Source of the DNA: Spirosoma rigui | GTDB taxonomy: Bacteria; Bacteroidota; Bacteroidia; Cytophagales; Spirosomataceae | Assembly: GCF_002067135.1 (NCBI RefSeq) | Contig: NZ_CP020105.1 | Span: 5,530,001 to 5,594,000, forward strand | Reading direction: 5' to 3' | DNA length: 64,000 nucleotides | Part shown: positions 1 to 64,000 of the stretch, piece after piece | How positions within the stretch are numbered: position 1 is the stretch's first letter | Layout: every line of letters begins with the position of its first letter | Notes under the pieces: generated by a model | Told to the model about the DNA's origin: nothing | Database searches by the model: none | What the model saw: the letters and a program-made list of their open reading frames with translations, nothing else | Position numbers and translations under genes: made by a program

Positions 1-433
<433 letters not shown>

Positions 434-623
434 AAATAATTGTGTGAGTGTATTCCAACTCACTGTCTTGTTCAACCGACAACCCGAAGGTTGTGTGGTT
501 GCGTCTTGTTGTGCTGACCGCTTGTCAAAGAACTGGCGTCGGACCCGATGGTCTGACGTGGTGAGTGTCGCTCGTTTGCGCTACCCGATTCTATTTGCTT
601 TTGTTTCCCGTTGATTGGGAGTG
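434..623 (-). other. rRNA leader between promoter P1 and mature 16S
   Basis: This stretch separates the nearest promoter from the mature 16S end and would be transcribed as the pre-rRNA leader. It holds two short hairpins: GTGAGT (444-449) with ACTCAC (458-463), and ACAACC (479-484) with GGTTGT (489-494) around a CGAA loop. They may belong to the RNase III processing stem or to anti-termination signals; the 3' partner lies outside the window, so this cannot be tested here. No protein gene is seen. Confidence 0.6.
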
Positions 624-653
624 CAAAGGTACGCTTTCTTTTTAACTTGTCAA
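624..653 (-). promoter_or_regulatory. rRNA promoter P1 (closest to 16S)
   Basis: On the minus strand a TTGACA element (653-648) lies 16 bases before TACCTTTG (631-624), which fits the Bacteroidota -7 consensus TAnnTTTG. The tract upstream of TTGACA is A/T rich, like an UP element. It is one of three nearly identical promoter cores stacked before the rRNA operon. Confidence 0.88.
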
Positions 654-741
654 GAAAAATTTAATTTATTTTTCTTGGGTTGATCACGTTGTGTTTGCGG
701 TAACTCGCTGATTGCTAACTCGTTGCTAGTAGTCAGTGCCC

Positions 742-772
742 GTTTCGTTCGATTTGGGAGTGCAAAGGTAGG
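742..772. repeat. 31-base direct repeat, copy 1 (initial transcribed region of P2)
   Basis: Bases 742-772 are identical to 883-913. The repeat covers the -7 box and the region from the likely start site through the first transcribed bases. This points to duplication of a whole promoter core with its start region. Confidence 0.9.
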
Positions 773-793
773 GATTCCTTTTCCGATTGTCAA
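763..793 (-). promoter_or_regulatory. rRNA promoter P2
   Basis: Second core: TTGACA (793-788), a 17-base spacer and TACCTTTG (770-763) on the minus strand. It is preceded by an A/T-rich stretch. The sequence just downstream of the -7 box is part of a 31-base repeat shared with P3. Confidence 0.88.
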
Positions 794-882
794 GAAAAAG
801 TATAAAAATCTTTTTCGAGTTGGTGGGGAGTCCTTACAGTTGGTTTATCCTCGGGGCCAGCCGTTGCTGGGGAAGAGGCCCT

Positions 883-913
883 GTTTCGTTCGATTTGGGA
901 GTGCAAAGGTAGG
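883..913. repeat. 31-base direct repeat, copy 2 (initial transcribed region of P3)
   Basis: This is the exact second copy of 742-772, 141 bases away. P1 shares only the inner gggagtgcaaaggta part. Confidence 0.9.
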
Positions 914-933
914 CAAAAAGGGGGCCTTGTCAA
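904..933 (-). promoter_or_regulatory. rRNA promoter P3 (most distal)
   Basis: Third core: TTGACA (933-928), a 16-base spacer and TACCTTTG (911-904) on the minus strand. Its spacer is unusually G/C rich (ggcaaaaagggggcc on the plus strand), unlike P1 and P2, so its strength or regulation may differ. Confidence 0.85.
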
Positions 934-972
934 GGGCTGTTTTCAAACATTTTGTCTGCTTTGGGGTTGCCC

Positions 973-1009
973 CGGGGGTAAGTCGCCCCCAGTCAGCCAC
1001 TTACCCCCG
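973..1009. terminator. Hairpin between tyrS and the rRNA promoters
   Basis: Perfect 11-base arms (973-983 and 999-1009) enclose a 15-base loop. The hairpin lies just past the tyrS stop and upstream of P3, so it could end tyrS transcription before it enters the rRNA promoter zone. There is no T-run on the tyrS strand; an A/T-rich stretch follows on the plus strand. Confidence 0.5.
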
Positions 1010-1018
1010 TAAAAAATT

Positions 1019-2305
1019 TTAAACTTTTTTCAGTAGATGGTTTTTCTTGCCCTTCGAGATCAGCAAATACCGCTCCTGTAGCCATTCGGTGGGTACTGGT
1101 GCAGCCGGATCACTTACTTTTTCCTTATTAATGCTGACTGCATTTTGCGTTAACGCACGACGGGCCTCCCCTTTCGAAGCATATACCTCGCCCCGGCTGG
1201 CTATAGACAACAGGTCCGTGATGTCTTTACAGGAGGCTAGCTCATCGGCCGATATTTGCGTTTGGGGTACCCCTTCAAAAATGACATCGAATTCGTCGAT
1301 CTGAATTGAACGGAGCGTTTCCAGCGTAGCTTTCCCAAACAGTACGTCCGAGGCTTTTACCGCCAGTTCATAACCAGATTCAGAATGAACGCGAATGGTT
1401 ACGTCTTTCGCGATTGCTTTCTGGAGCAGTCGCAGATGAGGGGCTTCAGCATGTAATCGCTCCGTTTCTTCAATTTCTTCCCGCGAGAGCAGGGTAAAGA
1501 CCCGAATCAGGCGGGCACAGTCCGCATCGGCAGCATTAAGCCAGAATTGGTAAAATTGGTAGGGCGATGTCATGGCCGGATCGAGCCAGATATTACCACC
1601 CGCCGATTTACCAAACTTAGTTCCGTCCGACTTCGTCACCAAAGGCGTGGTCAGGGCAAAGGCCTGGTATTCCTCCCGGCCTTCTTTTCTGCGAATCAGT
1701 TCAGTTCCTGTTGTGATGTTGCCCCACTGATCCGATCCACCCATTTGAAGACGGATACCTTTGTTCTTATAGAGCCAATAGAAATCGTATCCCTGAAGTA
1801 GCTGGTAGGAGAATTCCATAAACGACAGGCCGGTTTCCAATCGCTTTTTCACCGAATCCTTGGCTACCATGTAATTAACGGTGATGTGCTGCCCTGCTTC
1901 ACGCAGGAAGTCAAGAAACGTAATGCCCTTGAACCAATCATAGTTATTAACCATTTCAGCCGCATTATCACCAGCGTCGAAATCCAGAAACCGCGTCAAT
2001 TGCGCCCGGATACCAGCCTGATTTTTACGCAGGACTTCTTCAGACAGATAGTCTCGCTCTGTTGAACGGCCCGACGGGTCACCAATCATACCCGTAGCAC
2101 CACCAACGAGCGCATAAGGTTTGTGACCGGCACGCTGTAGATGCACCAAGAGCATGATGGTTGCCAGGTTACCGATGTGCAGCGACGCAGCCGTTGGATC
2201 AAAGCCAATATACGCAGCCGTCATTTGGCTCTGTAGCTGTTCTTCAGTGCCGGGCGTCATATCCTGTAACATGCCCCGCCAGCGGAGTTCTTCAATAAAA
2301 TTCAT
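1019..2305 (-). CDS. tyrS: Tyrosine--tRNA ligase
   Basis: Class I aminoacyl-tRNA synthetase of 428 residues that charges tRNA(Tyr) with tyrosine in the cytoplasm. The HIGH-type motif reads HIGN at residues 43-46, after GFDPTAASL. The KMSKS loop reads KFGKS at 230-234. GGSDQWGNI at about 189-197 is a conserved tyrosine-site segment. An S4-like RNA-binding domain occupies the C-terminal 70 or so residues. I start at the ATG at 2305 ([13 protein letters not shown]), because bacterial TyrRS begins with this helix; an in-frame extension to 2386 adds a hydrophobic stretch with no family match. It follows queA by 114 bases on the same strand and ends just before the rRNA promoters. Confidence 0.96.
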
Positions 2306-2419
2306 AGTGTTTTCACCGAATGACTCGGCAATTGACCGATCAAGCAGGAACGTGCACAGGTACAACAGCCTGACAGATCCATTCACTTGACGATTCAGTC
2401 ACCCAGCCACTCATTAGAT

Positions 2420-3664
2420 TTAAGGCAAAAGTAAAGACGAGTCGCCATAACTCAGAAAGCGATAATCGTTCTGCAGGGCTTCCGTATATATAGTACGCCA
2501 GTTATCGCCAACCAGTGCGGCAATGAGTAAAATTAAGGTAGAGCCCGGTTGATGAAAATTGGTAACGATTCCTTTACATAGTTTAACATCATAACCCGGC
2601 GTTATGTAAATACCCGTATGCGCCACCACCGATTCCTGGTGGGTGCGGATGAGGTAATCCAGCATCGCCCCAATGGCTTCCTCAGCCGGTGGCTGCTGGT
2701 CGACTGGAACCTGATAGGCAAAATGCTGATCGAGTTGAAGCGGGTTCGGCTCATTCCGCAGCTGCTTCACGCCCATCCAGTACAAGCTTTCCAGCGCCCG
2801 CATAGACGTAGTGCCAACGGCAATAATCTGTCCGGGGTGGCGGAGCAGGTTTTGCAGGTTCTGCCTGGTATAGATGACCTGCTCGGTGTGCATGTGATGC
2901 GCCCGTACGTCTTCGGCTTTGATGGGCTGAAATGTACCGGCCCCAACGTGCAGGGTCAGGTAATCATGACCGATGGACTTGCTGGCCAGGTTCTCAAATA
3001 CGGCCGGGGTAAAATGCAAACCGGCGGTAGGCGCGGCTACAGCTCCTTCCTGCTTTGAATAGACGGTTTGATACGTCTCCCGATCGGTTTCGGTCGTAGC
3101 TCGTTTGAGGTAAGGCGGCAACGGAATCTCACCCGCATACTGAATAACCTCCGCAAAAGTAAGATCGGCGGGTGTCCAGCTCAGTTTAACGATCGACTGG
3201 TCCATATCGTGCCAACTTGCGTTAAGCGTTACCGGTCCTTTGGGCGTGGCCAGCGTAGCGCTGAGCGATTCGGTCGGTTTCCAGCGCTTGCGGTTGCCAA
3301 TCATTCCCTGCCAGATTGCCGACCCCGTCGCTTCCATAGCCAGACTGATGGGCAGCGAAGCAAAGGATCCGTCCAATTGGGCGGCCCCGCCATCGACGGG
3401 ATTCAGCAGGAACAGCTCGATTACAGCGCCGGTTTCCCTAATGAAGTGCAGCCGGGCCGGAATGACTTTCGTATCGTTGAAAACCAGAAAACTCCCGTCG
3501 GGCAGCAAATCGGGTAAGTCAGTAAACTGAGCATGTGTAATGGCACCGGACCGGTAGACAAGCAGTTTTGACGCGTCGCGCCGGGCCAGCGGATACCGGG
3601 CAATCCGCTCGTCGGGCAGGTCGTACTGAAACTGGCTCAGGCGTAGGTCAGTTGTCTCGGTCAT
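2420..3664 (-). CDS. queA: S-adenosylmethionine:tRNA ribosyltransferase-isomerase
   Basis: QueA moves the ribosyl part of SAM onto 7-aminomethyl-7-deazaguanine in tRNA to make epoxyqueuosine. The 414-residue protein shows the family N-terminus (FQYDLPDERIARYPL, then RDASKLLVY and LVFNDTKVIPARL) and the central GAVAAPTAGLHFT and LHVGAGTFQPI segments. The last third holds IAVGTTSMRALES and TNFHQPGSTLILL. It is longer than many bacterial QueA proteins (about 350) because of an insert near residues 105-150. The ATG at 3664 is preferred; a GTG two codons upstream is also in frame. The start lies inside the end of the preceding membrane-protein gene, which suggests translational coupling. Confidence 0.95.
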   Translation of the reverse strand: MTETTDLRLSQFQYDLPDERIARYPLARRDASKLLVYRSGAITHAQFTDLPDLLPDGSFLVFNDTKVIPARLHFIRETGAVIELFLLNPVDGGAAQLDGSFASLPISLAMEATGSAIWQGMIGNRKRWKPTESLSATLATPKGPVTLNASWHDMDQSIVKLSWTPADLTFAEVIQYAGEIPLPPYLKRATTETDRETYQTVYSKQEGAVAAPTAGLHFTPAVFENLASKSIGHDYLTLHVGAGTFQPIKAEDVRAHHMHTEQVIYTRQNLQNLLRHPGQIIAVGTTSMRALESLYWMGVKQLRNEPNPLQLDQHFAYQVPVDQQPPAEEAIGAMLDYLIRTHQESVVAHTGIYITPGYDVKLCKGIVTNFHQPGSTLILLIAALVGDNWRTIYTEALQNDYRFLSYGDSSLLLP

Positions 3665-4166
3665 CGCCACCGGGTTTCATGAACAATCGTATTGGCAAAG
3701 CCACCAGCACACTAATTAAGATAGCCGTACTGAGTGGCAACAGCCAGGCGTAATCAACAGCCCGGATATCGTGGCCCGAGCGGTTTAAAAACGACAGCAC
3801 CATCAGTCCCAACGCCAGTACCGTATTGATGGCCGCCATCAGTGCGTAGAACCAATTGGTGACGACTTCATTGAGCTGATCGCGGTGACGAGTCCAGACC
3901 GCTTTGTTGGGCACAGGTACCTGTTCAGTTGGCACGCGGGGAAACAAGCGGGCCACGGCATTAATCAGCGTGTTGTTGATCAGAAAGATGGCGACCGCTA
4001 TGTAGAATATCGTTTCACGATCGATAAACTGAGTGGCATTTGTCAACTCATCAAACCGAACTGCTACGTCGCTCGGATAGGATATATAACTGTTAAAGAG
4101 AGCAAACAACAGTCCGAGAATGGACACAATGCGCCAGACGCGGACAAAAAACGTACCTGTTTTCAT
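3648..4166 (-). CDS. Small integral membrane protein of unknown function
   Basis: A 172-residue protein with about four hydrophobic segments: roughly residues 10-30, 52-70, 103-125 and 140-162. It ends in the charged tail KPGGDDRDN. There are no catalytic motifs, and I do not recognise a named family. The stop overlaps the queA start region by 17 bases, so the two genes are likely one transcript. The overlap alone does not show a role in tRNA modification. Confidence 0.75.
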   Translation of the reverse strand: MKTGTFFVRVWRIVSILGLLFALFNSYISYPSDVAVRFDELTNATQFIDRETIFYIAVAIFLINNTLINAVARLFPRVPTEQVPVPNKAVWTRHRDQLNEVVTNWFYALMAAINTVLALGLMVLSFLNRSGHDIRAVDYAWLLPLSTAILISVLVALPIRLFMKPGGDDRDN

Positions 4167-4275
4167 GTATAGTTAGTAAAAAAAGCAAACCGGCTGACCG
4201 GTGCGAATGAAAGACCGGTCGGACAAAACATGCCGCACGATTCTCCCGTTCGATACAAGAGGACCTGAAATGATC

Positions 4276-4302
4276 CTGATTGCAAATCAGGGCGCAAAGG
4301 TA
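4276..4302 (-). promoter_or_regulatory. Candidate promoter for the membrane protein-queA unit, with inverted repeat
   Basis: TACCTTTG on the minus strand (4302-4295) matches the Bacteroidota -7 box, about 130 bases before the membrane-protein start. I see no good -33 element at the usual distance. Immediately downstream is the inverted repeat CTGATT-GCA-AATCAG (4276-4290), which could be an operator or a 5' hairpin. The 199-base gap to the adenosyltransferase gene is otherwise plain. Confidence 0.4.
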
Positions 4303-4365
4303 CGGGCCGAACGGGGGAAATCCGTTAGATTAGCCATTTGTCAGACATTTTGGTTTAGGTATTCT

Positions 4366-4917
4366 ATGAAGATTTACACAAAAACGGGCGATAAAGGTCA
4401 AACCGGGCTGATTGGCGGGCGTCGGGTGAGTAAAGCCGATTTACGGATCGACGCCTACGGTACGGTTGATGAGCTGAACTCCTGGATTGGTCTGGTACGG
4501 GACCAGCCGGTCAACACAACTCGTAAAGCATTATTGAAAGAAATTCAGGACTGCCTGTTTACCGTTGGTGCCGAGCTGGCCACCGATCCAGCCAAGCGCC
4601 CCAAACAGGCGCTGCCCGCTATCCGGACAGCCGACGTGACCGTACTGGAAACCAGCATGGACGATATGGATGCTGAACTACCCGAACTTCGGGCTTTTGT
4701 GCTGCCCGGCGGGCACGAGTCGGTTTCGTTCTGTCACCTCGCCCGGACTGTTTGCCGCCGGGCCGAACGACTGGTTATTTCCCTCTCCGAATCATCCATG
4801 GTCGACCCGCTGGTTATTCAATACCTCAACCGGCTGTCTGATTATCTTTTTGTGCTGAGCCGGAAGATGACCCAGGATTTGCAGGCCGAAGAAGTGGTCT
4901 GGAAGCCAAGAACATGA
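4366..4917 (+). CDS. Cob(I)yrinic acid a,c-diamide adenosyltransferase, PduO type
   Basis: This enzyme transfers adenosyl from ATP to cob(I)alamin to make coenzyme B12. The 183-residue protein opens with the PduO ATP-binding signature MKIYTKTGDKGQTGL and continues with RIDAYGTVDELNSWIG. Later come FVLPGG, the ARTVCRRAER helix and LNRLSDYLFVLSR, the usual cobalamin-side elements. The ATG at 4366 gives the family-standard N-terminus; an in-frame extension to 4201 would read through the upstream intergenic region. No other B12 gene is nearby, so it probably serves a B12-dependent enzyme encoded elsewhere. Confidence 0.94.
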   Translation: MKIYTKTGDKGQTGLIGGRRVSKADLRIDAYGTVDELNSWIGLVRDQPVNTTRKALLKEIQDCLFTVGAELATDPAKRPKQALPAIRTADVTVLETSMDDMDAELPELRAFVLPGGHESVSFCHLARTVCRRAERLVISLSESSMVDPLVIQYLNRLSDYLFVLSRKMTQDLQAEEVVWKPRT

Positions 4918-4978
4918 TCCGGGCGGACCGACTAAAATAAAGTTGTCTTAACAACTAAATTTCTTCGGTCTTAATTTT

Positions 4979-4986
4979 TAGCTTTG
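4979..4986 (+). promoter_or_regulatory. Candidate -7 box for ilvE
   Basis: TAGCTTTG fits TAnnTTTG exactly and lies 59 bases before the ilvE ATG. The -33 region 19 bases upstream is only a weak match (aaatttct). Confidence 0.5.
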
Positions 4987-5045
4987 TCCCGAGTGGGTAG
5001 CCAGCCAATCGGCTGAGACCTAACTCCTTAAAAAACACCCTTATT

Positions 5046-6116
5046 ATGACGACGGACGTCTTTCAAATTGAATTACGGAAAGCGGAACGCTCCCGTATTC
5101 AGGAGGTAGATTTTAACCACCTGCCTTTCGGAAAACATTTCTCGGATCACATGTTCGTGGCCGATTTTATAGACGGTGAGTGGCAGAATCAGATGATTGT
5201 GCCCTTCGAGAACTTCACCCTGAGTCCTGCCCTATCGTCTTTACACTACGGCCAGTCGATTTTTGAAGGCATGAAAGCCTACAAAAATGAAGCGGGTGAG
5301 GTGCTTATGTTCCGTCCGAACGCCAACATGGAACGGATGAACGAATCAGCCCGCCGGATGTGCATGGCCACGATTCCCGAAGAGGTATTCATGGGAGGTC
5401 TGGAAGCGCTGCTCCGTGTTGACGCCGACTGGGTACCAAGCACGCCCGACAGTTCACTTTATATCCGGCCGTACATGTTCGCAACGGATGCCTCCCTCGG
5501 TGTGGCGCCGTCGAAAACGTACCGGTTCTGCATTTTTACCTGCCCCGTTGGTGCGTACTATACCAACCCGCCAAAGCTGAAAGTAGAGACCGAATACATC
5601 CGGTCGGCACCGGGTGGCGTTGGCTACGCCAAGTGCGCCGGCAACTACGCTGGCTCGCTCTATCCAACCATGCTTGCGCAGCAGCAGGGCTACGACCAGT
5701 TGATCTGGACCGATGCCCGGGAGCATAAATACATCGAAGAATCGGGTACGATGAACATCATGTTCATAATCGATGGTAAACTGATTACGCCCGCTACCTC
5801 CGATTCGATCCTGAAAGGTGTTACGCGGGATTCCATCCTGCAAATTGCCCGGAGCTGGGGTATGGAGGTGGAAGAACGGCTGGTATCGATTGATGAAGTG
5901 ATCAGCGCTATTGAAACCGGGCGCCTGACGGAAGCCTTCGGAGCAGGAACCGCGGTGGGTTCATCGCCTTACTCGCTTATTGGCTACAATGGCAAAGACC
6001 ACATGCTGCCCGAGTTTGCCCCTGAAGAGTCCTTTGCCGTTCGGGTGAAGAACTACCTGACTGATTTGCGCACGGGCAAAATTGCCGACGAGTTCGGCTT
6101 TGTGCACAAGCTGTAA
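5046..6116 (+). CDS. ilvE: Branched-chain amino acid aminotransferase
   Basis: PLP enzyme of fold type IV that interconverts leucine, isoleucine and valine with their 2-oxo acids, using glutamate/2-oxoglutarate. The 356-residue length and the motif order fit the large BCAT subgroup. LHYGQSIFEGMKAYK lies near residues 67-80 and RPNANMERMNESARRM near 90-105. The PLP lysine is K196 in GYAKCAGNYAGSL. EESGTMNIMFI and LTEAFGAGTAV follow for phosphate and substrate binding. It stands alone, with a candidate promoter upstream and a strong hairpin just after the stop. Confidence 0.96.
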   Translation: MTTDVFQIELRKAERSRIQEVDFNHLPFGKHFSDHMFVADFIDGEWQNQMIVPFENFTLSPALSSLHYGQSIFEGMKAYKNEAGEVLMFRPNANMERMNESARRMCMATIPEEVFMGGLEALLRVDADWVPSTPDSSLYIRPYMFATDASLGVAPSKTYRFCIFTCPVGAYYTNPPKLKVETEYIRSAPGGVGYAKCAGNYAGSLYPTMLAQQQGYDQLIWTDAREHKYIEESGTMNIMFIIDGKLITPATSDSILKGVTRDSILQIARSWGMEVEERLVSIDEVISAIETGRLTEAFGAGTAVGSSPYSLIGYNGKDHMLPEFAPEESFAVRVKNYLTDLRTGKIADEFGFVHKL

Positions 6117-6132
6117 TTGATACAACGGAGTG

Positions 6133-6171
6133 AAAACCCTGTCAGCGGCCTTAGGTCCCTGGCAGGGTTTT
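6133..6171. terminator. Bidirectional terminator between ilvE and a lipoprotein gene
   Basis: AAAACCCTG (6133-6141) pairs perfectly with CAGGGTTTT (6163-6171). The inner bases can extend the stem. The arms supply a T-run in both directions between two convergent genes. Confidence 0.85.
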
Positions 6172-6173
6172 AT

Positions 6174-6761
6174 TTATTTCGCTGATGCCGTTACCGGGCC
6201 GCCAATGGGCTGAATTTTGATCTTCAGGCCGAAATCCTTTCCTTTCGATACGTCCTTCAGACTAAGCTGTTCACCGGTCGACCCAGTCCAGGTCATGGCA
6301 CCATCCGCTGTTTTCGGCGTACCGTAGCGCGTGGTGAAATAGGGTTCCAGTTCCTTACGGTATTGATCAACCGACTGCCGGTTGTTGAGAAACAGGTCCA
6401 CCTCAATAGCCGACACGTTTCCACCCGACTGATAGTAGAGCATATCGGCTGTTTCGAGGTTCGGGAATTCAACCGTATAGCCAACGTGCCGAGCGTCGCT
6501 CTCAAATGGCTGGCCTTTCTCTTTCTCTTTGACAACCGAAAAAGCATCGCCCAGATTCACGCCCCGCCAGTGGCTGTCGCGGGTTAAGCCGAGGGCAGCA
6601 AGCCGGGCCGGCATCGCTTCGGGCGCGTAGTCAACTCCCGGTCCGGGAATGGCGGCAGCCAGGGAGTCTATCGGTTGGCTGTCGGCCTTTTTTTTACTGC
6701 TGCACGCCTGCGGCATGAACGCAGCACCTACCAGCAGGAAAAGTAAAGCAATTCGATTCAT
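6174..6761 (-). CDS. Putative lipoprotein of unknown function
   Basis: A 195-residue exported protein. The hydrophobic signal MNRIALLFLLVGAAFMPQAC ends in a lipobox-like cysteine at residue 20, followed by SSKKK, so membrane anchoring is likely though the lipobox (PQAC) is not ideal. The rest is soluble and looks alpha/beta. It has a linker rich in Pro and Ala (residues about 28-50) and no catalytic motif that I recognise. The ATG at 6761 is chosen because it starts the signal peptide and because a -7 promoter box lies at 6799-6792, inside the longer possible frame. Confidence 0.78.
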   Translation of the reverse strand: MNRIALLFLLVGAAFMPQACSSKKKADSQPIDSLAAAIPGPGVDYAPEAMPARLAALGLTRDSHWRGVNLGDAFSVVKEKEKGQPFESDARHVGYTVEFPNLETADMLYYQSGGNVSAIEVDLFLNNRQSVDQYRKELEPYFTTRYGTPKTADGAMTWTGSTGEQLSLKDVSKGKDFGLKIKIQPIGGPVTASAK

Positions 6762-6791
6762 ACGATTATGGTGAAGTTGTGATTCGCCCGG

Positions 6792-6799
6792 CAAAGGTA
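6792..6799 (-). promoter_or_regulatory. Candidate -7 box of the lipoprotein gene
   Basis: TACCTTTG on the minus strand, 30 bases before the chosen ATG. It is the same octamer as in the rRNA promoters, but with no clear -33 element. It supports the shorter start of the gene. Confidence 0.45.
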
Positions 6800-6833
6800 C
6801 GGTTCAGACAACAGGAACCCGCCAGCAACCGGG

Positions 6834-8270
6834 CTATAACTCTTGCGCAAGGTTGAAAAAGAAGCCCGTTCTCCCCTGCCCGTTAACCGTTCCGCTCAGT
6901 CGAAAGACCAGGTTGTAATACGTCACAATGTCCAGACTCACACCCGTACCAACGAGCAGCCGGTTAGCCAGCCGGCTGTTGTACTGTTCGGCCACGCTGC
7001 TGCTCACGTAGCCCGCGTCGCCGAAAGCAGTGATGTAAGCCGCAATCGGTAAGGTATTGAACTGCCGGATATGGAGCCAGTCGAGTTGTTTGACGGTATT
7101 GAACAGTTGATACCGAAGGCTATTTCGCCAAATGCCGAATTGTTGTCCATCCACTACATAAAGCTCATAGCCCCGCACCATATCGGTCGCGCTGCCCAGC
7201 CCCCTCAGGTTAAAGTAGGGCTGCCGTTTAGGCGACGAGACCCGGGCGCGCAGTCCGCCCGCGGCATAGAAACGTCCCCCCAGCGGCCAGTACTGGCTAA
7301 CTGCAGCGGTGAGGTCGACAAACCGAAAATTGTCTGACGGTAGAAGGCCATTAACTCCGATGCCCGCCCTGAACAGCGTTCCCTGCAACGGGTAGGCAAC
7401 ATTGTCGCGCCGGTCGTAGCGGTAGCCGTAGCTGAGGGTCAGATACTGCTGCCGGGTCTGCCCGTTCAGGAAATAATCTGGATTGAGCCGGGCGACCGTA
7501 TCGGCAATGCTGTTCCGGTTATAACGGGCCTCGATCGAGTGGTAGTGGTACAATCCACGCCGGTTGGTGAGCATCAACCCCGCGTAGGTTCGTTCGCGGA
7601 GCAGCTGCTCGGATTTGACATAGACCCATTTATCGGCCTGGGTACGGTACGGAATTTCGTTGTTTGTTAGATACCCTACATCGACCCGCAGCCCTATTTT
7701 TTGTGCTTTGTCGATGTAAGGTCTCGAATAGGAAACGACGGTTTTTTTCAGAAATCCCCGAACCAGTTCCAGCTGAAGCCTGTCGTTGGTGCCCGTTACG
7801 TTCTTATAACTTATCCGCCCCCCGTAAATGACCCGACGAAAATCGCGCCCCCGGTCATACCACCACTCGTTCAGGTTGCGATCGGCAATATCAAATACTG
7901 GATAAGCTACAAAGTACCACCGTTCTTTCATGGTCACCGTCAGATCGATTACACCAAGCTGGGTACTGTCAATGGGTGGGGTTGACTCAACGGCCACGTT
8001 GACCGTAACGAAGAGGTTCGTATTATTGATGTTACGTTGATCCCAGGCCGTTCGTCCCGGCAGGTCACGTAGCTGCACCGTATCGCCAGTGTGCAGAGTC
8101 ATCTCACGGAGTACGATCCGGTCGCGCGTTCGGTAGTTACCTTTGAGCGAGACAGACCGTATCCGAACCATCTGGGTTGAGTCGGTCGTGGTTGTTGCCA
8201 GTACGTTGCTAACAGTTAGCAGAAAGAATACTATTGTTAGTATACCCAGCAACCGGGTTTTTGGGGTCAT
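6834..8270 (-). CDS. Omp85-superfamily (BamA/TamA-like) outer-membrane barrel
   Basis: A 478-residue outer-membrane protein. After the signal (MTPKTRLLGILTIVFF to VLA) comes one POTRA-like domain at about residues 32-125 (VRIRSVSLKGNYRTRDRIVLREM, spanning beta-alpha). A 16-strand-type barrel fills the rest, with alternating aromatic strands and the C-terminal half motif LRGLGSATDMVRGYE that resembles the Omp85 loop-6 region. One POTRA and under 500 residues is much shorter than BamA (five POTRA), so this is not the essential BamA. It is more likely a TamA/surface-antigen-type relative. The frame at 8276 begins with TTG; the ATG at 8270 is preferred. Confidence 0.85.
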   Translation of the reverse strand: MTPKTRLLGILTIVFFLLTVSNVLATTTTDSTQMVRIRSVSLKGNYRTRDRIVLREMTLHTGDTVQLRDLPGRTAWDQRNINNTNLFVTVNVAVESTPPIDSTQLGVIDLTVTMKERWYFVAYPVFDIADRNLNEWWYDRGRDFRRVIYGGRISYKNVTGTNDRLQLELVRGFLKKTVVSYSRPYIDKAQKIGLRVDVGYLTNNEIPYRTQADKWVYVKSEQLLRERTYAGLMLTNRRGLYHYHSIEARYNRNSIADTVARLNPDYFLNGQTRQQYLTLSYGYRYDRRDNVAYPLQGTLFRAGIGVNGLLPSDNFRFVDLTAAVSQYWPLGGRFYAAGGLRARVSSPKRQPYFNLRGLGSATDMVRGYELYVVDGQQFGIWRNSLRYQLFNTVKQLDWLHIRQFNTLPIAAYITAFGDAGYVSSSVAEQYNSRLANRLLVGTGVSLDIVTYYNLVFRLSGTVNGQGRTGFFFNLAQEL

Positions 8271-8391
8271 GCTCAAAAATACGACTTTTCAAAAAAATAA
8301 GACAAAACTATCCCTGTATCCTGCAAATACCTGCGTAATATTGTTATCCGTTCGCTAAATCTACAGTCATTCGACAAAAACAGCACCCTAC

Positions 8392-9768
8392 ATGCAAACC
8401 GAAAAAATTCAGAAACCGACGCAGGTAGCTCGTCCTAAACTGAGTTTCTGGCAGATATGGAATATGAGTTTCGGATTTTTCGGAATTCAGTATGGTTTTG
8501 GACTCCAGCAGGCCAACATGAGTCCGATCTTCCGGTATTTGAATGCCAACGAATCCGAGATTCCGGCGCTCTGGCTGGCCGGTCCGGTAACGGGCCTTTT
8601 GATTCAACCCATCATCGGTGCCATGAGTGACCGTACCTGGTCGCCACGCTGGGGTCGCCGTAAGCCCTATTTCCTGATCGGGGCTATTATTGGCAGTATC
8701 GCGCTGGTGCTGATGCCCAACTCCTCTACCCTCTGGATGGCGGCCAGCCTGATGTGGATGCTCGATGCCGGACTGAACGCATCGATGGAACCATTCCGGG
8801 CTTTTATCGGCGATAAGCTGCCCGTTGAACAACGTACCGTCGGCTTCGCTATGCAGAGCTTCTTCGTGGGTTTCGGACAGACACTGGCGAACCTGATGCC
8901 CCGCATTCTACCCATTTTTGGTCTGACCATGGTCGCCACCGGTAGCAACGCCATTCCTGATATTACCCGCTGGTCTTTTTACATTGGTGCCGTAGCCATT
9001 GTGGCCGCCGTTATCTGGACCATGTACACAACCGACGAATACCCGCCCGATGATATGGCGGCTTTTGAACGGGAAAAGAAGGAGGGCGGCAGTGTCCTGA
9101 AAGCCTTTACGGAAGTATTCCACGCCCTGCGCGACATGCCCAGTACCATGAAACAGCTGTGGTGGGTGAAGTTTTTCACCTGGTATGGTTTACCGCTTAT
9201 GTGGCAATACCTGTCGCTGGCCATTTCACGCCATGCCTTCAATGCACCTACCCCTCAGTCGCCCGGTTTTGAACGGGGCATTGAAGTGGGCAACGACTGT
9301 TTTGCGCTGTTCAACATTGGCTGTTTCGGCATCTCGTTCTTTTTGCCGGCCATCGCCCGGCGGGTTGGCCGGCGTGAGACTCACGCCCTCTTCCTGACCA
9401 TTGGCGGCCTGGGCTTTATATCGATGCTGCTCGGTGAGGATAAAAACATCTTCCTGATCGGGATGGCCATGGTGGGGCTGGCCTGGGGATCGATCCTGTC
9501 AATGCCCTACGTGATGCTGTCGAACTCGGTACCCGGTGAGCGTATGGGTGTGTACATGGGTCTATTCAATGGCTTTATCGTTGTGCCGCAGATCGTGAAC
9601 ATGATCACCATTCCGTTTCTGTACAATACCCTGCTGAAAGGCGACCCCCGCAATGCCCTTGTGCTGAGCGGCATTTGCCTGGTGCTGGCCGCAGCAGCCT
9701 GTTTCCTCGTTAAAGAAACACCCGCCAGCGAAGCGGCTGCTCTACCCATCAATCCCGGCGGAAATTAA
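8392..9768 (+). CDS. MFS sugar transporter (SLC45/GPH-like)
   Basis: A 458-residue inner-membrane carrier with 12 predicted hydrophobic segments. The segment SDRTWSPRWGRRKPYFLIGA between helices 2 and 3 (about residues 83-102) matches the RxGRRxP loop of the sucrose/maltose SLC45-type carriers. FGIQYGFGLQQANMSPIF in helix 1 is also typical of bacterial alpha-glucoside or sucrose members. A PfkB-type sugar kinase follows on the same strand, consistent with uptake and phosphorylation of a sugar such as fructose or a fructoside. Substrate is inferred from family and neighbour only. Confidence 0.88.
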   Translation: MQTEKIQKPTQVARPKLSFWQIWNMSFGFFGIQYGFGLQQANMSPIFRYLNANESEIPALWLAGPVTGLLIQPIIGAMSDRTWSPRWGRRKPYFLIGAIIGSIALVLMPNSSTLWMAASLMWMLDAGLNASMEPFRAFIGDKLPVEQRTVGFAMQSFFVGFGQTLANLMPRILPIFGLTMVATGSNAIPDITRWSFYIGAVAIVAAVIWTMYTTDEYPPDDMAAFEREKKEGGSVLKAFTEVFHALRDMPSTMKQLWWVKFFTWYGLPLMWQYLSLAISRHAFNAPTPQSPGFERGIEVGNDCFALFNIGCFGISFFLPAIARRVGRRETHALFLTIGGLGFISMLLGEDKNIFLIGMAMVGLAWGSILSMPYVMLSNSVPGERMGVYMGLFNGFIVVPQIVNMITIPFLYNTLLKGDPRNALVLSGICLVLAAAACFLVKETPASEAAALPINPGGN

Positions 9769-9787
9769 TTACTTTTGATTCCGTGTT

Positions 9788-9892
9788 GAAACCCTGCCCG
9801 TAGTCTGAAAGACTCTGGTACTGGTTGAACCAAGCCAACTGGCCTGACTAGTCAACCACTACGAGAAGTACTCAGCCAATGGACAGGGTTTC
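9788..9892 (+). other. Structured spacer between sugar carrier and kinase
   Basis: GAAACCCTG (9788-9796) and CAGGGTTTC (9884-9892) form a perfect 9-base closing stem around about 87 bases. Inside are AGTCT/AGACT (9802-9814), TGGTT/AACCA (9822-9832), the palindrome TGACTAGTCA (9845-9854) and GTACT/AGTAC (9818-9822 with 9867-9871). This could fold as a branched RNA. It may be an attenuator, an RNA-stability element or a terminator. There is no clear T-run after it. Confidence 0.5.
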
Positions 9893-9919
9893 TGATAACC
9901 GGTCTATTATCAACCTACC

Positions 9920-10855
9920 ATGACGTCAACTACCCGCCCGTACGCCCTCCTATCGGTTGGCGAATTATTAGCCGATTTTATTGGGCATCACGTTTCATCC
10001 AGCCTGTTCGATGCACCCGACTTTCGCCGGTACCAGGGTGGTAGTCCCGCAAATATGGCGGCAAACATGGCACGACTCGGCTGTTCTACCGCCCTTGTTG
10101 CCAGCGTAGGCAACGATAACATTGGCCGCTACCTGGTTCAGCAGGTTTCCGAGGCCGGTGTCGATACCCAGCATATCGTTACCGATCCCCTCGCGCCAAC
10201 CAGTATCGTCATCGTCTCACGGACATCCGGCACGCCCGATTTCATTGCCTACCGTACGGCCGACTGTCAGATCAAAACCAGCCAACTGCCGGATTCGCTG
10301 CTGGCGCAGGCTACTATTTTCCACACGACCTGCTTTGCCCTGAGTCGCCAGCCCGCGCAAAGCACTATTGTCGATGCGGCCCGGCGGGCGCAGGCGGCTG
10401 GCTGTCAGGTTAGTATCGACGCGAACTACGCTCCCAGTATCTGGCCTGACCGAAACTACGCCCGGCGCATCATCAGTGATTACTGCTCGGCCGGTGCGTT
10501 CGTAAAGATCAGCGAAGACGATGCCGCCCGGATTTACGGTTCGCCACAACCCATTGAAAAAATACTGACTGATTTTCACGCTATGGGGGCGTCACTCATT
10601 TGCCTAACCCTCGGTGCCGAAGGTAGTCTGGTGTCGTACGAGAATGGCAACAGGCAGGTTCGGATACCAGGCCAGAAGCTCGATGTTATTGACGCTACCG
10701 GTGCAGGCGATGCATACTGGGCAGGCTTTCTAACAGCCTACATTGATGGCCATGCCCCCGAGCAATGCGCCCGCTCGGGGGCGGCTCTGGCCCGCATGAA
10801 ACTCACACGGCTGGGGCCATTACCCGCTAAAGTGGACCGCCAGTCTATTTATTAA
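9920..10855 (+). CDS. PfkB-family sugar kinase (fructokinase-like)
   Basis: A 311-residue ribokinase-fold enzyme that phosphorylates a sugar with ATP. GGSPANMAANMARLG (residues 40-54) is the N-terminal PfkB signature. DATGAGDAYWAGF (258-270) is the C-terminal signature with the catalytic base D264. SIDANYAPSIWP (165-176) is typical of fructokinases. It follows the MFS carrier by 151 bases on the same strand, separated by a structured spacer. Fructose is the most likely substrate given SLC45-like transport next door, but 2-keto-3-deoxygluconate or another sugar is possible. Confidence 0.9.
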   Translation: MTSTTRPYALLSVGELLADFIGHHVSSSLFDAPDFRRYQGGSPANMAANMARLGCSTALVASVGNDNIGRYLVQQVSEAGVDTQHIVTDPLAPTSIVIVSRTSGTPDFIAYRTADCQIKTSQLPDSLLAQATIFHTTCFALSRQPAQSTIVDAARRAQAAGCQVSIDANYAPSIWPDRNYARRIISDYCSAGAFVKISEDDAARIYGSPQPIEKILTDFHAMGASLICLTLGAEGSLVSYENGNRQVRIPGQKLDVIDATGAGDAYWAGFLTAYIDGHAPEQCARSGAALARMKLTRLGPLPAKVDRQSIY

Positions 10856-10928
10856 GTAAGCGGTAGGTAGAGCACAAAAATCATACCGTAAGTAAATAAA
10901 AAAAAACTAAGAGTTTACGTGTGTGGCT

Positions 10929-10946
10929 TTAAGTATTTTTACTTAA
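10929..10946 (+). promoter_or_regulatory. Perfect TTAAGTA palindrome upstream of the subtilase gene
   Basis: TTAAGTA-TTTT-TACTTAA forms a perfect hairpin or operator 37 bases before the ATG. Further partial TTAAGT copies follow (catTAAGTAttc and caCTTAA). Position and symmetry suggest a regulator site; no regulator can be named. Confidence 0.4.
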
Positions 10947-10982
10947 CATTAAGTATTCAAATCACTTAACTACAAAAGTCAC

Positions 10983-12371
10983 ATGAATAGTAAGTACATG
11001 AATTTGTCCGTTAAAGCTTCATCAATTGTTCTTATGGCCGGATTGGCACTGGCAAGTTGCCAGCCGTACGATCCGGCAACACCACAATTGTCAAACCAGT
11101 CGAGTGCCAATGCCCGATTGAGTGCCGGCAAAGACTACGTAGATGGGGAATTGCTCGTGCAATTCAAAGAAGGTGTTTCGGACGAAACCAGACAAAAAGC
11201 GTTTGATAAAGTAAAAGGAATCCCCGCCGAAAAGATTCTTACCAAAGCCATGGAGCGGGCGGGTAAACGAGATGGTGTGCTGGTGCTGAAAGTGAACAAA
11301 AATGTCCTCGAAGCCATCGCCGATCTGGAAAGTGCGGAAGGTGTGGAGTTTGCGGAGCCCAACTTCATTTATACCCACGCAGCTACATCGAACGACCCAT
11401 CTTTCACGAATGGGTCGCTTTGGGGTATGGACGCCAGAAACGCCTTTGGCAGTCAGGCATCTACAGCCTGGGCAGCGGGTAAAACAGGCTCAAGCACAGT
11501 TTACGTGGGTATCATTGATGAAGGGTACATGTATACGCATGAGGACCTGGCGGCTAATGCCGGCACCAATCCCGGTGAAACTGCCGGCAACAACAAAGAT
11601 GACGACGGCAATGGCTACATTGATGATGTCTACGGCTGGGACTTCGCCAATAACAATAACTCCGTTTTCGATGGGGTGAATGACGACCACGGTACGCACG
11701 TAGCGGGTACGATTGGTGGCGTGGGCGGCAATGGGAAAGGCGTGGCCGGCGTTAACTGGTCCGTAAAAATGCTGTCGGCTAAATTTCTCGGTCAAAACGG
11801 GGGTACTACCGCCAATGCCATCAAAGCCGTGGACTATATTACGGATTTGAAGACAAGACATAATCTGACGATTCCTGCCACCAATAACTCCTGGGGCGGA
11901 GGAGGCTTTTCGCAGGGTCTGCAGGATGCTATTACCCGGGCAGGCAATGCGGGGATTCTGTTCGTTGCCGCAGCAGGTAACGATGGCCTGAACACCGAAA
12001 CCAGCACGAGTTACCCATCGGGTTACCCCAACGACAACATCATTGCCGTTGCCTCCATAACCAGTACCGGCGCACTGTCCAGCTTCTCCAACTATGCGTC
12101 GACAAAAGTGGATCTGGGCGCCCCCGGCTCCACTATTTATTCGACCTTACCGGTTACCTCGAAGGGGAAAGTTGTGTCGGGCTACGGGTCGTACAGCGGC
12201 ACCTCGATGGCAACCCCGCACGTATCCGGCGCCGTGGCTCTATATGCCTCAACCCATGCCGGAGCGAGTGCCTCAGCTATAAAGACAGCCATTATAAACA
12301 GTGTCGTACCAACGTCCTCTCTGGCGGGCAAATGTTCGTCCGGTGGTCGATTAAACGTGAGTGGTTTCTAA
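10983..12371 (+). CDS. Subtilisin-family (S8) serine peptidase lipoprotein
   Basis: A 462-residue secreted protease. The signal ends at the lipobox LASC with C26, so it is likely anchored to a membrane. Residues about 50-130 look like an S8 propeptide (inhibitor I9/fervidolysin type: DGELLVQFKEGV, then VEFAEPNFIY). The catalytic domain follows, with Asp179 in VGIIDEG, His236 in DDHGTHVAG, oxyanion Asn333 in AAAGNDG and Ser408 in GTSMATPHVSGA. The segment NNKDDDGNGYIDDVYGWD (203-220) resembles a calcium-binding loop. The usual D-[ST]-G is D-E-G here, an uncommon choice beside the catalytic Asp. No C-terminal sorting domain is present. Confidence 0.94.
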   Translation: MNSKYMNLSVKASSIVLMAGLALASCQPYDPATPQLSNQSSANARLSAGKDYVDGELLVQFKEGVSDETRQKAFDKVKGIPAEKILTKAMERAGKRDGVLVLKVNKNVLEAIADLESAEGVEFAEPNFIYTHAATSNDPSFTNGSLWGMDARNAFGSQASTAWAAGKTGSSTVYVGIIDEGYMYTHEDLAANAGTNPGETAGNNKDDDGNGYIDDVYGWDFANNNNSVFDGVNDDHGTHVAGTIGGVGGNGKGVAGVNWSVKMLSAKFLGQNGGTTANAIKAVDYITDLKTRHNLTIPATNNSWGGGGFSQGLQDAITRAGNAGILFVAAAGNDGLNTETSTSYPSGYPNDNIIAVASITSTGALSSFSNYASTKVDLGAPGSTIYSTLPVTSKGKVVSGYGSYSGTSMATPHVSGAVALYASTHAGASASAIKTAIINSVVPTSSLAGKCSSGGRLNVSGF

Positions 12372-12381
12372 GAAAGTATAC

Positions 12382-12437
12382 TTACTCTAAACGCAACAGG
12401 GACAGCTACTTGGCTGTCCCTGTTGCGTTTAGAGTAA
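12382..12437. terminator. Perfect 25-base-pair bidirectional terminator
   Basis: Arms 12382-12406 and 12413-12437 are perfect reverse complements over 25 bases around a 6-base loop. It sits between the convergent subtilase and lipoprotein genes. The stem is far longer than a normal intrinsic terminator. Confidence 0.85.
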
Positions 12438-12444
12438 TGTCCTG

Positions 12445-13068
12445 TTATTTTAACGCGGCCAGTTTGTCCAGGTTGACATCCTCCAGCGCATCTTTTAACT
12501 TGTCCATGGAAACACCGCGGCCTTTAGCAGTTGCAATAAACCGTTTATTCACCAATACGGCTATTTCACCGCTCTTATCGCCATTGTCATACTTCTCATA
12601 GGATTTGTAGTCGCCCATGGTACTGGTTTTTTCGTAACCATCAGCCGTTTCTTTATCCACTTCCATCATCGACCAGGCAGCCAGCCCCATAACCATTGGA
12701 GTGGCGCCCCCGTCAACGAGGGTTAGTTCAATAGTTTCCGTATCGTCAGCATTGGCGTATTTTCCGGTAGCGGTAGATATGGTGAAGCCGGCAGCCCCGT
12801 TTTTTTCTCCCGTGGCTTCCTTCCGGTCCAGCCCATCGGCACTGGTAGGTAATAACTCTTTCAACGACCGAAAGTCAACGGCTTTGGCAGTACCGTTCTT
12901 CTGCATATCCTCAGCCTGGGTAGCCATCTCTTTTAAGGCACCCACCGCCCCCATGGCCGATACGGACGCTTCTTCTTCCTCCTTTTCTTCAACTGTTTTA
13001 CCTCCACAATTCAGCAACAGGGGTGCACAGAAAAGTGCAGACCACACCAGGATATGTTTCGTTTGCAT
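12445..13068 (-). CDS. Putative lipoprotein, transposase-unrelated, unknown function
   Basis: A 207-residue protein starting MQTKHILVWSALFCAPLLLN with the lipobox cysteine at residue 21 (LLLNC-GGK). A very acidic stretch (EEKEEEE, about residues 27-33) follows the anchor. The mature part has TIELTLVDGG, YKSYEKYDNGDKSGEIAVLVNKRFI and a C-terminal helix (MDKLKDALEDVNLDKLAALK). I do not recognise a characterised family. The ATG at 13068 starts the signal peptide; the longer frame to 13116 has no support. It is a single gene convergent with the subtilase. Confidence 0.75.
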   Translation of the reverse strand: MQTKHILVWSALFCAPLLLNCGGKTVEEKEEEEASVSAMGAVGALKEMATQAEDMQKNGTAKAVDFRSLKELLPTSADGLDRKEATGEKNGAAGFTISTATGKYANADDTETIELTLVDGGATPMVMGLAAWSMMEVDKETADGYEKTSTMGDYKSYEKYDNGDKSGEIAVLVNKRFIATAKGRGVSMDKLKDALEDVNLDKLAALK

Positions 13069-13182
13069 GCCAGGCAACGTTTTAGGGTTGAATCTTAGTT
13101 GATCGGCAACGTACACATTACGACCATAGGTTTGTCAATCTTTTGAGCGAACGTTACGGGCAATCCGGCACCACTACGCCAC

Positions 13183-14427
13183 TCAGTTGAATCGATCAGC
13201 CGCAAAAGGGTGTAACGGCAGGCTGGCCGGCCGGCCCGTAACGGCTTCGGCCACCAGCATACCCGTAGCGGGACCCAGGCTAACGCCCATCATACCGTGC
13301 CCCGTTGCAATCGTTACATTGGTCAGGTGCTTGAGCCGCCCGATATACGGTAAGCCATCCGGCGAGCAGGGACGCAGGCCGCGCCAGACCGTTTCGGTAG
13401 CGGGTTGCGCAACGGGCAAATCGGGGTAATAACGGTTGATGGACTGGACGATACCCCGCACCCGGTTAGCATTGACGGAGAGGTCGGTACCGGCAATTTC
13501 GAGTGTTCCGGCCACCCGCACCTGTCCGTTCATGGGCGTAGCCGTGGCGCGGGCTTCGAGCATAATGGCGGGAATCCGGATTGACTGGCCCGGTTCGGGC
13601 AGCATAAAGCTATAGCCTTTGCCACCCTGCAACGGGAGATTCAGCCCTAGCTTACGCATCAGGTCCGGCGACCAGGCTCCGGCAGCCAGTACAATCTCGT
13701 CGAACGAATGCTCTCCCGCTGTCGTCCTGATACTCCGCACGTTACCCGTCTGCACGGCTAAATCAACTACCTGCTGATTTTCCAGCAGCGTAACACCCAT
13801 TCGCCGTAACTGGGCGACCAGCGCGGGTATCAGCTGATTGGGATATATGTGCGCATCGCCGGGATAATACACAGCCCCCCGTACAGTGACCCGCGCATCG
13901 GGTTCGAGGTCCTGCACCTGCTGGCCCGTCAGGAGTTGAGCGTCAATACCTGCCCGGTTAGCAACGTCGGCTTCCTCGGCCATTTCATGCTCGCTTTCGG
14001 CGGTTTGGTACAGCATAAACAGACCACGTTCCTGCCAGCCAAAATCAAATTCGTCGGCCATGGCCAGCTCCTGATACCCTTTCTTGCTGAGCAGACTCAG
14101 GTCGCGCAGGATAGGGATGGCGCGTTCAACATGCCCGGCGGTAGCGTGCCGGTGGAAGAGCCAGCCCCACCGCATCAACTCCCAGTTTAGCCGGGGCTTC
14201 ACGTAAAAGGGACTGTCGGACTGAAACATCCACCGGATGCCCTTGGCAATCATGCCCGGAGCAGCCAGCGGAATAATATGGCTTGGCACAATCATCCCCG
14301 CGTTGCCGTGCGAACAGCTGTCGGCAAACGTACCGTTGTCCAGCACCGTTACGTCGCAGCCAGACCGGCGCAGGTAATAAGCGGAGAATAAGCCACTGAC
14401 GCCCCCGCCAATAATCCCTACTGTCAT
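13183..14427 (-). CDS. FAD-dependent D-amino acid (likely D-hydroxyproline) oxidoreductase
   Basis: A 414-residue DadA/DAO-type flavoprotein. The FAD Rossmann motif is IIGGGVSGLFSAYYLRRSG at residues 4-22, followed by VTVLD. A second FAD segment near the end reads ATGHGMMGVSLGPATGMLVAEAVTGR. The preceding gene is an amino-acid epimerase of the hydroxyproline type and the one before it a DapA-like deaminase. This order matches the pathway trans-4-hydroxy-L-proline to cis-4-hydroxy-D-proline to pyrroline-4-hydroxy-2-carboxylate, so the enzyme most likely oxidises cis-4-hydroxy-D-proline. A general D-amino-acid dehydrogenase is the alternative. It lies 93 bases after the epimerase and is the last gene of the operon. 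Confidence 0.85.
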   Translation of the reverse strand: MTVGIIGGGVSGLFSAYYLRRSGCDVTVLDNGTFADSCSHGNAGMIVPSHIIPLAAPGMIAKGIRWMFQSDSPFYVKPRLNWELMRWGWLFHRHATAGHVERAIPILRDLSLLSKKGYQELAMADEFDFGWQERGLFMLYQTAESEHEMAEEADVANRAGIDAQLLTGQQVQDLEPDARVTVRGAVYYPGDAHIYPNQLIPALVAQLRRMGVTLLENQQVVDLAVQTGNVRSIRTTAGEHSFDEIVLAAGAWSPDLMRKLGLNLPLQGGKGYSFMLPEPGQSIRIPAIMLEARATATPMNGQVRVAGTLEIAGTDLSVNANRVRGIVQSINRYYPDLPVAQPATETVWRGLRPCSPDGLPYIGRLKHLTNVTIATGHGMMGVSLGPATGMLVAEAVTGRPASLPLHPFAADRFN

Positions 14428-14434
14428 GTTTTAA

Positions 14435-14482
14435 ATCAGTTAAGTCAGTTAATCAGTCGGTGAATTAGTGAGTCGGTCAGTG
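14435..14482. repeat. Degenerate CAGTTAATCAGT-type tract
   Basis: The spacer between the oxidoreductase and epimerase genes is built of loose repeats of cagtta, cagtcggt and gaattagtg. A similar-looking tract occurs at 21711-21770. I see no gene in it. Confidence 0.4.
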
Positions 14483-14520
14483 GCTGACGCCTTTCATGTG
14501 GTCTACCAACTGCCCGGCAC

Positions 14521-15519
14521 TTAAATCACCTGGAAGCCGTGTACGTAAGGATCATCTTCATCCAGCAGAATCTGGTTGAACCCATGAATAATGGCCCAGC
14601 CTTCGATACTCGGAATAATGGCCGGTTTCCCGCCCAACTCCGTTTCGGCTTCAACGCGGCCAATGAACTTGGACCCGATGATGCTTTCGTGGATGAACTC
14701 CTCACCCTGTTTCAGCCAGCCTTTGGCGTGCCACTGCGCCAGCCGGGCCGATGTTCCTGTACCACAGGGCGACCGATCAATGGCTTTGTCGCCGTAGAAA
14801 ACCGCGTTCCGGGCCGATGAACTTGGATCAATCGGCGTACCGGTCCAGAGAATATGACTCAGCCCGTTGATGGTTGGGTTTTCGGGGTGCACGAACGTGT
14901 ACTGCTCATTCATGCGCTGCCGCATTGCCCGCGCCCAGGCAATCAGCTGTTCTCCGTTGTAGTGCTGCAATCCCGGAAAATTGGCTTGCACGTCGACAAT
15001 GGCGTAAAAGTTACCCCCGTAGGCTACGTCGACCGTGAGCGTGCCCAGGTCGGGACACTCGACAGTCAATCCCTCAGCCGCCAGGTACGATTTGATGTTG
15101 GTGATCTTGACCGACTTCACTTTCTTACCCTCCTGTCGGTATTCGACCCGCACCAGTCCGGCGGGCACTTCGAGGTTCAGTACGCCCGGCGTTTTGGGTG
15201 TTACCAGTCCCTGTTCAATAGCCACCGTAACGGTGCCAATGGTGCCATGCCCGCACATGGGCAGGCATCCGGAGGTTTCAATGAACAGCACCCCTACATC
15301 ATTGGCCGGGTCGCTTGGCGGGTAAAGAATGCTGCCCGACATCATGTCGTGACCGCGTGGTTCAAACATCAGCCCGGTTCTGATCCAGTCGTACTCGCGC
15401 AGAAAATGCTGACGTTTTTCGCTCATGCTGGCCCCGTGCAGGTACGGAATGCTGCCACCCGTAACAACCCGGACGGGGTTGCCACAGGTGTGCGCATCAA
15501 TGCAGAAAAACGATTTCAT
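14521..15519 (-). CDS. 4-hydroxyproline 2-epimerase / proline racemase family
   Basis: A 332-residue cofactor-independent racemase. Two catalytic cysteines are visible: C89 in MCGHGTIG and C252 in DRSPCGTGTSARL. A threonine in place of the first would mark the trans-3-hydroxyproline dehydratase branch, so the double cysteine supports epimerisation. With a DapA-like deaminase upstream and an FAD oxidase downstream, trans-4-hydroxy-L-proline is the best substrate. The ATG overlaps the deaminase stop in an ATGA arrangement, a sign of translational coupling. Confidence 0.92.
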   Translation of the reverse strand: MKSFFCIDAHTCGNPVRVVTGGSIPYLHGASMSEKRQHFLREYDWIRTGLMFEPRGHDMMSGSILYPPSDPANDVGVLFIETSGCLPMCGHGTIGTVTVAIEQGLVTPKTPGVLNLEVPAGLVRVEYRQEGKKVKSVKITNIKSYLAAEGLTVECPDLGTLTVDVAYGGNFYAIVDVQANFPGLQHYNGEQLIAWARAMRQRMNEQYTFVHPENPTINGLSHILWTGTPIDPSSSARNAVFYGDKAIDRSPCGTGTSARLAQWHAKGWLKQGEEFIHESIIGSKFIGRVEAETELGGKPAIIPSIEGWAIIHGFNQILLDEDDPYVHGFQVI

Positions 15520-16439
15520 AGCTGGCTGACCAGTTCAAATTGCGGTAATTCAGGCCGGTTGGCCAGGCCCTGATTGATAACGGCCAGCACCTGCTCACGT
15601 TCGGCACCTACCAGCGGTAGCCGGGGCGCACGCACATGCTCGGTACCGATGCCCGTAGCCACTTCTGCCAGTTTAATGTATTGAACCAGTTTAGGATGAA
15701 TATCCAATTCCAGCAATGGCAGGAACCAGCGGTAAATGGCCCGTGCTTCGTCAAAACGACCCGCCTTAACGAGGTTATAAATAGCTACCGTTTCCTGCGG
15801 AAAAGCGCAGACCAGTCCCGCTACCCAGCCATCGGCACCCATGACCAGTTCTTCCATCGCCAGCGTATCAACGCCACACAGGATGCTGATCCGATCGCCG
15901 AAGCGGTTCCGAAGGCGCGTCACGTTCGATACGTCGCGGGTAGATTCTTTCACCGCCTGGATGGTAGGCAGTTCAACCAGCTCATCAAACATGGCGAGTG
16001 TTACCTCGATCTTGTAGTCGATGGGGTTGTTATAGAGCATGATGGGCAGGTCGGTAGCCGTCGCAATCGCCTTGAAATACGTACAGGTTTCCCGCTCATC
16101 GGCTTTGTACCGCATGGGAGGCAGCAGCATCAGGCCACCTACACCCAGCCCTACTGCCTGTTTGGCAATGCGGACGGCCTCCCGCGTGGCACCCTCGGCA
16201 ATGTTCAGCACCACCGGCACCCGCCCATCAACGTAGTCAACGGCCGTCCGGACGAGTGTCTCTTTTTCGTCGTTCGACAGCGTACTGGCTTCGCCCAGGG
16301 AGCCCCCCAGAATGATACCGTCGACACCAGCGTCGAGCTGAGCCTGCAGATTGGTCGTGAATGCCGGGAGATCAAGTTCTTCGTCTGCCGTGAATTTGGT
16401 TGTCAGCGCCGGAAAGACGCCCTGCCAGTTGATTGCCAT
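15516..16439 (-). CDS. DapA-superfamily aldolase/deaminase, likely pyrroline-4-hydroxy-2-carboxylate deaminase
   Basis: A 307-residue class I aldolase-fold protein. The GGSLGEASTLS loop (45-55), Tyr136 in MLYNNP and the Schiff-base lysine K164 in QAVKESTRD are all present. In hydroxyproline operons this family member converts pyrroline-4-hydroxy-2-carboxylate into 2-oxoglutarate semialdehyde and ammonia. True dihydrodipicolinate synthase is unlikely given the neighbours. The next step, 2-oxoglutarate semialdehyde dehydrogenase, is not in this cluster. Confidence 0.88.
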   Translation of the reverse strand: MAINWQGVFPALTTKFTADEELDLPAFTTNLQAQLDAGVDGIILGGSLGEASTLSNDEKETLVRTAVDYVDGRVPVVLNIAEGATREAVRIAKQAVGLGVGGLMLLPPMRYKADERETCTYFKAIATATDLPIMLYNNPIDYKIEVTLAMFDELVELPTIQAVKESTRDVSNVTRLRNRFGDRISILCGVDTLAMEELVMGADGWVAGLVCAFPQETVAIYNLVKAGRFDEARAIYRWFLPLLELDIHPKLVQYIKLAEVATGIGTEHVRAPRLPLVGAEREQVLAVINQGLANRPELPQFELVSQL

Positions 16440-16478
16440 AAGGTTGTAGTATGTTTGACGTTTAATTACAAAAAAGCA

Positions 16479-18116
16479 TTAGCGACTGACCTGCTTACTG
16501 AGAACGTAGTAATTGGCGTCGGGCGTTAGGGACTTGACGTCCTTAGCAGTCAGTGTTTTCCATTGGGCAGTAGGCTGAAGCACGTCATACGGCCCCGATT
16601 CGTCCAGGCAAACGCGCACCGGCATATCGAACCCGGCTACCGTATTGGCCCAGCGGTACTGTAGCCCCCCGGCTACCGGCCGGTATTCCAGCACGGGAAT
16701 ACGTACATCGCGCAGGTACTGATCGAAGATGGGCTTCAGGTTCAGACCCGTCTGCTGGATCATGTACTGCTCGATCTGGCGGGTCGTTACGGTCTGGTGG
16801 TAGAACGTTTTGTTCATGCCCCGCAGCAACTGCCGCCACTTCTCATCATCGCCCACGAGTTGCCGGATCATGTGCAGCATATTGCCACCCTTGTAGTACA
16901 TGTCGCCGGAGCCGGCATGATTGACATTGTAGACGCCAATGATGGGGCGGTCATTACGGATGTTGGCACGGCAGCCAACTACGTACTGAGCACCGGCGGC
17001 TTTGCCATAATAGTACTCTGTAAACAGGTTCTCCGAGTAGTTGGTGAAGCTCTCGTGAATCCACATATCAGCTACGTCTTTGTAGGTGATGTTGTTGGCG
17101 AACCACTCGTGTCCCGACTCGTGCACGATGATGAAGTCCCAGAGGAGTCCCCATCCCGTTCTCGACAGGTCCCGCCCCAAATACCCGTTCCGGAAGCGAT
17201 TGCCGTAGGTAACCGAGCTTTGGTGCTCCATACCGAGGTAAGGCGTATCGACCAGTTTGTACCCATCTTCGTAGAACGGATACGGCCCGAACCAGTGTTC
17301 GAACGCTTTCAGCATCAGCGGCACCTGTTTGAACTGTACCCGGGCCGAATCGGCATGACTGGCCAGGGCATAATAATCGACGGAGAGGGGGCCTTTTTCG
17401 CCGGGAAACGTTTCCGACCAGTGCTCGTAGTCGCCAATATTCAGGTTGACGCCGTAGTTATTGATCGGGTTCGACACATACCAGTCGAAGGTCCGGGTAT
17501 GGTCGGGGTTAGTCGTTACCCGGCGTAACTTCCCGTTCGATACGTCCATCAGCTTCTCGGGCACCGTCACGCTGATGGCCATGGAGTCGGGCTCGTCATA
17601 CATATGGTCTTTGCAGGGCCACCACGCGCTGGCCCCCAGCCCCTGGCAGGCGGTGGCAATGAACCACTCGCCCCGCTTGTCGCGCGACCAGACCAGCCCG
17701 CCATCCCAGGGCGGTCGTTTAGCCACCCGTGGCTTACCGGCATACTCAACCCGGATCGACTCGTTCTGGCCTGGCCGCTGGGCTTTCGTCAGCGTAACGA
17801 AATACGCATCGCCGTCCCGCCGAACGGCAAGCGGTTTTCCGTCCTGCTCCACCCGCACAACCTGCAACGGGCGCTGTAGGTCGACCTGCATGGTCTGGCC
17901 CGGCTTAAGCACCCGGTACCGAATCGTTGTTGACCCGCTCAGGGTGCTGTCGCTGGTGTGAACCCGTACAGTGAGGTGATAGAACGTAAGATCCCACCAG
18001 GCCCGCTCGGGTGTGATGGACCCGCGCAAGGTATCATCGTGGGTAAACGTAAATTTCTGGGCCTCTGCCGTAGTGGTGACCAGCAGACAAAACAAGAACG
18101 AGCTTAATAACCGCAT
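16479..18116 (-). CDS. M1-family metallo-aminopeptidase, secreted
   Basis: A 545-residue zinc peptidase. The signal is MRLLSSFLFCLLVTTTAEAQ. The substrate-anchoring GxMEN-type motif reads GMEHQ near residue 295. The zinc site is HESGH at 332-336, with the third ligand E355 in WIHESFTNY, exactly the HEXXH-18-E pattern of M1 enzymes. It lies 43 bases after the DPP IV-like gene and 39 before the deaminase, so all five genes are probably one transcript. It likely trims peptides in the periplasm. The ATG at 18116 gives the best signal; starts at 18149 and 18140 are in frame. Confidence 0.92.
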   Translation of the reverse strand: MRLLSSFLFCLLVTTTAEAQKFTFTHDDTLRGSITPERAWWDLTFYHLTVRVHTSDSTLSGSTTIRYRVLKPGQTMQVDLQRPLQVVRVEQDGKPLAVRRDGDAYFVTLTKAQRPGQNESIRVEYAGKPRVAKRPPWDGGLVWSRDKRGEWFIATACQGLGASAWWPCKDHMYDEPDSMAISVTVPEKLMDVSNGKLRRVTTNPDHTRTFDWYVSNPINNYGVNLNIGDYEHWSETFPGEKGPLSVDYYALASHADSARVQFKQVPLMLKAFEHWFGPYPFYEDGYKLVDTPYLGMEHQSSVTYGNRFRNGYLGRDLSRTGWGLLWDFIIVHESGHEWFANNITYKDVADMWIHESFTNYSENLFTEYYYGKAAGAQYVVGCRANIRNDRPIIGVYNVNHAGSGDMYYKGGNMLHMIRQLVGDDEKWRQLLRGMNKTFYHQTVTTRQIEQYMIQQTGLNLKPIFDQYLRDVRIPVLEYRPVAGGLQYRWANTVAGFDMPVRVCLDESGPYDVLQPTAQWKTLTAKDVKSLTPDANYYVLSKQVSR

Positions 18117-18159
18117 AAACGACAAGGTGGGTAACGACATGATAAACAAACGCCCGTCC

Positions 18160-20379
18160 CTACCGCGGACCCGGCGGGCAATGCTGCATCAGGTAGTTGG
18201 TGTACAGCGTTTTCAGGTGCTCCGATGTACCCTCCCCTTCCGAAATACTATGCGTCCGGTTGGGATACGGCATCACCTGGAACTGTTTTTTGTGTTTCAC
18301 CAGCTCATTAATCAGCACTTCGGCATTATCGTAGTGCACATTATCGTCGCCGGTACCGTGAATATAGAGCAGATTGCCGCGCAGATTTTTGGCGTAGGTA
18401 ACGGGCGAGCCAGCCACAAAATCCTCCCGGTTCTCCTGCGGCAGCCCCATGTATCGTTCCTGGTAGATGTTATCGTAAAACAGCTGGTTACCCACGGCCG
18501 CAATGGCAATACCGGTCTTGTAGATGTCGGGGTACTGAAACAGCAGGTGCAGCGTCGTGGACCCGCCCCCGCTCCAGCCCCAGACTGCCACCCGGCTCGA
18601 ATCCAGGTAGGCATGCTGCGCCAGGAGCTTCTTCGTAGCCATGGCCTGATCCCGGATGTTGATCCGACCGATCTGCCGGTAAATGGACTTGCGCCAGTCG
18701 GCTCCCTTGAGGTTGGGCGTTCCCCGGTTATCGAGGGCGACATACACGTAGCCAGCCTTGGCCATATCACCATCGAACAGTCGGTTCTGTCCCACCGAAA
18801 AATCATCGTTGACCGTGCTGCCCGCCGGTTCGCCGTAGACGTAAAAAACAACCGGATACTTTTTGGTACTGTCAAAATCGGTTGGTTTAGCCATCCAGCC
18901 GTCGACCGTAATGCCGTCCTCCGTTTTTATCTTGAAGAACTGAACATTAGGCTTCGCTACCGTTCTCAGGCGGGCACTCATACTTTCGGCCGCGTTAACG
19001 GCCTTGTGGTCAGGCAGGCTGATCCACTCGCGGGCCGTGGGCGTTTGATAATTGGTGAAGGTATGCATGGCCAGCTTGCCGTTGGGCGAAATGGTGTACC
19101 CGTGCGTACCCGACAGCCCGGCGGGGGTTATGCGCTCGGCTTTTCCTTTACCGTCCAGCCGGGTCCGGTACAAGTACCGCTGGTTTGTGTTCTCGGGCGA
19201 GGCAATGAAGTAGATCTGGTTCGCAGCCTCGTCGATGTGGCTGATCGTGGCGATATCGTAGTCGCCGGGCGTGAGCAGTTGTTCCTTCCTGCCATCGGCA
19301 GTAATGCGGTAGAGGTGACGCCAGCCGTCTTTCTCGGACACCCAAACGAACGATTTACCTTTCTCCAGCCATTCCCATCCCATTGGGTTGTCGCGGCTCC
19401 AGCGGGACTTAATATCGATCCATTTTTGGCCCGTTTCCGTATACAGCACATTGGCGGCTCCCGTAGCGGGGTTACAGGTAAACAGCCGACTTTCGTTCTG
19501 CTTGCGGTTCAGTTGCTGTACAATGACCGACTCACTGGCAGGAGCCCACTCCATTCGGGTAATGTAGTGCTGCTGCGGATCGCCGGGAAGTTTCAGCCAG
19601 GTTGTAGCGCCACCCGATGCGGCTACGATGCCCACGCGGGTGGGTGACGGACTTTCGCCCACTTTCGGGTACTCAACGGGTATGACGTAGGAGTAGATCG
19701 AATCGGTGGTGTTCAGCATCAGGTAATCCCGGATATTGGTGGCGTCGACCTGCCAGTAGGCGATCTGCTTCCCGTCGGGGCTCCACCGGAAACCATCGCG
19801 GCATCCAAACTCCTCTTCGTAGGCCCAGTCGAAAGTGCCATTGATGCGTTTGCGGGTACCGTCGGTCGTTAGCTGGGTAATTTTCCCCGACGCTACGTCC
19901 TCCACGAACAGATTATGCTCACTGACATACGCCACACGGCGGCCGTCCGGCGACAGCTTCGCGTACATCAGCGACTGCGAAGGCCTGGCCCCTGTCCCAC
20001 TTCCTTTGCCCAGCTGGCGCATCTGACCCGTAGCACGGTTCACCAGGAAATAGTCGCCCCGCGTGTTGTATCGCCAAACCCGGGCGGTATTCGTGAAGAT
20101 AAGTACGTTGGTGCTGTCGGGCGTAAACGCAAAGTCCGTTACGGGCATAGGCTGCGTGCCACCAGGCTGACGAAGCTTGTCTTTAGGGAGAAGGGGCGTC
20201 TTTTTCCCCGTTCGGGCGTCGATTCGAATGAGATCTCCCTGATCAACGGTGGCGTAGGCATTACCATCATCGGTCCAATGCATCTGGCGGCCGGGAATCT
20301 GAGCATTCGCGGAGAAGAGGGAAAGGCTGAGACCCATTGTCAGCCCGATACAGCGCAAAAGAAAAGGAGACGGATTCAC
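18160..20379 (-). CDS. Dipeptidyl peptidase IV-like (S9B) prolyl peptidase, secreted
   Basis: A 739-residue serine peptidase that should release Xaa-Pro (or Xaa-Ala/Hyp) dipeptides from peptide N-termini. A signal sequence (residues 1-26, ending SANAQ) is followed by the DPPIV-type beta-propeller. It contains WAYEEEFGCRDGFRWSPDGK, whose EE pair binds the substrate N-terminus. The C-terminal alpha/beta-hydrolase has Ser603 in GWSGGGS, Asp678 in GTGDDNVH and His710 in NRTH. The start is GTG at 20379; the first ATG (residue 15) would cut the signal peptide. It is the first gene of the hydroxyproline operon. Confidence 0.94.
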   Translation of the reverse strand: MNPSPFLLRCIGLTMGLSLSLFSANAQIPGRQMHWTDDGNAYATVDQGDLIRIDARTGKKTPLLPKDKLRQPGGTQPMPVTDFAFTPDSTNVLIFTNTARVWRYNTRGDYFLVNRATGQMRQLGKGSGTGARPSQSLMYAKLSPDGRRVAYVSEHNLFVEDVASGKITQLTTDGTRKRINGTFDWAYEEEFGCRDGFRWSPDGKQIAYWQVDATNIRDYLMLNTTDSIYSYVIPVEYPKVGESPSPTRVGIVAASGGATTWLKLPGDPQQHYITRMEWAPASESVIVQQLNRKQNESRLFTCNPATGAANVLYTETGQKWIDIKSRWSRDNPMGWEWLEKGKSFVWVSEKDGWRHLYRITADGRKEQLLTPGDYDIATISHIDEAANQIYFIASPENTNQRYLYRTRLDGKGKAERITPAGLSGTHGYTISPNGKLAMHTFTNYQTPTAREWISLPDHKAVNAAESMSARLRTVAKPNVQFFKIKTEDGITVDGWMAKPTDFDSTKKYPVVFYVYGEPAGSTVNDDFSVGQNRLFDGDMAKAGYVYVALDNRGTPNLKGADWRKSIYRQIGRINIRDQAMATKKLLAQHAYLDSSRVAVWGWSGGGSTTLHLLFQYPDIYKTGIAIAAVGNQLFYDNIYQERYMGLPQENREDFVAGSPVTYAKNLRGNLLYIHGTGDDNVHYDNAEVLINELVKHKKQFQVMPYPNRTHSISEGEGTSEHLKTLYTNYLMQHCPPGPR

Positions 20380-20411
20380 GAAGTAGTCGCGTAAATGAAG
20401 TGATTACTCAC

Positions 20412-20419
20412 CAAAAGTA
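20412..20419 (-). promoter_or_regulatory. Candidate -7 box for the peptidase-hydroxyproline operon
   Basis: TACTTTTG on the minus strand fits TAnnTTTG and lies 32 bases before the GTG start of the DPP IV-like gene. The -33 region is weak, which would suit an activated promoter. Confidence 0.45.
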
Positions 20420-20459
20420 CACGATTTTCGACGTACCGTCTCCCATTGAAGGCTACAAA

Positions 20460-20476
20460 TTGACAAATTTGGTCAA
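20460..20476 (-). promoter_or_regulatory. Inverted repeat upstream of the peptidase operon
   Basis: TTGAC-N7-GTCAA lies 41-57 bases upstream of the candidate -7 box, where an activator could bind. No regulator gene is adjacent, so the binding protein is unknown. Confidence 0.35.
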
Positions 20477-20521
20477 TAGATCGATGGAGCTCTGTTTTAT
20501 GCAGCCGGTAACCAGGCTACC

Positions 20522-21364
20522 TCAGGAATTGATGGCCTTTGGCTCATCTTCCAGTTTAGGGACTGGGATACGGTAGCTGCGGATGAGGAAGAATAAGCCT
20601 ACCAGCACCACCGGAATACTAAGCTGCTGACCAATGTTGAGGTACATACTGGCTTCTTTGGCTACCTGATCTTCTTTGATGTATTCGTAGAAGAAACGCA
20701 GTGTGAAGACCCAGATCAGGAAAATGCCGAGCATACTGCCGCGGGGGGTTTGGGCCTTCCGGCGGTTCCAGAACCACATCAGGAAGAAAAACAGCACCAG
20801 GCACGACAAGGATTCGTACAGTTGGGCGGGGTGACGCGGTATTTTGGCGTATTCGCTGTTCTTCATGAACACAAACGCCCAGGATACGTCGGTTGGCCGA
20901 CCGACGATTTCGGAGTTCATCAGGTTACCAAAACGAATGCAGGCGCCCGCCAGCGCTACGGTGATCACAATCCGGTCGGCAACCCACAGGAACGTCTGCC
21001 CCGTTGCGCGGCTCTCCTGCCGACGCGAATACAGCCAAAGCCCGATCATGATGCCGATGAAGGCACCGTGGCTGGCTAATCCCGCAAACGGCGGTAGAAT
21101 CACTTCCAGCGGATTGCGAAACAGCACCTCCGGCTCATAAAAGAGGAAGTGGCCGAAACGCGCACCCAGAATGGTAGCAACGACCATGTAAATCAACAGC
21201 GAGTCGGTATCAGCAACGGGTTTGCCCTCCTGCTTGAAGATGCGGGTCATGATTTGCATCCCAATCAGGAAGCCCAGCGCGAAAAGAAGCCCGTACCAAC
21301 GGATGGAGAACGCACCGATGTGAAAAATTTCGGGATTGACATCCCAGATAACATATTGCAACAT
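20522..21364 (-). CDS. lgt: Prolipoprotein diacylglyceryl transferase
   Basis: Inner-membrane enzyme that adds diacylglycerol to the lipobox cysteine, the first step in lipoprotein maturation. The 280-residue protein has about seven membrane segments. It shows the Lgt signature with GACIRFGNLMNSEIVGRPTD (about residues 140-159) and the N-terminal FSIRWYGLLFALGF. HPAQLYESL is the conserved third block. It is divergent from yidD, with 97 bases between the starts. Confidence 0.96.
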   Translation of the reverse strand: MLQYVIWDVNPEIFHIGAFSIRWYGLLFALGFLIGMQIMTRIFKQEGKPVADTDSLLIYMVVATILGARFGHFLFYEPEVLFRNPLEVILPPFAGLASHGAFIGIMIGLWLYSRRQESRATGQTFLWVADRIVITVALAGACIRFGNLMNSEIVGRPTDVSWAFVFMKNSEYAKIPRHPAQLYESLSCLVLFFFLMWFWNRRKAQTPRGSMLGIFLIWVFTLRFFYEYIKEDQVAKEASMYLNIGQQLSIPVVLVGLFFLIRSYRIPVPKLEDEPKAINS

Positions 21365-21461
21365 AAGGAGTCGGGGTCAGCGCCGGTTGATAGCGAACGA
21401 CGGCCGACAAAGATAGGCATTGCGGGAAAGTTTTCAGCCGTTCTGGTGTTATACGCGCATG

Positions 21462-21671
21462 ATGAAGTCTGTACTCATTGGATTTGTGCGTTTTTACCAG
21501 GCAGCGGTATCCCCTTATCTGCCCAACGCCTGTCGGTATACTCCGACCTGTTCGCAGTATGCCATTGAGGCTATCCGCAAACATGGCGCCATCCGGGGCG
21601 GCTGGCTGGGTCTTAAACGCATCAGCCGCTGTCATCCCTGGGGTGGCCACGGCTATGATCCCGTACCCTAG
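21462..21671 (+). CDS. yidD: Membrane protein insertion efficiency factor YidD
   Basis: A 69-residue protein with the family pattern [21 protein letters not shown] (split around Pro-Asn-Ala-Cys), then [18 protein letters not shown] and [14 protein letters not shown]. Both paired cysteines and the CHP(W)GGxGxDPVP tail are intact. YidD assists YidC-dependent insertion of membrane proteins. Start at the second of two adjacent ATGs (21462); 21459 is equally possible. In many bacteria yidD sits near rnpA/yidC; here it stands next to lgt. Confidence 0.94.
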
Positions 21672-21710
21672 CAACCATTCGGTGCCTGACGCCCGATAAT
21701 CCCTCGTTTA

Positions 21711-21770
21711 CAGACTGACTAATGAACACACTGATTAGTTGACCAACCAACTCACCAATTGACTAATTGC
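21711..21770. repeat. Degenerate TGACTAAT/ATTAGTTGAC tract
   Basis: The spacer before the GroES-like gene is made of loose direct and inverted copies of gactaat, ttagttgac, ccaacca and attgactaatt. It resembles 14435-14482. It could be a remnant of slippage. Confidence 0.4.
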
Positions 21771-21772
21771 AT

Positions 21773-22147
21773 ATGATTGGAATTACTGCCGATAACAAAC
21801 TGAAACGCCTGATTGTAGTTGGCGACCGCGTACTCATTAAACCCAAAGACCCGTCAGACCGGACCAGTAGTGGCTTATACCTGCCGCCAACCGTTCAGGA
21901 AAAAGAACAAGTCCAGTCTGGCTACGTTATCAAAGTGGGACCGGGCTACCCCATTCCTGTCCAGACCGATGACGAACCGTGGAAAGAGACGGAGGAGAAA
22001 GTAAAGTACATGCCGCTCCAGGCCCAGGAAGGCGACGTTGCGCTTTATTTACAGCGTAACGCCATTGAACTACAGTACGAAGGTGATCAGTACGTGATTG
22101 TTCCGCAGGCATCTATCCTGATGCTGGAGCGGTCCGAAGATTTGTAG
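21773..22147 (+). CDS. GroES-like (Cpn10 fold) protein with an inserted segment
   Basis: A 124-residue protein with the Cpn10 pattern RVLIKPKDPSDRTSSGLYLP and SGYVIKVGPGYPIP, ending QYVIVPQASILMLE. Standard GroES has about 95 residues. The extra length is an acidic insert, about residues 58-82 (VQTDDEPWKETEEKVKYMPL), where GroES has a short turn. No groEL is nearby, so it is not the main chaperonin operon. It may be a specialised co-chaperonin or a protein using the fold for another purpose. Start ATG at 21773; the upstream in-frame codon is TTG. Confidence 0.85.
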   Translation: MIGITADNKLKRLIVVGDRVLIKPKDPSDRTSSGLYLPPTVQEKEQVQSGYVIKVGPGYPIPVQTDDEPWKETEEKVKYMPLQAQEGDVALYLQRNAIELQYEGDQYVIVPQASILMLERSEDL

Positions 22148-22215
22148 TATCGTAGCTGGGTAGCTACGTCTTTATTCGGTATCAGCAGCTTTCCGGCTGC
22201 CCAACGCTAACACTT

Positions 22216-22653
22216 ATGCGCTACCAGTGGTTGATGAGTCTGATTGTATTATTAATTGGACAAACTCTTGTTATGGAAAGTGTATCGAATCAGAAGACGT
22301 CGCTCAAGGCGATACTGAACGAAAAAAAAGATAAACGGCGGGTGATCCTGCTCTACGGTCGCGATGATGCCCAGCACTTTCTGATCGATCAGCAGGAAGC
22401 CCTGAGCGAAGCCAAAGCCGGACTCGATGAGCGTGACATGGACGTAGTCGTTCTGATTGCGTCGATGGTGACCGAGCCGGATCGCCAGTTCCTGATGCAC
22501 GACTTCAAGCTGTTGCCTTCGGAAGACTTCGTTGGCTGGCTGATTGGCAAGGACGGGGGCGTCAAACACACATTCAAAAAACTCACTACCGCCGACGAAC
22601 TCTTCAAGATTGTTGATGGGATGCCCATGCGAAAGCAGGAAGCAAAGCATTAA
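22216..22653 (+). CDS. DUF4174-type thioredoxin-like protein
   Basis: A 145-residue protein with an N-terminal hydrophobic segment (residues 5-22), followed by a small alpha/beta domain: RRVILLYGRDD, then DMDVVVLIAS, and KLLPSEDFVGWLIGKDGGVKHTF. This matches the DUF4174 pattern, a thioredoxin-fold family without the CxxC redox pair. Function is unknown. It follows the GroES-like gene by 68 bases and may share its transcript. A very long hairpin lies directly after it. Confidence 0.8.
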   Translation: MRYQWLMSLIVLLIGQTLVMESVSNQKTSLKAILNEKKDKRRVILLYGRDDAQHFLIDQQEALSEAKAGLDERDMDVVVLIASMVTEPDRQFLMHDFKLLPSEDFVGWLIGKDGGVKHTFKKLTTADELFKIVDGMPMRKQEAKH

Positions 22654-22666
22654 TCACAATCAGGTG

Positions 22667-22742
22667 TTTAACGCGAACGAGGTGCTTTTCGGGACTATTC
22701 TCACGCAGAAACAGTCCCGAAAATCACCTCGTTCGCGTTAAA
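22667..22742. terminator. 30-base-pair bidirectional terminator
   Basis: Arms 22667-22696 and 22713-22742 pair over 30 bases with one mismatch (22684 against 22725 region) around a 16-base loop. It separates the convergent DUF4174 and acetylesterase genes. Confidence 0.85.
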
Positions 22743-22755
22743 ATTCTGGTTACGA

Positions 22756-24741
22756 CTACTCGCCGAACTTGGCCGCTTCGGTAACGCCCTTCCACGTATC
22801 AGAACGGAACGGAACAGCCGGAAAACCCTGCTTGTTATACAGGTTGACTTCACCGTTATAATCTGCCCAGCCGTAGCGGACCGCTACCGGTGCCGCCACC
22901 GAGTCGCAGTAAACGTGTACGGTGTTGCCCTCGATTTCGGCTTTGGCGTAGTAGAATTTCTGATCGGCACCCGCCAGTTCAAATCCTTTCAGGTAGCCGT
23001 ATTTATCCTTTACCAGCAACCCGCTGTCGGCGTTACGGAATGTCACAACGACCCCGCCATTCCTGTCAGGCGTCATTTTCCCGAACATAGGCCCGCGCGA
23101 TACGTCGGCCGGGGCCAGTTCGCCCGCCTGACCACCCGCTTTCGGATACGCCACCCGCATGGCTTCGGCCGCCAGCCGGTTTCCTACATCGTGCTTGTTC
23201 CTGGGGTGAATATCCGTGGCCTCGCCAATATCGGCCGTAACGGCCATCCCCGTATTAGGCAGTTGCAGCGTCATCGTCTGGGCCTCGCGCAGTTCTGCCC
23301 AGGCACTACCCCGCCGGCTATCGCCGTTTGAGGCATTGAAGCTGGCAAGCTGAACGAAAAGAAACGGAAAATCATATCCCCAGTGCTGCCGCCAATCCTG
23401 AATCATCAGCGGAAACGTTCGGCGGTACTGATAAGCCCGGCCCGCATTCGACTCGCCCTGGTACCAGATCGCACCGGCAACAGCACAGGGAATCAGCGGG
23501 TTGAGCATCGCATTGAACAGCTGTGTTGCATAGGTATTCGGGCCGGGGTTATAGGATGACGGATTCACGTCGGCCACCCGGTACTGCCAGCTACCCGCCA
23601 GGGGAACCTCCAGGTTATCGCCCGACAGCCGGAACTGTTCAGGCTGGCCCATAATGCCACCACCCCCGCCATTATCCCTGACGCGAATAGCAATCACATT
23701 ACGACCGGGTTTTAACAAACCTTCGGGGATTTCGTAGGCGCGGTTGACCAGCCCTTTCGTTGTTCCAACCAGTTGCCCGTTCACGAAGGTCGAGTCATCG
23801 TCGTCGATCGAACCGACCTGGAACTTCACATTTTTCAGGGTACTTTTTTCCGGTATCGTAATCTCGCGCCGGAACCACACCACGCCATCCAGCGTAGGGA
23901 GTCCACCCCACTCCCAGTCGCCGGGGGTATTCATCGACTTCCACGCACTTGTATTCAGGTCAGGACTGGCCCAGGTTTTGGTTTCGTCAATGGTGGGCAA
24001 GCCCCCCTGCTGCTCCTGTAGGAGCCGTTTGACGCGTTCTTTGCCACTCTGCACAACGTCCGGATACGTCCGGGGCAGTTTTTCGGCCACTGTCTTCAAC
24101 TCATCATCCCGGTTCATCGCGTTGCGGCTGGTCCAGGTTTCGGAATGGGTACCACCCCAGGACGTATTGATCAGGCCAATGGGCACATTGAGTTCTTTCT
24201 GGAGCTGCTTCGCGAAGAAATACCCCACGGCGGTGTAATTCGGTGCCGTAGCCGGCGTACATACGGTCCAGTCGCCTTCGATATTGCTGGCGGGTGTCAG
24301 GCTCATGGCTTTCCCCACCGCCAGTTGCCTGATTTGTGGGTAATTGGCGATTTTGCTCTCTTCCTTACCGTTGGTAGCCGAAGCCAGTGGCCATTCCATG
24401 TTCGACTGACCCGAGCAAATCCAGACCTCACCCGTCAGCACATCGTCGAACGTAACTGTATTTTTTTTGCCTTTTACGATCAGTTGATACGGTCCGCCTG
24501 CTTCGACAGGATCGAGGTTTATGCGCCACTGGCCATTTTTAGCCGCTTTACCCGTTTTTGTCTGGTTGGCAAACGTAACGGTTACCCGCTCGCCCGGGTC
24601 GGCCCAGCCCCATAGCGGTATGGGTTTCCGACGCTGCAGCACCATATGCGATCCAAATACCTTCGGCAGGCGAACATCGGCCAGCGCGGACTGGGCGGCC
24701 AGCAGGGTCAGCATGAACACCCCCCATTTAAAACCTTTCAT
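22756..24741 (-). CDS. Sialate O-acetylesterase family protein, secreted
   Basis: A 661-residue SGNH/SASA-domain esterase that should remove acetyl groups from sialic acids or other sugars. The signal is MKGFKWGVFMLTLLAAQSALA. The family start is VFGSHMVLQRRKPIPLWGWA. The nucleophile serine is in ICSGQSNMEWPL, and the catalytic Asp-His pair is in TDIHPRNKHDVG. IWYQGESNA is the third conserved block. A jelly-roll galactose-binding-like insert lies in the middle (about residues 240-370). No other sialic-acid gene is adjacent. The ATG at 24741 starts the signal peptide. Confidence 0.92.
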   Translation of the reverse strand: MKGFKWGVFMLTLLAAQSALADVRLPKVFGSHMVLQRRKPIPLWGWADPGERVTVTFANQTKTGKAAKNGQWRINLDPVEAGGPYQLIVKGKKNTVTFDDVLTGEVWICSGQSNMEWPLASATNGKEESKIANYPQIRQLAVGKAMSLTPASNIEGDWTVCTPATAPNYTAVGYFFAKQLQKELNVPIGLINTSWGGTHSETWTSRNAMNRDDELKTVAEKLPRTYPDVVQSGKERVKRLLQEQQGGLPTIDETKTWASPDLNTSAWKSMNTPGDWEWGGLPTLDGVVWFRREITIPEKSTLKNVKFQVGSIDDDDSTFVNGQLVGTTKGLVNRAYEIPEGLLKPGRNVIAIRVRDNGGGGGIMGQPEQFRLSGDNLEVPLAGSWQYRVADVNPSSYNPGPNTYATQLFNAMLNPLIPCAVAGAIWYQGESNAGRAYQYRRTFPLMIQDWRQHWGYDFPFLFVQLASFNASNGDSRRGSAWAELREAQTMTLQLPNTGMAVTADIGEATDIHPRNKHDVGNRLAAEAMRVAYPKAGGQAGELAPADVSRGPMFGKMTPDRNGGVVVTFRNADSGLLVKDKYGYLKGFELAGADQKFYYAKAEIEGNTVHVYCDSVAAPVAVRYGWADYNGEVNLYNKQGFPAVPFRSDTWKGVTEAAKFGE

Positions 24742-24836
24742 CTGTATTGTCGATTTAGTACTACAATGCTTCATCTGTCTAAAAGACAAATTTCACTGTT
24801 TATCACCATACAATTCTGCTAATCTCGCCAATAAAC

Positions 24837-25751
24837 GTGACGTCAGTTAACCCCGCCCCTCCAGTCGAACGCATCCTGATCACCGGTGCCAGCGGCAACG
24901 TTGGGCAGGAAACTCTGCGCGCGCTGATGGGGCATCCTGACAAACAGAAATTTGAGGTGATAGCGGGCCTGCGCGACCTGACCAAACTACATACCGACCG
25001 AAAGCTGGTCGTTGAACCCGATGGAGTAGTAAGCCTGGATTTCACCCGGTCCACTACGTTTGGTACGGCACTGGCGGGCGTGAGCCGGGTGCTGTTGGTG
25101 CGGCCACCCGAACTGACCAGCGTCGATGCCTTCTTCAGACCGTTTATCGATGCCATGAAGCAGGCGGGCGTTCGGCAGGTCGTCTTTTTGTCTCTGCAGG
25201 GGGTTGAACACAATCCCATGACGCCCCACCACAAAATTGAGAAGGTACTCGTGGAAGCAGGGATTCCTTTTACCTTTCTGCGGCCTGGCTTTTTTATGCA
25301 GAATTTCAGCACGACGCACTGCGACGAGATACGCCTTCGCAATGAGCTATTCGTACCAGCGGGAAACGGCAGAACGAGTTTTGTGGATGTGCGCGATATT
25401 GCGGCCGTTGCCACCCGGGCACTGACGGACCCGGGCACTGAGCACCTGTATAAAGGCTACGAACTAACGGGATCGGAAGCGCTCACCTACGGCGAAGTAG
25501 CCCAGGTACTGAGTGCGACGCTGGGACGGCCGATTACGTACCGGAATCCATCGATTGTGCGGTTTGTGTGGCGAAAGTGGCTCAGGGAGCGGATACCGCT
25601 GGGTTTCACCCTGATCATGGTAGCGTTGTACAGTATTGCCAAACTGGGCAAAGCGGCCAAAGTAACGAACGAAACGAAACGGCTGCTGGGGCGTCCGCCC
25701 GTCACGTTTCGGCAGTATGCCAACGACTACCGCACCGTCTGGCAGCGCTGA
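24837..25751 (+). CDS. NmrA-like NAD(P)-binding protein
   Basis: A 304-residue atypical short-chain dehydrogenase. The dinucleotide site is ILITGASGNVGQETLRAL at about residues 13-30 (GxxGxxG). Then come VVFLSLQGVEHNP and FTFLRPGFFMQNF, typical of NmrA/quinone-oxidoreductase-2-like proteins that sense or reduce with NADPH. The catalytic YxxxK of classical SDRs is absent. The start codon is GTG; no better ATG exists upstream of the Rossmann motif. It ends one base before the convergent barrel gene. Confidence 0.87.
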   Translation: MTSVNPAPPVERILITGASGNVGQETLRALMGHPDKQKFEVIAGLRDLTKLHTDRKLVVEPDGVVSLDFTRSTTFGTALAGVSRVLLVRPPELTSVDAFFRPFIDAMKQAGVRQVVFLSLQGVEHNPMTPHHKIEKVLVEAGIPFTFLRPGFFMQNFSTTHCDEIRLRNELFVPAGNGRTSFVDVRDIAAVATRALTDPGTEHLYKGYELTGSEALTYGEVAQVLSATLGRPITYRNPSIVRFVWRKWLRERIPLGFTLIMVALYSIAKLGKAAKVTNETKRLLGRPPVTFRQYANDYRTVWQR

Positions 25752-25752
25752 A

Positions 25753-26619
25753 TTAACGGATACGACCGCGACCCCGCACTTCCAGTGCATTCGGGAAAGT
25801 ACGGTGAATGGAGTAAGTATAGCGCAGGGTAACGCCGTAGCTCATACCCGTACCCGTGCCTTTCAGTTGTGCTTCCTGCGCAATGGTCCGGTTGACACTG
25901 TAGTTCACGTTGGTAACGATCGAACTGCCCAATCCCCAAAACTTACGGACCGAAAAACCAAGATCGATGTTGTCACTCAACCGTACGTTGTATTCGGCAC
26001 CCAGTTCGGCCATGGTCGTTACTTTATTGCCGGTGCGGGTCTGGCTCAGCAACCGCAGCGTGTCCGGCGATTCGCCCCGGCCCCGGTACCGGTAGCCAAG
26101 CAGGGAAAAACGCCCTTCTGACTGGCCGCCGTTGGGTACCAGCCACATCCCACCGCTGAGCCAGAAGCCTGACCGTAGCCACGGACCACTCGTTGATAAA
26201 ACAAGCCGCTTGCCGCGCAGTACAAAAGCGTCCCGGCCATTAGTATAGCGGTAGACGAGGGGCGCAACTCCATTGCGTACCGATACCTGCGTGTGGATGG
26301 GCATACGGGCGTAGCCACCCTCGACGGCCCACCGCTCGCGGTAGGTCCAGCCAATAAGAGCGCCAACGCCAACTTTCGTTACTGCATCGCTTTCGATCAA
26401 GCCATTGAAGGAATTGTCCATGTGCGCCCGGTCGGTACGAATAAACCCGTCCAGCGACGCATACCAGCGGTCACGGATGTGCGGACCACCGTAGCGAGTC
26501 AACACCTTATTGTATTGGGTGCCGCGATCAGGCGCCCGGTAGTAGTCGGCAACCCCCTGCCCACGAACGGGCAACAAGGCAATTCCGAATAGTACACAAA
26601 ACAAGTAGTGTTTTCCCAT
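25753..26619 (-). CDS. Predicted outer-membrane beta-barrel protein
   Basis: A 288-residue exported protein. The signal MGKHYLFCVLFGIALLPVRG is followed by many alternating strands ending in aromatic residues (WYASLDGFIRT, RWAVEGGYARM, FWLSGGMWLVP, LGFSVRKFWGLGS, MSYGVTLRYTYSI). That pattern predicts an 8-12-strand barrel, but no named family is recognised. The last residues (EVRGRGRIR) are basic, unusual for an outer-membrane C-terminus, which normally ends in an aromatic. The ATG at 26619 begins the signal. Confidence 0.75.
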   Translation of the reverse strand: MGKHYLFCVLFGIALLPVRGQGVADYYRAPDRGTQYNKVLTRYGGPHIRDRWYASLDGFIRTDRAHMDNSFNGLIESDAVTKVGVGALIGWTYRERWAVEGGYARMPIHTQVSVRNGVAPLVYRYTNGRDAFVLRGKRLVLSTSGPWLRSGFWLSGGMWLVPNGGQSEGRFSLLGYRYRGRGESPDTLRLLSQTRTGNKVTTMAELGAEYNVRLSDNIDLGFSVRKFWGLGSSIVTNVNYSVNRTIAQEAQLKGTGTGMSYGVTLRYTYSIHRTFPNALEVRGRGRIR

Positions 26620-26810
26620 GGGGTGTTGGCTTAGCTGTTTGTGCAAATAACGCGATAAACGTTTGTTTGTTAATGACTTACACTAATTTTTCTTGGGTAG
26701 CTACCTAGCAGACTGACCAGTGCCCTGAGCGGTTAAGGTCAAACTGCCTGCAGACCTCGTATAATCTACTCAGCCCATTTAGATAAAACACTGATTATCA
26801 ACTATATAAA

Positions 26811-26850
26811 AATGACAAAAGTCTGACCACAAGGCCAGACTTTTGTCATT
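26811..26850. terminator. Terminator after the DUF2911 gene
   Basis: Perfect 15-base arms (26811-26825 and 26836-26850) with a 10-base loop lie just beyond the DUF2911 stop. On the minus strand the stem ends in the T-rich GACTTTTGTCATT-type arm followed by TTTTTATA. Confidence 0.75.
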
Positions 26851-26888
26851 TACCGGTAAATAGAATACGTATACTCGTACCTATGTAA

Positions 26889-27413
26889 TTAGCTGCCGTG
26901 CTTCATAACCGGCACCGATACCGTCATATTGTCCCAGGCAATGGCAATGCTGCTGTTGGCCGGGGTAATGGTTAGTTTCTCGATGGGTGTCTTATTCATC
27001 GAAACGGGTACTTTTACCATAGCCACGTCGCTGCCCTTGATCTTGTCGTAATCATAGGCACCCCATTGGCCCAGGGTACTGTTCAGGAGTACACTCCATT
27101 CTTTTTCGCCGGGAATGGTAAACAGCGTATAGGTACCCGCTTTAACCATTTTACCCCCGAACATTACGTCGCTTTTGAACGTCACTTCGGTGGCTTCATT
27201 GGCACCCGTGCGCCATACTTTACCGTATTTTTCCAGACCGTTCTCGCCAAAAATAACCCGGCCCCGCTTCGAAGGCTGGCCGTAGACAACCTTGATATTT
27301 TTGTCGGGACTCTCGGCCGTGATCTTGGGGCTCATCGGTGGTTTTTTGTCCTGTGCCTGTGCCATCGACACGGTGGTGAACAGGAGCGCAATTGCTAAAA
27401 GCAGATTCTTCAT
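26889..27413 (-). CDS. DUF2911 family protein, secreted
   Basis: A 174-residue protein with the signal MKNLLLAIALLFTTVSMAQA. The family-typical KVVYGQPSKRGRVIFG, GKVWRTGANEATEVTF and AGTYTLFTIPGEKEWSVLLN follow in order. DUF2911 proteins are common, abundant and exported in Bacteroidota, but their function is not known. The ATG at 27413 gives the signal; a longer frame to 27449 is not supported. It is divergent from the acyl-CoA dehydrogenase gene. Confidence 0.9.
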   Translation of the reverse strand: MKNLLLAIALLFTTVSMAQAQDKKPPMSPKITAESPDKNIKVVYGQPSKRGRVIFGENGLEKYGKVWRTGANEATEVTFKSDVMFGGKMVKAGTYTLFTIPGEKEWSVLLNSTLGQWGAYDYDKIKGSDVAMVKVPVSMNKTPIEKLTITPANSSIAIAWDNMTVSVPVMKHGS

Positions 27414-27520
27414 GTGTGAAAGTTGGTTTGTTACTTGTCGTCTTATCAACGACGTAAAGTAAACGATAGTTTTTTCGGATTGATATAAAGATAAAACCGA
27501 AATACAGTATTTTTACAACT

Positions 27521-27540
27521 ATACTAGTATGCACGCATAC
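27521..27540 (+). promoter_or_regulatory. Overlapping palindromes before the acyl-CoA dehydrogenase gene
   Basis: ATACTAGTAT (27521-27530) and GTATGC-AC-GCATAC (27527-27540) overlap and end 24 bases before the ATG. This layout is typical of TetR-type operators that control fatty-acid genes, but no regulator gene is present in the window. Confidence 0.45.
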
Positions 27541-27564
27541 CAATTATAAACTAGCCCCTGCTGT

Positions 27565-29370
27565 ATGGCAACGACATATTTTAGCAAACGTAACCTGCAG
27601 TTTCTTCTGCACGAAGTATTCAAAGCCGAAGAACTGAATAAATACGAGTATTTCAGTGCGCATGACCGTGAGACGTTCAACCTGGTCATTGATTCGGCAA
27701 CCTACATTGCCGACACGCTCATGCATCCTTATCTGAAGGAAATCGACAAAAACCAGCCCGAACTTAAAAATGGCCAGGTGACGGTTCATCCGAAAATTAA
27801 GGAGTTCATGAAAGCTATGGGCGACGCCGGCCTCATTGGTGCGGGGTTCTCCTTCGAACATGGCGGGCAGCAACTTCCTGAAATGATCAGCGCCAGCGTT
27901 GGCTTCATTTTGATGGCGGCCAACAACGGTATGATGTACACGGGCCTGTCGTCCGGGGCGGCTCACCTGATCACCTCGTTCGGTTCGCCGGAACTGAATG
28001 AGTTTTACGTGCCCCACATGCTGTCGGGACAATGGCAGGGTACGATGGCGCTGACCGAACCCCAGGCGGGTTCGTCGCTCTCGGACGTGACGACCTCGGC
28101 AACGCCCCAGCCCGATGGTACCTACAAGATCAACGGTCAAAAGGTGTTTATCTCGGCGGGCGACCATGACGCAGCCGAAAACATCGTTCATCTGATGCTG
28201 GCCCGGATTGATGGTGCCCCCAAAGGAACCAAAGGCATTTCGCTGTTCGTGGTGCCCAAATACCGGCAGGACGAAGCCGGCAACATTGTCGACAATGACG
28301 TAACGTCGACGGGTGTGTACCACAAAATGGGCCAGAAAGGGGTTCCGGCCATGCACCTGACCATGGGCTCCAACGACAACACCGTGGGATATCTGGTTGG
28401 CGAACCGCACAAGGGACTGCCGTATATGTTCCAGATGATGAACGAAGCCCGTATTGGCGTGGGTATGACCGCAGCCGGTATTGCCACGGCCGCCTACCAC
28501 GCAGCCCTGCAATATGCTAAAGAACGTCCGCAAAGCCGTCGCCTGAACGAGAAGAACCTGCTCGACGCGCCCCAGACACCTATTATCAACCACCCCGACG
28601 TTCGGCGGATGCTGTTGTTTCAGAAGGCTGTTACCGAAGGCTCCCTCTCGCTGCTGATCGAAGCGGCCCGGCTGTTCGACATCAGCAGCGTTGCCGAAGG
28701 CGACGAGAAAGAGAACGCCTTCCTGATGCTCGACCTGCTGATGCCGGTGGCTAAATCCTACCCCTCCGAAATGGGAGTTCAATCCGTTAGCCAAAGCGTC
28801 CAGACGTTTGGCGGGTATGGTTTCACGGAAGATTTTCCGGTCGAACAGTTGTACCGCGATATTCGGATTACGCCCATCTACGAAGGTACGACGGGTATTC
28901 AGGCGCAGGACTTGCTGGGCCGCAAGATGACCATGAAGGGCGGTAAGGCTCCCCAACTGCTCTTTGCCGAAATCAGCAAAACCATCGCCGAAGCCAGCAC
29001 CTTCGATGATCTCAAACCCTACGCCGAGTCACTCACCGCCGAACTCAAGCGGGTACAGGACGTAGTAGGTAGTTTGTTACCCCACGCCATGAACGGCGAT
29101 ACGGAGCGTTACCTCGCCGATGCAACCCTGTTCCTGGAAATGTTTGGTATTGTCGTTGTAGCCTGGCAGTGGCTGAAACAGGCAATGGTGGCCAAGCAAA
29201 TGATCGTTACGCAAAACCCCCAGGGCGACGATCTGACGTTCTACGAAGGCAAGATTCACACGATGAAGTTCTTCTTCCACTACGAGGTACCCAAAACCCT
29301 GGGCCTCGCCGTTCGGTTGAAGGATACCGAAGTGCTGACCATCGTCTCGGAGAAAGAGTTGGCGTTGTAA
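27565..29370 (+). CDS. Acyl-CoA dehydrogenase (long form with C-terminal extension)
   Basis: A 601-residue FAD enzyme that introduces a double bond into acyl-CoA at C2-C3. The ACAD motifs are in order: MALTEPQAGSSLSD (FAD binding), KVFISAGDHD, and TFGGYGFTEDFPVEQLYRD. The catalytic base E440 lies in IYEGTTGIQ. About 150 extra residues after the core form the helical C-terminal domain (DUF5991-like/AcdC extension) of the long bacterial ACADs. It is a single gene; electron-transfer flavoprotein genes are not in the window. Confidence 0.93.
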   Translation: MATTYFSKRNLQFLLHEVFKAEELNKYEYFSAHDRETFNLVIDSATYIADTLMHPYLKEIDKNQPELKNGQVTVHPKIKEFMKAMGDAGLIGAGFSFEHGGQQLPEMISASVGFILMAANNGMMYTGLSSGAAHLITSFGSPELNEFYVPHMLSGQWQGTMALTEPQAGSSLSDVTTSATPQPDGTYKINGQKVFISAGDHDAAENIVHLMLARIDGAPKGTKGISLFVVPKYRQDEAGNIVDNDVTSTGVYHKMGQKGVPAMHLTMGSNDNTVGYLVGEPHKGLPYMFQMMNEARIGVGMTAAGIATAAYHAALQYAKERPQSRRLNEKNLLDAPQTPIINHPDVRRMLLFQKAVTEGSLSLLIEAARLFDISSVAEGDEKENAFLMLDLLMPVAKSYPSEMGVQSVSQSVQTFGGYGFTEDFPVEQLYRDIRITPIYEGTTGIQAQDLLGRKMTMKGGKAPQLLFAEISKTIAEASTFDDLKPYAESLTAELKRVQDVVGSLLPHAMNGDTERYLADATLFLEMFGIVVVAWQWLKQAMVAKQMIVTQNPQGDDLTFYEGKIHTMKFFFHYEVPKTLGLAVRLKDTEVLTIVSEKELAL

Positions 29371-29414
29371 CGAATAGCCACTACCAGAAGCTTCGCCTAC
29401 TGGCAGGGCAAATA

Positions 29415-29444
29415 AAAACGGCCACTCACCCGAGTGGCCGTTTT
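29415..29444. terminator. Bidirectional terminator after acyl-CoA dehydrogenase
   Basis: AAAACGGCCACTC (29415-29427) pairs perfectly with GAGTGGCCGTTTT (29432-29444), loop ACCC. Strong T-runs exist on both strands, fitting the convergent GMC gene. Confidence 0.9.
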
Positions 29445-29461
29445 GTTTATATCAGATCAGG

Positions 29462-31174
29462 CTAGACTTCTCCGCGCTTGATGGCTTTCACGGCATAGTC
29501 GGCAGAACGGGCACTCATCGCCATATAGGTCAGCGAGGGGTTTTGCGTTGAGGTTGACGTCATGCAGGCACCATCGGTGACGAATACGTTTTTGCAGGCG
29601 TGGACCTGATTCCATTTGTTGAGGATCGAGGTCTTGGGGTCCTTACCCATCCGGGCACCACCCATCTCGTGGATATCCAGACCCGGATTGCGTTTATCGT
29701 CGCGCACCTTGATGTTGGTAAACCCAGCCGCGGTGAACATCTCCGACAATTGCTCCTGATAGTCCTTGATCATTTTCTCGTCGTTATCATCGTAGGCGAT
29801 ATTGATCTTCAGCTGAGGAATACCAAACGGATCTTTCAGCGACGAATCGAGCGCCACGTAGTTTGACTCTTTCGGAATCGTTTCGCCCATCATGTGCGAG
29901 CCAACATGCCAGCCACCCAGGGTTGGGTTGAGCAGGTTGTTTTTCAGATCAGCACCCAAGCCGTCGCGGTTCGTTTGTGAGCTGCGACCAGCGGAGAATC
30001 CGGCAGCGTAGCCGCGCAAAAAGCTCATCTCCTGCTTCTCTACGTTCCGGAAGCGCGGGATATACGGACTGTTGGGCCGGCGACCATCGGTAGTAGAGTC
30101 GAGATTACCATCGTACTCGCCCGAAACACCGGCGCGGTAGTTGTGGAATGCAACATATTTACCCAGCACACCACTGTCATTACCGAGTCCGTTGGGGAAA
30201 CGGTTCGAGGTGGAGTTGAGCAGGACCAGGTTCGAGTTGAGCGCGGCTGCGTTCAGAAAAATGACGCGGGCGTAGTACTCGGTCATCTGCTTCGTATTCG
30301 TATCGACTACCCGTACCCCCGTAGCCCGGCCTTTCTTCTCATCGTAAATGATCGAATGCACCACCGAGTTCGGCCGCAGGGTCATCTTACCCGTTTTTGC
30401 CGCCCAGGGAATGGTCGACGAGTTGCTGCTGAAATAGCCGCCAAACGGACAACCCCGCTCGCAGATCGTCCGGTGCTGGCACTGCGCCCGGCCCTGGTCG
30501 TAGTGAACCTGCTTGGGTTGCGTTATGTGTGCCGCCCGGCCCATGATGACGTGACGATCCTTGTAACGGCTGGAAATCTGTTTCTGAAAGTGGCTTTCTA
30601 CGCAGTTCCATTCGTGGGGCGGCAGAAACTCGCCGTCGGGCAGCGTAGCCAGACCGTCTTTGTTACCTGAGATACCGGCGAACTTCTCCACGTAGCTGTA
30701 CCACGGTGCCAGGTCAGCATACCGGATGGGCCAATCGACGGCGAACCCGTCGCGGGCGGGACCCTGGAAGTCAAAATCACTCCAGCGCTGGGTCTGGCGC
30801 GCCCACATGAGCGACTTACCGCCCACCTGGTAGCCCCGAATCCAGTCGAAGGGTTTTTCCTGCACGTAGGGATGCTCGGCATCTTTCACAAAAAACTGCT
30901 CCGTACCTTCATAGAAAGCGTAGCATTTGCTGATAATGGGGTTGGCATCCCGAACAGCGCTCGTTAGCTGCCCCCGGTGTTCGAACTCCCACGGCTGCAT
31001 GTTCGTGGTAGGGTAATCGGTTATGTGCCGAACATCGCGGCCACGTTCGAGAACGAGCGTACGTAACCCTTTGCCGGTCAATTCTTTGGCGGCCCAGCCT
31101 CCGCTGATGCCGGAGCCAACGACAATGGCATCGTAGGTATTTAACGCCTGCGCGTCGATATTTAGATAGGACAT
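29462..31174 (-). CDS. GMC-family oxidoreductase (gluconate 2-dehydrogenase large-subunit-like)
   Basis: A 570-residue flavoprotein. The FAD site is VVGSGISGGWAAKELTGKG (about residues 16-34), followed by LVLERGRD. The C-terminal signature has HEMGGARMGKDP and NVFVTDGACM, and the catalytic Asn in TQNPSLTYMAM. This Bacteroidota subgroup pairs with a Tat-exported small subunit, encoded here just upstream. It oxidises sugars or alcohols in the periplasm, handing electrons to a cytochrome; no cytochrome gene is in the cluster. Substrate is unknown. Confidence 0.9.
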   Translation of the reverse strand: MSYLNIDAQALNTYDAIVVGSGISGGWAAKELTGKGLRTLVLERGRDVRHITDYPTTNMQPWEFEHRGQLTSAVRDANPIISKCYAFYEGTEQFFVKDAEHPYVQEKPFDWIRGYQVGGKSLMWARQTQRWSDFDFQGPARDGFAVDWPIRYADLAPWYSYVEKFAGISGNKDGLATLPDGEFLPPHEWNCVESHFQKQISSRYKDRHVIMGRAAHITQPKQVHYDQGRAQCQHRTICERGCPFGGYFSSNSSTIPWAAKTGKMTLRPNSVVHSIIYDEKKGRATGVRVVDTNTKQMTEYYARVIFLNAAALNSNLVLLNSTSNRFPNGLGNDSGVLGKYVAFHNYRAGVSGEYDGNLDSTTDGRRPNSPYIPRFRNVEKQEMSFLRGYAAGFSAGRSSQTNRDGLGADLKNNLLNPTLGGWHVGSHMMGETIPKESNYVALDSSLKDPFGIPQLKINIAYDDNDEKMIKDYQEQLSEMFTAAGFTNIKVRDDKRNPGLDIHEMGGARMGKDPKTSILNKWNQVHACKNVFVTDGACMTSTSTQNPSLTYMAMSARSADYAVKAIKRGEV

Positions 31175-31320
31175 ACTAAGTCGGAAGTGAGTTATAGCAG
31201 GAATGGCATCAGTCAGACAGGTCGTGTCATAGTTATCGGAAACAGCGTCCAGCGGGAAAAAGATACACCGCCCGGCACAACTGGCAGGACTTACAAGACC
31301 GGCGACTAACGGGCCATCCC

Positions 31321-31869
31321 CTATTTGCCTTGTTTGGGTTGGGAAACGCCTTTAGCCACCACGGGAACGCAGCCGTAGTAGTGACCGGGGATAAACTGAA
31401 AATTCGTCAGGTTCGTCATCACGTACTCCGACGTCATGTAGCCCCGAATTGTCATATTCTTCACCAGCCCGTAGAAATCTTTTTGAGCCGGCTCCGTCGA
31501 CTGACTCATCTGGGTCAGCAGCGCCATCCGTTGTGCCGGGTCCAGGTCGCCGAAGTCTTTACCGGCCTTCCGGGCCTGGTCGTTAACGGCCGTCAGGCCT
31601 TTGGCAAACGTATCCTGCGTCGCTTTGTCCGAACAGTCGGCCACAACCTTCTCAATAAACTGATGTACGTTCAGCTCTTTGGCACCGGGCGTGTCCGTTT
31701 TGGGAATAATCGTTTCAACAATGTCGGCCAGGAGATCGCTCTGAGCCGCTGAAAGAAGGGTACGGGTTGGGCGGGTCGTTTCGGCCGACCAGCCACTTGC
31801 CCAGGCAGGCAGGCTGACAAGACCGGCGACCGCTCCGGCTAGGGTAATGAGCGCACTACGTCGTTCCAC
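31321..31869 (-). CDS. Gluconate 2-dehydrogenase subunit 3-like protein
   Basis: A 182-residue partner of the GMC oxidoreductase. The N-terminus MERRSALITLAGAVAGL to AWA is a Tat-type signal (RR followed by a mild hydrophobic stretch). The domain core has LLADIVETIIPKTDTPGA and NVHQFIEKVVADCSD, then FYGLVKNMTIRGYMTSEY and PGHYYGCVPV, as in subunit-3 proteins. It starts with GTG at 31869. The GMC gene follows after 146 bases with no obvious terminator, so the two are probably co-transcribed and co-exported through Tat. Confidence 0.88.
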   Translation of the reverse strand: MERRSALITLAGAVAGLVSLPAWASGWSAETTRPTRTLLSAAQSDLLADIVETIIPKTDTPGAKELNVHQFIEKVVADCSDKATQDTFAKGLTAVNDQARKAGKDFGDLDPAQRMALLTQMSQSTEPAQKDFYGLVKNMTIRGYMTSEYVMTNLTNFQFIPGHYYGCVPVVAKGVSQPKQGK

Positions 31870-31988
31870 AGGATTCCGTTTTAGTTCTGTTTACTCCTCC
31901 AAATATACAAACGAAAGTATTGTGCACCTGCCGTACAGGGCCAAAATAGCGGTATTCTCAAGGGTACGGCGGAGCGTACTAAACCAAA

Positions 31989-32020
31989 AACACCGGAAAC
32001 TGCAGGAACAGTTTCCGGTG
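31989..32020. terminator. Terminator between DUF4142 and subunit-3 genes
   Basis: Perfect 13-base arms (31989-32001 and 32008-32020) with a 6-base loop lie just after the DUF4142 stop at 32047. On the minus strand TTTTTGG follows the stem. Confidence 0.8.
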
Positions 32021-32046
32021 TCAGCAATTAATGAAACTTCAATCAT

Positions 32047-32700
32047 TTATCGTGATCCAGTCGCTCCATTCGCCATTTTGGTCATAATGTCGCGCGATAC
32101 ATTCAGGTGATTTTTCACCAGTGGATGAGCGGCCTGCGCTATGCTTTTCAGGTTGGCATCAGCAGCGCTGCTTTCTACTTTCCCCATCACAGAATCCAGC
32201 TTTTCGTGTCCTTTCACCCCGCTCTCGGTTACGTACATCCGGTCGAAAGCTGCCCCCGATACCCCCTGCAGACGGGTTAAAGCGGCCTGTGTTTCGGCGT
32301 CAGGCGCGCTGGGCAACGATACCCCTTTGGCCTGGGCAATCTCTTTGAGTTTAGCCGATAGGCCCGTTTGCTCCGCTACTTCGGCCTGCGCCAGTTGCCG
32401 TACGGCCTCATTGCCCGCTTTCTGCACTGCCACCTTACTCATTTCAAGTTGCTTCATACCGCCTTTGGCCACTTCCAGCATCAGGCTCTGATCGGCACTC
32501 GATAATTTGGCGCTGGTAGCCCGGATGGCTGCCACATCGGCGGCACCTTTTTTGTTCATCCGGTCGAACTCCGACTTACTTTCCCGACCTACCATACCCG
32601 CCGTTCCCGACGCGGCCATGCCACTGTTCTGTTGCGCGAACGACGCGCCCGTTGCCGAGAGGATAATCACCACCCCCAGGGCCATCACTGACTTTTTCAT
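32047..32700 (-). CDS. DUF4142 family protein, exported
   Basis: A 217-residue protein with the signal MKKSVMALGVVIILSATGASFAQ. The mature part is almost wholly helical, as in DUF4142: SLMLEVAKGGMKQLEMSKVAVQKAGNEAVRQLA, then AALTRLQGVSGAAFDRMYV. The family consists of ferritin-like four-helix proteins in the periplasm. The metal-ligand pattern seen in some relatives is not obvious here. It stands alone, ended by a strong hairpin. Confidence 0.88.
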   Translation of the reverse strand: MKKSVMALGVVIILSATGASFAQQNSGMAASGTAGMVGRESKSEFDRMNKKGAADVAAIRATSAKLSSADQSLMLEVAKGGMKQLEMSKVAVQKAGNEAVRQLAQAEVAEQTGLSAKLKEIAQAKGVSLPSAPDAETQAALTRLQGVSGAAFDRMYVTESGVKGHEKLDSVMGKVESSAADANLKSIAQAAHPLVKNHLNVSRDIMTKMANGATGSR

Positions 32701-32823
32701 ACCGTTGTTTTCTGCGTTGGTTTTTAGATGAAGATAATTTCATTTTTCACCCTTAACGGACAGAATAAACCGAGTGTTCGGAAAAAGACTACTATTAATA
32801 TAGACTTAAAATACATATCCAGA

Positions 32824-32845
32824 AACCGGGTCGGCTTTCCCGGTT
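32824..32845 (-). terminator. Hairpin after the serine hydrolase gene
   Basis: AACCGGG (32824-32830) pairs with CCCGGTT (32839-32845) directly beyond the serine hydrolase stop. The T-run is weak. Confidence 0.45.
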
Positions 32846-32855
32846 ACGGGTGGGT

Positions 32856-34442
32856 TTACCGACCGGCCTGGTTGGGGCGAAGGTTGTCGGCGACCCGGGT
32901 AAGCTCAACCCCGCCCCAGCTCATTCTGGCAACTTTTCCCTGGTTGTCAAGGGCAAAACCAACGGTATCAGTGCCGTTCCAGAACTGGTCGTAGGTCAGG
33001 CGAAACGTATCGAAATGCCAGTGACTCAGGTCGCCGGTCAGGACCTTGTTGACGACCATCCGGAGCTTTCCCTGCCGTACCGTTACCTCAATCGTTCCAT
33101 ACAGAGGATCGGCGTAGGAACCGGCGTAGTCGGCCAGGGGAAGCGAGGTGCTGGTGTTCATAACGCGTACGCTATCGCTCATTCGCTCCGCCAGCCTGGC
33201 CCGCTTGTGCAGGGTATCATAGAGCTGACGAAACGCCGTACTCCAATCCCGTCGCACGGTCCGGTCATTGCCCTGGTCCAACCCGAACTCATCGAAGGCG
33301 CGGTACATGAGCGCGTGGCGCAGCTCGGCATGGTCGAGGTTACCCTGTACGTACACAGCCAGTTTCTGATCGGGTAACTGCCCGTGGATGGCCACCATCC
33401 CCGTCAGGCTACCCGTGTGGAAATTGACCCGGTGGCCCCGGTAGTCGTGCTGGAACCAGCCGAGACCGTACGTTTTCCAGTTGGGTCTGGTGAGCTGCTG
33501 GGTAGGATAAAACTGGCCATCCGACACCATCGACTGCGGTTTGAAGAGTTCGGCCCAGGTAGCAGGCCGGAGCAGCGTCCTGGTGGTGCCACCGCTTGTG
33601 TAACGGGCCGTATCGAGCATGCACGTCATCCAGGCTACCAGATCGTCGGGGCAGGACCAGACCGAGCCCGCCGGTCCCACCGCATCGACCGACTCTTCCT
33701 CCGCCCGGCTCTCAACAACCCGAATGGTATCGTTAATCATGATGTGCGGTATGGCCCGGTTGGGATCGGTAACGTCGCGGAACAGGGCTTGCGTGCGGCT
33801 CATGCCGAGGGGTTCAAAAATCCGGCGACGAACGAACGTTTCCCATGGCATGCCACTCACTTTTTCGATCACCTGCCCGGCCGCCAGGTACATAATATTC
33901 TGGTATATAAAACCAGCCCGCAGGGAATAGGACGGTTTGATGAGCCGCAGCCGGTGCAGGATTTCGCCCGCCGGAATTTTCATAGCCGTCCACAGGAAGT
34001 CGGCGTTGCCAACGCCCGTGTTGTGCGTAAGCAGATCACGCACCCGCAGGTCACGGGTTACGGCCGGGTCGTAGAGCTGGAAGTCGGGCAGGTAGTTCGT
34101 AACGGGGTCGTCCCAGTCGAGTTTTCCTTCGTCGACGAGCATACCCAGGCAGGCAGCCGTCATAGCTTTGGTGGTCGATGCCATGGCGAAGAGCGTCTGG
34201 CTGTTGACCGGCTCGGGCGGGCCGGTTAGCCGCCGAACACCGTATCCTTTTTTAAGCAGCACTTTCCCGTCTTTGACCACAGTAACGGTCAGGCCCGGCA
34301 CCCGCCAGTCGGTAACGGCCTGTTGTACATAGGCATCGTACCGGGCCACCGGATCAGCGGCCATACGTTTGTTCTGCGCCAGCAGCATCCTATCTGGCAC
34401 AGTACCCACGAACAGAATAAAACCAAACAGAAATGCTTTCAT
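32856..34442 (-). CDS. Serine hydrolase of the class C beta-lactamase fold
   Basis: A 528-residue exported protein. The nucleophile motif is S89-T-T-K92 in AMASTTKAM, followed by Y180-Q-N182 in FIYQNIMY. A third HxG-type motif is likely in VNFHTGSLTG. A DUF3471-like C-terminal domain starts at about residue 425 (YAGSYADPLYGTIEVTVRQGKLR). Such proteins are usually D-aminopeptidases, esterases or peptidoglycan-related enzymes rather than resistance beta-lactamases. The weak signal at residues 1-22 suggests periplasmic action. Confidence 0.9.
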   Translation of the reverse strand: MKAFLFGFILFVGTVPDRMLLAQNKRMAADPVARYDAYVQQAVTDWRVPGLTVTVVKDGKVLLKKGYGVRRLTGPPEPVNSQTLFAMASTTKAMTAACLGMLVDEGKLDWDDPVTNYLPDFQLYDPAVTRDLRVRDLLTHNTGVGNADFLWTAMKIPAGEILHRLRLIKPSYSLRAGFIYQNIMYLAAGQVIEKVSGMPWETFVRRRIFEPLGMSRTQALFRDVTDPNRAIPHIMINDTIRVVESRAEEESVDAVGPAGSVWSCPDDLVAWMTCMLDTARYTSGGTTRTLLRPATWAELFKPQSMVSDGQFYPTQQLTRPNWKTYGLGWFQHDYRGHRVNFHTGSLTGMVAIHGQLPDQKLAVYVQGNLDHAELRHALMYRAFDEFGLDQGNDRTVRRDWSTAFRQLYDTLHKRARLAERMSDSVRVMNTSTSLPLADYAGSYADPLYGTIEVTVRQGKLRMVVNKVLTGDLSHWHFDTFRLTYDQFWNGTDTVGFALDNQGKVARMSWGGVELTRVADNLRPNQAGR

Positions 34443-34615
34443 GACAGAGAAATAGTGATCTAAACTAGCAAAGCGACCGAAGAAGACCTAGCGGGTACGC
34501 CTTATCAGGTGGTTTTATTGATCGTTCGTATGCAACGTCCCTCTGTTTGCCTAACTTGGGTGCCCTACCGGTATCCTAATCCGCTCAGTGAGGCTCTTCG
34601 GGGCCGCTACGATCA

Positions 34616-35863
34616 ATGCAAACCCTATCCCCTACCCCAACCCGACCATCTCTCCGTCCTTTGCTGGCCCTGCCCGTCATCGTATCGGCCCTGGGTTTTT
34701 TCGTTGACGTCTACGACATGCTTATTTTCAGCATCGTGCGGGTGCCAAGCCTGCAGTCTCTTGGTCTGTCGGAAGCCGACGTTTCGCGGGCGGGTACGTT
34801 CATTCTGAACTGCCAGCAGGCCGGTTTGCTGGTGGGCGGTATCCTATGGGGGGTGCTGGGCGATAAACGGGGGCGGATGTCGGTTCTCTTCGGCAGTATT
34901 CTAACGTACTCAATTACCAACATTGCCTGCGGATTCGTGCAGGATATCAATACCTACGCCATCCTGCGGTTCATTGCCGGCGTTGGCCTGTCGGGGGAGA
35001 TTGGCGCGGCTATGGTGCTGGTGTCGGAGATTCTGCCCAAAGAGATCCGGGGCTACGGTTCATCCATCGTGGCGGGCATCGGCTACCTGGGCGCGGGCGT
35101 CGCTTACCTCACCGTCGAATACTTCAACTGGCGCACGGCCTTCTGGGTGGGGGGCGGCATGGGTCTCGCCCTGCTGGCGCTACGGGTCAGCGTGTTTGAG
35201 TCGGGGCTGTTCAGCCGGATGCAAACCGACCACCGGGGCGTAGGGCGGGGTAACTTTCTGCACTTTTTCAGCAGCTGGCCCAACACCATTAAATACCTGC
35301 GTTGCGTAGCTGTGGGGCTCCCAACCTGGTTCATTGTTGGTATTCTGGCGACGTTCGCCAACGAGTTCGGGCAGGCAATGGGCATCCCCGACGTAGTAAA
35401 ACCCGGTCGCTGCGTTATGATGGTCTACGTAGGGTTGGCCGGTGGCGACTTGCTCAGTGGTCCCCTTAGCCAGTGGTTGAAATCACGACTCAAAGCCATC
35501 ACGACGTTGTTGCTGTTCAGCATGACCCTCAGCGCTATCTACCTTTTCGGCGGCATCGAAACGGCCGGTGGCATTTACACCGTCTGTCTGCTGGCGGGTT
35601 TCTGCACGGGCTATATTGCCATGTACCTCACCACCGTTGCCGAAAGCTACGGTACCAACCAGCGCAACACCGCTACAACGTCGGCCCCAAGCGTAGTGCG
35701 GGGGCTGCTCATTCCCATGACTCTGTTTTTTCAGGCCCTCAAGCCAAGCCTGGGCGCGCTGGTTGCCGCCGGACTGCTGGGCGTACTTGTCTACGGCCTG
35801 GCGTTCTGGTCGCTCAGCCAGATGGAAGAAACCTTTGGTAAGGAACTCGACTTCGTAGAGTGA
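34616..35863 (+). CDS. MFS transporter, paralogue A
   Basis: A 415-residue carrier with 12 hydrophobic segments. The MFS loop-2-3 motif reads GDKRGRMSVLFGS. LRFIAGVGLSGEIGAAMVLVSEILPKE is the helix-4 region of the metabolite:H+ symporter type. It is clearly a paralogue of the gene at 37905: the starts (LRPLLALPVIVSALGFFVDVYD against LRPLFALPVVVAALGYFVDVYD, each over 20 residues) and the ends (FWSLSQMEETFGKELD against FWSLATIEETYGKDLD) align well. Substrate is unknown; organic acids or sugar acids are common in this group. Confidence 0.88.
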   Translation: MQTLSPTPTRPSLRPLLALPVIVSALGFFVDVYDMLIFSIVRVPSLQSLGLSEADVSRAGTFILNCQQAGLLVGGILWGVLGDKRGRMSVLFGSILTYSITNIACGFVQDINTYAILRFIAGVGLSGEIGAAMVLVSEILPKEIRGYGSSIVAGIGYLGAGVAYLTVEYFNWRTAFWVGGGMGLALLALRVSVFESGLFSRMQTDHRGVGRGNFLHFFSSWPNTIKYLRCVAVGLPTWFIVGILATFANEFGQAMGIPDVVKPGRCVMMVYVGLAGGDLLSGPLSQWLKSRLKAITTLLLFSMTLSAIYLFGGIETAGGIYTVCLLAGFCTGYIAMYLTTVAESYGTNQRNTATTSAPSVVRGLLIPMTLFFQALKPSLGALVAAGLLGVLVYGLAFWSLSQMEETFGKELDFVE

Positions 35864-35958
35864 TTTTCGGGGTGCCTGCCAACCGGAACAACCCCCTCTT
35901 GCCATAGAGGATTTGGTCAGATGAAGTTTTTAAAAATGATTTCCTCGTTGAATAAGGC

Positions 35959-35984
35959 CTATTTCGAGAAATAGTTGCTTTTTT
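35959..35984 (+). terminator. Weak terminator after MFS paralogue A
   Basis: CTATTTC-GA-GAAATAG (35959-35974) is followed by TTGCTTTTTT. The stem is A/T rich with a 2-base loop, so it could also be a 16-base operator for the symporter gene 41 bases downstream. Confidence 0.45.
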
Positions 35985-36024
35985 ACGGGCTAATTCCCCA
36001 CAACTCTCTTTTTTGCGTGTAGCA

Positions 36025-37722
36025 ATGAATCAACTTAATACGACGGACTACATTATTTTCTTCCTGTATTTCATTGGCGTCTCGTCTTACGGATACTGGA
36101 TTTACAAGCGAAAACAAACAACCAGCCTTGAAACCAAGGACTTCTTCCTGGCTGAAGGATCGCTGACCTGGTGGGCCATCGGAGCTTCCATGATCGCTTC
36201 CAACATCTCGGCCGAACAATTCATCGGTATGTCGGGCAACGGGTTCACCTTCGGTATCGCCGTTGCGGTGTATGAATGGTTTGCGGCCCTGGCGCTTATT
36301 ATTGTGGCAGTCTGGTTTATGCCCATCTACCTCAAGAACCACATCTACACAATGCCGCAGTTTTTGAAAACGCGGTACAATGAGACGGTAAGCCTGATTA
36401 TGGCCATTTTCTGGCTGTTCCTGTACGTCTTCGTTAACCTGACCTCAATCCTGTTCCTGGGCGCGCTGGCGATCAGCACCCTTGTCGGACCCGATTCGTT
36501 CCACCCCATCGTTATCGGTCTAAGCCTGTTTGCTATTATCATCACGCTGGGCGGGATGAAAGTGATTGGGTTTACCGACGTTATCCAGGTAGCCGTACTG
36601 ATCATCGGCGGACTGGTTACGTCCTACATCGCCCTGACGCTGGTCAGCGAAAAATTTGGTCTGGGCAACGACGTGCTGGCGGGTTTTTCGGCCATGATGG
36701 CTGACGCCGACGACCATTTTCACATGATTTTCGAGAAGCCAGGTCCGAATACGTCGCAGGTCGACATCAACAAATACCTGACTCTGCCCGGCCTGGCCAT
36801 GTACTTTGCCGGTATCTGGATTGTAAACCTGAACTACTGGGGCTGTAACCAGTACATTACCCAGCGCGCCCTGGGTGCCGATCTGAAGACGGCCCGTACG
36901 GGTATCCTCTTTGCCGCGCTGCTGAAAATCTTTATGCCCCTGATCGTTATGCTACCCGGTATTGCGGCTTACGTACTGTACAAAAACGGTAGTCTCCAGA
37001 ACGAAATGGCACCCGGTGGTAAACTTCTCGCCGACAATGCGTACTCAGCCATTCTGTCCTTCCTGCCAAACGGCCTGAAAGGGCTTTCAATGGCCGCACT
37101 AACGGCGGCTATCGTAGCGTCCCTGGCGGGTAAAGCCAACTCCATCTCGACCATTTTTACGCTCGATATTTACCAGAAATACATCAAGAAAGACGCCACC
37201 CAGACCCAACTGGTGTGGGTAGGCCGGATCACCATTTTTGCCGCTATGCTGCTGTCGATTGCCCTGACCTGGCAGGATGCGCTGGGTATTGGTCGGGAAG
37301 GCGGGTTTACGTTCATCCAGAAATATACCGGTTACCTGAGCCCGGCAATTTTTGCCGTGTTCATCCTGGGCTTCTTCTGGAAGCGGACAACGGGTGCTGC
37401 CGCCGTAGCCGGAATTCTGGGTGGTTTTGGTCTGGCCGTACTGTTCAACAACTTCGCCCCGGCGCTGTTTGGCAACGAAACCATTCTGTACACCGCGTAT
37501 CCAAACGGGAACGGTGGTTACGAAATTCCCTTCCTGATCTGTATGGGCTGGGCGTTTGTGTTTACCATCCTGATGATGGTAGCCATTAGCCTGGTTGGGC
37601 CGCGCATCAATCCGAAAGCGTTTGCCATTGACGCGTCTATGTTCAAGCTTCAGCCAGCCGCTACGGCCCTGACGGTTATTATTTTGCTGCTGGTTACCGT
37701 ACTCTACGTCCGGTTCTGGTAA
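36025..37722 (+). CDS. SGLT-type sodium:solute symporter
   Basis: A 565-residue transporter of the SSS family with about 14 membrane helices. The segment AEGSLTWWAIGASMIASNISAEQFIGMSGN (spanning helices 1-2) is the vSGLT/sugar branch hallmark. MAALTAAIVASLAGKANSISTIF near residue 355 is the sodium-site helix. It likely takes up a sugar or sugar derivative with Na+. The ATG at 36025 is used; an in-frame TTG at 36013 is upstream. It sits between two paralogous MFS carriers on the same strand. Confidence 0.92.
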   Translation: MNQLNTTDYIIFFLYFIGVSSYGYWIYKRKQTTSLETKDFFLAEGSLTWWAIGASMIASNISAEQFIGMSGNGFTFGIAVAVYEWFAALALIIVAVWFMPIYLKNHIYTMPQFLKTRYNETVSLIMAIFWLFLYVFVNLTSILFLGALAISTLVGPDSFHPIVIGLSLFAIIITLGGMKVIGFTDVIQVAVLIIGGLVTSYIALTLVSEKFGLGNDVLAGFSAMMADADDHFHMIFEKPGPNTSQVDINKYLTLPGLAMYFAGIWIVNLNYWGCNQYITQRALGADLKTARTGILFAALLKIFMPLIVMLPGIAAYVLYKNGSLQNEMAPGGKLLADNAYSAILSFLPNGLKGLSMAALTAAIVASLAGKANSISTIFTLDIYQKYIKKDATQTQLVWVGRITIFAAMLLSIALTWQDALGIGREGGFTFIQKYTGYLSPAIFAVFILGFFWKRTTGAAAVAGILGGFGLAVLFNNFAPALFGNETILYTAYPNGNGGYEIPFLICMGWAFVFTILMMVAISLVGPRINPKAFAIDASMFKLQPAATALTVIILLLVTVLYVRFW

Positions 37723-37744
37723 GCGTTTCCGGTAACACCGAGTG

Positions 37745-37802
37745 AACGGATGACGCTGATTACTATGGATATTACGTCCAGAATTAATCAGCGTCATCCG
37801 TT
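37745..37802 (+). terminator. Intrinsic terminator after the SGLT-type symporter
   Basis: Perfect 18-base arms (37745-37762 and 37785-37802) with a 22-base loop are followed by TTCTTTTTT. It isolates the symporter from the downstream MFS gene. Confidence 0.88.
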
Positions 37803-37904
37803 TCTTTTTTCGGACAACCCCCTTACATTACTGCCCAAAATCTGTAGTCATCCGCCCATTGCCATTCCCCTGCATTCTCCCCGCCAAACCCTTGTTAGAG
37901 ACGT

Positions 37905-39140
37905 ATGCAAACAACTACCCCACCACCCACTTCACTCCGCCCGCTGTTCGCCCTGCCCGTCGTTGTTGCCGCGCTGGGGTACTTCGTGGATGTGTACGAC
38001 CTGCTACTGTTTAACATTGTGCGGGTACCAAGCCTGAAAGACCTTGGCCTGTCGGAAGCCGATACGTCCCTCATTGGCGGCCGCATCCTGAACTACCAAC
38101 AGGCCGGGCTGCTGCTGGGTGGTATTTTATGGGGAATCCTGGGCGACAAACGGGGTCGCCTGTCCGTTTTATTCGGTAGTATCATCACCTACTCCCTGGC
38201 CAATATTGCCTGCGGATTCGTGAAAGATCCCCAGGTCTATGCTATCCTCCGCTTCGTGGCTGGTCTGGGTCTGGCGGGCGAGCTGGGCGCGGGCATTACA
38301 CTCGTGAGCGAGATCCTGCCGAAAGAACTGCGCGGCTATGGCTCGTCGCTCGTCGCCAGTGTGGGCCTGCTGGGCGCCGTTGTGGCTTATTTTACCGTTA
38401 CGCTGTTCGACTGGCGTACGACTTACTTTATTGGGGGCGGATTGGGCCTTGGCCTGCTTGTGTTGCGGGTTAGCGTGCTGGAGTCAGGCATGTTTAAACG
38501 GGTGCAGCAAAGTGGCGTGTCGCGGGGTAATTTCATAGACCTGTTCCGGGGGCGCGAGCGATTGTTGCGGTACCTGCGCTGCATGGGGCTGGCCCTACCT
38601 ACTTACCTCGTCATTGGTATTCTGGCTACGTTCGGCAATGAATTCGGAAAAGCGCTTGGTATTCCCGAAGCCATCCAGCCGGGTCGCTGCGTTATGTTCA
38701 CCTATATAGGTACCGTTATTGGCGATCTGCTGAGCGGGGTGATCAGTCAGCGGTTTCGATCGCGCCGAAAAGCCATTGGCCTTATGATCGGGTTAACACT
38801 CGTCTTCGTGGTCATCTACCTGTCGGGGGTCATTCATACCGCACCGGTCTTTTACGGCATCTGCGTCGGTATGGGTTTCAGCATTGGCTACATTGCCATG
38901 TTTCTGACGGTCACCGCCGAGAGTTTCGGGACCAATCTGCGCGCTACCGCCACCACCTCCGTGGCGAATAACGTTCGCGCAACCACCCTGCTTACCATTC
39001 CGGCTTTTCAGGCGATGAAACCCGCTATCGGTGTATTGGGAGCCGGTGCTATCGTCGCCACTCTTTGTTTCGCCATCAGTTTCTGGTCGTTGGCAACCAT
39101 TGAAGAAACGTACGGCAAAGACCTGGATTATTCGGAATAA
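37905..39140 (+). CDS. MFS transporter, paralogue B
   Basis: A 411-residue carrier, paralogous along its whole length to the gene at 34616. It has GDKRGRLSVLFGS in loop 2-3, AGLGLAGELGAGITLVSEI in helix 4 and ATFGNEFGKALGIP near the middle. Divergence is spread evenly along the protein, so the duplication is not recent. A separate terminator lies before it, so it is probably expressed independently of the symporter. Confidence 0.88.
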   Translation: MQTTTPPPTSLRPLFALPVVVAALGYFVDVYDLLLFNIVRVPSLKDLGLSEADTSLIGGRILNYQQAGLLLGGILWGILGDKRGRLSVLFGSIITYSLANIACGFVKDPQVYAILRFVAGLGLAGELGAGITLVSEILPKELRGYGSSLVASVGLLGAVVAYFTVTLFDWRTTYFIGGGLGLGLLVLRVSVLESGMFKRVQQSGVSRGNFIDLFRGRERLLRYLRCMGLALPTYLVIGILATFGNEFGKALGIPEAIQPGRCVMFTYIGTVIGDLLSGVISQRFRSRRKAIGLMIGLTLVFVVIYLSGVIHTAPVFYGICVGMGFSIGYIAMFLTVTAESFGTNLRATATTSVANNVRATTLLTIPAFQAMKPAIGVLGAGAIVATLCFAISFWSLATIEETYGKDLDYSE

Positions 39141-39709
39141 AGGCAACTGATTAATGGAGTACCAATCGCATTTTTTGATACGTACCGGTGATCGGGCACC
39201 CACTGCGTTGACCGGGTGTGACGGGCTACACAATTTGAGCCGGTTTCCTTCCACTTCACGCTGCGCAAACAGGGAAAACGAGGTCAACCCGGTCAACAGT
39301 AACTAATCAGACTGTTTATAGCGGTAATAACCCAGTTCAAAATACCCTTTTTACCCAATGGCAAGATAAAATAGGATTTTAACTACGCAACGGATTAGTA
39401 TTTTGTACTTATAAATCTATTTTTGCCATAGACAAAGTACCCGCCCCCTGTTTGGTCAGGATACCTACTGATTGAGCACCTATCTTACTTTACAATAACC
39501 CTAAATAAGATTACCTAATTGCCTATTTTGTTACTGTTAAAATAAAATTTATTTCTTTTATTATACAATTTACTTATATTGTTGCCTATATCGGCACCAT
39601 TTTTGCACATTGACCGGCTGATACGGTGGTCACGCGGAAGAATGACAGCGCGCAGAAATTTGAGTAGAAACACAACCAGTGTATCACTACGCATTAAACG
39701 AGTACGATT
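39141..39709. other. Long A/T-rich intergenic region
   Basis: 569 bases without a convincing gene. GTTGACCGGGT (39207-39217) and ACCCGGTCAAC (39287-39297) form an 11-base inverted repeat 69 bases apart, possibly the end signal of the upstream MFS gene. From about 39300 to 39660 the base composition becomes strongly A/T rich. At 39598-39605 CATTTTTG is one mismatch from the -7 consensus, with an ATTG upstream; it could be the acyltransferase promoter with a 5' leader of about 100 bases. Confidence 0.5.
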
Positions 39710-40960
39710 ATGGATGCCAGACGTTTAAACGCATCAACAGCGGTGTATTTCAACGGCTTTAACGGGGTGCGTTTCCTGGCTGCAACGTCAGTCGCCATTC
39801 ACCACATCGAAGAGTACAAAACACTGTTCGGCTTTACCGATACATTCATCAAGACCGACGAACACCCGGTTGTGTACCAGGCCGGGCGACTGGGCGTATC
39901 CCTGTTCTTTGTACTAAGTGGTTTTCTGATTACGTATCTGCTCCTGGCCGAAAAAAAATCGGAGGGCCGGATCAACATTCGCCATTTCTACATCCGGCGC
40001 ATCCTGCGCATATGGCCCCTATACTTCCTGATAACGGGGCTGGGTTTTTTCGTATTCCCCCACATTCCGATGCTCCAGATTCCGGGCATCTCGGACTTCA
40101 CCTTCGACGATTTCTGGGCAAAATTCGTTTGCTTCGTGCTGGTGATTCCGAACATTGCTCTGATGCTGTACCACGAAATGCCGCTCTGCTCGCACGCGTG
40201 GTCGATTGGTGTCGAAGAACAGTTTTACCTGATGTGGCCGTGGCTCATCTGCAGCGTCCGGCCCCGCCGAACCATTGCCGTGCTGGCGTCCATTATCGTT
40301 GTGCTGGGCGCTGTGTTTTTCTGGCTTCGCTACGGGCCCGGCTCTACCCAGCCAACGGCGGGAACGACCCAACTCATGATCTCCGATTTTCTGGCCCACT
40401 TCCGGATGGGGTCCATGGCTATTGGCGGCATTGCCGCATACCTGGTTTTCAAAAGACACCGTGTCCTGACGCTGTTTTTCAACCGCTGGGTGCAGTGGGC
40501 CGTTTATGCCGTGCTGCTGGCGATGCTGAGCCAGGGTGTCCGGATTCCGGGGCTTAACTATGAAGGATACGCGCTGTTTTTCGCCTATCTGCTCATGAAC
40601 CTGGCCGCTAACCCAAACTCGATCCTGAAGCTCGAAAACCCGCTCTGTAACTTCATGGGCAAGATCTCCTACGGCCTGTACATGTTCCACCCGGTTGCCA
40701 TTGTCGCCTGCCTGTACGTGATCCGTCAGTTCATACCGTATAGCTTTGGTTTCTCGGTGTTGCTGTATGGCAGCGCCTATGGCCTGACAATCCTGCTGGC
40801 CTGGCTCTCGTACACCTACTTCGAAAAACCATTCCTCAAATTCAAGGACATCTTCGCGCCGGGCGCCAAACCCGCAGCGGTCAGTTCATCGGTCCCGGTA
40901 CTGGCCGAGTCATCGGAGCCGATGTCGCTTCAGCCTGCCTCGGTGACGGTTCAGGCCTAG
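39710..40960 (+). CDS. Acyltransferase family 3 membrane protein
   Basis: A 416-residue inner-membrane protein with about ten hydrophobic segments. It shows GFNGVRFLAATSVAIHHIEE (the H-containing catalytic block), FVLSGFLITYLLLAE, FYIRRILRIWPLYFL and CSHAWSIGVEEQFYLMWPW. These are the standard AT3 blocks (R/K-x10-H and the RxxRxxP helix). Such enzymes acetylate or succinylate surface sugars, lipids or antibiotics. The tail after residue 385 is a low-complexity Ala/Ser/Val stretch. Its long A/T-rich upstream region suggests regulated expression. The true acceptor is unknown. Confidence 0.9.
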   Translation: MDARRLNASTAVYFNGFNGVRFLAATSVAIHHIEEYKTLFGFTDTFIKTDEHPVVYQAGRLGVSLFFVLSGFLITYLLLAEKKSEGRINIRHFYIRRILRIWPLYFLITGLGFFVFPHIPMLQIPGISDFTFDDFWAKFVCFVLVIPNIALMLYHEMPLCSHAWSIGVEEQFYLMWPWLICSVRPRRTIAVLASIIVVLGAVFFWLRYGPGSTQPTAGTTQLMISDFLAHFRMGSMAIGGIAAYLVFKRHRVLTLFFNRWVQWAVYAVLLAMLSQGVRIPGLNYEGYALFFAYLLMNLAANPNSILKLENPLCNFMGKISYGLYMFHPVAIVACLYVIRQFIPYSFGFSVLLYGSAYGLTILLAWLSYTYFEKPFLKFKDIFAPGAKPAAVSSSVPVLAESSEPMSLQPASVTVQA

Positions 40961-41060
40961 AAACTACCGCTTCACGCGCACCTTTGACTGTTTTATTGGG
41001 GTCACTATTGCGTCGGAAGGCAGAAAATACAGATTTTAGTGTGTTTTCGCCTACCTAACG

Positions 41061-42395
41061 ATGTTCGTATTCATGACGTTTGCCACCTGGAACCTGCTGT
41101 TTACGGGCATGGTCAGCTCGATCCTGTTGCTGAACATGGTGCAGTGGGGTATCTACCGCGAACGCATCTACGGCCTCTATACTCTGTACATGCTGGCCTG
41201 GCTAGTCTACTTTGGCTTCCGGGTCGATGGAATGGGCGACTACCTATCGGCGAATGCCTGGTATTTCGTGCGGGCGGCTGCGCCCATGTGCGCTTACTTC
41301 GTTTATTTCGACTTTGCCGATGCACTAATCCAGCTCCGTTCCCGCCTGCCCGCCCTGTTTCGGTTATTCAGGCTCACCAAAGGGCTGATCGTGGCCTATG
41401 TGCTGTTTATGGGGCTAATCTGCTTCGACGTTATCCCCTGGAATGAATCGCTGTACAATACCGTCCACACGGCTATGCGCCTGTTCATGGTGGGACTGGC
41501 CAGCTACGGAGTCTGGAAAATTGCCGGTCTCAGGGGCGTGATGCCCCGGTATATTGCGTTGGGATCAGGATTTATCCTTGTGGGCGGCATTGTGTCCATG
41601 ACGCTGACCAGCCTGGCCCCGGCCGGCAATTCATTCTGGCAGGCACCCCTCACCTACTTCATGCTGAGCATCCTGGCCGAGCTGATCTGTTTTACGCTGG
41701 GACTGGGCTACCGGCAGCGACGGGGTGCCATTAAAAGTGCCATTGTGGAGCAGAAGCTGGCCCGGGAGCGGGAAAAACACCACCGCGAACAGGTCGAAGC
41801 CGAACTCGTTACCGAGAAGCTACAGCAGCAAATGTCGGCCGTGCAGATGATGGCCCTGCAGGCGCAGCTGAATCCGCACTTTCTGTTTAACAGCCTTAAC
41901 TCACTCTCTTCACTCATCGCCGACGAGCCCCAAAAGGCCGAACGCTTTGTCGACGAGATGTCGAGCGTATACCGCTACCTGCTACGAACCAACGACCTGG
42001 AGCTGACCACGCTGCAAACCGAACTGGCCTTCATCGATTCGTATTATCACCTGCTGAAAACCCGCTACGGTGCGGGTATCAACCTCATAAAAGCGGTCGA
42101 TGAATCGCTGCTCAACTACAAAATCCCCCCACTCACCTTGCAGCTTCTGCTCGAAAACGCGGTGAAACACAATGTCGTATCGGCCGAGCAACCTCTTTCT
42201 ATCCAGCTGCTTACCCACCCCGATGGTTGGCTGGAGGTTAGCAACTCGCTCCTGCGAAAGCCCGTCAACCGGGTCAACTCCACCCAGAAAGGTCTGCTCA
42301 ATATTCTGTCGAAATACCAGCTGCTTGGTCAGGCAGCCCCCAAAGTTGTGGAGACCGGGACGTTGTTCAGCGTAACACTCCCCCTCATCAAATAA
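41061..42395 (+). CDS. LytS-type sensor histidine kinase without an adjacent regulator
   Basis: A 444-residue membrane sensor. Seven hydrophobic segments span about residues 10-215, followed by a coiled-coil-like stretch (EQKLAREREKHHREQVEAEL, 229-248) and the His_kinase domain. The phospho-acceptor H273 lies in QLNPHFLFNSLNSL, and the ATP-binding N-box is LQLLLENAVKHNV. Family members normally pair with a LytTR response regulator in the next gene; here the next gene is an oxidoreductase 189 bases away. The final ATP-lid Gly-rich motifs are short. Start at 41061; an ATG at 41073 is also in frame. Confidence 0.9.
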   Translation: MFVFMTFATWNLLFTGMVSSILLLNMVQWGIYRERIYGLYTLYMLAWLVYFGFRVDGMGDYLSANAWYFVRAAAPMCAYFVYFDFADALIQLRSRLPALFRLFRLTKGLIVAYVLFMGLICFDVIPWNESLYNTVHTAMRLFMVGLASYGVWKIAGLRGVMPRYIALGSGFILVGGIVSMTLTSLAPAGNSFWQAPLTYFMLSILAELICFTLGLGYRQRRGAIKSAIVEQKLAREREKHHREQVEAELVTEKLQQQMSAVQMMALQAQLNPHFLFNSLNSLSSLIADEPQKAERFVDEMSSVYRYLLRTNDLELTTLQTELAFIDSYYHLLKTRYGAGINLIKAVDESLLNYKIPPLTLQLLLENAVKHNVVSAEQPLSIQLLTHPDGWLEVSNSLLRKPVNRVNSTQKGLLNILSKYQLLGQAAPKVVETGTLFSVTLPLIK

Positions 42396-42583
42396 CCACC
42401 TACCAACTTCTACCGGAGTCTACGTCACTGGCAGGGTTGGTACATCTATACATCGCTAGCCAAAAGCGACGCGCTCAACAATGTATTACAACGCGACAAA
42501 AAGAAAGTAGACCAGAACCAAGGTTATTAAATGCCCCCGTTGGTCTTTATCAATCGTCACTTACTTTAAAAAACGAGTTCACT

Positions 42584-43921
42584 ATGGCAACAGCGTTCAA
42601 CCGCCGTGATTTTATCCGTACAGCCTCCGTGGCCGGTACGAGTCTGGTGCTATCGCCTTCGCTATCGGCGGGCGGCTTCTACCGGGGCGCTCCCAACGAC
42701 AAAGTGGTTATAGCCGTCATGGGCACCAACAGCCGGGGCGCTTTTCTGACCAAAAATTTTGCGCAACTCGCCAATACGGAAATCGGTTACATCTGCGACG
42801 TCGACGAGCGGGTGTTGGCCAAAACCATTGCCAGCGTGGAAGCCCAGACGGGCAAAAAGCCACAGGGATTCACCGACATCCGGAAGCTGCTGGAAAAGAA
42901 AGACTTCGACGCGCTGGCCATTGCCGCACCCGACCATTGGCATGCCCCGGCAACCATCATGGGTTGCCAGGCGGGTAAGCACGTGTATGTCGAGAAACCG
43001 TGCAGCCACAATCCCCACGAGGGCGAAATGGCCGTTGAAGCCGCCCGTAAGTACAACCGACTGGTCCAGATGGGCAGCCAGCGCCGTTCCTTCAGCAATG
43101 TCAATGATCTGGTGGCACAGCTACGGTCGGGCGCTATCGGGCGGGTCTATTTTGCCCGGGGGTGGTATACCAACTGGCGGCAATCGATTGGCAAGGGAAA
43201 AGCGGTAGCCGTACCCAGCACGCTCAACTACGATCTGTGGCAGGGTCCGGCTCCCCGCCGACCCTACAAAGACAACGTTGTGCCCTATAACTGGCACTGG
43301 TTCTGGAACTGGGGTACCGGCGAAGCCCTCAACAACGGTACCCACGAGATCGACGTTATGCGCTGGGGACTGGACGTCGACTATCCCACCAAAGTGGTAT
43401 CGGCGGGCGGGCGGTTTGCGTTCCAGGACGACTGGGAAACGCCCGACACGCAGACCATTACGGCCAACTTTGCCAACAATACGGCCATGACCTGGGAAGG
43501 CCGCAGCTGCAACGGCTTCAAGTCGGAAGCGAGCGACCGGGGGGTTGTTTTCTACGGCGAAAAAGGGACGCTGGTCTATCCCGGTGCCAACAGCTACAGC
43601 ATCTACGACCAGAAGAACAAGCTGGTGAAAGAGGTGAAAGACGATACTCCCTACGATCCCACCAATACGGTAAGCCCGCTCGAAAAACTGGATGCCACGC
43701 ACCTGCAGAATTTCGTCAGCTCAATCCGGGGCGATACTAAACTGACGGGCGAAATCCTGAACGGGCATAAATCCACGCTGATTGCACAGTTGGGCAATAT
43801 CGCCTACCGCGTGGGGCGGACACTGAACTGCGATCCGCAGAACGGCCATATTCAGAACGACAAGGAGGCCATGCAGCTATGGGGTCGGGAATACGACAAA
43901 AGCTGGAACGTTCGCGTATAA
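42584..43921 (+). CDS. Gfo/Idh/MocA-family oxidoreductase, Tat-exported
   Basis: A 445-residue NAD(P)-dependent sugar oxidoreductase. The N-terminus FNRRDFIRTASVAGTSLVL is a Tat signal. The Rossmann segment is VVIAVMGTNSRGAFL, with DHWHAPATI and the catalytic lysine K138 in VYVEKPCSHNP. TGEALNNGTHEIDVMRWGLD is the second catalytic block. Exported members bring their cofactor bound and act on sugars in the periplasm (as glucose-fructose oxidoreductase does). The ATG at 42584 starts the Tat signal; the longer frame from 42437 lies in intergenic DNA. Confidence 0.92.
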   Translation: MATAFNRRDFIRTASVAGTSLVLSPSLSAGGFYRGAPNDKVVIAVMGTNSRGAFLTKNFAQLANTEIGYICDVDERVLAKTIASVEAQTGKKPQGFTDIRKLLEKKDFDALAIAAPDHWHAPATIMGCQAGKHVYVEKPCSHNPHEGEMAVEAARKYNRLVQMGSQRRSFSNVNDLVAQLRSGAIGRVYFARGWYTNWRQSIGKGKAVAVPSTLNYDLWQGPAPRRPYKDNVVPYNWHWFWNWGTGEALNNGTHEIDVMRWGLDVDYPTKVVSAGGRFAFQDDWETPDTQTITANFANNTAMTWEGRSCNGFKSEASDRGVVFYGEKGTLVYPGANSYSIYDQKNKLVKEVKDDTPYDPTNTVSPLEKLDATHLQNFVSSIRGDTKLTGEILNGHKSTLIAQLGNIAYRVGRTLNCDPQNGHIQNDKEAMQLWGREYDKSWNVRV

Positions 43922-43934
43922 TTGTACTGAGTGG

Positions 43935-43968
43935 GTGTGGCGCCGGGTTCTCAGACCCGGCGCCACAC
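43935..43968. terminator. Bidirectional terminator after the Gfo/Idh/MocA gene
   Basis: Perfect 14-base G/C-rich arms (43935-43948 and 43955-43968) with the loop TCTCAG sit between convergent genes. There is little T-run. Confidence 0.75.
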
Positions 43969-44000
43969 TACCTGCTCTGCAACGTTTGATAACGGCAGCA

Positions 44001-45515
44001 CTAAAGAGCCGGTCGCTTGTCAAACCAGGGCTGTGCCTGTTCCAGCTGACCCGCCAGCCGAAATAATGTGGCGTCGTCGCCTAGTTTGGCCGCAAACATG
44101 ACACCAATGGGTAACCTGTCGGCCGACCCATGCAGCGGTACCGACATCGACGGCTGGCCCGTCATGTTGGTGATGACGGTATACGATATGTAGTTAAGCG
44201 ACTTCTCGGCCAGTTCATCGACCATTCTGGAGCCTTTCAGGTACTTCAGTCCGCTCACGGCATCGGCCAGTTTAAGCATTCGTTCTTCCGCTGCTGTGTT
44301 CTGGAATGTACCGATGGCAATGGGCGAACGGGGCAGCGTGGGCGTCAGGAAAACGTCGTAGGTTTCGTGGAGTTGCCCCATGCTACGGTTCAGCGCGTTC
44401 CAGCGTCGCTTCTGGTACGTAACATCACCCGCCGAGTAGCCCGCAGCCATGCGGCTCAGCGCCCAGGTGTTCAGTTCCACATCGTCCCGCCGGAGGGGCC
44501 GCCCCAGGTAGTTGGCCAGTTCCCGCAGGGTAGCTGCCGTTTCGCTCAGCACGTTCAGAAAAAAAGCCTGGGTGACAATGGTTTTCTCGTAAGGCAGCGG
44601 CACCTCCTCCACCGTATGACCCAGCGTTTCGAGCAACCGTACCGTATCCCGAACCGCCTTCACGCAGACCGGGTCGGTAGGTTGCCCCTGCATCAGGGCC
44701 TGGGTCGAAAAAGCAACCCGCAGGCGTCCCGGCTCCCGACCAACTTCCTCCGCAAAGGGTCGTTCGGGTGGGGCGATACCGTAGGGGTCACCCGCCAGCG
44801 GTCCCGACACAACATCGAGCAGCCCGGCGCTGTCGCGTACGGAACGCGTGACGGCATGGCTGACAACCGCCCCGCCCCACATTTCGCTGTAGCCCGGCCC
44901 CAGCGTGACCCGCCCGCGCGACGGTTTGAACCCGAACAGGCCGCAGCAGGATGCAGGAATACGAATGGAACCGCCCCCGTCCGAAGCGGTAGCTGCCGGA
45001 ACAATACCCGAAGCAACGGCCACCGCCGATCCCCCACTCGACCCACCCGGCGAATAGGCTGGATTCCACGGGTTCCGGGCGGGACCGTACAGCGTCGATT
45101 CCGTGTAGGGCGTGAGGCCAAATTCGGGCGTATTCGTTTTGCCAAATAAAACAAGCCCTGCGGCTTTCAGTCGCTTCACCACTTCACTGTCGACCGACGA
45201 TACGTAGTTTTGGTACCCCCGGCAACCCGATTTGAGGGGCGTTCCGGCCCACTCCAGTTCCAGATCCTTCAGCAGAAACGGTACGCCCCGGAAAGGCCCC
45301 GCAGCTGGCAACTGCGTTGCCATGGCGCGTCCCTTGTCATATAGGGGCGTGACAATAGCGTTCAGCGCGGGGTTCACCGCTTCGGCGCGGGCGATGGCCG
45401 TTTCGAGGAGTTCGGCCGGGGATACCTGCCCCGTCCGAACAAGGCTGGCCAGGGACGTAGCATCGTGCCCGACGTAGTCGTCGAATGACAGAGTGGGTGT
45501 GGTGGAAACAGGCAT
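44001..45515 (-). CDS. Amidase signature family enzyme
   Basis: A 504-residue amidohydrolase with the Ser-cisSer-Lys triad: K83 in FLLKDLE, S159 in [11 protein letters not shown] and the nucleophile S183 in [11 protein letters not shown]. There is no signal peptide, so it should act in the cytoplasm. The partner subunits of GatCAB are missing and its C-terminus differs, so it is not GatA. It follows the propeller gene at 45563 by 47 bases on the same strand, so it is probably the last gene of that transcript. The acyl-amide substrate is unknown. Confidence 0.9.
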
Positions 45516-45562
45516 AGGGATAGACAGGGTTTCGTTTGCCCGTCAATGTAATGCAAAACGCC

Positions 45563-48562
45563 TTACCGTAGGCTGTTCTTCCAGGCGCTGTACTCACTTG
45601 CAACCTTTTTCAGCGTAGCCTGGGCATCGGTTACGGCCGCTATGGCCTGGGTAGTCGGCGGCATGTCGGCATCCTGCAGTATCCCGAAAACGGTGCTGAA
45701 TGCTCGATTCAACCCGGTCAGGCCCACGTCCAGCCGCTCGGCGGCCTTTTTCTGCTCCTCGGTTTTCATGCGCGCCTGTAATGCCTTCACTTCCTCCTGC
45801 CACGCCAGCACCTGCTTCCGGCCCTCGTAGGCAATCACCGACAAGTCATGCTGCTGCTTCAGCGCTACGGATGTCGTTTTCACCCGTGGGTCCATCGTGA
45901 TCACGAGCGGCTGGCTGTAGACTTTTCCGTCGACGGTGAGCGTTGCGGTATACATCCCGGGCATCACCCAGGGCGATGTAAATTCGGGGGCCGTCTGACC
46001 ATAGGTGGCAGCAATGGGATACGAAGGCGGCAGGGCCAGCGGGCTGTAATGCATATCCCACGTGAACCGGTGTGCTCCGGCCGCGCCCGACAGTATCTGT
46101 TGCGGCCGAATCCAGTAGGCCGGTAAGTTCACATCCGGAACCGTATAGGGTTTATCGTCGCTCCGGAACTGATGAACCCGTTTGCCAGCCGCGTCGGTAA
46201 TGGTGAGCGTGACAACCTGACGGGCGTTTGTGCTCAGGTAGTAGTTGATCACGGCCCCGTCGGGTGGATTCTGACCGGCGGGTTCTTCCTGTGGCAGCGG
46301 GGTATCGGGGTTCATGTTCCACCGAACACGGTAGGCCCGCCGGGGTTTGTACAGAATCGTCCCGGCTGTTGCCAGATCGGTGGTCAGCTGGCGCAGGGGC
46401 GTGAGATCGTCCAGTATCCAGAACGACCGCCCATGGGTGCCCACTACCAGATCGTCGTCTTTGATCACCAGATCCCGAATCGACGTAGCGGGCATGTTCA
46501 ACCGCAGTGACTGCCAGTGGTCGCCATCATCGAACGACACGAACACGGCCGTTTCCGACCCGGCATACAGCAGCCCTTTCCGGACCGGATCTTCGCGAAC
46601 GGCATTGATGGGGTCATTGGGCAAACCCGTAACAATCTCTTTCCAGCTCCTGCCGCCGTCGTGCGTGCGGTAGATGTGCGGACGCAGATCGTCGCACCGG
46701 ATGCGGTTTACGGCGGCATAGGCGGTGTTATCGTCGGAGTGACCGGCGTCGATGAGCGACACTTTGCTCCAGGAGCCAACGCCCGATGGGGTAACGTTCT
46801 GCCAGGTTTTGCCGCCGTCGCGGGTAATGTGGATCAGACCATCGTCGGTACCAGCCCAGATCGTATTGACCGACTTATGCGAAGGGGCTATGGTATAGAT
46901 AACGCCCCGGGCGGGCATGGTTTTCATGGCGTCGGTCCGGTACACACCCACGCTTTCCGGAATATCGGGGTACGACGGGCGCGTCAGGTCGGGGCTGATT
47001 ACCTGCCAGGAATTACCCCCATCGCGGGTTTTAAAGAGGACGTTTCCGGCGAAGTACAGCGTTTGGGGATCGATAGGCGAAAACAGCACCGGGGCTGTCC
47101 GGACAAAGCGGTACTTACCACTGCGCACGGCTTCGGGCGCGATATTCTGCACCTGTCCGGTTCGCTTGTCGAACTTCGTAACCTTACCGCCGTAGATGAT
47201 ATTCGGGTCGAGCGGGTCGGCCGCTACGTAGCCATATTCTTCCACACCCACCGGATGCCACTCCCGAAACGTCACCTGGCCGTCGTTGCCCCGGCTCGCA
47301 ATACCGACCGAACCACTCTCCTGCTGACCGCCCAGTACGTTATACGGAAAACTGTTGTCTGTACTGACGTGGTAGAATTGCGCCGTTGGCTGATTATACC
47401 ACGAACTGAATGTCTGCCCACCGTTTACGGTGATGATCGCGCCCTGATCGCCCGCCAGAATCATCGTGTTGGGATCGGTGGGGTTGATCCAGAGCCGGTG
47501 GTAATCGTCGCCACCGGGGGCGCCCCGAAAATCCTTCCAGCTTTTGCCGCCATCGTCCGATTTCCAGGCCGATACGTCGGCAATGAACACCACGTCCGGA
47601 TTGGTGGGGTGCACTTTCACCTCGGCAAAATCACTACCCCGCCCCCACAGCCGCCCATCGCTATTGATACGGCTCCACGACTGGCCGGCGTTATCGGATC
47701 GGTAAACGCCACCCAGTTCGGGCGCGTCGACGGTAGCGTAGAGCCGGTTGGGCTCGCTGGGGGCAATGCAGAAGCCGATCCGTCCCAGGCCCTGCTCAAC
47801 GGTGGGCAGGCCGGCCGTCAGTTTTTGCCAGCTGGTTCCCCCATCGGTCGATTTATACAGGCCACTTTCGGGGCCCTGCCACTGGCCGTTTTCCCACGGT
47901 CCCTGCCGCGCGGCCCACAGGTCAGCATAGACAATGTCTGGATTCTTCGGGTCGATGGTTACCTGAACGGCACCCGTATTTTCGTCTTTATACAACACCC
48001 GATCCCAGGTCTTTCCGCCATTGGTCGTGCGGTACACGCCCCGCTCGGTATTGGGGCCGTAGGGGTGACCAAGTACGGCGGCAAACACCCGATTTTCGTT
48101 GGTCGGGTCAACGCTGATGCCGCCAATCTGCTGCGCATCGCTCAGGCCGAGGAACGTCCACGTTTTGCCTGCGTCGGTCGATTTGTACATGCCCGTTCCC
48201 ACCGACAGATCGGGGCGCTGCAAGCCTTCGCCACTGGCTACGTAAATAACATTGGGGTTGGAGGGTGCTACGGCCACGTCGCCGATAGAACCCGTTGGCT
48301 GGTCGTCAAAGATGGGCAGCCAGGTGCGGCCGTAGTCGGTCGTTTTCCAGACACCCCCGTTGTTGACACCCATGTAAAATACGTTGGGCTGCTGGGGAAC
48401 GCCCACCGCACCCACCGTCCGGCCACCCCGGTGCGGGCCAATCATCCGCCAGTTCATGGCATTGAACAATTTTGGCGGGAAAGGCTGCGCCTGAAGGGGG
48501 GCCAGCGGAGTAGCCAGGGTCAGCAGGCACAGCTGCCACTGGACAAGGGTGCGGAAGTTCAT
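45563..48562 (-). CDS. Secreted sortilin-like beta-propeller, paralogue 1
   Basis: A 999-residue exported protein. The signal is at residues 1-26 (ending PLQAQ), followed by MNWRMIGPHRGGR, the block shared by all three paralogues. Eleven Asp-box (BNR-type S/T-x-D-x-G-x-x-W) motifs follow in order, from KTTDYGRTW near residue 73 to SFDDGDHW near 690. This is the repeat pattern of VPS10/sortilin ten-blade propellers. A beta-sandwich similar to a FlgD-like domain (about 800-890) and a helical tail complete it. Sialidase catalytic residues are not evident, so a glycosidase role is unsupported. Confidence 0.85.
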   Translation of the reverse strand: MNFRTLVQWQLCLLTLATPLAPLQAQPFPPKLFNAMNWRMIGPHRGGRTVGAVGVPQQPNVFYMGVNNGGVWKTTDYGRTWLPIFDDQPTGSIGDVAVAPSNPNVIYVASGEGLQRPDLSVGTGMYKSTDAGKTWTFLGLSDAQQIGGISVDPTNENRVFAAVLGHPYGPNTERGVYRTTNGGKTWDRVLYKDENTGAVQVTIDPKNPDIVYADLWAARQGPWENGQWQGPESGLYKSTDGGTSWQKLTAGLPTVEQGLGRIGFCIAPSEPNRLYATVDAPELGGVYRSDNAGQSWSRINSDGRLWGRGSDFAEVKVHPTNPDVVFIADVSAWKSDDGGKSWKDFRGAPGGDDYHRLWINPTDPNTMILAGDQGAIITVNGGQTFSSWYNQPTAQFYHVSTDNSFPYNVLGGQQESGSVGIASRGNDGQVTFREWHPVGVEEYGYVAADPLDPNIIYGGKVTKFDKRTGQVQNIAPEAVRSGKYRFVRTAPVLFSPIDPQTLYFAGNVLFKTRDGGNSWQVISPDLTRPSYPDIPESVGVYRTDAMKTMPARGVIYTIAPSHKSVNTIWAGTDDGLIHITRDGGKTWQNVTPSGVGSWSKVSLIDAGHSDDNTAYAAVNRIRCDDLRPHIYRTHDGGRSWKEIVTGLPNDPINAVREDPVRKGLLYAGSETAVFVSFDDGDHWQSLRLNMPATSIRDLVIKDDDLVVGTHGRSFWILDDLTPLRQLTTDLATAGTILYKPRRAYRVRWNMNPDTPLPQEEPAGQNPPDGAVINYYLSTNARQVVTLTITDAAGKRVHQFRSDDKPYTVPDVNLPAYWIRPQQILSGAAGAHRFTWDMHYSPLALPPSYPIAATYGQTAPEFTSPWVMPGMYTATLTVDGKVYSQPLVITMDPRVKTTSVALKQQHDLSVIAYEGRKQVLAWQEEVKALQARMKTEEQKKAAERLDVGLTGLNRAFSTVFGILQDADMPPTTQAIAAVTDAQATLKKVASEYSAWKNSLR

Positions 48563-48682
48563 GGGGATCGTGTGAACGTCGTAGGTCAGTGAACGGGTAC
48601 GTAGTCAGCGGAGGACCTGCCTGGGAACTGGCGAAAGTATCACCGTATCCCCGCCACTGACTCACGGCCTTACCAACTTTAT

Positions 48683-49738
48683 TTACTTTTTCAGGTACCA
48701 GAGAAACAGCCCCGTAACGGTCACTACGGCCGTTGCCAGCGCCAGCAGGATATAGATCACCTGCGTTACCCAGCCCCCGTAGCGGCCGAAGTGCAGCTCC
48801 TCGAAAATGTGTTCGGCAATGTATTCCAGACCGGCGTCCTTGGCGTCCATCCCGCTGATGTAGTGCCCATTCCGCGCATCGATCGTGGCCGATACGTTGA
48901 ACTTGCCCAGCAGCCGGATACTACCCGGCAGGTTGCCCCGAATTACGAGCGTACTGTCGCCCGGCTTCGGAAAATCAATCCGTTGCGGCTGGAAGTCAGC
49001 GATGGTCGTTTTCGCAACGGCCAGCGCCGAGTCGACCGGGATGGCCGTCAGGGCAATGGACTCCACGCGGGGTTGGCCAGACGCTTCGCCCCCGAAGCTC
49101 CGCTCGATCTGCTCCCAGTGGAAGAAAATACCCGTAGCACTCATCAGGAGCATGAACAGCAGCGCCACCACGCCCAGCCATTTGTGAATGTCGGCATAGA
49201 CGATGCGCGGTGACTTGTTCCAGCGCACGCCAATGTTGAATACGCTCAGCAGCGACCGGCGGTAGTACCAGGTCCCGGTCAGCACCGACCCGAGCAGGCA
49301 GATACCCGCCAGGCCCATAATAAAGCCCCCGACGGGTTCCAGCAGCAGGTTCTCGTGGAGTTCCCGCGCCCGCCGGATCAGGGTGGTGTCGGCATTGCGG
49401 GCGGCAATGATGGTACCGGTATACGGGTTCATGGTCACCCACAGCCGTAGGCCACTGGCCATCAAATCGACCCGCACGGGTTCTCTGGGATCACGATCCG
49501 AGAACTGCAGGCTGCGTACCTGCGCCGTTGGGTAGTAGCGATGGATGGTTGCCATAAGCTGGTTATACGGCTGGCGCTGTCCCGTGGGGTCAACCTGCGT
49601 CAGGTTTGGATTCAGCAACGCATCGACCTGTTTTTCTACGACCAGAATAGATCCCGTGACGGTAAGGATCAGGATAAAAAGACCGCCAACGAGTCCGAGA
49701 ATTCGGTGATAGCGGTAAATGGCTTTATCAGAAAGCAT
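48683..49738 (-). CDS. PepSY-associated TM protein (FoxB/PiuB-like)
   Basis: A 351-residue inner-membrane protein with four membrane helices: residues 15-35 (ILGLVGGLFILILTVTGSIL), 136-158, 185-205 and 325-348. Two periplasmic PepSY-like segments lie between them. Histidines at helix ends (YRYHRILG, RELHENLL, DIHKWLG, ELHFGRYGG) are candidates for binding two hemes, as in the FoxB-type siderophore or heme reductases. It sits between two propeller genes in a TonB-receptor locus, fitting a role in releasing iron after uptake. The propeller gene upstream is separated by a hairpin. Confidence 0.88.
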   Translation of the reverse strand: MLSDKAIYRYHRILGLVGGLFILILTVTGSILVVEKQVDALLNPNLTQVDPTGQRQPYNQLMATIHRYYPTAQVRSLQFSDRDPREPVRVDLMASGLRLWVTMNPYTGTIIAARNADTTLIRRARELHENLLLEPVGGFIMGLAGICLLGSVLTGTWYYRRSLLSVFNIGVRWNKSPRIVYADIHKWLGVVALLFMLLMSATGIFFHWEQIERSFGGEASGQPRVESIALTAIPVDSALAVAKTTIADFQPQRIDFPKPGDSTLVIRGNLPGSIRLLGKFNVSATIDARNGHYISGMDAKDAGLEYIAEHIFEELHFGRYGGWVTQVIYILLALATAVVTVTGLFLWYLKK

Positions 49739-49752
49739 AGGTGTTCGTTAGC

Positions 49753-49786
49753 AAGGCCGCCCATCGATGCGTCGACGGGCGGCCTT
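49753..49786. terminator. Hairpin between propeller 2 and the PepSY gene
   Basis: AAGGCCGCCC (49753-49762) pairs with GGGCGGCCTT (49777-49786), loop 14 bases, directly after the propeller 2 stop. There is little T-run, so read-through into the PepSY gene is possible. Confidence 0.6.
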
Positions 49787-49791
49787 ACACG

Positions 49792-52700
49792 TTAATTCAG
49801 AATAATAGCGGGTACGTTCTGCTCGGCGACCATTTTATTGAAGCCCGGCACCTGCGTGTTCACAACTTCTTTCAGCTTGCTCAGCGCCGTATCGATCTGC
49901 TTGGCCAGGTCGTCGTAGGCCGTATATGATGATTTGGTTGGCTTGGTGTCGGCCGAGGAAACGACCGAAGCGACGCCCGCCATTTTATCGTTCAGGCGAA
50001 TGGGATAGGCCAGCGCGTCCTGTGGTGCTTTCGACTTGGGCTGCATCAGCGTCGACTCGATCTTGTCCAGCTCGTCGAGCATGGGCTTGGCCGCGTTCTT
50101 GAACTTCTCGGCCACCTTCGGATCTTTAACGCTGTTGGTGTATCCGTTGATCTGGGTCCGTACCTGCCGCAGCTGGTTGATGGCTTTGTGGGTTTCTGAG
50201 AGCTTTCCGTTGATCTTCTGCATCAGGTCGAACTGCGCCTGGTACTCGGCCGCCGTGATGGCCAGCCGCGGATCTTTCCGGATCTCGATGGGTTGCTCCG
50301 CAATGAGCGAGTCGCCCAGTAGCATCCGTACCTTATACATGCCCGGTATTACTTTCGCCCCCGTACCGCGGCCCGTCCACATGACGTTGGTGCCTTCTAC
50401 GGCCGTCGCATCCGGGTACCGCATGTCCCAGACGAAGACATTCATGCCGGGCTGCGCCGGTATGGAGCCGGGGCGCGGGGCGGTTTCGTCCTGATAAAAT
50501 TCCTTCGCCACTTTGAGCGGCTGCCCTTTTTTGTCTTTCGTGCTGGAATACGTACTGATCGTATCGCCCGTTGCCGTCATGTACAGCAGCTTCAGTTCTT
50601 TGGCTGGCTTATTTTTCAGGTAGTAGCGCGTGATGACACCGTTCTGGGCGTTTTCCCCTTCGTCCGTTGGTGCGCCACGTCCCCGGCGCGGGTTGCCGGC
50701 ACCGCCTTCCATCCGGTAGGCATGGCGTGGTTTGTAGAGGTGCATGGCCGCCACCGACTTACCCCCCTGTTTCATATCCATCAGTTCGTGGAGCGGGGTA
50801 ACATCATCCATGATCCAGAACGACAGGCCGTGGGTAGCAATGACCAGGTCTTTCTCGCGCTTGTGAATCTGCAGGTCGCGAACGGGCGTAACCGGCAGGT
50901 TCATGTTCAGTTTCTGCCACGAGCCGCCATCATTGAACGATACATATACGCCACGCTCGGTACCGGCATAGAGCAGGCCCGGCTTGTTGGGGTCCTCGCG
51001 CACAACATGGCAGTGCTCATCGGCCGGGATACCGGCGGTGATACTTGTCCAGGTTTTACCGTAATCCGTGGTCTTGAACAGGTACGGTTTCCGGTCGCCC
51101 GACATGTACCGTTTGGCTGCCAGATACGCCTTTCCGGCCGTATGGTCGGACGGATGCACGATGCTCATGATCGCCATGTCGGGCAGCATCGACGCGGGTG
51201 GCGTGATGTTCTGCCAGGTTTTACCCCCGTCGCGGCTGATGTGCATAACGCCATCGTCGGAGCCGGTCCAGAACACGTTTTTCTCGGTAGGCGACTCAGC
51301 GAATGTAAAGATCGTTGGGAAGGTTTCGGCCCCGGTGTTGTCTTTGGTGATCATACCGCCTACGTCACCCTGCGTTTTCGGATCGTTCCGGGTCAGGTCG
51401 GGACTGATATCTTCCCACGAGTGGCCGTAGTCCGTGCTGCGGTGCAGGTACTGTGAGGTAATGTAGAGGGTTTTGTTGTCGTGCGGGGAGAAAACAATAG
51501 GGTACGTCCACTGAAAGCGGTACTTCCGCGCCGACGAGGGGGCACCCATGAAGTACTCGGGATAGACGTTGATGCGCTGGTTCTGGTCGGTGGCTTTGTC
51601 GTAGCGGGTAATCAGACCGTCATAGCTGCCGCCGAAGGTTACGTTCGGGTTGTTGGGGTCGGGCGTGATGTAGCCCGATTCGCCACCCGCCACGGAATAC
51701 CACGCTCCTTTGCCAATCGAGTATTCAGTGGTGCGGCTGGCTATCCGGATGGACGAGTTATCCTGCTGGGCGCCGTATAGGTTATACGGAAAATCGTTAT
51801 CGACGGCTACGTGGTAGAACTGTGCGGTTGGAATGTCGACGTCCGAGAACGTAGCGCCCCCATTGTAGGTGATCTCGGCTCCGCCGTCGTCGGCGATGAT
51901 GAAGTTCTGCGGGTTTTTGGGGTTCCACCAGATGTCGTGCGTGTCGCCGTGGTGTACTTCAATGGTTTTGAATGTCTTGCCGCCGTCGTACGATTTCATC
52001 GCGTTTACGTTCAGCACGATCAGGCCGTTCTCGTCCATCGGGTCGGCCGCCAGCATCATATAGTACCAGGGGCGCTGCCAGAGGTTTTTGTCTTCGTTGA
52101 TGAGCTGCCACGATTCGCCGGCATCGTCAGAGCGGTACAGGCCACCTTTGGCATTCTCGACCATGGCATAGAGCCGGTTGGAGTTAGCGGGCGATACGGT
52201 AATACCGATCTTACCCAGCATTCCTTTGGGCATCCCGGGTTTGGTGCTCAGGTTCGTCCAGGTGTCGCCCCCGTCGGTCGATTTGAACAGGCCACAGCCG
52301 GGGCCACCACTGCTCATGGTGTAGCTGTTGCGGTAGGCCTGCCACATCGATGCATAGACGATCGACGGGTTGTTGGGATCGAGCTTCACGACAACAGCAC
52401 CGGTACTGTCGTTTTTTGTCAGGATGGGCTTCCAGGTCTTGCCGCCATCGGTGGTGCGGAACACGCCCCGTTCCTTGTTTGGCGCGAAAGGATTTCCCAG
52501 CGCGGCAACGTAGGCCACATCCGGGTTGGTAGGGTGGACTTCGATACTACTCACGGCATCGGCCAGTTTCAGCCCGACATGTTTCCAGGTGTTGCCCGCA
52601 TCGGTCGATTTATAGATACCGTCGCCGTTGGCGATGTTACTGCGAATATCGGCCTCGCCCATCCCCACGTAGATGATATTGGGATCGGAAGGAGCTACTG

Positions 52701-53028
52701 TAATCGCCCCAACCGAACTGGACTTGAACGTACTGTCGGAGATCATGACCCAGTTGGCGCCCCCGTCGGTGGTTTTCCAGACGCCACCGCCCGTGGCTCC
52801 GAAATAATACGTCAGCGGCTGACTGGCGTGTCCGGCAGCCGCCAGCGACCGGCCGCCCCGGAACGGACCGATATTACGCCAGCGCAGGGCATTAAAGAGA
52901 CTGTCGGACGTTTGGTTCAGGCTGGTTTTCGCTACGGGTTTGGCTTTCCGCTGCGCCAGGGAAGCTTTCGGCAGCATCCCGGTCATCAGCAGTACACCGA
53001 TACAAACGGTAAATTTTCTGTACTTCAT
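49792..53028 (-). CDS. Secreted sortilin-like beta-propeller, paralogue 2
   Basis: A 1078-residue exported protein, the longest of the three paralogues. A signal is at residues 1-25 (ending ASLAQ). LRWRNIGPFRGGR follows, then eleven Asp boxes in the same order as its paralogues (KTTDGGANW first, SFNDGGSWQKL last). The C-terminal half has the FlgD-like sandwich (MNVFVWDMRYPDATAVEG, then KVIPGMYKVRMLLGD) and a helical tail (AAEYQAQFDLMQKINGKLSETHKAINQL). It is 85 bases after the heme-type TonB receptor, so likely its operon partner. Function unknown. Confidence 0.86.
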   Translation of the reverse strand: MKYRKFTVCIGVLLMTGMLPKASLAQRKAKPVAKTSLNQTSDSLFNALRWRNIGPFRGGRSLAAAGHASQPLTYYFGATGGGVWKTTDGGANWVMISDSTFKSSSVGAITVAPSDPNIIYVGMGEADIRSNIANGDGIYKSTDAGNTWKHVGLKLADAVSSIEVHPTNPDVAYVAALGNPFAPNKERGVFRTTDGGKTWKPILTKNDSTGAVVVKLDPNNPSIVYASMWQAYRNSYTMSSGGPGCGLFKSTDGGDTWTNLSTKPGMPKGMLGKIGITVSPANSNRLYAMVENAKGGLYRSDDAGESWQLINEDKNLWQRPWYYMMLAADPMDENGLIVLNVNAMKSYDGGKTFKTIEVHHGDTHDIWWNPKNPQNFIIADDGGAEITYNGGATFSDVDIPTAQFYHVAVDNDFPYNLYGAQQDNSSIRIASRTTEYSIGKGAWYSVAGGESGYITPDPNNPNVTFGGSYDGLITRYDKATDQNQRINVYPEYFMGAPSSARKYRFQWTYPIVFSPHDNKTLYITSQYLHRSTDYGHSWEDISPDLTRNDPKTQGDVGGMITKDNTGAETFPTIFTFAESPTEKNVFWTGSDDGVMHISRDGGKTWQNITPPASMLPDMAIMSIVHPSDHTAGKAYLAAKRYMSGDRKPYLFKTTDYGKTWTSITAGIPADEHCHVVREDPNKPGLLYAGTERGVYVSFNDGGSWQKLNMNLPVTPVRDLQIHKREKDLVIATHGLSFWIMDDVTPLHELMDMKQGGKSVAAMHLYKPRHAYRMEGGAGNPRRGRGAPTDEGENAQNGVITRYYLKNKPAKELKLLYMTATGDTISTYSSTKDKKGQPLKVAKEFYQDETAPRPGSIPAQPGMNVFVWDMRYPDATAVEGTNVMWTGRGTGAKVIPGMYKVRMLLGDSLIAEQPIEIRKDPRLAITAAEYQAQFDLMQKINGKLSETHKAINQLRQVRTQINGYTNSVKDPKVAEKFKNAAKPMLDELDKIESTLMQPKSKAPQDALAYPIRLNDKMAGVASVVSSADTKPTKSSYTAYDDLAKQIDTALSKLKEVVNTQVPGFNKMVAEQNVPAIILN

Positions 53029-53113
53029 GAAAAATAGTCTGTTAGTTTAGATTCGTGCAAAGTACTACGTGCAGGTGAAGAACCCATCACCTGATGGTCA
53101 GGCCACTGCGCAT

Positions 53114-55528
53114 TTATAACGTTCCGCGCAGGGTGAGGACCAGGTTGCGGCCGGGTGCGCTGATACCCGATGCAAAAACCCGGTAGTTGCGGTCCAGCAC
53201 GTTTTCCAGGGCGGCCTGCACCTGCATATGGCGATTTACCTGGTAGCTGGCCCGCAGGTTAATGGTTTGCCAGGCGGGCATTCCTTTCGGTGTGGCGTAA
53301 ACGATGTTGTCCTCCCCCACCAGATTGTAATCTTTCAGCCGTTTCCAGCCGTTAAACAAGACATTGGCTTCGGCCCGGAATCGGCTGATGGTCAGCCGCA
53401 GCCCGCCTTTACCGTAGAGCGGGGGAATATGGTCGAGGGGATAAGCGGTCGTGTCGGTCAGGATTCGGCCACGCGTGTAGGTCACCGTCCCGAACAGCGT
53501 CAGCGTACGGGTCAGGTCGGCCGACAGCTGGGCGTTGACGCCGTACAGCCGGGCGCGCTGCGCATTCTTCTGCATCACAACGCGGCTCACGCGACCATTG
53601 TAGGTAACCTGGCTCTGGCCGTCCAGCGTACCCGGCTGAATGCTGATGGCGTTGTTATAAAGCGTGTAAAATCCTTCTGCTTCCAGCGATATACGTTCAG
53701 CAAGTTGCTTGCGGATGCCCGCGTCCAGCGTATAGGTCCGCTCCGGTTTCAGCGTCGGATTCGGCACGACGAGCGTACCCGCCACCGACTCAAACACCTT
53801 CGCCAGATCGTCAACGTTCGGCACCCGGTAGCCCGACGACAGCGACGTAGCCAGCCGCCACTCACCTGGCAGCCGTGTCAGCCAGCCCAGGCTACCCGTT
53901 AGCGCCCCTGACTGTTGGGTGATCTCGTTGTAGGGGAACGGGAAGAACGTTTTGTCATTGAACCGGGCGAACAGCCGGTTCCAGGCGTACCGACCGCCGT
54001 AGGTCAGCGTTGAGCGGGCGCTCACGTCGACCGTGCCCGCTACGTACCCCGCCAGCGATTGGGTGTTGGCGCCCCCATCGGGGTAGCGCGTGTCCAGCGG
54101 ATCAATCTTTCCCGTCAGTATATTCTCCCGGTAAGCCGTTGACTGCACGTCGTTATAGGTCGCTTCGAGTCCGTAGCGCAGCGTATGGCTGTCGGCCAGT
54201 TTCTTCTTCAGATCGGCGTTCAGCGTCCAGACACCCAGTTGTTCGGTGCGGTGTTGCAGGCCATAATTACCGAACCGGCGGTTGTGCCGGCTTTCTTCGA
54301 TAGACTGATAAGCCGCAACGACGCGCAGTTCGTCGGCCACGCCCGAGCTAAACTGTTTGGTCAGACCGTAGGACGCCAGCAAACGTTTCTGAGGACCGTA
54401 ATACCACTGGGCGTGGCTCAGGTTACCCTTCGCGTCGACTTCGGTAAGCCGGTCGTACCGCGGAATATCGTTCGTAGTCGAAAACTGTACATTCAGCAGG
54501 TGCTGCGTCCGGTCGTTCGGCTGAAACAGTACTTTTTGCAGCAGGTCGATCTGCTTGTAACCCGATGATACCTGAACGCTGGGGTCAGCATTGGGCAATT
54601 GCACATCGGTTCTGTTTTCATGGCCGGCGTAGAACGGTCGTAGTCCCAGTTGACCCATGTCGGCGCTGCGCTGTTTCCCCTGGCGCAGATCCCCGAAATC
54701 CGACGCGGTAACGCTGGTCGTCAGTGCCCATTTCCGGAAACCCACATTCCAGTCGGCATGGCCCGTTTTTTCGTTCATGGCGCTGCTGTAGCGAACGAAC
54801 CCATTGGCGTTGACCGTCGTAGCGCCCGACGCACTGAGTTTGGGCGATAACGTCTGTACGTAGATAACCCCACCCAGGGCGTCGCTGCCATAGACTACCG
54901 AGCCGGGCCCCAGCGCGACCTCCATCCGTTCGACCACCGCATTATCAATGGTCAGGATATTCTGGAGGTGGCCGCCCCGGAAAATGGCGTTATTCATCCG
55001 AACACCGTCGACGACGATCAGCACTTTGTTGGCTTCAAAGCCGCGCAGGATGGGACTGCCCCCGCCCAGCTGGCTTTTCTGCACCAGCACCTGACCGCTT
55101 TGCTGCAGCACCTCGGCCATAGTAGGCTGGTTCAGAAACCGCAGCTCGTTGCGGGTAAAAACCCGGATGGGTTGCGGCACGCGCGACAGTGACTCAGCGC
55201 TCCGGTTGGCTACCACTACCACTTCGTTCAGGTCCAGCTGTTTCTCCGCCATCGACACCGCAAAATTCATAGCCCGCAGCTGAGCCAGTGTGTAGCTGAC
55301 CGTCTGATAGCCCACCCGCCGAAAAGTAACGGTATCGCTACTGGCGAAGGTCGACAGGTCCACCACCCCGGACCGGTTGGTAAAACGAGCCGGTCCGGTT
55401 TCCAGCGCGGCTCCCCTTATTTCGACGTGTTCAATGGCCTGTAATGAGCTTCTGTCCCGCACAACGACCGACTGGGCGAAGGCGGCAAACGAAAGCAGGG
55501 TAAAAAAAAGAAGGAGAAGTTGCTTCAT
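53114..55528 (-). CDS. TonB-dependent receptor, heme/hemoglobin type
   Basis: An 804-residue outer-membrane receptor. The signal is MKQLLLLFFTLLSFAAFAQ. A short carboxypeptidase-regulatory-like sandwich (to about residue 95) precedes the plug with LNEVVVVANRSAESLSRVP and LRGFEANKVLIVVDGVRMN. The barrel then contains SSGYRVPNVDDLAKVF and VVPNPTLKPERTY. These correspond to the FRAP and NPxL-KPE motifs of HmuR/HemR-like heme receptors. FRAP reads YRVP here. The last residues (LVLTLRGTL) fit a barrel end. It leads the minus arm of the locus. Confidence 0.9.
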   Translation of the reverse strand: MKQLLLLFFTLLSFAAFAQSVVVRDRSSLQAIEHVEIRGAALETGPARFTNRSGVVDLSTFASSDTVTFRRVGYQTVSYTLAQLRAMNFAVSMAEKQLDLNEVVVVANRSAESLSRVPQPIRVFTRNELRFLNQPTMAEVLQQSGQVLVQKSQLGGGSPILRGFEANKVLIVVDGVRMNNAIFRGGHLQNILTIDNAVVERMEVALGPGSVVYGSDALGGVIYVQTLSPKLSASGATTVNANGFVRYSSAMNEKTGHADWNVGFRKWALTTSVTASDFGDLRQGKQRSADMGQLGLRPFYAGHENRTDVQLPNADPSVQVSSGYKQIDLLQKVLFQPNDRTQHLLNVQFSTTNDIPRYDRLTEVDAKGNLSHAQWYYGPQKRLLASYGLTKQFSSGVADELRVVAAYQSIEESRHNRRFGNYGLQHRTEQLGVWTLNADLKKKLADSHTLRYGLEATYNDVQSTAYRENILTGKIDPLDTRYPDGGANTQSLAGYVAGTVDVSARSTLTYGGRYAWNRLFARFNDKTFFPFPYNEITQQSGALTGSLGWLTRLPGEWRLATSLSSGYRVPNVDDLAKVFESVAGTLVVPNPTLKPERTYTLDAGIRKQLAERISLEAEGFYTLYNNAISIQPGTLDGQSQVTYNGRVSRVVMQKNAQRARLYGVNAQLSADLTRTLTLFGTVTYTRGRILTDTTAYPLDHIPPLYGKGGLRLTISRFRAEANVLFNGWKRLKDYNLVGEDNIVYATPKGMPAWQTINLRASYQVNRHMQVQAALENVLDRNYRVFASGISAPGRNLVLTLRGTL

Positions 55529-55650
55529 AATGGGTAAACCAGCGGGGGAAGAGATCCACCAGATCCTGGAAATCTTCTATTTTCTATTGGCTTATTGACC
55601 GACTGACGTATAGGCATCCATCCCGCCAAACAGTGATCGATTCCTGATGA

Positions 55651-55658
55651 CAAAACTA
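55651..55658 (-). promoter_or_regulatory. Candidate -7 box for the heme-type receptor
   Basis: TAGTTTTG on the minus strand, 123 bases before the receptor ATG. The -33 region reads GCTG instead of TTTG, so support is partial. Confidence 0.4.
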
Positions 55659-55818
55659 GCCAGCAACCCTACATTCTCAGCAGCATGCCAGCAAATAACT
55701 TCGTTTTTATTTCGACCAACTCCCGAAACAAGAAACAAATAATCGATACTACTGAAGTAATTAGCCAAAATAAGGGGCCGGGCATCTAAACGACAGAATA
55801 TATTTCCTGCCCTTTCGC

Positions 55819-55849
55819 TGTGAAATGGGAAGGCGCGTCCCTAAGTTTG
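55819..55849 (+). promoter_or_regulatory. Candidate promoter for propeller 3 operon
   Basis: TGTG (55819-55822), a 19-base spacer and TAAGTTTG (55842-55849). The spacing is exactly that of Bacteroidota promoters, and the -7 box matches TAnnTTTG. The ATG is about 100 bases downstream. Confidence 0.5.
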
Positions 55850-55950
55850 TCCAGCGCATGATCATTTTTGTCCGGTCGGCGCGCTTTCCGGCCCGCTGGC
55901 GCCCTCAATGCACCACTGAATCACTGGATTGTTATACTTAACCCGTACTC

Positions 55951-58900
55951 ATGAAACATTTTTCCGTTCTTCAGGTGGCTGTCCTCTGCTGCTCGCTGAT
56001 CAGCAGCCAGCTCTGGGCGCAGAAACCAGCGCTCCCCGATACCGCCATCAATCCAGTTTTCAAAGGAATGGCCTGGCGCAACATCGGCCCGACCCGGGGT
56101 GGGCGGTCGCTCGGGTCCGCTGGCTCACCCGGCCGTAAACTGGAATACTACTTTGGGGCCGTTGGGGGCGGGCTCTGGAAAACGACCGATGGGGGCCTTA
56201 CGTGGGCACCCGTTACCGATGGACAGCTGAAGAGTTCATCAGTAGGGGCGGTGGCGGTGGCCGAATCAAACCCCGATATTGTCTACATCGGTACCGGCGA
56301 AACGCAGCTGCGCGGTAACATCATGCAGGGCGACGGCGTCTACAAATCGACCGACGCCGGCAAGAAATGGACCAACATCGGCCTGACGAACACCCAGGCC
56401 ATTGCCCGGGTCCGGGTCCACCCCACCAACCCGAACATCGTGTACGTAGCGGCCCTGGGGCACCCCTACGGTCCTAACGAGGAGCGGGGGGTATTCCGCA
56501 CCACCGATGGCGGTACGACCTGGAAAAAAGTGCTGTACAAGGGCGATCAGGCGGGAGCCGTCGATATCATCATCGACCGAAAAAACCCGAACGTGCTCTA
56601 CGCGTCGATCTGGCAGGTATACCGCAAACCCTGGAAAATGTGGGGGGGCGGGGGTGCCTCGGGCCTGTTTAAATCGACCGACGGGGGCGACACCTGGACG
56701 GAGCTGACGCGCAGACCCGGCATGCCCAAAGGAACCGTTGGCAAGATTGGCGTGACGGTTTCGCCCGTCGACCCCAACCGGGTGTGGGCCATTGTGGAAG
56801 CCGAAGACGGGGGCGTCTACCGCTCCGACGATGCCGGGATGACCTGGAAACACGTCAATAACGAACGGAAATTGCGCCAGCGGGCCTTCTACTACTCCCG
56901 TATCTATGCCGACCCGCTCGACAAAAATGGTGTCTACTGCCTCAATGTTGACTTCTTCAAATCAACGGATGGCGGGGTGAAGTTCGACAAATCAATCAAA
57001 GTACCCCACGGCGACAACCACGACCTCTGGATCGATCCCGCCGACTCAACCCGCATGATTGCGTCGAACGATGGCGGGGCAGCGGTTTCGGTTAACGGCG
57101 GCAAGAGCTGGACCGACGAGAATTTCCCCACCGCCCAGCTCTACCACATCACCGTCACGAATGATTTTCCGTACCACGTAGCCGGAGCGCAACAGGACAA
57201 CTCGACCGTGGCTATGGCCAGTGAAGGCTGGGGCAACAAGCTCGCGCGGGGCAACAGCCTCAAAAAAGGCGAGTGGACCTACGAAGTGGGCGGGGGCGAA
57301 AGCGGCTACATAGCCCAGGACCCCAAGAACCCCGACATTTTCTACGCTGGCAGCCAGGGCGCGTTGCTGACCCGCTACAACCGCGCCACGGGTCAGGTCC
57401 GTGATGTGCAGGTCTATCCGCGTTTCTTCTCCGGCGAACCCGCCAGCGCCCTGCCCGAACGCTGGCAGTGGACCTACCCCATCGTGTTTTCACCCAAAGA
57501 CCCGAACCGGCTGTATGTCTGTTCGCAACACGTCTGGGTGTCGACCAACGAAGGCCAGAGCTGGGAAAAAATCAGCCCGGACCTGACCCTGGCCGATACG
57601 GCGACGCTGGGGAAAACCGGCGGGGTGATCACAATGGATATGAACGGCCCCGAAATCTACGCAACCGTTTTTGCGCTGGCTCCCTCCTACCACGACGTCA
57701 ACACGATCTGGGCGGGATCGGACGACGGGCTGATCCACATCACCCGCGACCACGGCAAAACCTGGCAGAAGATTACCCCACCCGATATGCCGAAGCATAC
57801 GCGGGTGAGCCTCATCGAAGCATCGCGCCACAAGCCCGGCACTGCCTACGTAGCGGCCAAACGCTACCAGATGGACGACCGTGCCCCGTATATCTGGAAA
57901 ACGGACGACTACGGCAAGACCTGGACGAAGATAATTACCGGCCTCCGCGCCGACGACTATGCCCATGCCATCCGGGAGGATATTACCAAACCGGGACTGC
58001 TCTACGCTGGTATGGAGCATGGCGTGTACGTGTCGTTCAACGATGGAGCCAACTGGCAACCCCTCCAACTTAAATTGCCTGATACCCAGATTGCCGACAT
58101 CCAGGTGACCGAGAAAGACATTGTCATTGGCACCCACGGGCGGTCCGTTTACGTGCTGGACGATGTGTCTCCCGTTCGGGAGTTTACACCCGAGCTGGCC
58201 AGCAAACCGGTCCACCTGTTCAAACCCTATTATGCCGTTCGTCGGGTACAGCCAGCCGTGTTCCAGTACTACCTCGGTAAACAGGCCGACAGTGTTAAAA
58301 TCGAGATTCTGGACGCGGCCGGAACAGTTATCCAGTCGTTCACCGGCAATAAACCAACGTACCCAAAAGTCGATGAGGACGACGACTCGGAGCCCGGCAA
58401 ACCCGTTGTGAAGCTACCCACGACGGCGGCTGGCCTGAATCGTTACGAGTGGGACCTGCGCTACCCCGGCTCCACCTATTTCAAGGGGCTGATCATGTGG
58501 GGCGCGCGGCCAACCTCGGGTCCCCTCGCCCTGCCGGGTCAGTATCAGGTACGGCTCACGGCGGGCGGTCAGTCGAGTACCCAGCCATTTGAGATCCGGC
58601 TCGACCCGCGGCTGACGAACGTTACCAACGCCGATGTGCAGGAGCAGTTTAAGCTGGCGATGAAGCTGCGCGACCAGACCAGCAAAGCCAACGACGCCGT
58701 GGTTCGGATCCGGGCGGTGAAAGAAAAACTGGCGAAGCAGCCCGACAGCCCGGCCAGCAAAAAGCTGAAAGAGCAGTTGAGCGTCATCGAAGAAAACCTC
58801 TACCAGATCCGGAACCAGAGCGGCCAGGACCCGCTCAACTTCCCCATCAAGCTCAACAACCGGCTGGCGGCCCTCTGGCGCAGCGTCGAGAGTGGCGATG

Positions 58901-59019
58901 CCAAACCTACCGACGCGTCCTATAACGTGTACAATGAACTGTCGGCGGATCTCGACAGGCAGATGGCCGAACTGGATGCGCTCCTGAAAACAAAAACGGT
59001 AAAAAGTATCGGACTGTAA
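55951..59019 (+). CDS. Secreted sortilin-like beta-propeller, paralogue 3
   Basis: A 1022-residue exported protein. The signal ends near residue 24 (SSQLWAQ). MAWRNIGPTRGGR is followed by eleven Asp boxes: KTTDGGLTW (77-85), KSTDAGKKW, RTTDGGTTW, KSTDGGDTW, RSDDAGMTW and six more, ending SFNDGANW. A linker with DEDDDSEPGK (about 807-816) leads to the FlgD-like sandwich (YEWDLRYPGSTYF, then LPGQYQVRLTAGG), and a long helical tail closes it. It heads the plus arm of the locus, 3 bases ahead of the small GTG-start gene. Confidence 0.86.
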   Translation: MKHFSVLQVAVLCCSLISSQLWAQKPALPDTAINPVFKGMAWRNIGPTRGGRSLGSAGSPGRKLEYYFGAVGGGLWKTTDGGLTWAPVTDGQLKSSSVGAVAVAESNPDIVYIGTGETQLRGNIMQGDGVYKSTDAGKKWTNIGLTNTQAIARVRVHPTNPNIVYVAALGHPYGPNEERGVFRTTDGGTTWKKVLYKGDQAGAVDIIIDRKNPNVLYASIWQVYRKPWKMWGGGGASGLFKSTDGGDTWTELTRRPGMPKGTVGKIGVTVSPVDPNRVWAIVEAEDGGVYRSDDAGMTWKHVNNERKLRQRAFYYSRIYADPLDKNGVYCLNVDFFKSTDGGVKFDKSIKVPHGDNHDLWIDPADSTRMIASNDGGAAVSVNGGKSWTDENFPTAQLYHITVTNDFPYHVAGAQQDNSTVAMASEGWGNKLARGNSLKKGEWTYEVGGGESGYIAQDPKNPDIFYAGSQGALLTRYNRATGQVRDVQVYPRFFSGEPASALPERWQWTYPIVFSPKDPNRLYVCSQHVWVSTNEGQSWEKISPDLTLADTATLGKTGGVITMDMNGPEIYATVFALAPSYHDVNTIWAGSDDGLIHITRDHGKTWQKITPPDMPKHTRVSLIEASRHKPGTAYVAAKRYQMDDRAPYIWKTDDYGKTWTKIITGLRADDYAHAIREDITKPGLLYAGMEHGVYVSFNDGANWQPLQLKLPDTQIADIQVTEKDIVIGTHGRSVYVLDDVSPVREFTPELASKPVHLFKPYYAVRRVQPAVFQYYLGKQADSVKIEILDAAGTVIQSFTGNKPTYPKVDEDDDSEPGKPVVKLPTTAAGLNRYEWDLRYPGSTYFKGLIMWGARPTSGPLALPGQYQVRLTAGGQSSTQPFEIRLDPRLTNVTNADVQEQFKLAMKLRDQTSKANDAVVRIRAVKEKLAKQPDSPASKKLKEQLSVIEENLYQIRNQSGQDPLNFPIKLNNRLAALWRSVESGDAKPTDASYNVYNELSADLDRQMAELDALLKTKTVKSIGL

Positions 59020-59022
59020 CCC

Positions 59023-59562
59023 GTGTCGACCTTCCGCAAGACCATAGGCAAGCTAGCCGTAATCGCTACGTTACTGACACTGACGGGCGTTTACGGCTAC
59101 TACTATGGCCTCGAATGGATGGCGAAATGGGCCTTCGCCCACCAGACCTACTTTGCCGCCGACGAACTGGTTCTCATCGCCGTTGCCCAACAGGATCTGA
59201 CGGCTGAGACAGCGTTTATACTCGACGAGCGCGAGTTTGAATGGCAGGGCGACATGGTCGATGTGTTGCACCGCGAGATTCGGTCTGATACGGTATATAT
59301 TTACGGGTTCCGCGACAACGCCGAAACCCAGCTTAAAAAGCAGGCGGCCTGGCTCTACCAGGACCCGGCTCACCCCTACCGCCGGTCCAACACCCGAACC
59401 AAGCGGCTCAAGTGGATCAGTTTGATCAACCCGTCGCACGCGGCACCGACCGATTTCCAGCCATCGGGCATGCGGCCCAGCCGGCAACCCTCGTTTTCCT
59501 ATATTACCCCCCGCCTGTCGCTTCCGTACCCGGAAGTCCCGAGCCCTCCCCCCAATTCATAG
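59023..59562 (+). CDS. Small protein of unknown function coupled to propeller 3
   Basis: A 179-residue protein with one N-terminal membrane or signal segment (IGKLAVIATLLTLTGVYGYY, residues 8-27). A compact domain follows: EREFEWQGDMVDVLHREIRSDTVYIYGF at about 69-96. The C-terminal third is Pro/Ser/Arg rich and looks disordered. The start is GTG, 3 bases after the propeller stop, so translation is probably coupled. Proteins of similar size and pattern are often found before TonB receptors in Bacteroidota, but I cannot name the family. The gene precedes a receptor by 97 bases. Confidence 0.72.
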   Translation: MSTFRKTIGKLAVIATLLTLTGVYGYYYGLEWMAKWAFAHQTYFAADELVLIAVAQQDLTAETAFILDEREFEWQGDMVDVLHREIRSDTVYIYGFRDNAETQLKKQAAWLYQDPAHPYRRSNTRTKRLKWISLINPSHAAPTDFQPSGMRPSRQPSFSYITPRLSLPYPEVPSPPPNS

Positions 59563-59659
59563 ACGGCTGCCCGTTTTTTTGCGTCTGGTTTTCTGAACCA
59601 GTACCCCGGACCGCTATGCCGTTCCGGCCGCATTCTTATTTCCCCAATCAGCAACTTCT

Positions 59660-62002
59660 ATGAAATCAGTATTGATCCGATCTCTTCCTCTGCTCTTCTT
59701 TTTTTCCTTTTTCAGCCCGTACCTCTACGCCCAGGTGACGGTAAGCGGCCGCGTCATTGACCCCACCAACAGCCAGCCCATTGCAGGCGCTACGGTACTC
59801 GTCAGCGGAACATCGCGGGGCACCACGGCCAACGACAAAGGGCAGTTTGAGCTGAGCGCCGGCGAAGGCGACAAGCTCCAGATCTCGGCCATCGGCTACC
59901 AGACCCAGACCGTACCCATCAAGGCAACTACGGGTAGGCTGACCGTTGAGCTGGAACCGTCCAACACCGCCCTTAACGAAGTCATCGTAGCCGGCTATGC
60001 TTCGCCCCAAACCGTCCAGCGGACGGCGGGCGCGGTGGGCCTGGTCACGAGCCGCGACATTCAGCGCACAAACGGCATTCACCTTCAGAACTTCGTGAAC
60101 CTGATTCCGGGCGTGAAGGTGGAAATGCGGACGGTAGCCGCCGGCAACCGGATTGTCATTCGGGGGTACGGTAACCAGACCAATTTCAACGGCGTCGGCT
60201 ACAAAGCGTACCTCAACGACATTCCCCTCACCGATGGCGATGGTACTACGTTTCTGGACGATGTCGACTTTACGACCCTGAGCCGGGTGGAAGTACTGAA
60301 AGGGCCCGCGTCCAGCGCCTACGGGAATGCCCTGGGCGGGGTCGTCAACTTCTATACCGAACGCGCCCCTATTGGCAAAACGAGCGTTAGTCAGCAGGTG
60401 CTGGCAGGTTCCTACGGTCTGTTTCGGACCAATACATCGATCAAAACCGGAACGGATAACACCAGCTTGAACATCAACTACGGTCACCAGAAATACGACG
60501 GCTTCCGGCTGCACGGCAGTTCCAAAAAGGATTTCCTGAGCATCACCAGCGATACCTACCTGAGCCAGAAACGGTCAATGTCGGTCTTTGTGGGCTATAC
60601 CAACTCCTACGATCTGCTGTCAGGTCAGGTAGATAGCCTCAACCTGATCGTTCATCCCGACACGGCCGAAGTCGCGTACCTGCGCAACAACGCCAGCATC
60701 AAAACGGAAAGCGCCCGGGTGGGCGTGAGCCACAGCTACCAGTTCACGGATCACGTCTCGAACAAGACAACGCTCTTCGTGGGCGGTCAGGTCATTGACC
60801 AGCCGTTTGCCGCCGGGGTCAACAAGACGAACAAGATGAAGTTTGGCGGGCGAAGCGTGTTCACTTACGCCCACGATGGCAGTTCGCTACGTCCCGCGCT
60901 GAGCGTTGGTGCCGAATTCCTGAAGAACTTCAACTACGCGAAAGCCTACGGCCTGACGAACGGTATCCTCGGCGCGCTCCGCTCCGACCTGGAAATTCAG
61001 GCCATGCAGTACAACATCTTTGCCCAGGCTGCCCTCCAGTTAGCTCCCCGGCTGACGCTGTCGGCGGGAGCCGGCCTCAACTACGTCGAGTACGGCATCA
61101 CCGATATGCGGGCCAGCACCACGACGCCGGTATACGTAAACGCGTCGGGCTACAAACGCTTCAAACCGGTTCTTGCTCCGCGGGCCGCCCTGTCCTATCA
61201 GGTCGCCGACAACGTATCCCTTTACGCCAGTGTGAGCGAGGGCTATTCGGCCCCGGCCACCAACCAGGTCGTGATTGCGCAGACGGGTGTGGTCAACTAC
61301 AACCTGCTGCCGGAACTGGGCACTAGCTACGAGATTGGCAGCAAAGGCAGCCTGCTGACGAAAGCACTGACCTACGAAATCGCGTATTTTACCATGGCCG
61401 TGACCAACAAGCTTATCCCGCAGAATTTCCCGGCTACGGCAACGCAACCCGCCTACACGCTGACGGCCAACGCGGGTAACGTGCAGCACAACGGACTGGA
61501 ACTGGCCGTTCAGTATGCTTACCGACCCCTGGCGGGGGCCGTGTCGCTGGTCCGTCCGTTCGTGTCCTACACCTACAGCGACTTCTATTACAAGGATTAC
61601 AAGAGCGACAACAACGGCGATGCCAAGACCATCAACTACACGGGCAAGAAAGAATCAGGTATTGCGCCGAATCTCCTGAACGCGGGTCTGGACGTGGAAC
61701 TACGGCCTGGTTTTTACCTGAACACTACAATGATGTATGTCGACAAGATGCCCATCACACTCGCCAACGACCACTACGCCAAAGCCTATACGCTGGTCAA
61801 CAGTAAGCTGGGTTACCGGAGCGCGCTGGGCCGCCATTTTAACCTGGACGTGTATGCCGGTTCGGATAACATGCTGAGCAGCACCTATTCGTCGCTGATC
61901 TTCCTGAACCTGCCCAACCCGGCCAACAACCGGCCCCTGTTTTTCAACCCCGCCCCGAAAATCACGTTCTATTCCGGTGCTATGCTGAACTACACGTTTT
62001 AA
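59660..62002 (+). CDS. TonB-dependent receptor with CarboxypepD-like domain
   Basis: A 780-residue outer-membrane receptor. The signal is residues 1-24 (ending YLYAQ). The CarboxypepD_reg-like domain has VSGRVIDPTNSQPIAGATVLV (about 28-48) and GYQTQTVPI. The plug carries VLKGPASSAYGNALGGVVNF, and the barrel ends FYSGAMLNYTF with a terminal Phe, as expected for BAM recognition. It lacks the FRAP/NPxL heme motifs of the other receptor (SEGYSAPATNQVVIA only resembles them), so a siderophore or another iron complex is possible. An HmuT-like binding protein follows. Confidence 0.92.
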   Translation: MKSVLIRSLPLLFFFSFFSPYLYAQVTVSGRVIDPTNSQPIAGATVLVSGTSRGTTANDKGQFELSAGEGDKLQISAIGYQTQTVPIKATTGRLTVELEPSNTALNEVIVAGYASPQTVQRTAGAVGLVTSRDIQRTNGIHLQNFVNLIPGVKVEMRTVAAGNRIVIRGYGNQTNFNGVGYKAYLNDIPLTDGDGTTFLDDVDFTTLSRVEVLKGPASSAYGNALGGVVNFYTERAPIGKTSVSQQVLAGSYGLFRTNTSIKTGTDNTSLNINYGHQKYDGFRLHGSSKKDFLSITSDTYLSQKRSMSVFVGYTNSYDLLSGQVDSLNLIVHPDTAEVAYLRNNASIKTESARVGVSHSYQFTDHVSNKTTLFVGGQVIDQPFAAGVNKTNKMKFGGRSVFTYAHDGSSLRPALSVGAEFLKNFNYAKAYGLTNGILGALRSDLEIQAMQYNIFAQAALQLAPRLTLSAGAGLNYVEYGITDMRASTTTPVYVNASGYKRFKPVLAPRAALSYQVADNVSLYASVSEGYSAPATNQVVIAQTGVVNYNLLPELGTSYEIGSKGSLLTKALTYEIAYFTMAVTNKLIPQNFPATATQPAYTLTANAGNVQHNGLELAVQYAYRPLAGAVSLVRPFVSYTYSDFYYKDYKSDNNGDAKTINYTGKKESGIAPNLLNAGLDVELRPGFYLNTTMMYVDKMPITLANDHYAKAYTLVNSKLGYRSALGRHFNLDVYAGSDNMLSSTYSSLIFLNLPNPANNRPLFFNPAPKITFYSGAMLNYTF

Positions 62003-62004
62003 GC

Positions 62005-62026
62005 AGAGACGCATCATTGCGTCTCT
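62005..62026. repeat. AGAGACGCA hairpin, possible REP-like element
   Basis: AGAGACGCA-TCAT-TGCGTCTCT is a perfect 9-base-pair hairpin three bases after the receptor stop. It lacks a T-run. Similar GTAGAGACGC hairpins are known to me as dispersed repeats in several bacterial groups; this is the only copy in the window. Confidence 0.5.
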
Positions 62027-62058
62027 ACGGGGCAATTCACCTACTTATTAGTCAATAC

Positions 62059-62928
62059 ATGAAAATCACCCGCATTCTTTTACTCATTACCATACTCGGT
62101 ATGGGCATAACCGCCTGTACATCAACGCAGAAAGACCAAACGCAGGCCACCGGCACTCAACGCATTGTCTGCGTAGCCAAGCAGCTTACGGAGATGATTT
62201 ATGCGCTCGGCGCAGGCGACCAGCTCGTTGGCGTCGATCTGTCGAGTACGTATCCGGCCGCTGCCGGACAGCTGCCTAAGGTGGGGTACCACCGGCTGCT
62301 CAACGCCGAAGGGATCATTGCCCTCAAACCAACGGTCGTCTACCACGATGGTAACGTAGCCCCCGAAGCCGTGATGCAGCAGCTCGAAAAGGTGGGCGTA
62401 CCGATGAAGGTGTTTCCCGATGCGCATACCATTGCCGAAGCCAAAGCGCTGATGGATACGCTGGCCGCGCAGTTCGGTGCACAAAAACAGGCCGACAGCC
62501 TGAAAGCGAAGCTGGACACCGATCTGGCCAAAGCCGCGCAGGAAGTGAAGCAGTATAAGACTACGCCCAGAGTAGCCATTATCCACTTCGGGCGGGTCAT
62601 CAATAACTACCTGGTGATTGGCAAAGCGGGCACGGCGTCGTACATGCTCGAGCTGGCGGGTGGCAAAAACGTCATGGATACCCTCAAGGGCATGAAGCCT
62701 CTCAGCCCCGAGATCATCAGCAAAGCCCAGCCCGACATTATCCTCGTCACCGATTTCGGCTACGACCGGATGGGTAATGCGGATAAGCTGGCGATACTGC
62801 CCGGCATTGCCCTGACGCCCGCGGGTAAAAACAAGAAAATCTACCGCATCGAAGAACACGACCTCATTTACCTCGGTCCCCGCACCGGCGAGAATGTGCA
62901 GATGCTCATGAAGTTGATTCACCAGTAA
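62059..62928 (+). CDS. Heme/iron ABC transporter substrate-binding lipoprotein (HmuT-like)
   Basis: A 289-residue periplasmic binding protein of the class III (BtuF/HmuT) fold. The signal ends with the lipobox ITAC at C20, so it is tethered to the inner membrane. RIVCVAKQLTEMIYALGAGDQLVGVD (35-60) and LPKVGYHRLLNAEGIIALKP (72-91) match HmuT/ShuT proteins. In HmuT the Tyr in the VGY segment is a heme ligand; here it is Y77. ELAGGKNVMDTLKGMKPLSPEII is the second lobe. It is followed by a FecCD permease after 59 bases. Confidence 0.9.
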   Translation: MKITRILLLITILGMGITACTSTQKDQTQATGTQRIVCVAKQLTEMIYALGAGDQLVGVDLSSTYPAAAGQLPKVGYHRLLNAEGIIALKPTVVYHDGNVAPEAVMQQLEKVGVPMKVFPDAHTIAEAKALMDTLAAQFGAQKQADSLKAKLDTDLAKAAQEVKQYKTTPRVAIIHFGRVINNYLVIGKAGTASYMLELAGGKNVMDTLKGMKPLSPEIISKAQPDIILVTDFGYDRMGNADKLAILPGIALTPAGKNKKIYRIEEHDLIYLGPRTGENVQMLMKLIHQ

Positions 62929-62987
62929 TCTGGTAGGGTGTCGGGGCTGACCGGGCGGACGCTCCAGGACCCGACACCACAAAAACC

Positions 62988-64000
62988 ATGAAACTATCTT
63001 CTCTTTCTCCCGGTCAATGGTACGGTCTGCTGACTGCGCTGTTGCTGGTGTGCATTGTGGCGGCTCTACGTATTGGTGCGGTCGATTTATCCTTCAGCGA
63101 CATTTACCATAGTCTGCTGAACGGCCTGGGGCTGTCGACTACGGCTGTAGATCCTGTTTCGCAGGGACTGTTTTTGCAGATCAGGTTGCCGCGGGTGCTG
63201 CTTTGTGCGACGGTAGGCGCAGGATTGTCGGTATCGGGCGTGCTGATGCAGGCGCTGTTCCGAAACCCCATCGTGGAGCCGGGTCTGGTAGGTACCAGCG
63301 CCGGGGCGGCACTGGGGGCGGCCCTGGTCTTTGTGCTCGGCAAGAACATCAACTGGGCCTTCACCGATGCGCTCGGCTTGTTCCTGCTCCCCTGCGTTGC
63401 CTTTATTTTTGCGTTCATCGCCACGCTGATCGTGTACCGAATTGCGTCGGCCAGCGGAAAAGTGAATGTCGCCACGATGATTCTGGCCGGTATCGCCATC
63501 AACGCGCTGGCCACCGGTGGCACGGGCTTTCTGTCGTACATGGCCCGTGACCCGCAGGCGCGTTCTATTACGTTCTGGAATCTGGGCACGTTCTCCGGGG
63601 CCGACTGGACCCAGTTCGCTATCGTCTTTCCCGTTACGTTGGTGGGAATTCTGCTTTCGTTGCGGTTTACAAAGGCGCTGAACATTTTGATTCTGGGCGA
63701 GGACGAAGTGCGGCACCTCGGCTACAACATCGACCGGCTCAAGATTCAGGTGCTTTTGCTGAACACGCTGCTGGTCGCGATTGGCACGGCGATGGTTGGC
63801 GTCATCTCGTTTGTAGGGCTGGTAGTGCCGCACCTGCTGCGGTTGCTAAAAACGTCGGATAACCGCTTTCTTGTGATAGCATCGGCACTGCTGGGCGGGT
63901 CGTTGCTCACGCTGGCCGACACCCTGGCCCGGCGGCTGGTAGCGCCCGCCGAGTTTCCGATCGGCGTCATCACCGCGTTCGTGGGTGCCCCGGTCTTTAT
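62988..64000 (+). CDS. FecCD-family heme/iron ABC permease (partial, runs off the window)
   Basis: The frame opens with ATG at 62988 (MKLSSLSPGQWYGLLTALLL) and stays open to base 64000, giving about 337 residues without a stop. Hydrophobic helices alternate with the family markers IRLPRVLLCATVGAGLSVSG, FRNPIVEPGLVGTSAGAALG and LGEDEVRHLGYN. The EAA-like loop VGVISFVGLVVPHLLRLL is also present. These are typical of HmuU/BtuC-type permeases that move heme, iron-siderophore or cobalamin. It belongs with the HmuT-like gene; the ATPase gene should lie beyond the window. Confidence 0.93.
   Translation, partial: MKLSSLSPGQWYGLLTALLLVCIVAALRIGAVDLSFSDIYHSLLNGLGLSTTAVDPVSQGLFLQIRLPRVLLCATVGAGLSVSGVLMQALFRNPIVEPGLVGTSAGAALGAALVFVLGKNINWAFTDALGLFLLPCVAFIFAFIATLIVYRIASASGKVNVATMILAGIAINALATGGTGFLSYMARDPQARSITFWNLGTFSGADWTQFAIVFPVTLVGILLSLRFTKALNILILGEDEVRHLGYNIDRLKIQVLLLNTLLVAIGTAMVGVISFVGLVVPHLLRLLKTSDNRFLVIASALLGGSLLTLADTLARRLVAPAEFPIGVITAFVGAPVF

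Follow-up and report, generated by a model that had tools for sequence, protein, structure and literature searches.

BtuG, a surface lipoprotein, is a propeller that assists in B12 uptake, and in E. coli the gene for the TonB receptor YncD lies beside that for the propeller YncE. Known heme ABC importer operons do not, to our knowledge, include propellers. XusABC, a system by which Bacteroides uses xenosiderophores, comprises a TonB transporter, a ferric siderophore-binding propeller and a PepSY reductase (PMC13142918). Its propeller, XusB, is described there as a seven-bladed surface lipoprotein of 400-490 residues belonging to DUF4374.

Comparison of XusABC with a divergent locus in a 64,000-nucleotide stretch of the Spirosoma rigui genome (the window) shows that both combine a TonB-dependent transporter, a beta-propeller and a PepSY inner-membrane protein. 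The N-terminal part and plug of TBDR2, one of the two receptors of the locus, match XusA (PDB 9gbc, assigned to XusA in PMC13142918; E 5e-20 over residues 8-259). Unlike XusB, the propellers here are Asp-box proteins of 999-1082 residues, several per locus, with no DUF4374 and no lipobox, and unlike XusABC, the locus has a complete heme ABC importer added. Since the propellers lack two defining features of that system, DUF4374 and the character of a surface lipoprotein, the locus is Xus-like at most. The similarity is nevertheless sufficient to make the statement of the initial annotation, that no described system with this composition was known, too strong.

The periplasmic binding protein and ATPase of the locus match those of HmuTUV/PhuTUV, and a FecCD-type permease stands in the HmuU position, whereas the associated receptor TBDR2 is nearest to YncD/PqqU. 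The locus also resembles the BtuBG system (named in PMC13142918), in which a TonB receptor is aided by an accessory ligand-binding protein, but no cobalamin riboswitch was found at the locus and its ATPase matches the model for heme importers.

In the locus, a PepSY_TM protein and propellers accompany a complete heme-type import operon (SMALL-TBDR2-HmuTUV), with operon-like packing and in several genomic contexts. This gene composition is best read as that of a heme/iron import locus. We propose, with a probability of roughly 45%, that it is a genus-specific iron/heme uptake locus, in which the receptors import and the exported propellers act in the periplasm in an Xus-like manner. Linkage suggests that the propellers take part in uptake.

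Gene content of the divergent locus

All ten ORFs of the locus were found in the window by ORF calls and family scans, in the order and on the strands given in the initial annotation, and its description of propellers of about 1000 residues with 11 Asp-boxes was borne out for all three (Table 1). From the centre outward, the minus arm carries TBDR1, PROP2, the PepSY_TM protein, PROP1 and the amidase, and the plus arm PROP3, SMALL, TBDR2, the HmuT-type lipoprotein and the FecCD permease, with the ATPase next beyond the window. Gaps within the arms are 3-120 bp, the gap between the arms is 422 bp, and the permease and ATPase genes overlap by 8 bp; the genes were called as longest ORFs, so starts and overlaps are rough. 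The window genome is a single 5.83-Mb contig, in which four full propellers were detected, all inside 28 kb. The fourth, PROP4, sits behind ORFs that elsewhere do not belong to the block.

Table 1. Features of the locus (window positions, unless a locus or contig prefix is given).
Feature	Position	Strand	Remarks
Amidase	44001-45515	-	far end of minus arm
PROP1 (propeller 1), 999 aa	45563-48562	-	PF15902 116.6 bits; 11 Asp-boxes
PepSY_TM inner-membrane protein	48683-49738	-	PF03929 171.6 bits
PROP2 (propeller 2), 1078 aa	49792-53028	-	PF15902 128.5 bits; 11 Asp-boxes
TBDR1, TonB-dependent receptor, nearest type heme/hemoglobin	53114-55528	-	TIGR01785 210 bits
Divergent intergenic region	55529-55950		TAAGTTTG upstream of PROP3
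PROP3 (propeller 3), 1022 aa	55951-59019	+	PF15902 115.3 bits; 11 Asp-boxes
SMALL, 179 aa	59023-59562	+	single N-terminal hydrophobic stretch (by eye)
TBDR2, TonB-dependent receptor nearest YncD/PqqU	59660-62002	+	PF00593, Plug
HmuT-type periplasmic heme-binding lipoprotein (PBP)	62017-62928	+	nearest PDB relatives
FecCD-type permease, HmuU position	62988-64000 (L009:2988-4055), continues past window	+	PF01032 292.9 bits
ABC ATPase	L009:4048-4827		beyond window, after permease; curated NCBIfam heme ABC ATPase model
PROP4, fourth full propeller	G000:C1:5600214-5603462		6 kb past window end

The ATPase scored 279 bits with the curated NCBIfam model for heme ABC ATPases, above its cut-off of 261. 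The top six PDB matches of the HmuT-like binding protein were 5gj3, which carries only the name periplasmic binding protein, and five proteins named as heme- or hemin-binding or transport proteins. Its GY-R-LNAEG region aligned with HmuT, including the region of the Tyr that we take to bind heme. The permease belongs to the FecCD family, its top scores being with BtuC models, below their cut-offs. B12 was considered as the substrate and set aside, since no cobalamin riboswitch was found, although that absence is weak evidence and the permease scores point the other way.

TBDR1 fell short of the thresholds of two heme-receptor models (TIGR01785, 210 bits, cut-off 317; TIGR01786, 195 bits, cut-off 324), and its best PDB match was PhuR. 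Known heme receptors carry heme-ligand His residues in the plug and between the FRAP and NPNL boxes. The plug His was conserved in 20 of 22 TBDR1 relatives, and sequence inspection found no His between the FRAP and NPNL-like boxes of the window TBDR1. TBDR2 matched 6v81 (E 4e-30) ahead of 9gbc (XusA). The PepSY_TM protein matched 7abw, which we take to be FoxB (E 7e-8, residues 9-82). SMALL had no match in Pfam or NCBIfam; it precedes TBDR2 in the blocks of the genus, and also in the propeller-free genome G146. The amidase was dropped as a part of the locus, because among the 13 genus genomes drawn it adjoins the block only in that of the window.

Relatives, predicted location and possible activity of the propellers

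Asp-box propellers are very widespread in bacteria and have a wide range of likely functions (PMC2716378). Those of about 1000 residues occurred under eight phylum labels in our sample, and a single genome had as many as eight matches in the search of the order. Searches of open-licence literature gave no function for these propellers and no description of this locus.

PROP1-4 each contain 11 matches to the strict Asp-box pattern [ST]x[DN]xGxx[WF]. The term sortilin-like, used for them in the initial annotation, agrees with their Pfam label (PF15902, 115-129 bits for the window propellers against a cut-off of 33) but not with their nearest structures: GH74 structures were the top matches of a profile of 97 family sequences (E 3e-20), ahead of sortilin (1e-6). 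Like GH74 xyloglucanases and sortilin/Vps10, they are Asp-box propellers, and a weak alignment with GH74 covers their N-terminal blade, starting at its first strand. Unlike sortilin/Vps10, they have no Vps10 C-terminal domain among their matches, and unlike both groups, they have a longer C-terminal part after the propeller region. PF14298 (DUF4374) had no match at E 0.01 in PROP1-3, PROP4 or PROP5 (a propeller of other blocks, see below); DUF4374 was absent from the window genome, and no XusB was found among the PDB profile matches. The four propellers of the window genome fall in different branches of the family (FastTree, with some long branches), which argues for an assembly of distinct propellers and no recent tandem duplication.

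By eye, the N-termini of PROP1-4 show a signal peptide with an A↓Q end and no lipobox. The A↓Q ends fit the Bacteroidetes Q-rule (PMC5837995). A mature-protein start was recognisable in 121 of 144 relatives; 87 of these fit A↓Q or A↓E, while a lipobox pattern occurred in 5, sitting inside the hydrophobic stretch (by eye). An NCBIfam scan found no C-terminal T9SS signal in PROP1-3; PROP1 had a single internal match to a T9SS sorting domain, at 16 bits, below the cut-off of 23. Because lipobox and T9SS signal are both missing, the propellers are probably periplasmic, and not surface capture proteins. A Flavobacterium columnare protein labelled Sortilin-Vps10 is listed as apparently T9SS-secreted (PMC9936825), so the label does not go with a periplasmic site in every case.

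In the 97 sequences, 35 positions outside the Asp-boxes hold polar or aromatic residues that are at least 95% conserved; 22 of these positions fall among the first 460, and R52, R121, R179, R311, D355, H357, D374 and Q415 were present in all 97. These residues are identical in iron-linked propellers and in members outside iron loci, which points to one general activity. The iron locus thus probably recruited a chemistry that the family uses more generally.

Such conservation, eight residues being invariant, would also fit exported enzymes with a conserved catalytic site, for example sugar or peptide hydrolases or lyases, whose substrates or products the receptors import; the heme genes would then lie nearby for reasons of ecology and not of mechanism. 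We regard this alternative as somewhat unlikely, although it is the strongest of those considered. It is favoured by the proximity of the profile to the GH74 xyloglucanases, by the name of the closest NCBIfam model, glycosylhydrolase (135-154 bits, short of its cut-off of 175), and by an Allomuricauda locus in which SusC-SusD adjoins a propeller of the PROP3 clade. The Asp of YARTD is the first catalytic Asp of GH74. In a weak local alignment, it is replaced by T, V or N in the propellers, which argues against a GH74-like enzyme. The name glycosylhydrolase is inherited, and among the labelled ORFs of the 13 genus blocks drawn, no SusD, glycosidase or peptidase recurs.

Conservation in Spirosoma and association in other bacteria

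The genus sample comprised 36 genomes, of which 15 contained propellers at E 1e-200 and 21 contained none. An orthologue of the PepSY protein (at least 71% identity) was present in 13 of the 15 propeller genomes and in none of the 21 others (Fisher 5e-8, uncorrected for relatedness). An HmuT orthologue (at least 76%) was present in 14 genomes, namely the 13 with propellers and PepSY, and G146. Of the 15 propeller genomes, 12 had FecCD no more than 10 kb from a propeller, the exceptions being G168, where FecCD is on a separate contig, and G150 and G159, whose propellers are spread over three contigs each and occur with neither HmuT nor PepSY orthologue. The association of the locus in the genus is beyond chance.

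In 12 of 13 genomes, the genes form a single contiguous block, with gaps mostly below 200 bp, in the order PROP4-ATPase-FecCD-HmuT-TBDR2-SMALL-(PROP5)-PROP3, divergent from (TBDR1)-PROP2-PepSY-(PROP1). Blocks contain three to five propellers. Losses and rearrangements occur, most of all in G147; PROP4, PROP5, PROP1 and TBDR1 are each absent from some blocks, with TBDR1 present in 7 of 13. Flanking ORFs, compared at 50% identity and 70% coverage with few or none on one side in several genomes, were shared only within G039/G148/G151 and within G152/G168, apart from one ORF common to G156 and G018. As the flanks differ and the inner block is kept, the unit persists in changing surroundings. In G170, the frames of PROP2, PROP4, PROP5 and HmuT are broken and PepSY is in two pieces; this was not counted as a sign of joint decay, because the assembly may hold read errors. 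The idea that XusB complements the locus within the genus was rejected (DUF4374 in 2/15 propeller genomes versus 8/21 others, p 0.14, not significant).

G146 contains SMALL-TBDR2-HmuTUV alone, with no propellers. The heme operon therefore does not need the propellers, which appear as an addition to it, with TBDR1-PROP2 as a second module. In G150 and G159, PROP2 is divergent to TBDR1 and the rest of the block is absent.

For a wider view, a sample of the taxonomic family (61 genomes, 28 with propellers at E 1e-60) was used, and 20 of the 28 were searched for neighbours. FecCD was present in 7 of the 20, and beside propellers only in three members of the genus. PepSY_TM was present in all 20, adjoining a propeller in 5 (G000, G004, G039, G018, G044) and lying 8-9 kb away in two more. 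A TBDR1 orthologue was present in 17 (G040 with a weaker second copy); in 8 of these, from five genera (G000, G039, G018, G044, G042, G015, G034, G022), it lay within 3 kb of a propeller, against an approximate expectation of 0.13, uncorrected for relatedness, and in 9 it lay elsewhere. Among 34 propeller genomes from other families of the order, TBDR1 was present in 28, and only G069 had it less than 10 kb from a propeller (3.8 kb), linkage beyond the family being scored against propellers at E up to 1e-200 only.

Phylum-wide, the best 80 of 586 relatives were examined, in loci of about 5-23 kb from GTDB genomes. FecCD was found near the propeller in none of these 80 loci, one of which (L046) stops just short of the FecCD present in its genome, G039. 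Three loci, two from Spirosoma and one from Allomuricauda, had PepSY, and 14 had a TonB receptor, with TonB search models trained on these loci themselves. The immediate neighbours were tallied for L014-L083 (133 of 149 flanking ORFs), with L012, L013 and L046 excluded beforehand and L062 dropped, its propeller having been replaced by a longer overlapping ORF. In Pfam scans of these 133 ORFs, FecCD, Peripla_BP_2 and PepSY_TM were not among the families of at least two members within the first 25 of 141, single occurrences being possible; among the matches listed, TonB plug occurred twice. The Allomuricauda locus (L017), a case of its own, runs SusC-SusD-propeller-small protein-PepSY, on one strand throughout.

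The iron link is thus lineage-specific, and no property of the propeller family at large. The link between propellers and iron or heme genes put forward in the initial annotation stands for Spirosoma, where iron genes adjoin the propellers, and falls for the family as a whole, whose members lie mostly away from iron genes, a finding that the initial annotation itself had named as refuting the link. The pairing of receptor and propeller that it described does recur, in the form of TBDR1 and a propeller.

Scarcity of iron neighbours family-wide would also fit hitchhiking, in which an ancestral heme operon happened to gain a propeller cluster as its neighbour, the island then being inherited or transferred en bloc with no shared function. 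The modules do occur apart, as the heme operon of G146 and the PROP2-TBDR1 pairs of G150 and G159 illustrate. We nevertheless judge hitchhiking improbable: the flanks differ in most genomes compared while the inner order is mostly the same and the genes are co-directional, g18 has PepSY and TBDR1 beside propellers though it has no FecCD, and TBDR1 is linked in five genera to propellers of different subfamilies.

Proposed mode of action

For the preferred reading, a periplasmic part of the propellers in iron/heme uptake, the following steps can be envisaged. TBDR1 and TBDR2 would pass heme or a ferric complex across the outer membrane. The propellers, predicted to be exported by signal peptides and to be periplasmic without a surface anchor, would bind or process the imported ligand, or else its carrier, and may hand the ligand to HmuT or to the PepSY protein. 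By analogy with FoxB/XusC, the PepSY protein may reduce or release the iron. This working mode would be like that of XusABC, with a propeller of another family that probably acts on the opposite side of the outer membrane. As a periplasmic counterpart of Xus, with soluble giant Asp-box propellers relaying heme or a ferric complex from receptor to HmuT or PepSY reductase, the system is a doubtful proposition.

A role as secreted or surface propellers that catch a heme protein from the environment or a host and offer it to the receptors, close to what the initial annotation had suggested, is very improbable, because although TBDR1 is nearest to the heme/hemoglobin type, XusAB surface propellers do so for siderophores (PMC13142918) and the F. 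columnare protein is listed as apparently T9SS-secreted (PMC9936825), the propellers here combine Q-rule N-termini with the lack of lipobox and T9SS signal, and many of their first 460 residues are conserved across phyla, not variable.

Several of the above results count against the genus-specific uptake locus that we prefer. The heme operon stands alone in G146, and FecCD is near none of the best 80 of 586 relatives. TBDR1 is unlinked in 9/17 genomes of the family and in 27/28 of other families, and is absent from 6/13 genus blocks, and PepSY_TM is beside a propeller in 5/20 family genomes. The conserved propeller residues are the same inside and outside iron loci, and TBDR1 lies below the heme-receptor cut-offs and is without the His between the FRAP and NPNL-like boxes.

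Heme-type import genes and several giant propellers are kept together in about one third of the genus species examined. The locus ties the propellers to genes of fairly clear function, and it is present in some species and absent in others; given this patchy presence in a genus with named members, the function of the family is testable. If the proposed role is true, it would be the first function for the widespread bacterial propellers labelled Sortilin-Vps10 (PF15902), and propeller-assisted TonB uptake would take in, beyond surface lipoproteins, proteins that are exported and unanchored.

In the intergenic region between the arms, TAAGTTTG, presumably a Bacteroidetes -7 promoter element from its appearance, was kept upstream of PROP3 in nine of the eleven such regions aligned from the genus, and was missing from G167 and G170. 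Further upstream, a TTATTT...AAATAA pair was present in the same nine regions.

Importer and sortilin-type sites elsewhere in the S. rigui genome

The genome of Spirosoma rigui contains a second importer set (L171), consisting of a TonB receptor, a periplasmic binding protein (PBP), a FecCD permease and an ATPase. The permease of this set is closest to BtuC models, and no propellers were present in the 20-kb stretch. Relatives of its PBP are common across the genus, and share 34–37% identity with the HmuT-type PBP of the window. Among the sortilin-type matches listed, the sole further site in this genome was a 364-residue open frame (L011) with two weaker matches.

Locations of features in the window and in the compared genomes
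Feature	Location	Strand
Partial 16S rRNA gene	window 1-433	minus
Second importer set (L171)	G000:C1:3614001-3634000	
Open frame with sortilin-type matches (L011)	G000:C1:761835-762521	
Representative ~183-aa ORF	L077:9120-9671	
Partly fragmented block (L191, L192)	G170:C1:1528000-1555999	

Propeller loci in other families

Seven Flavobacteriaceae loci belonging to a single propeller clade (L072, L077, L083, L084, L086, L087, L090) contain an ORF of ~183 aa within 2 kb of the propeller, all from one cluster. The cluster representative matched UPF0093 (147 bits), the family of HemJ, an enzyme of heme biosynthesis.

Six genomes of family f8 (G067, G085, G100, G114, G127, G139), 1.3–1.6 Mb in size, each gave 4–8 matches to 3-kb propeller genes, an unusual load for small genomes.

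Broken genes and a doubtful record

In the Spirosoma genome G170, several block genes are in pieces and others are intact; the fragmentation could reflect either read errors or decay.

The Flavobacterium sp. SUN052 record (L013, L050) may be mixed or mislabelled, because it contains propellers up to 82% identical to PROP3 of the window, and another that clusters with Spirosomataceae genus g3.
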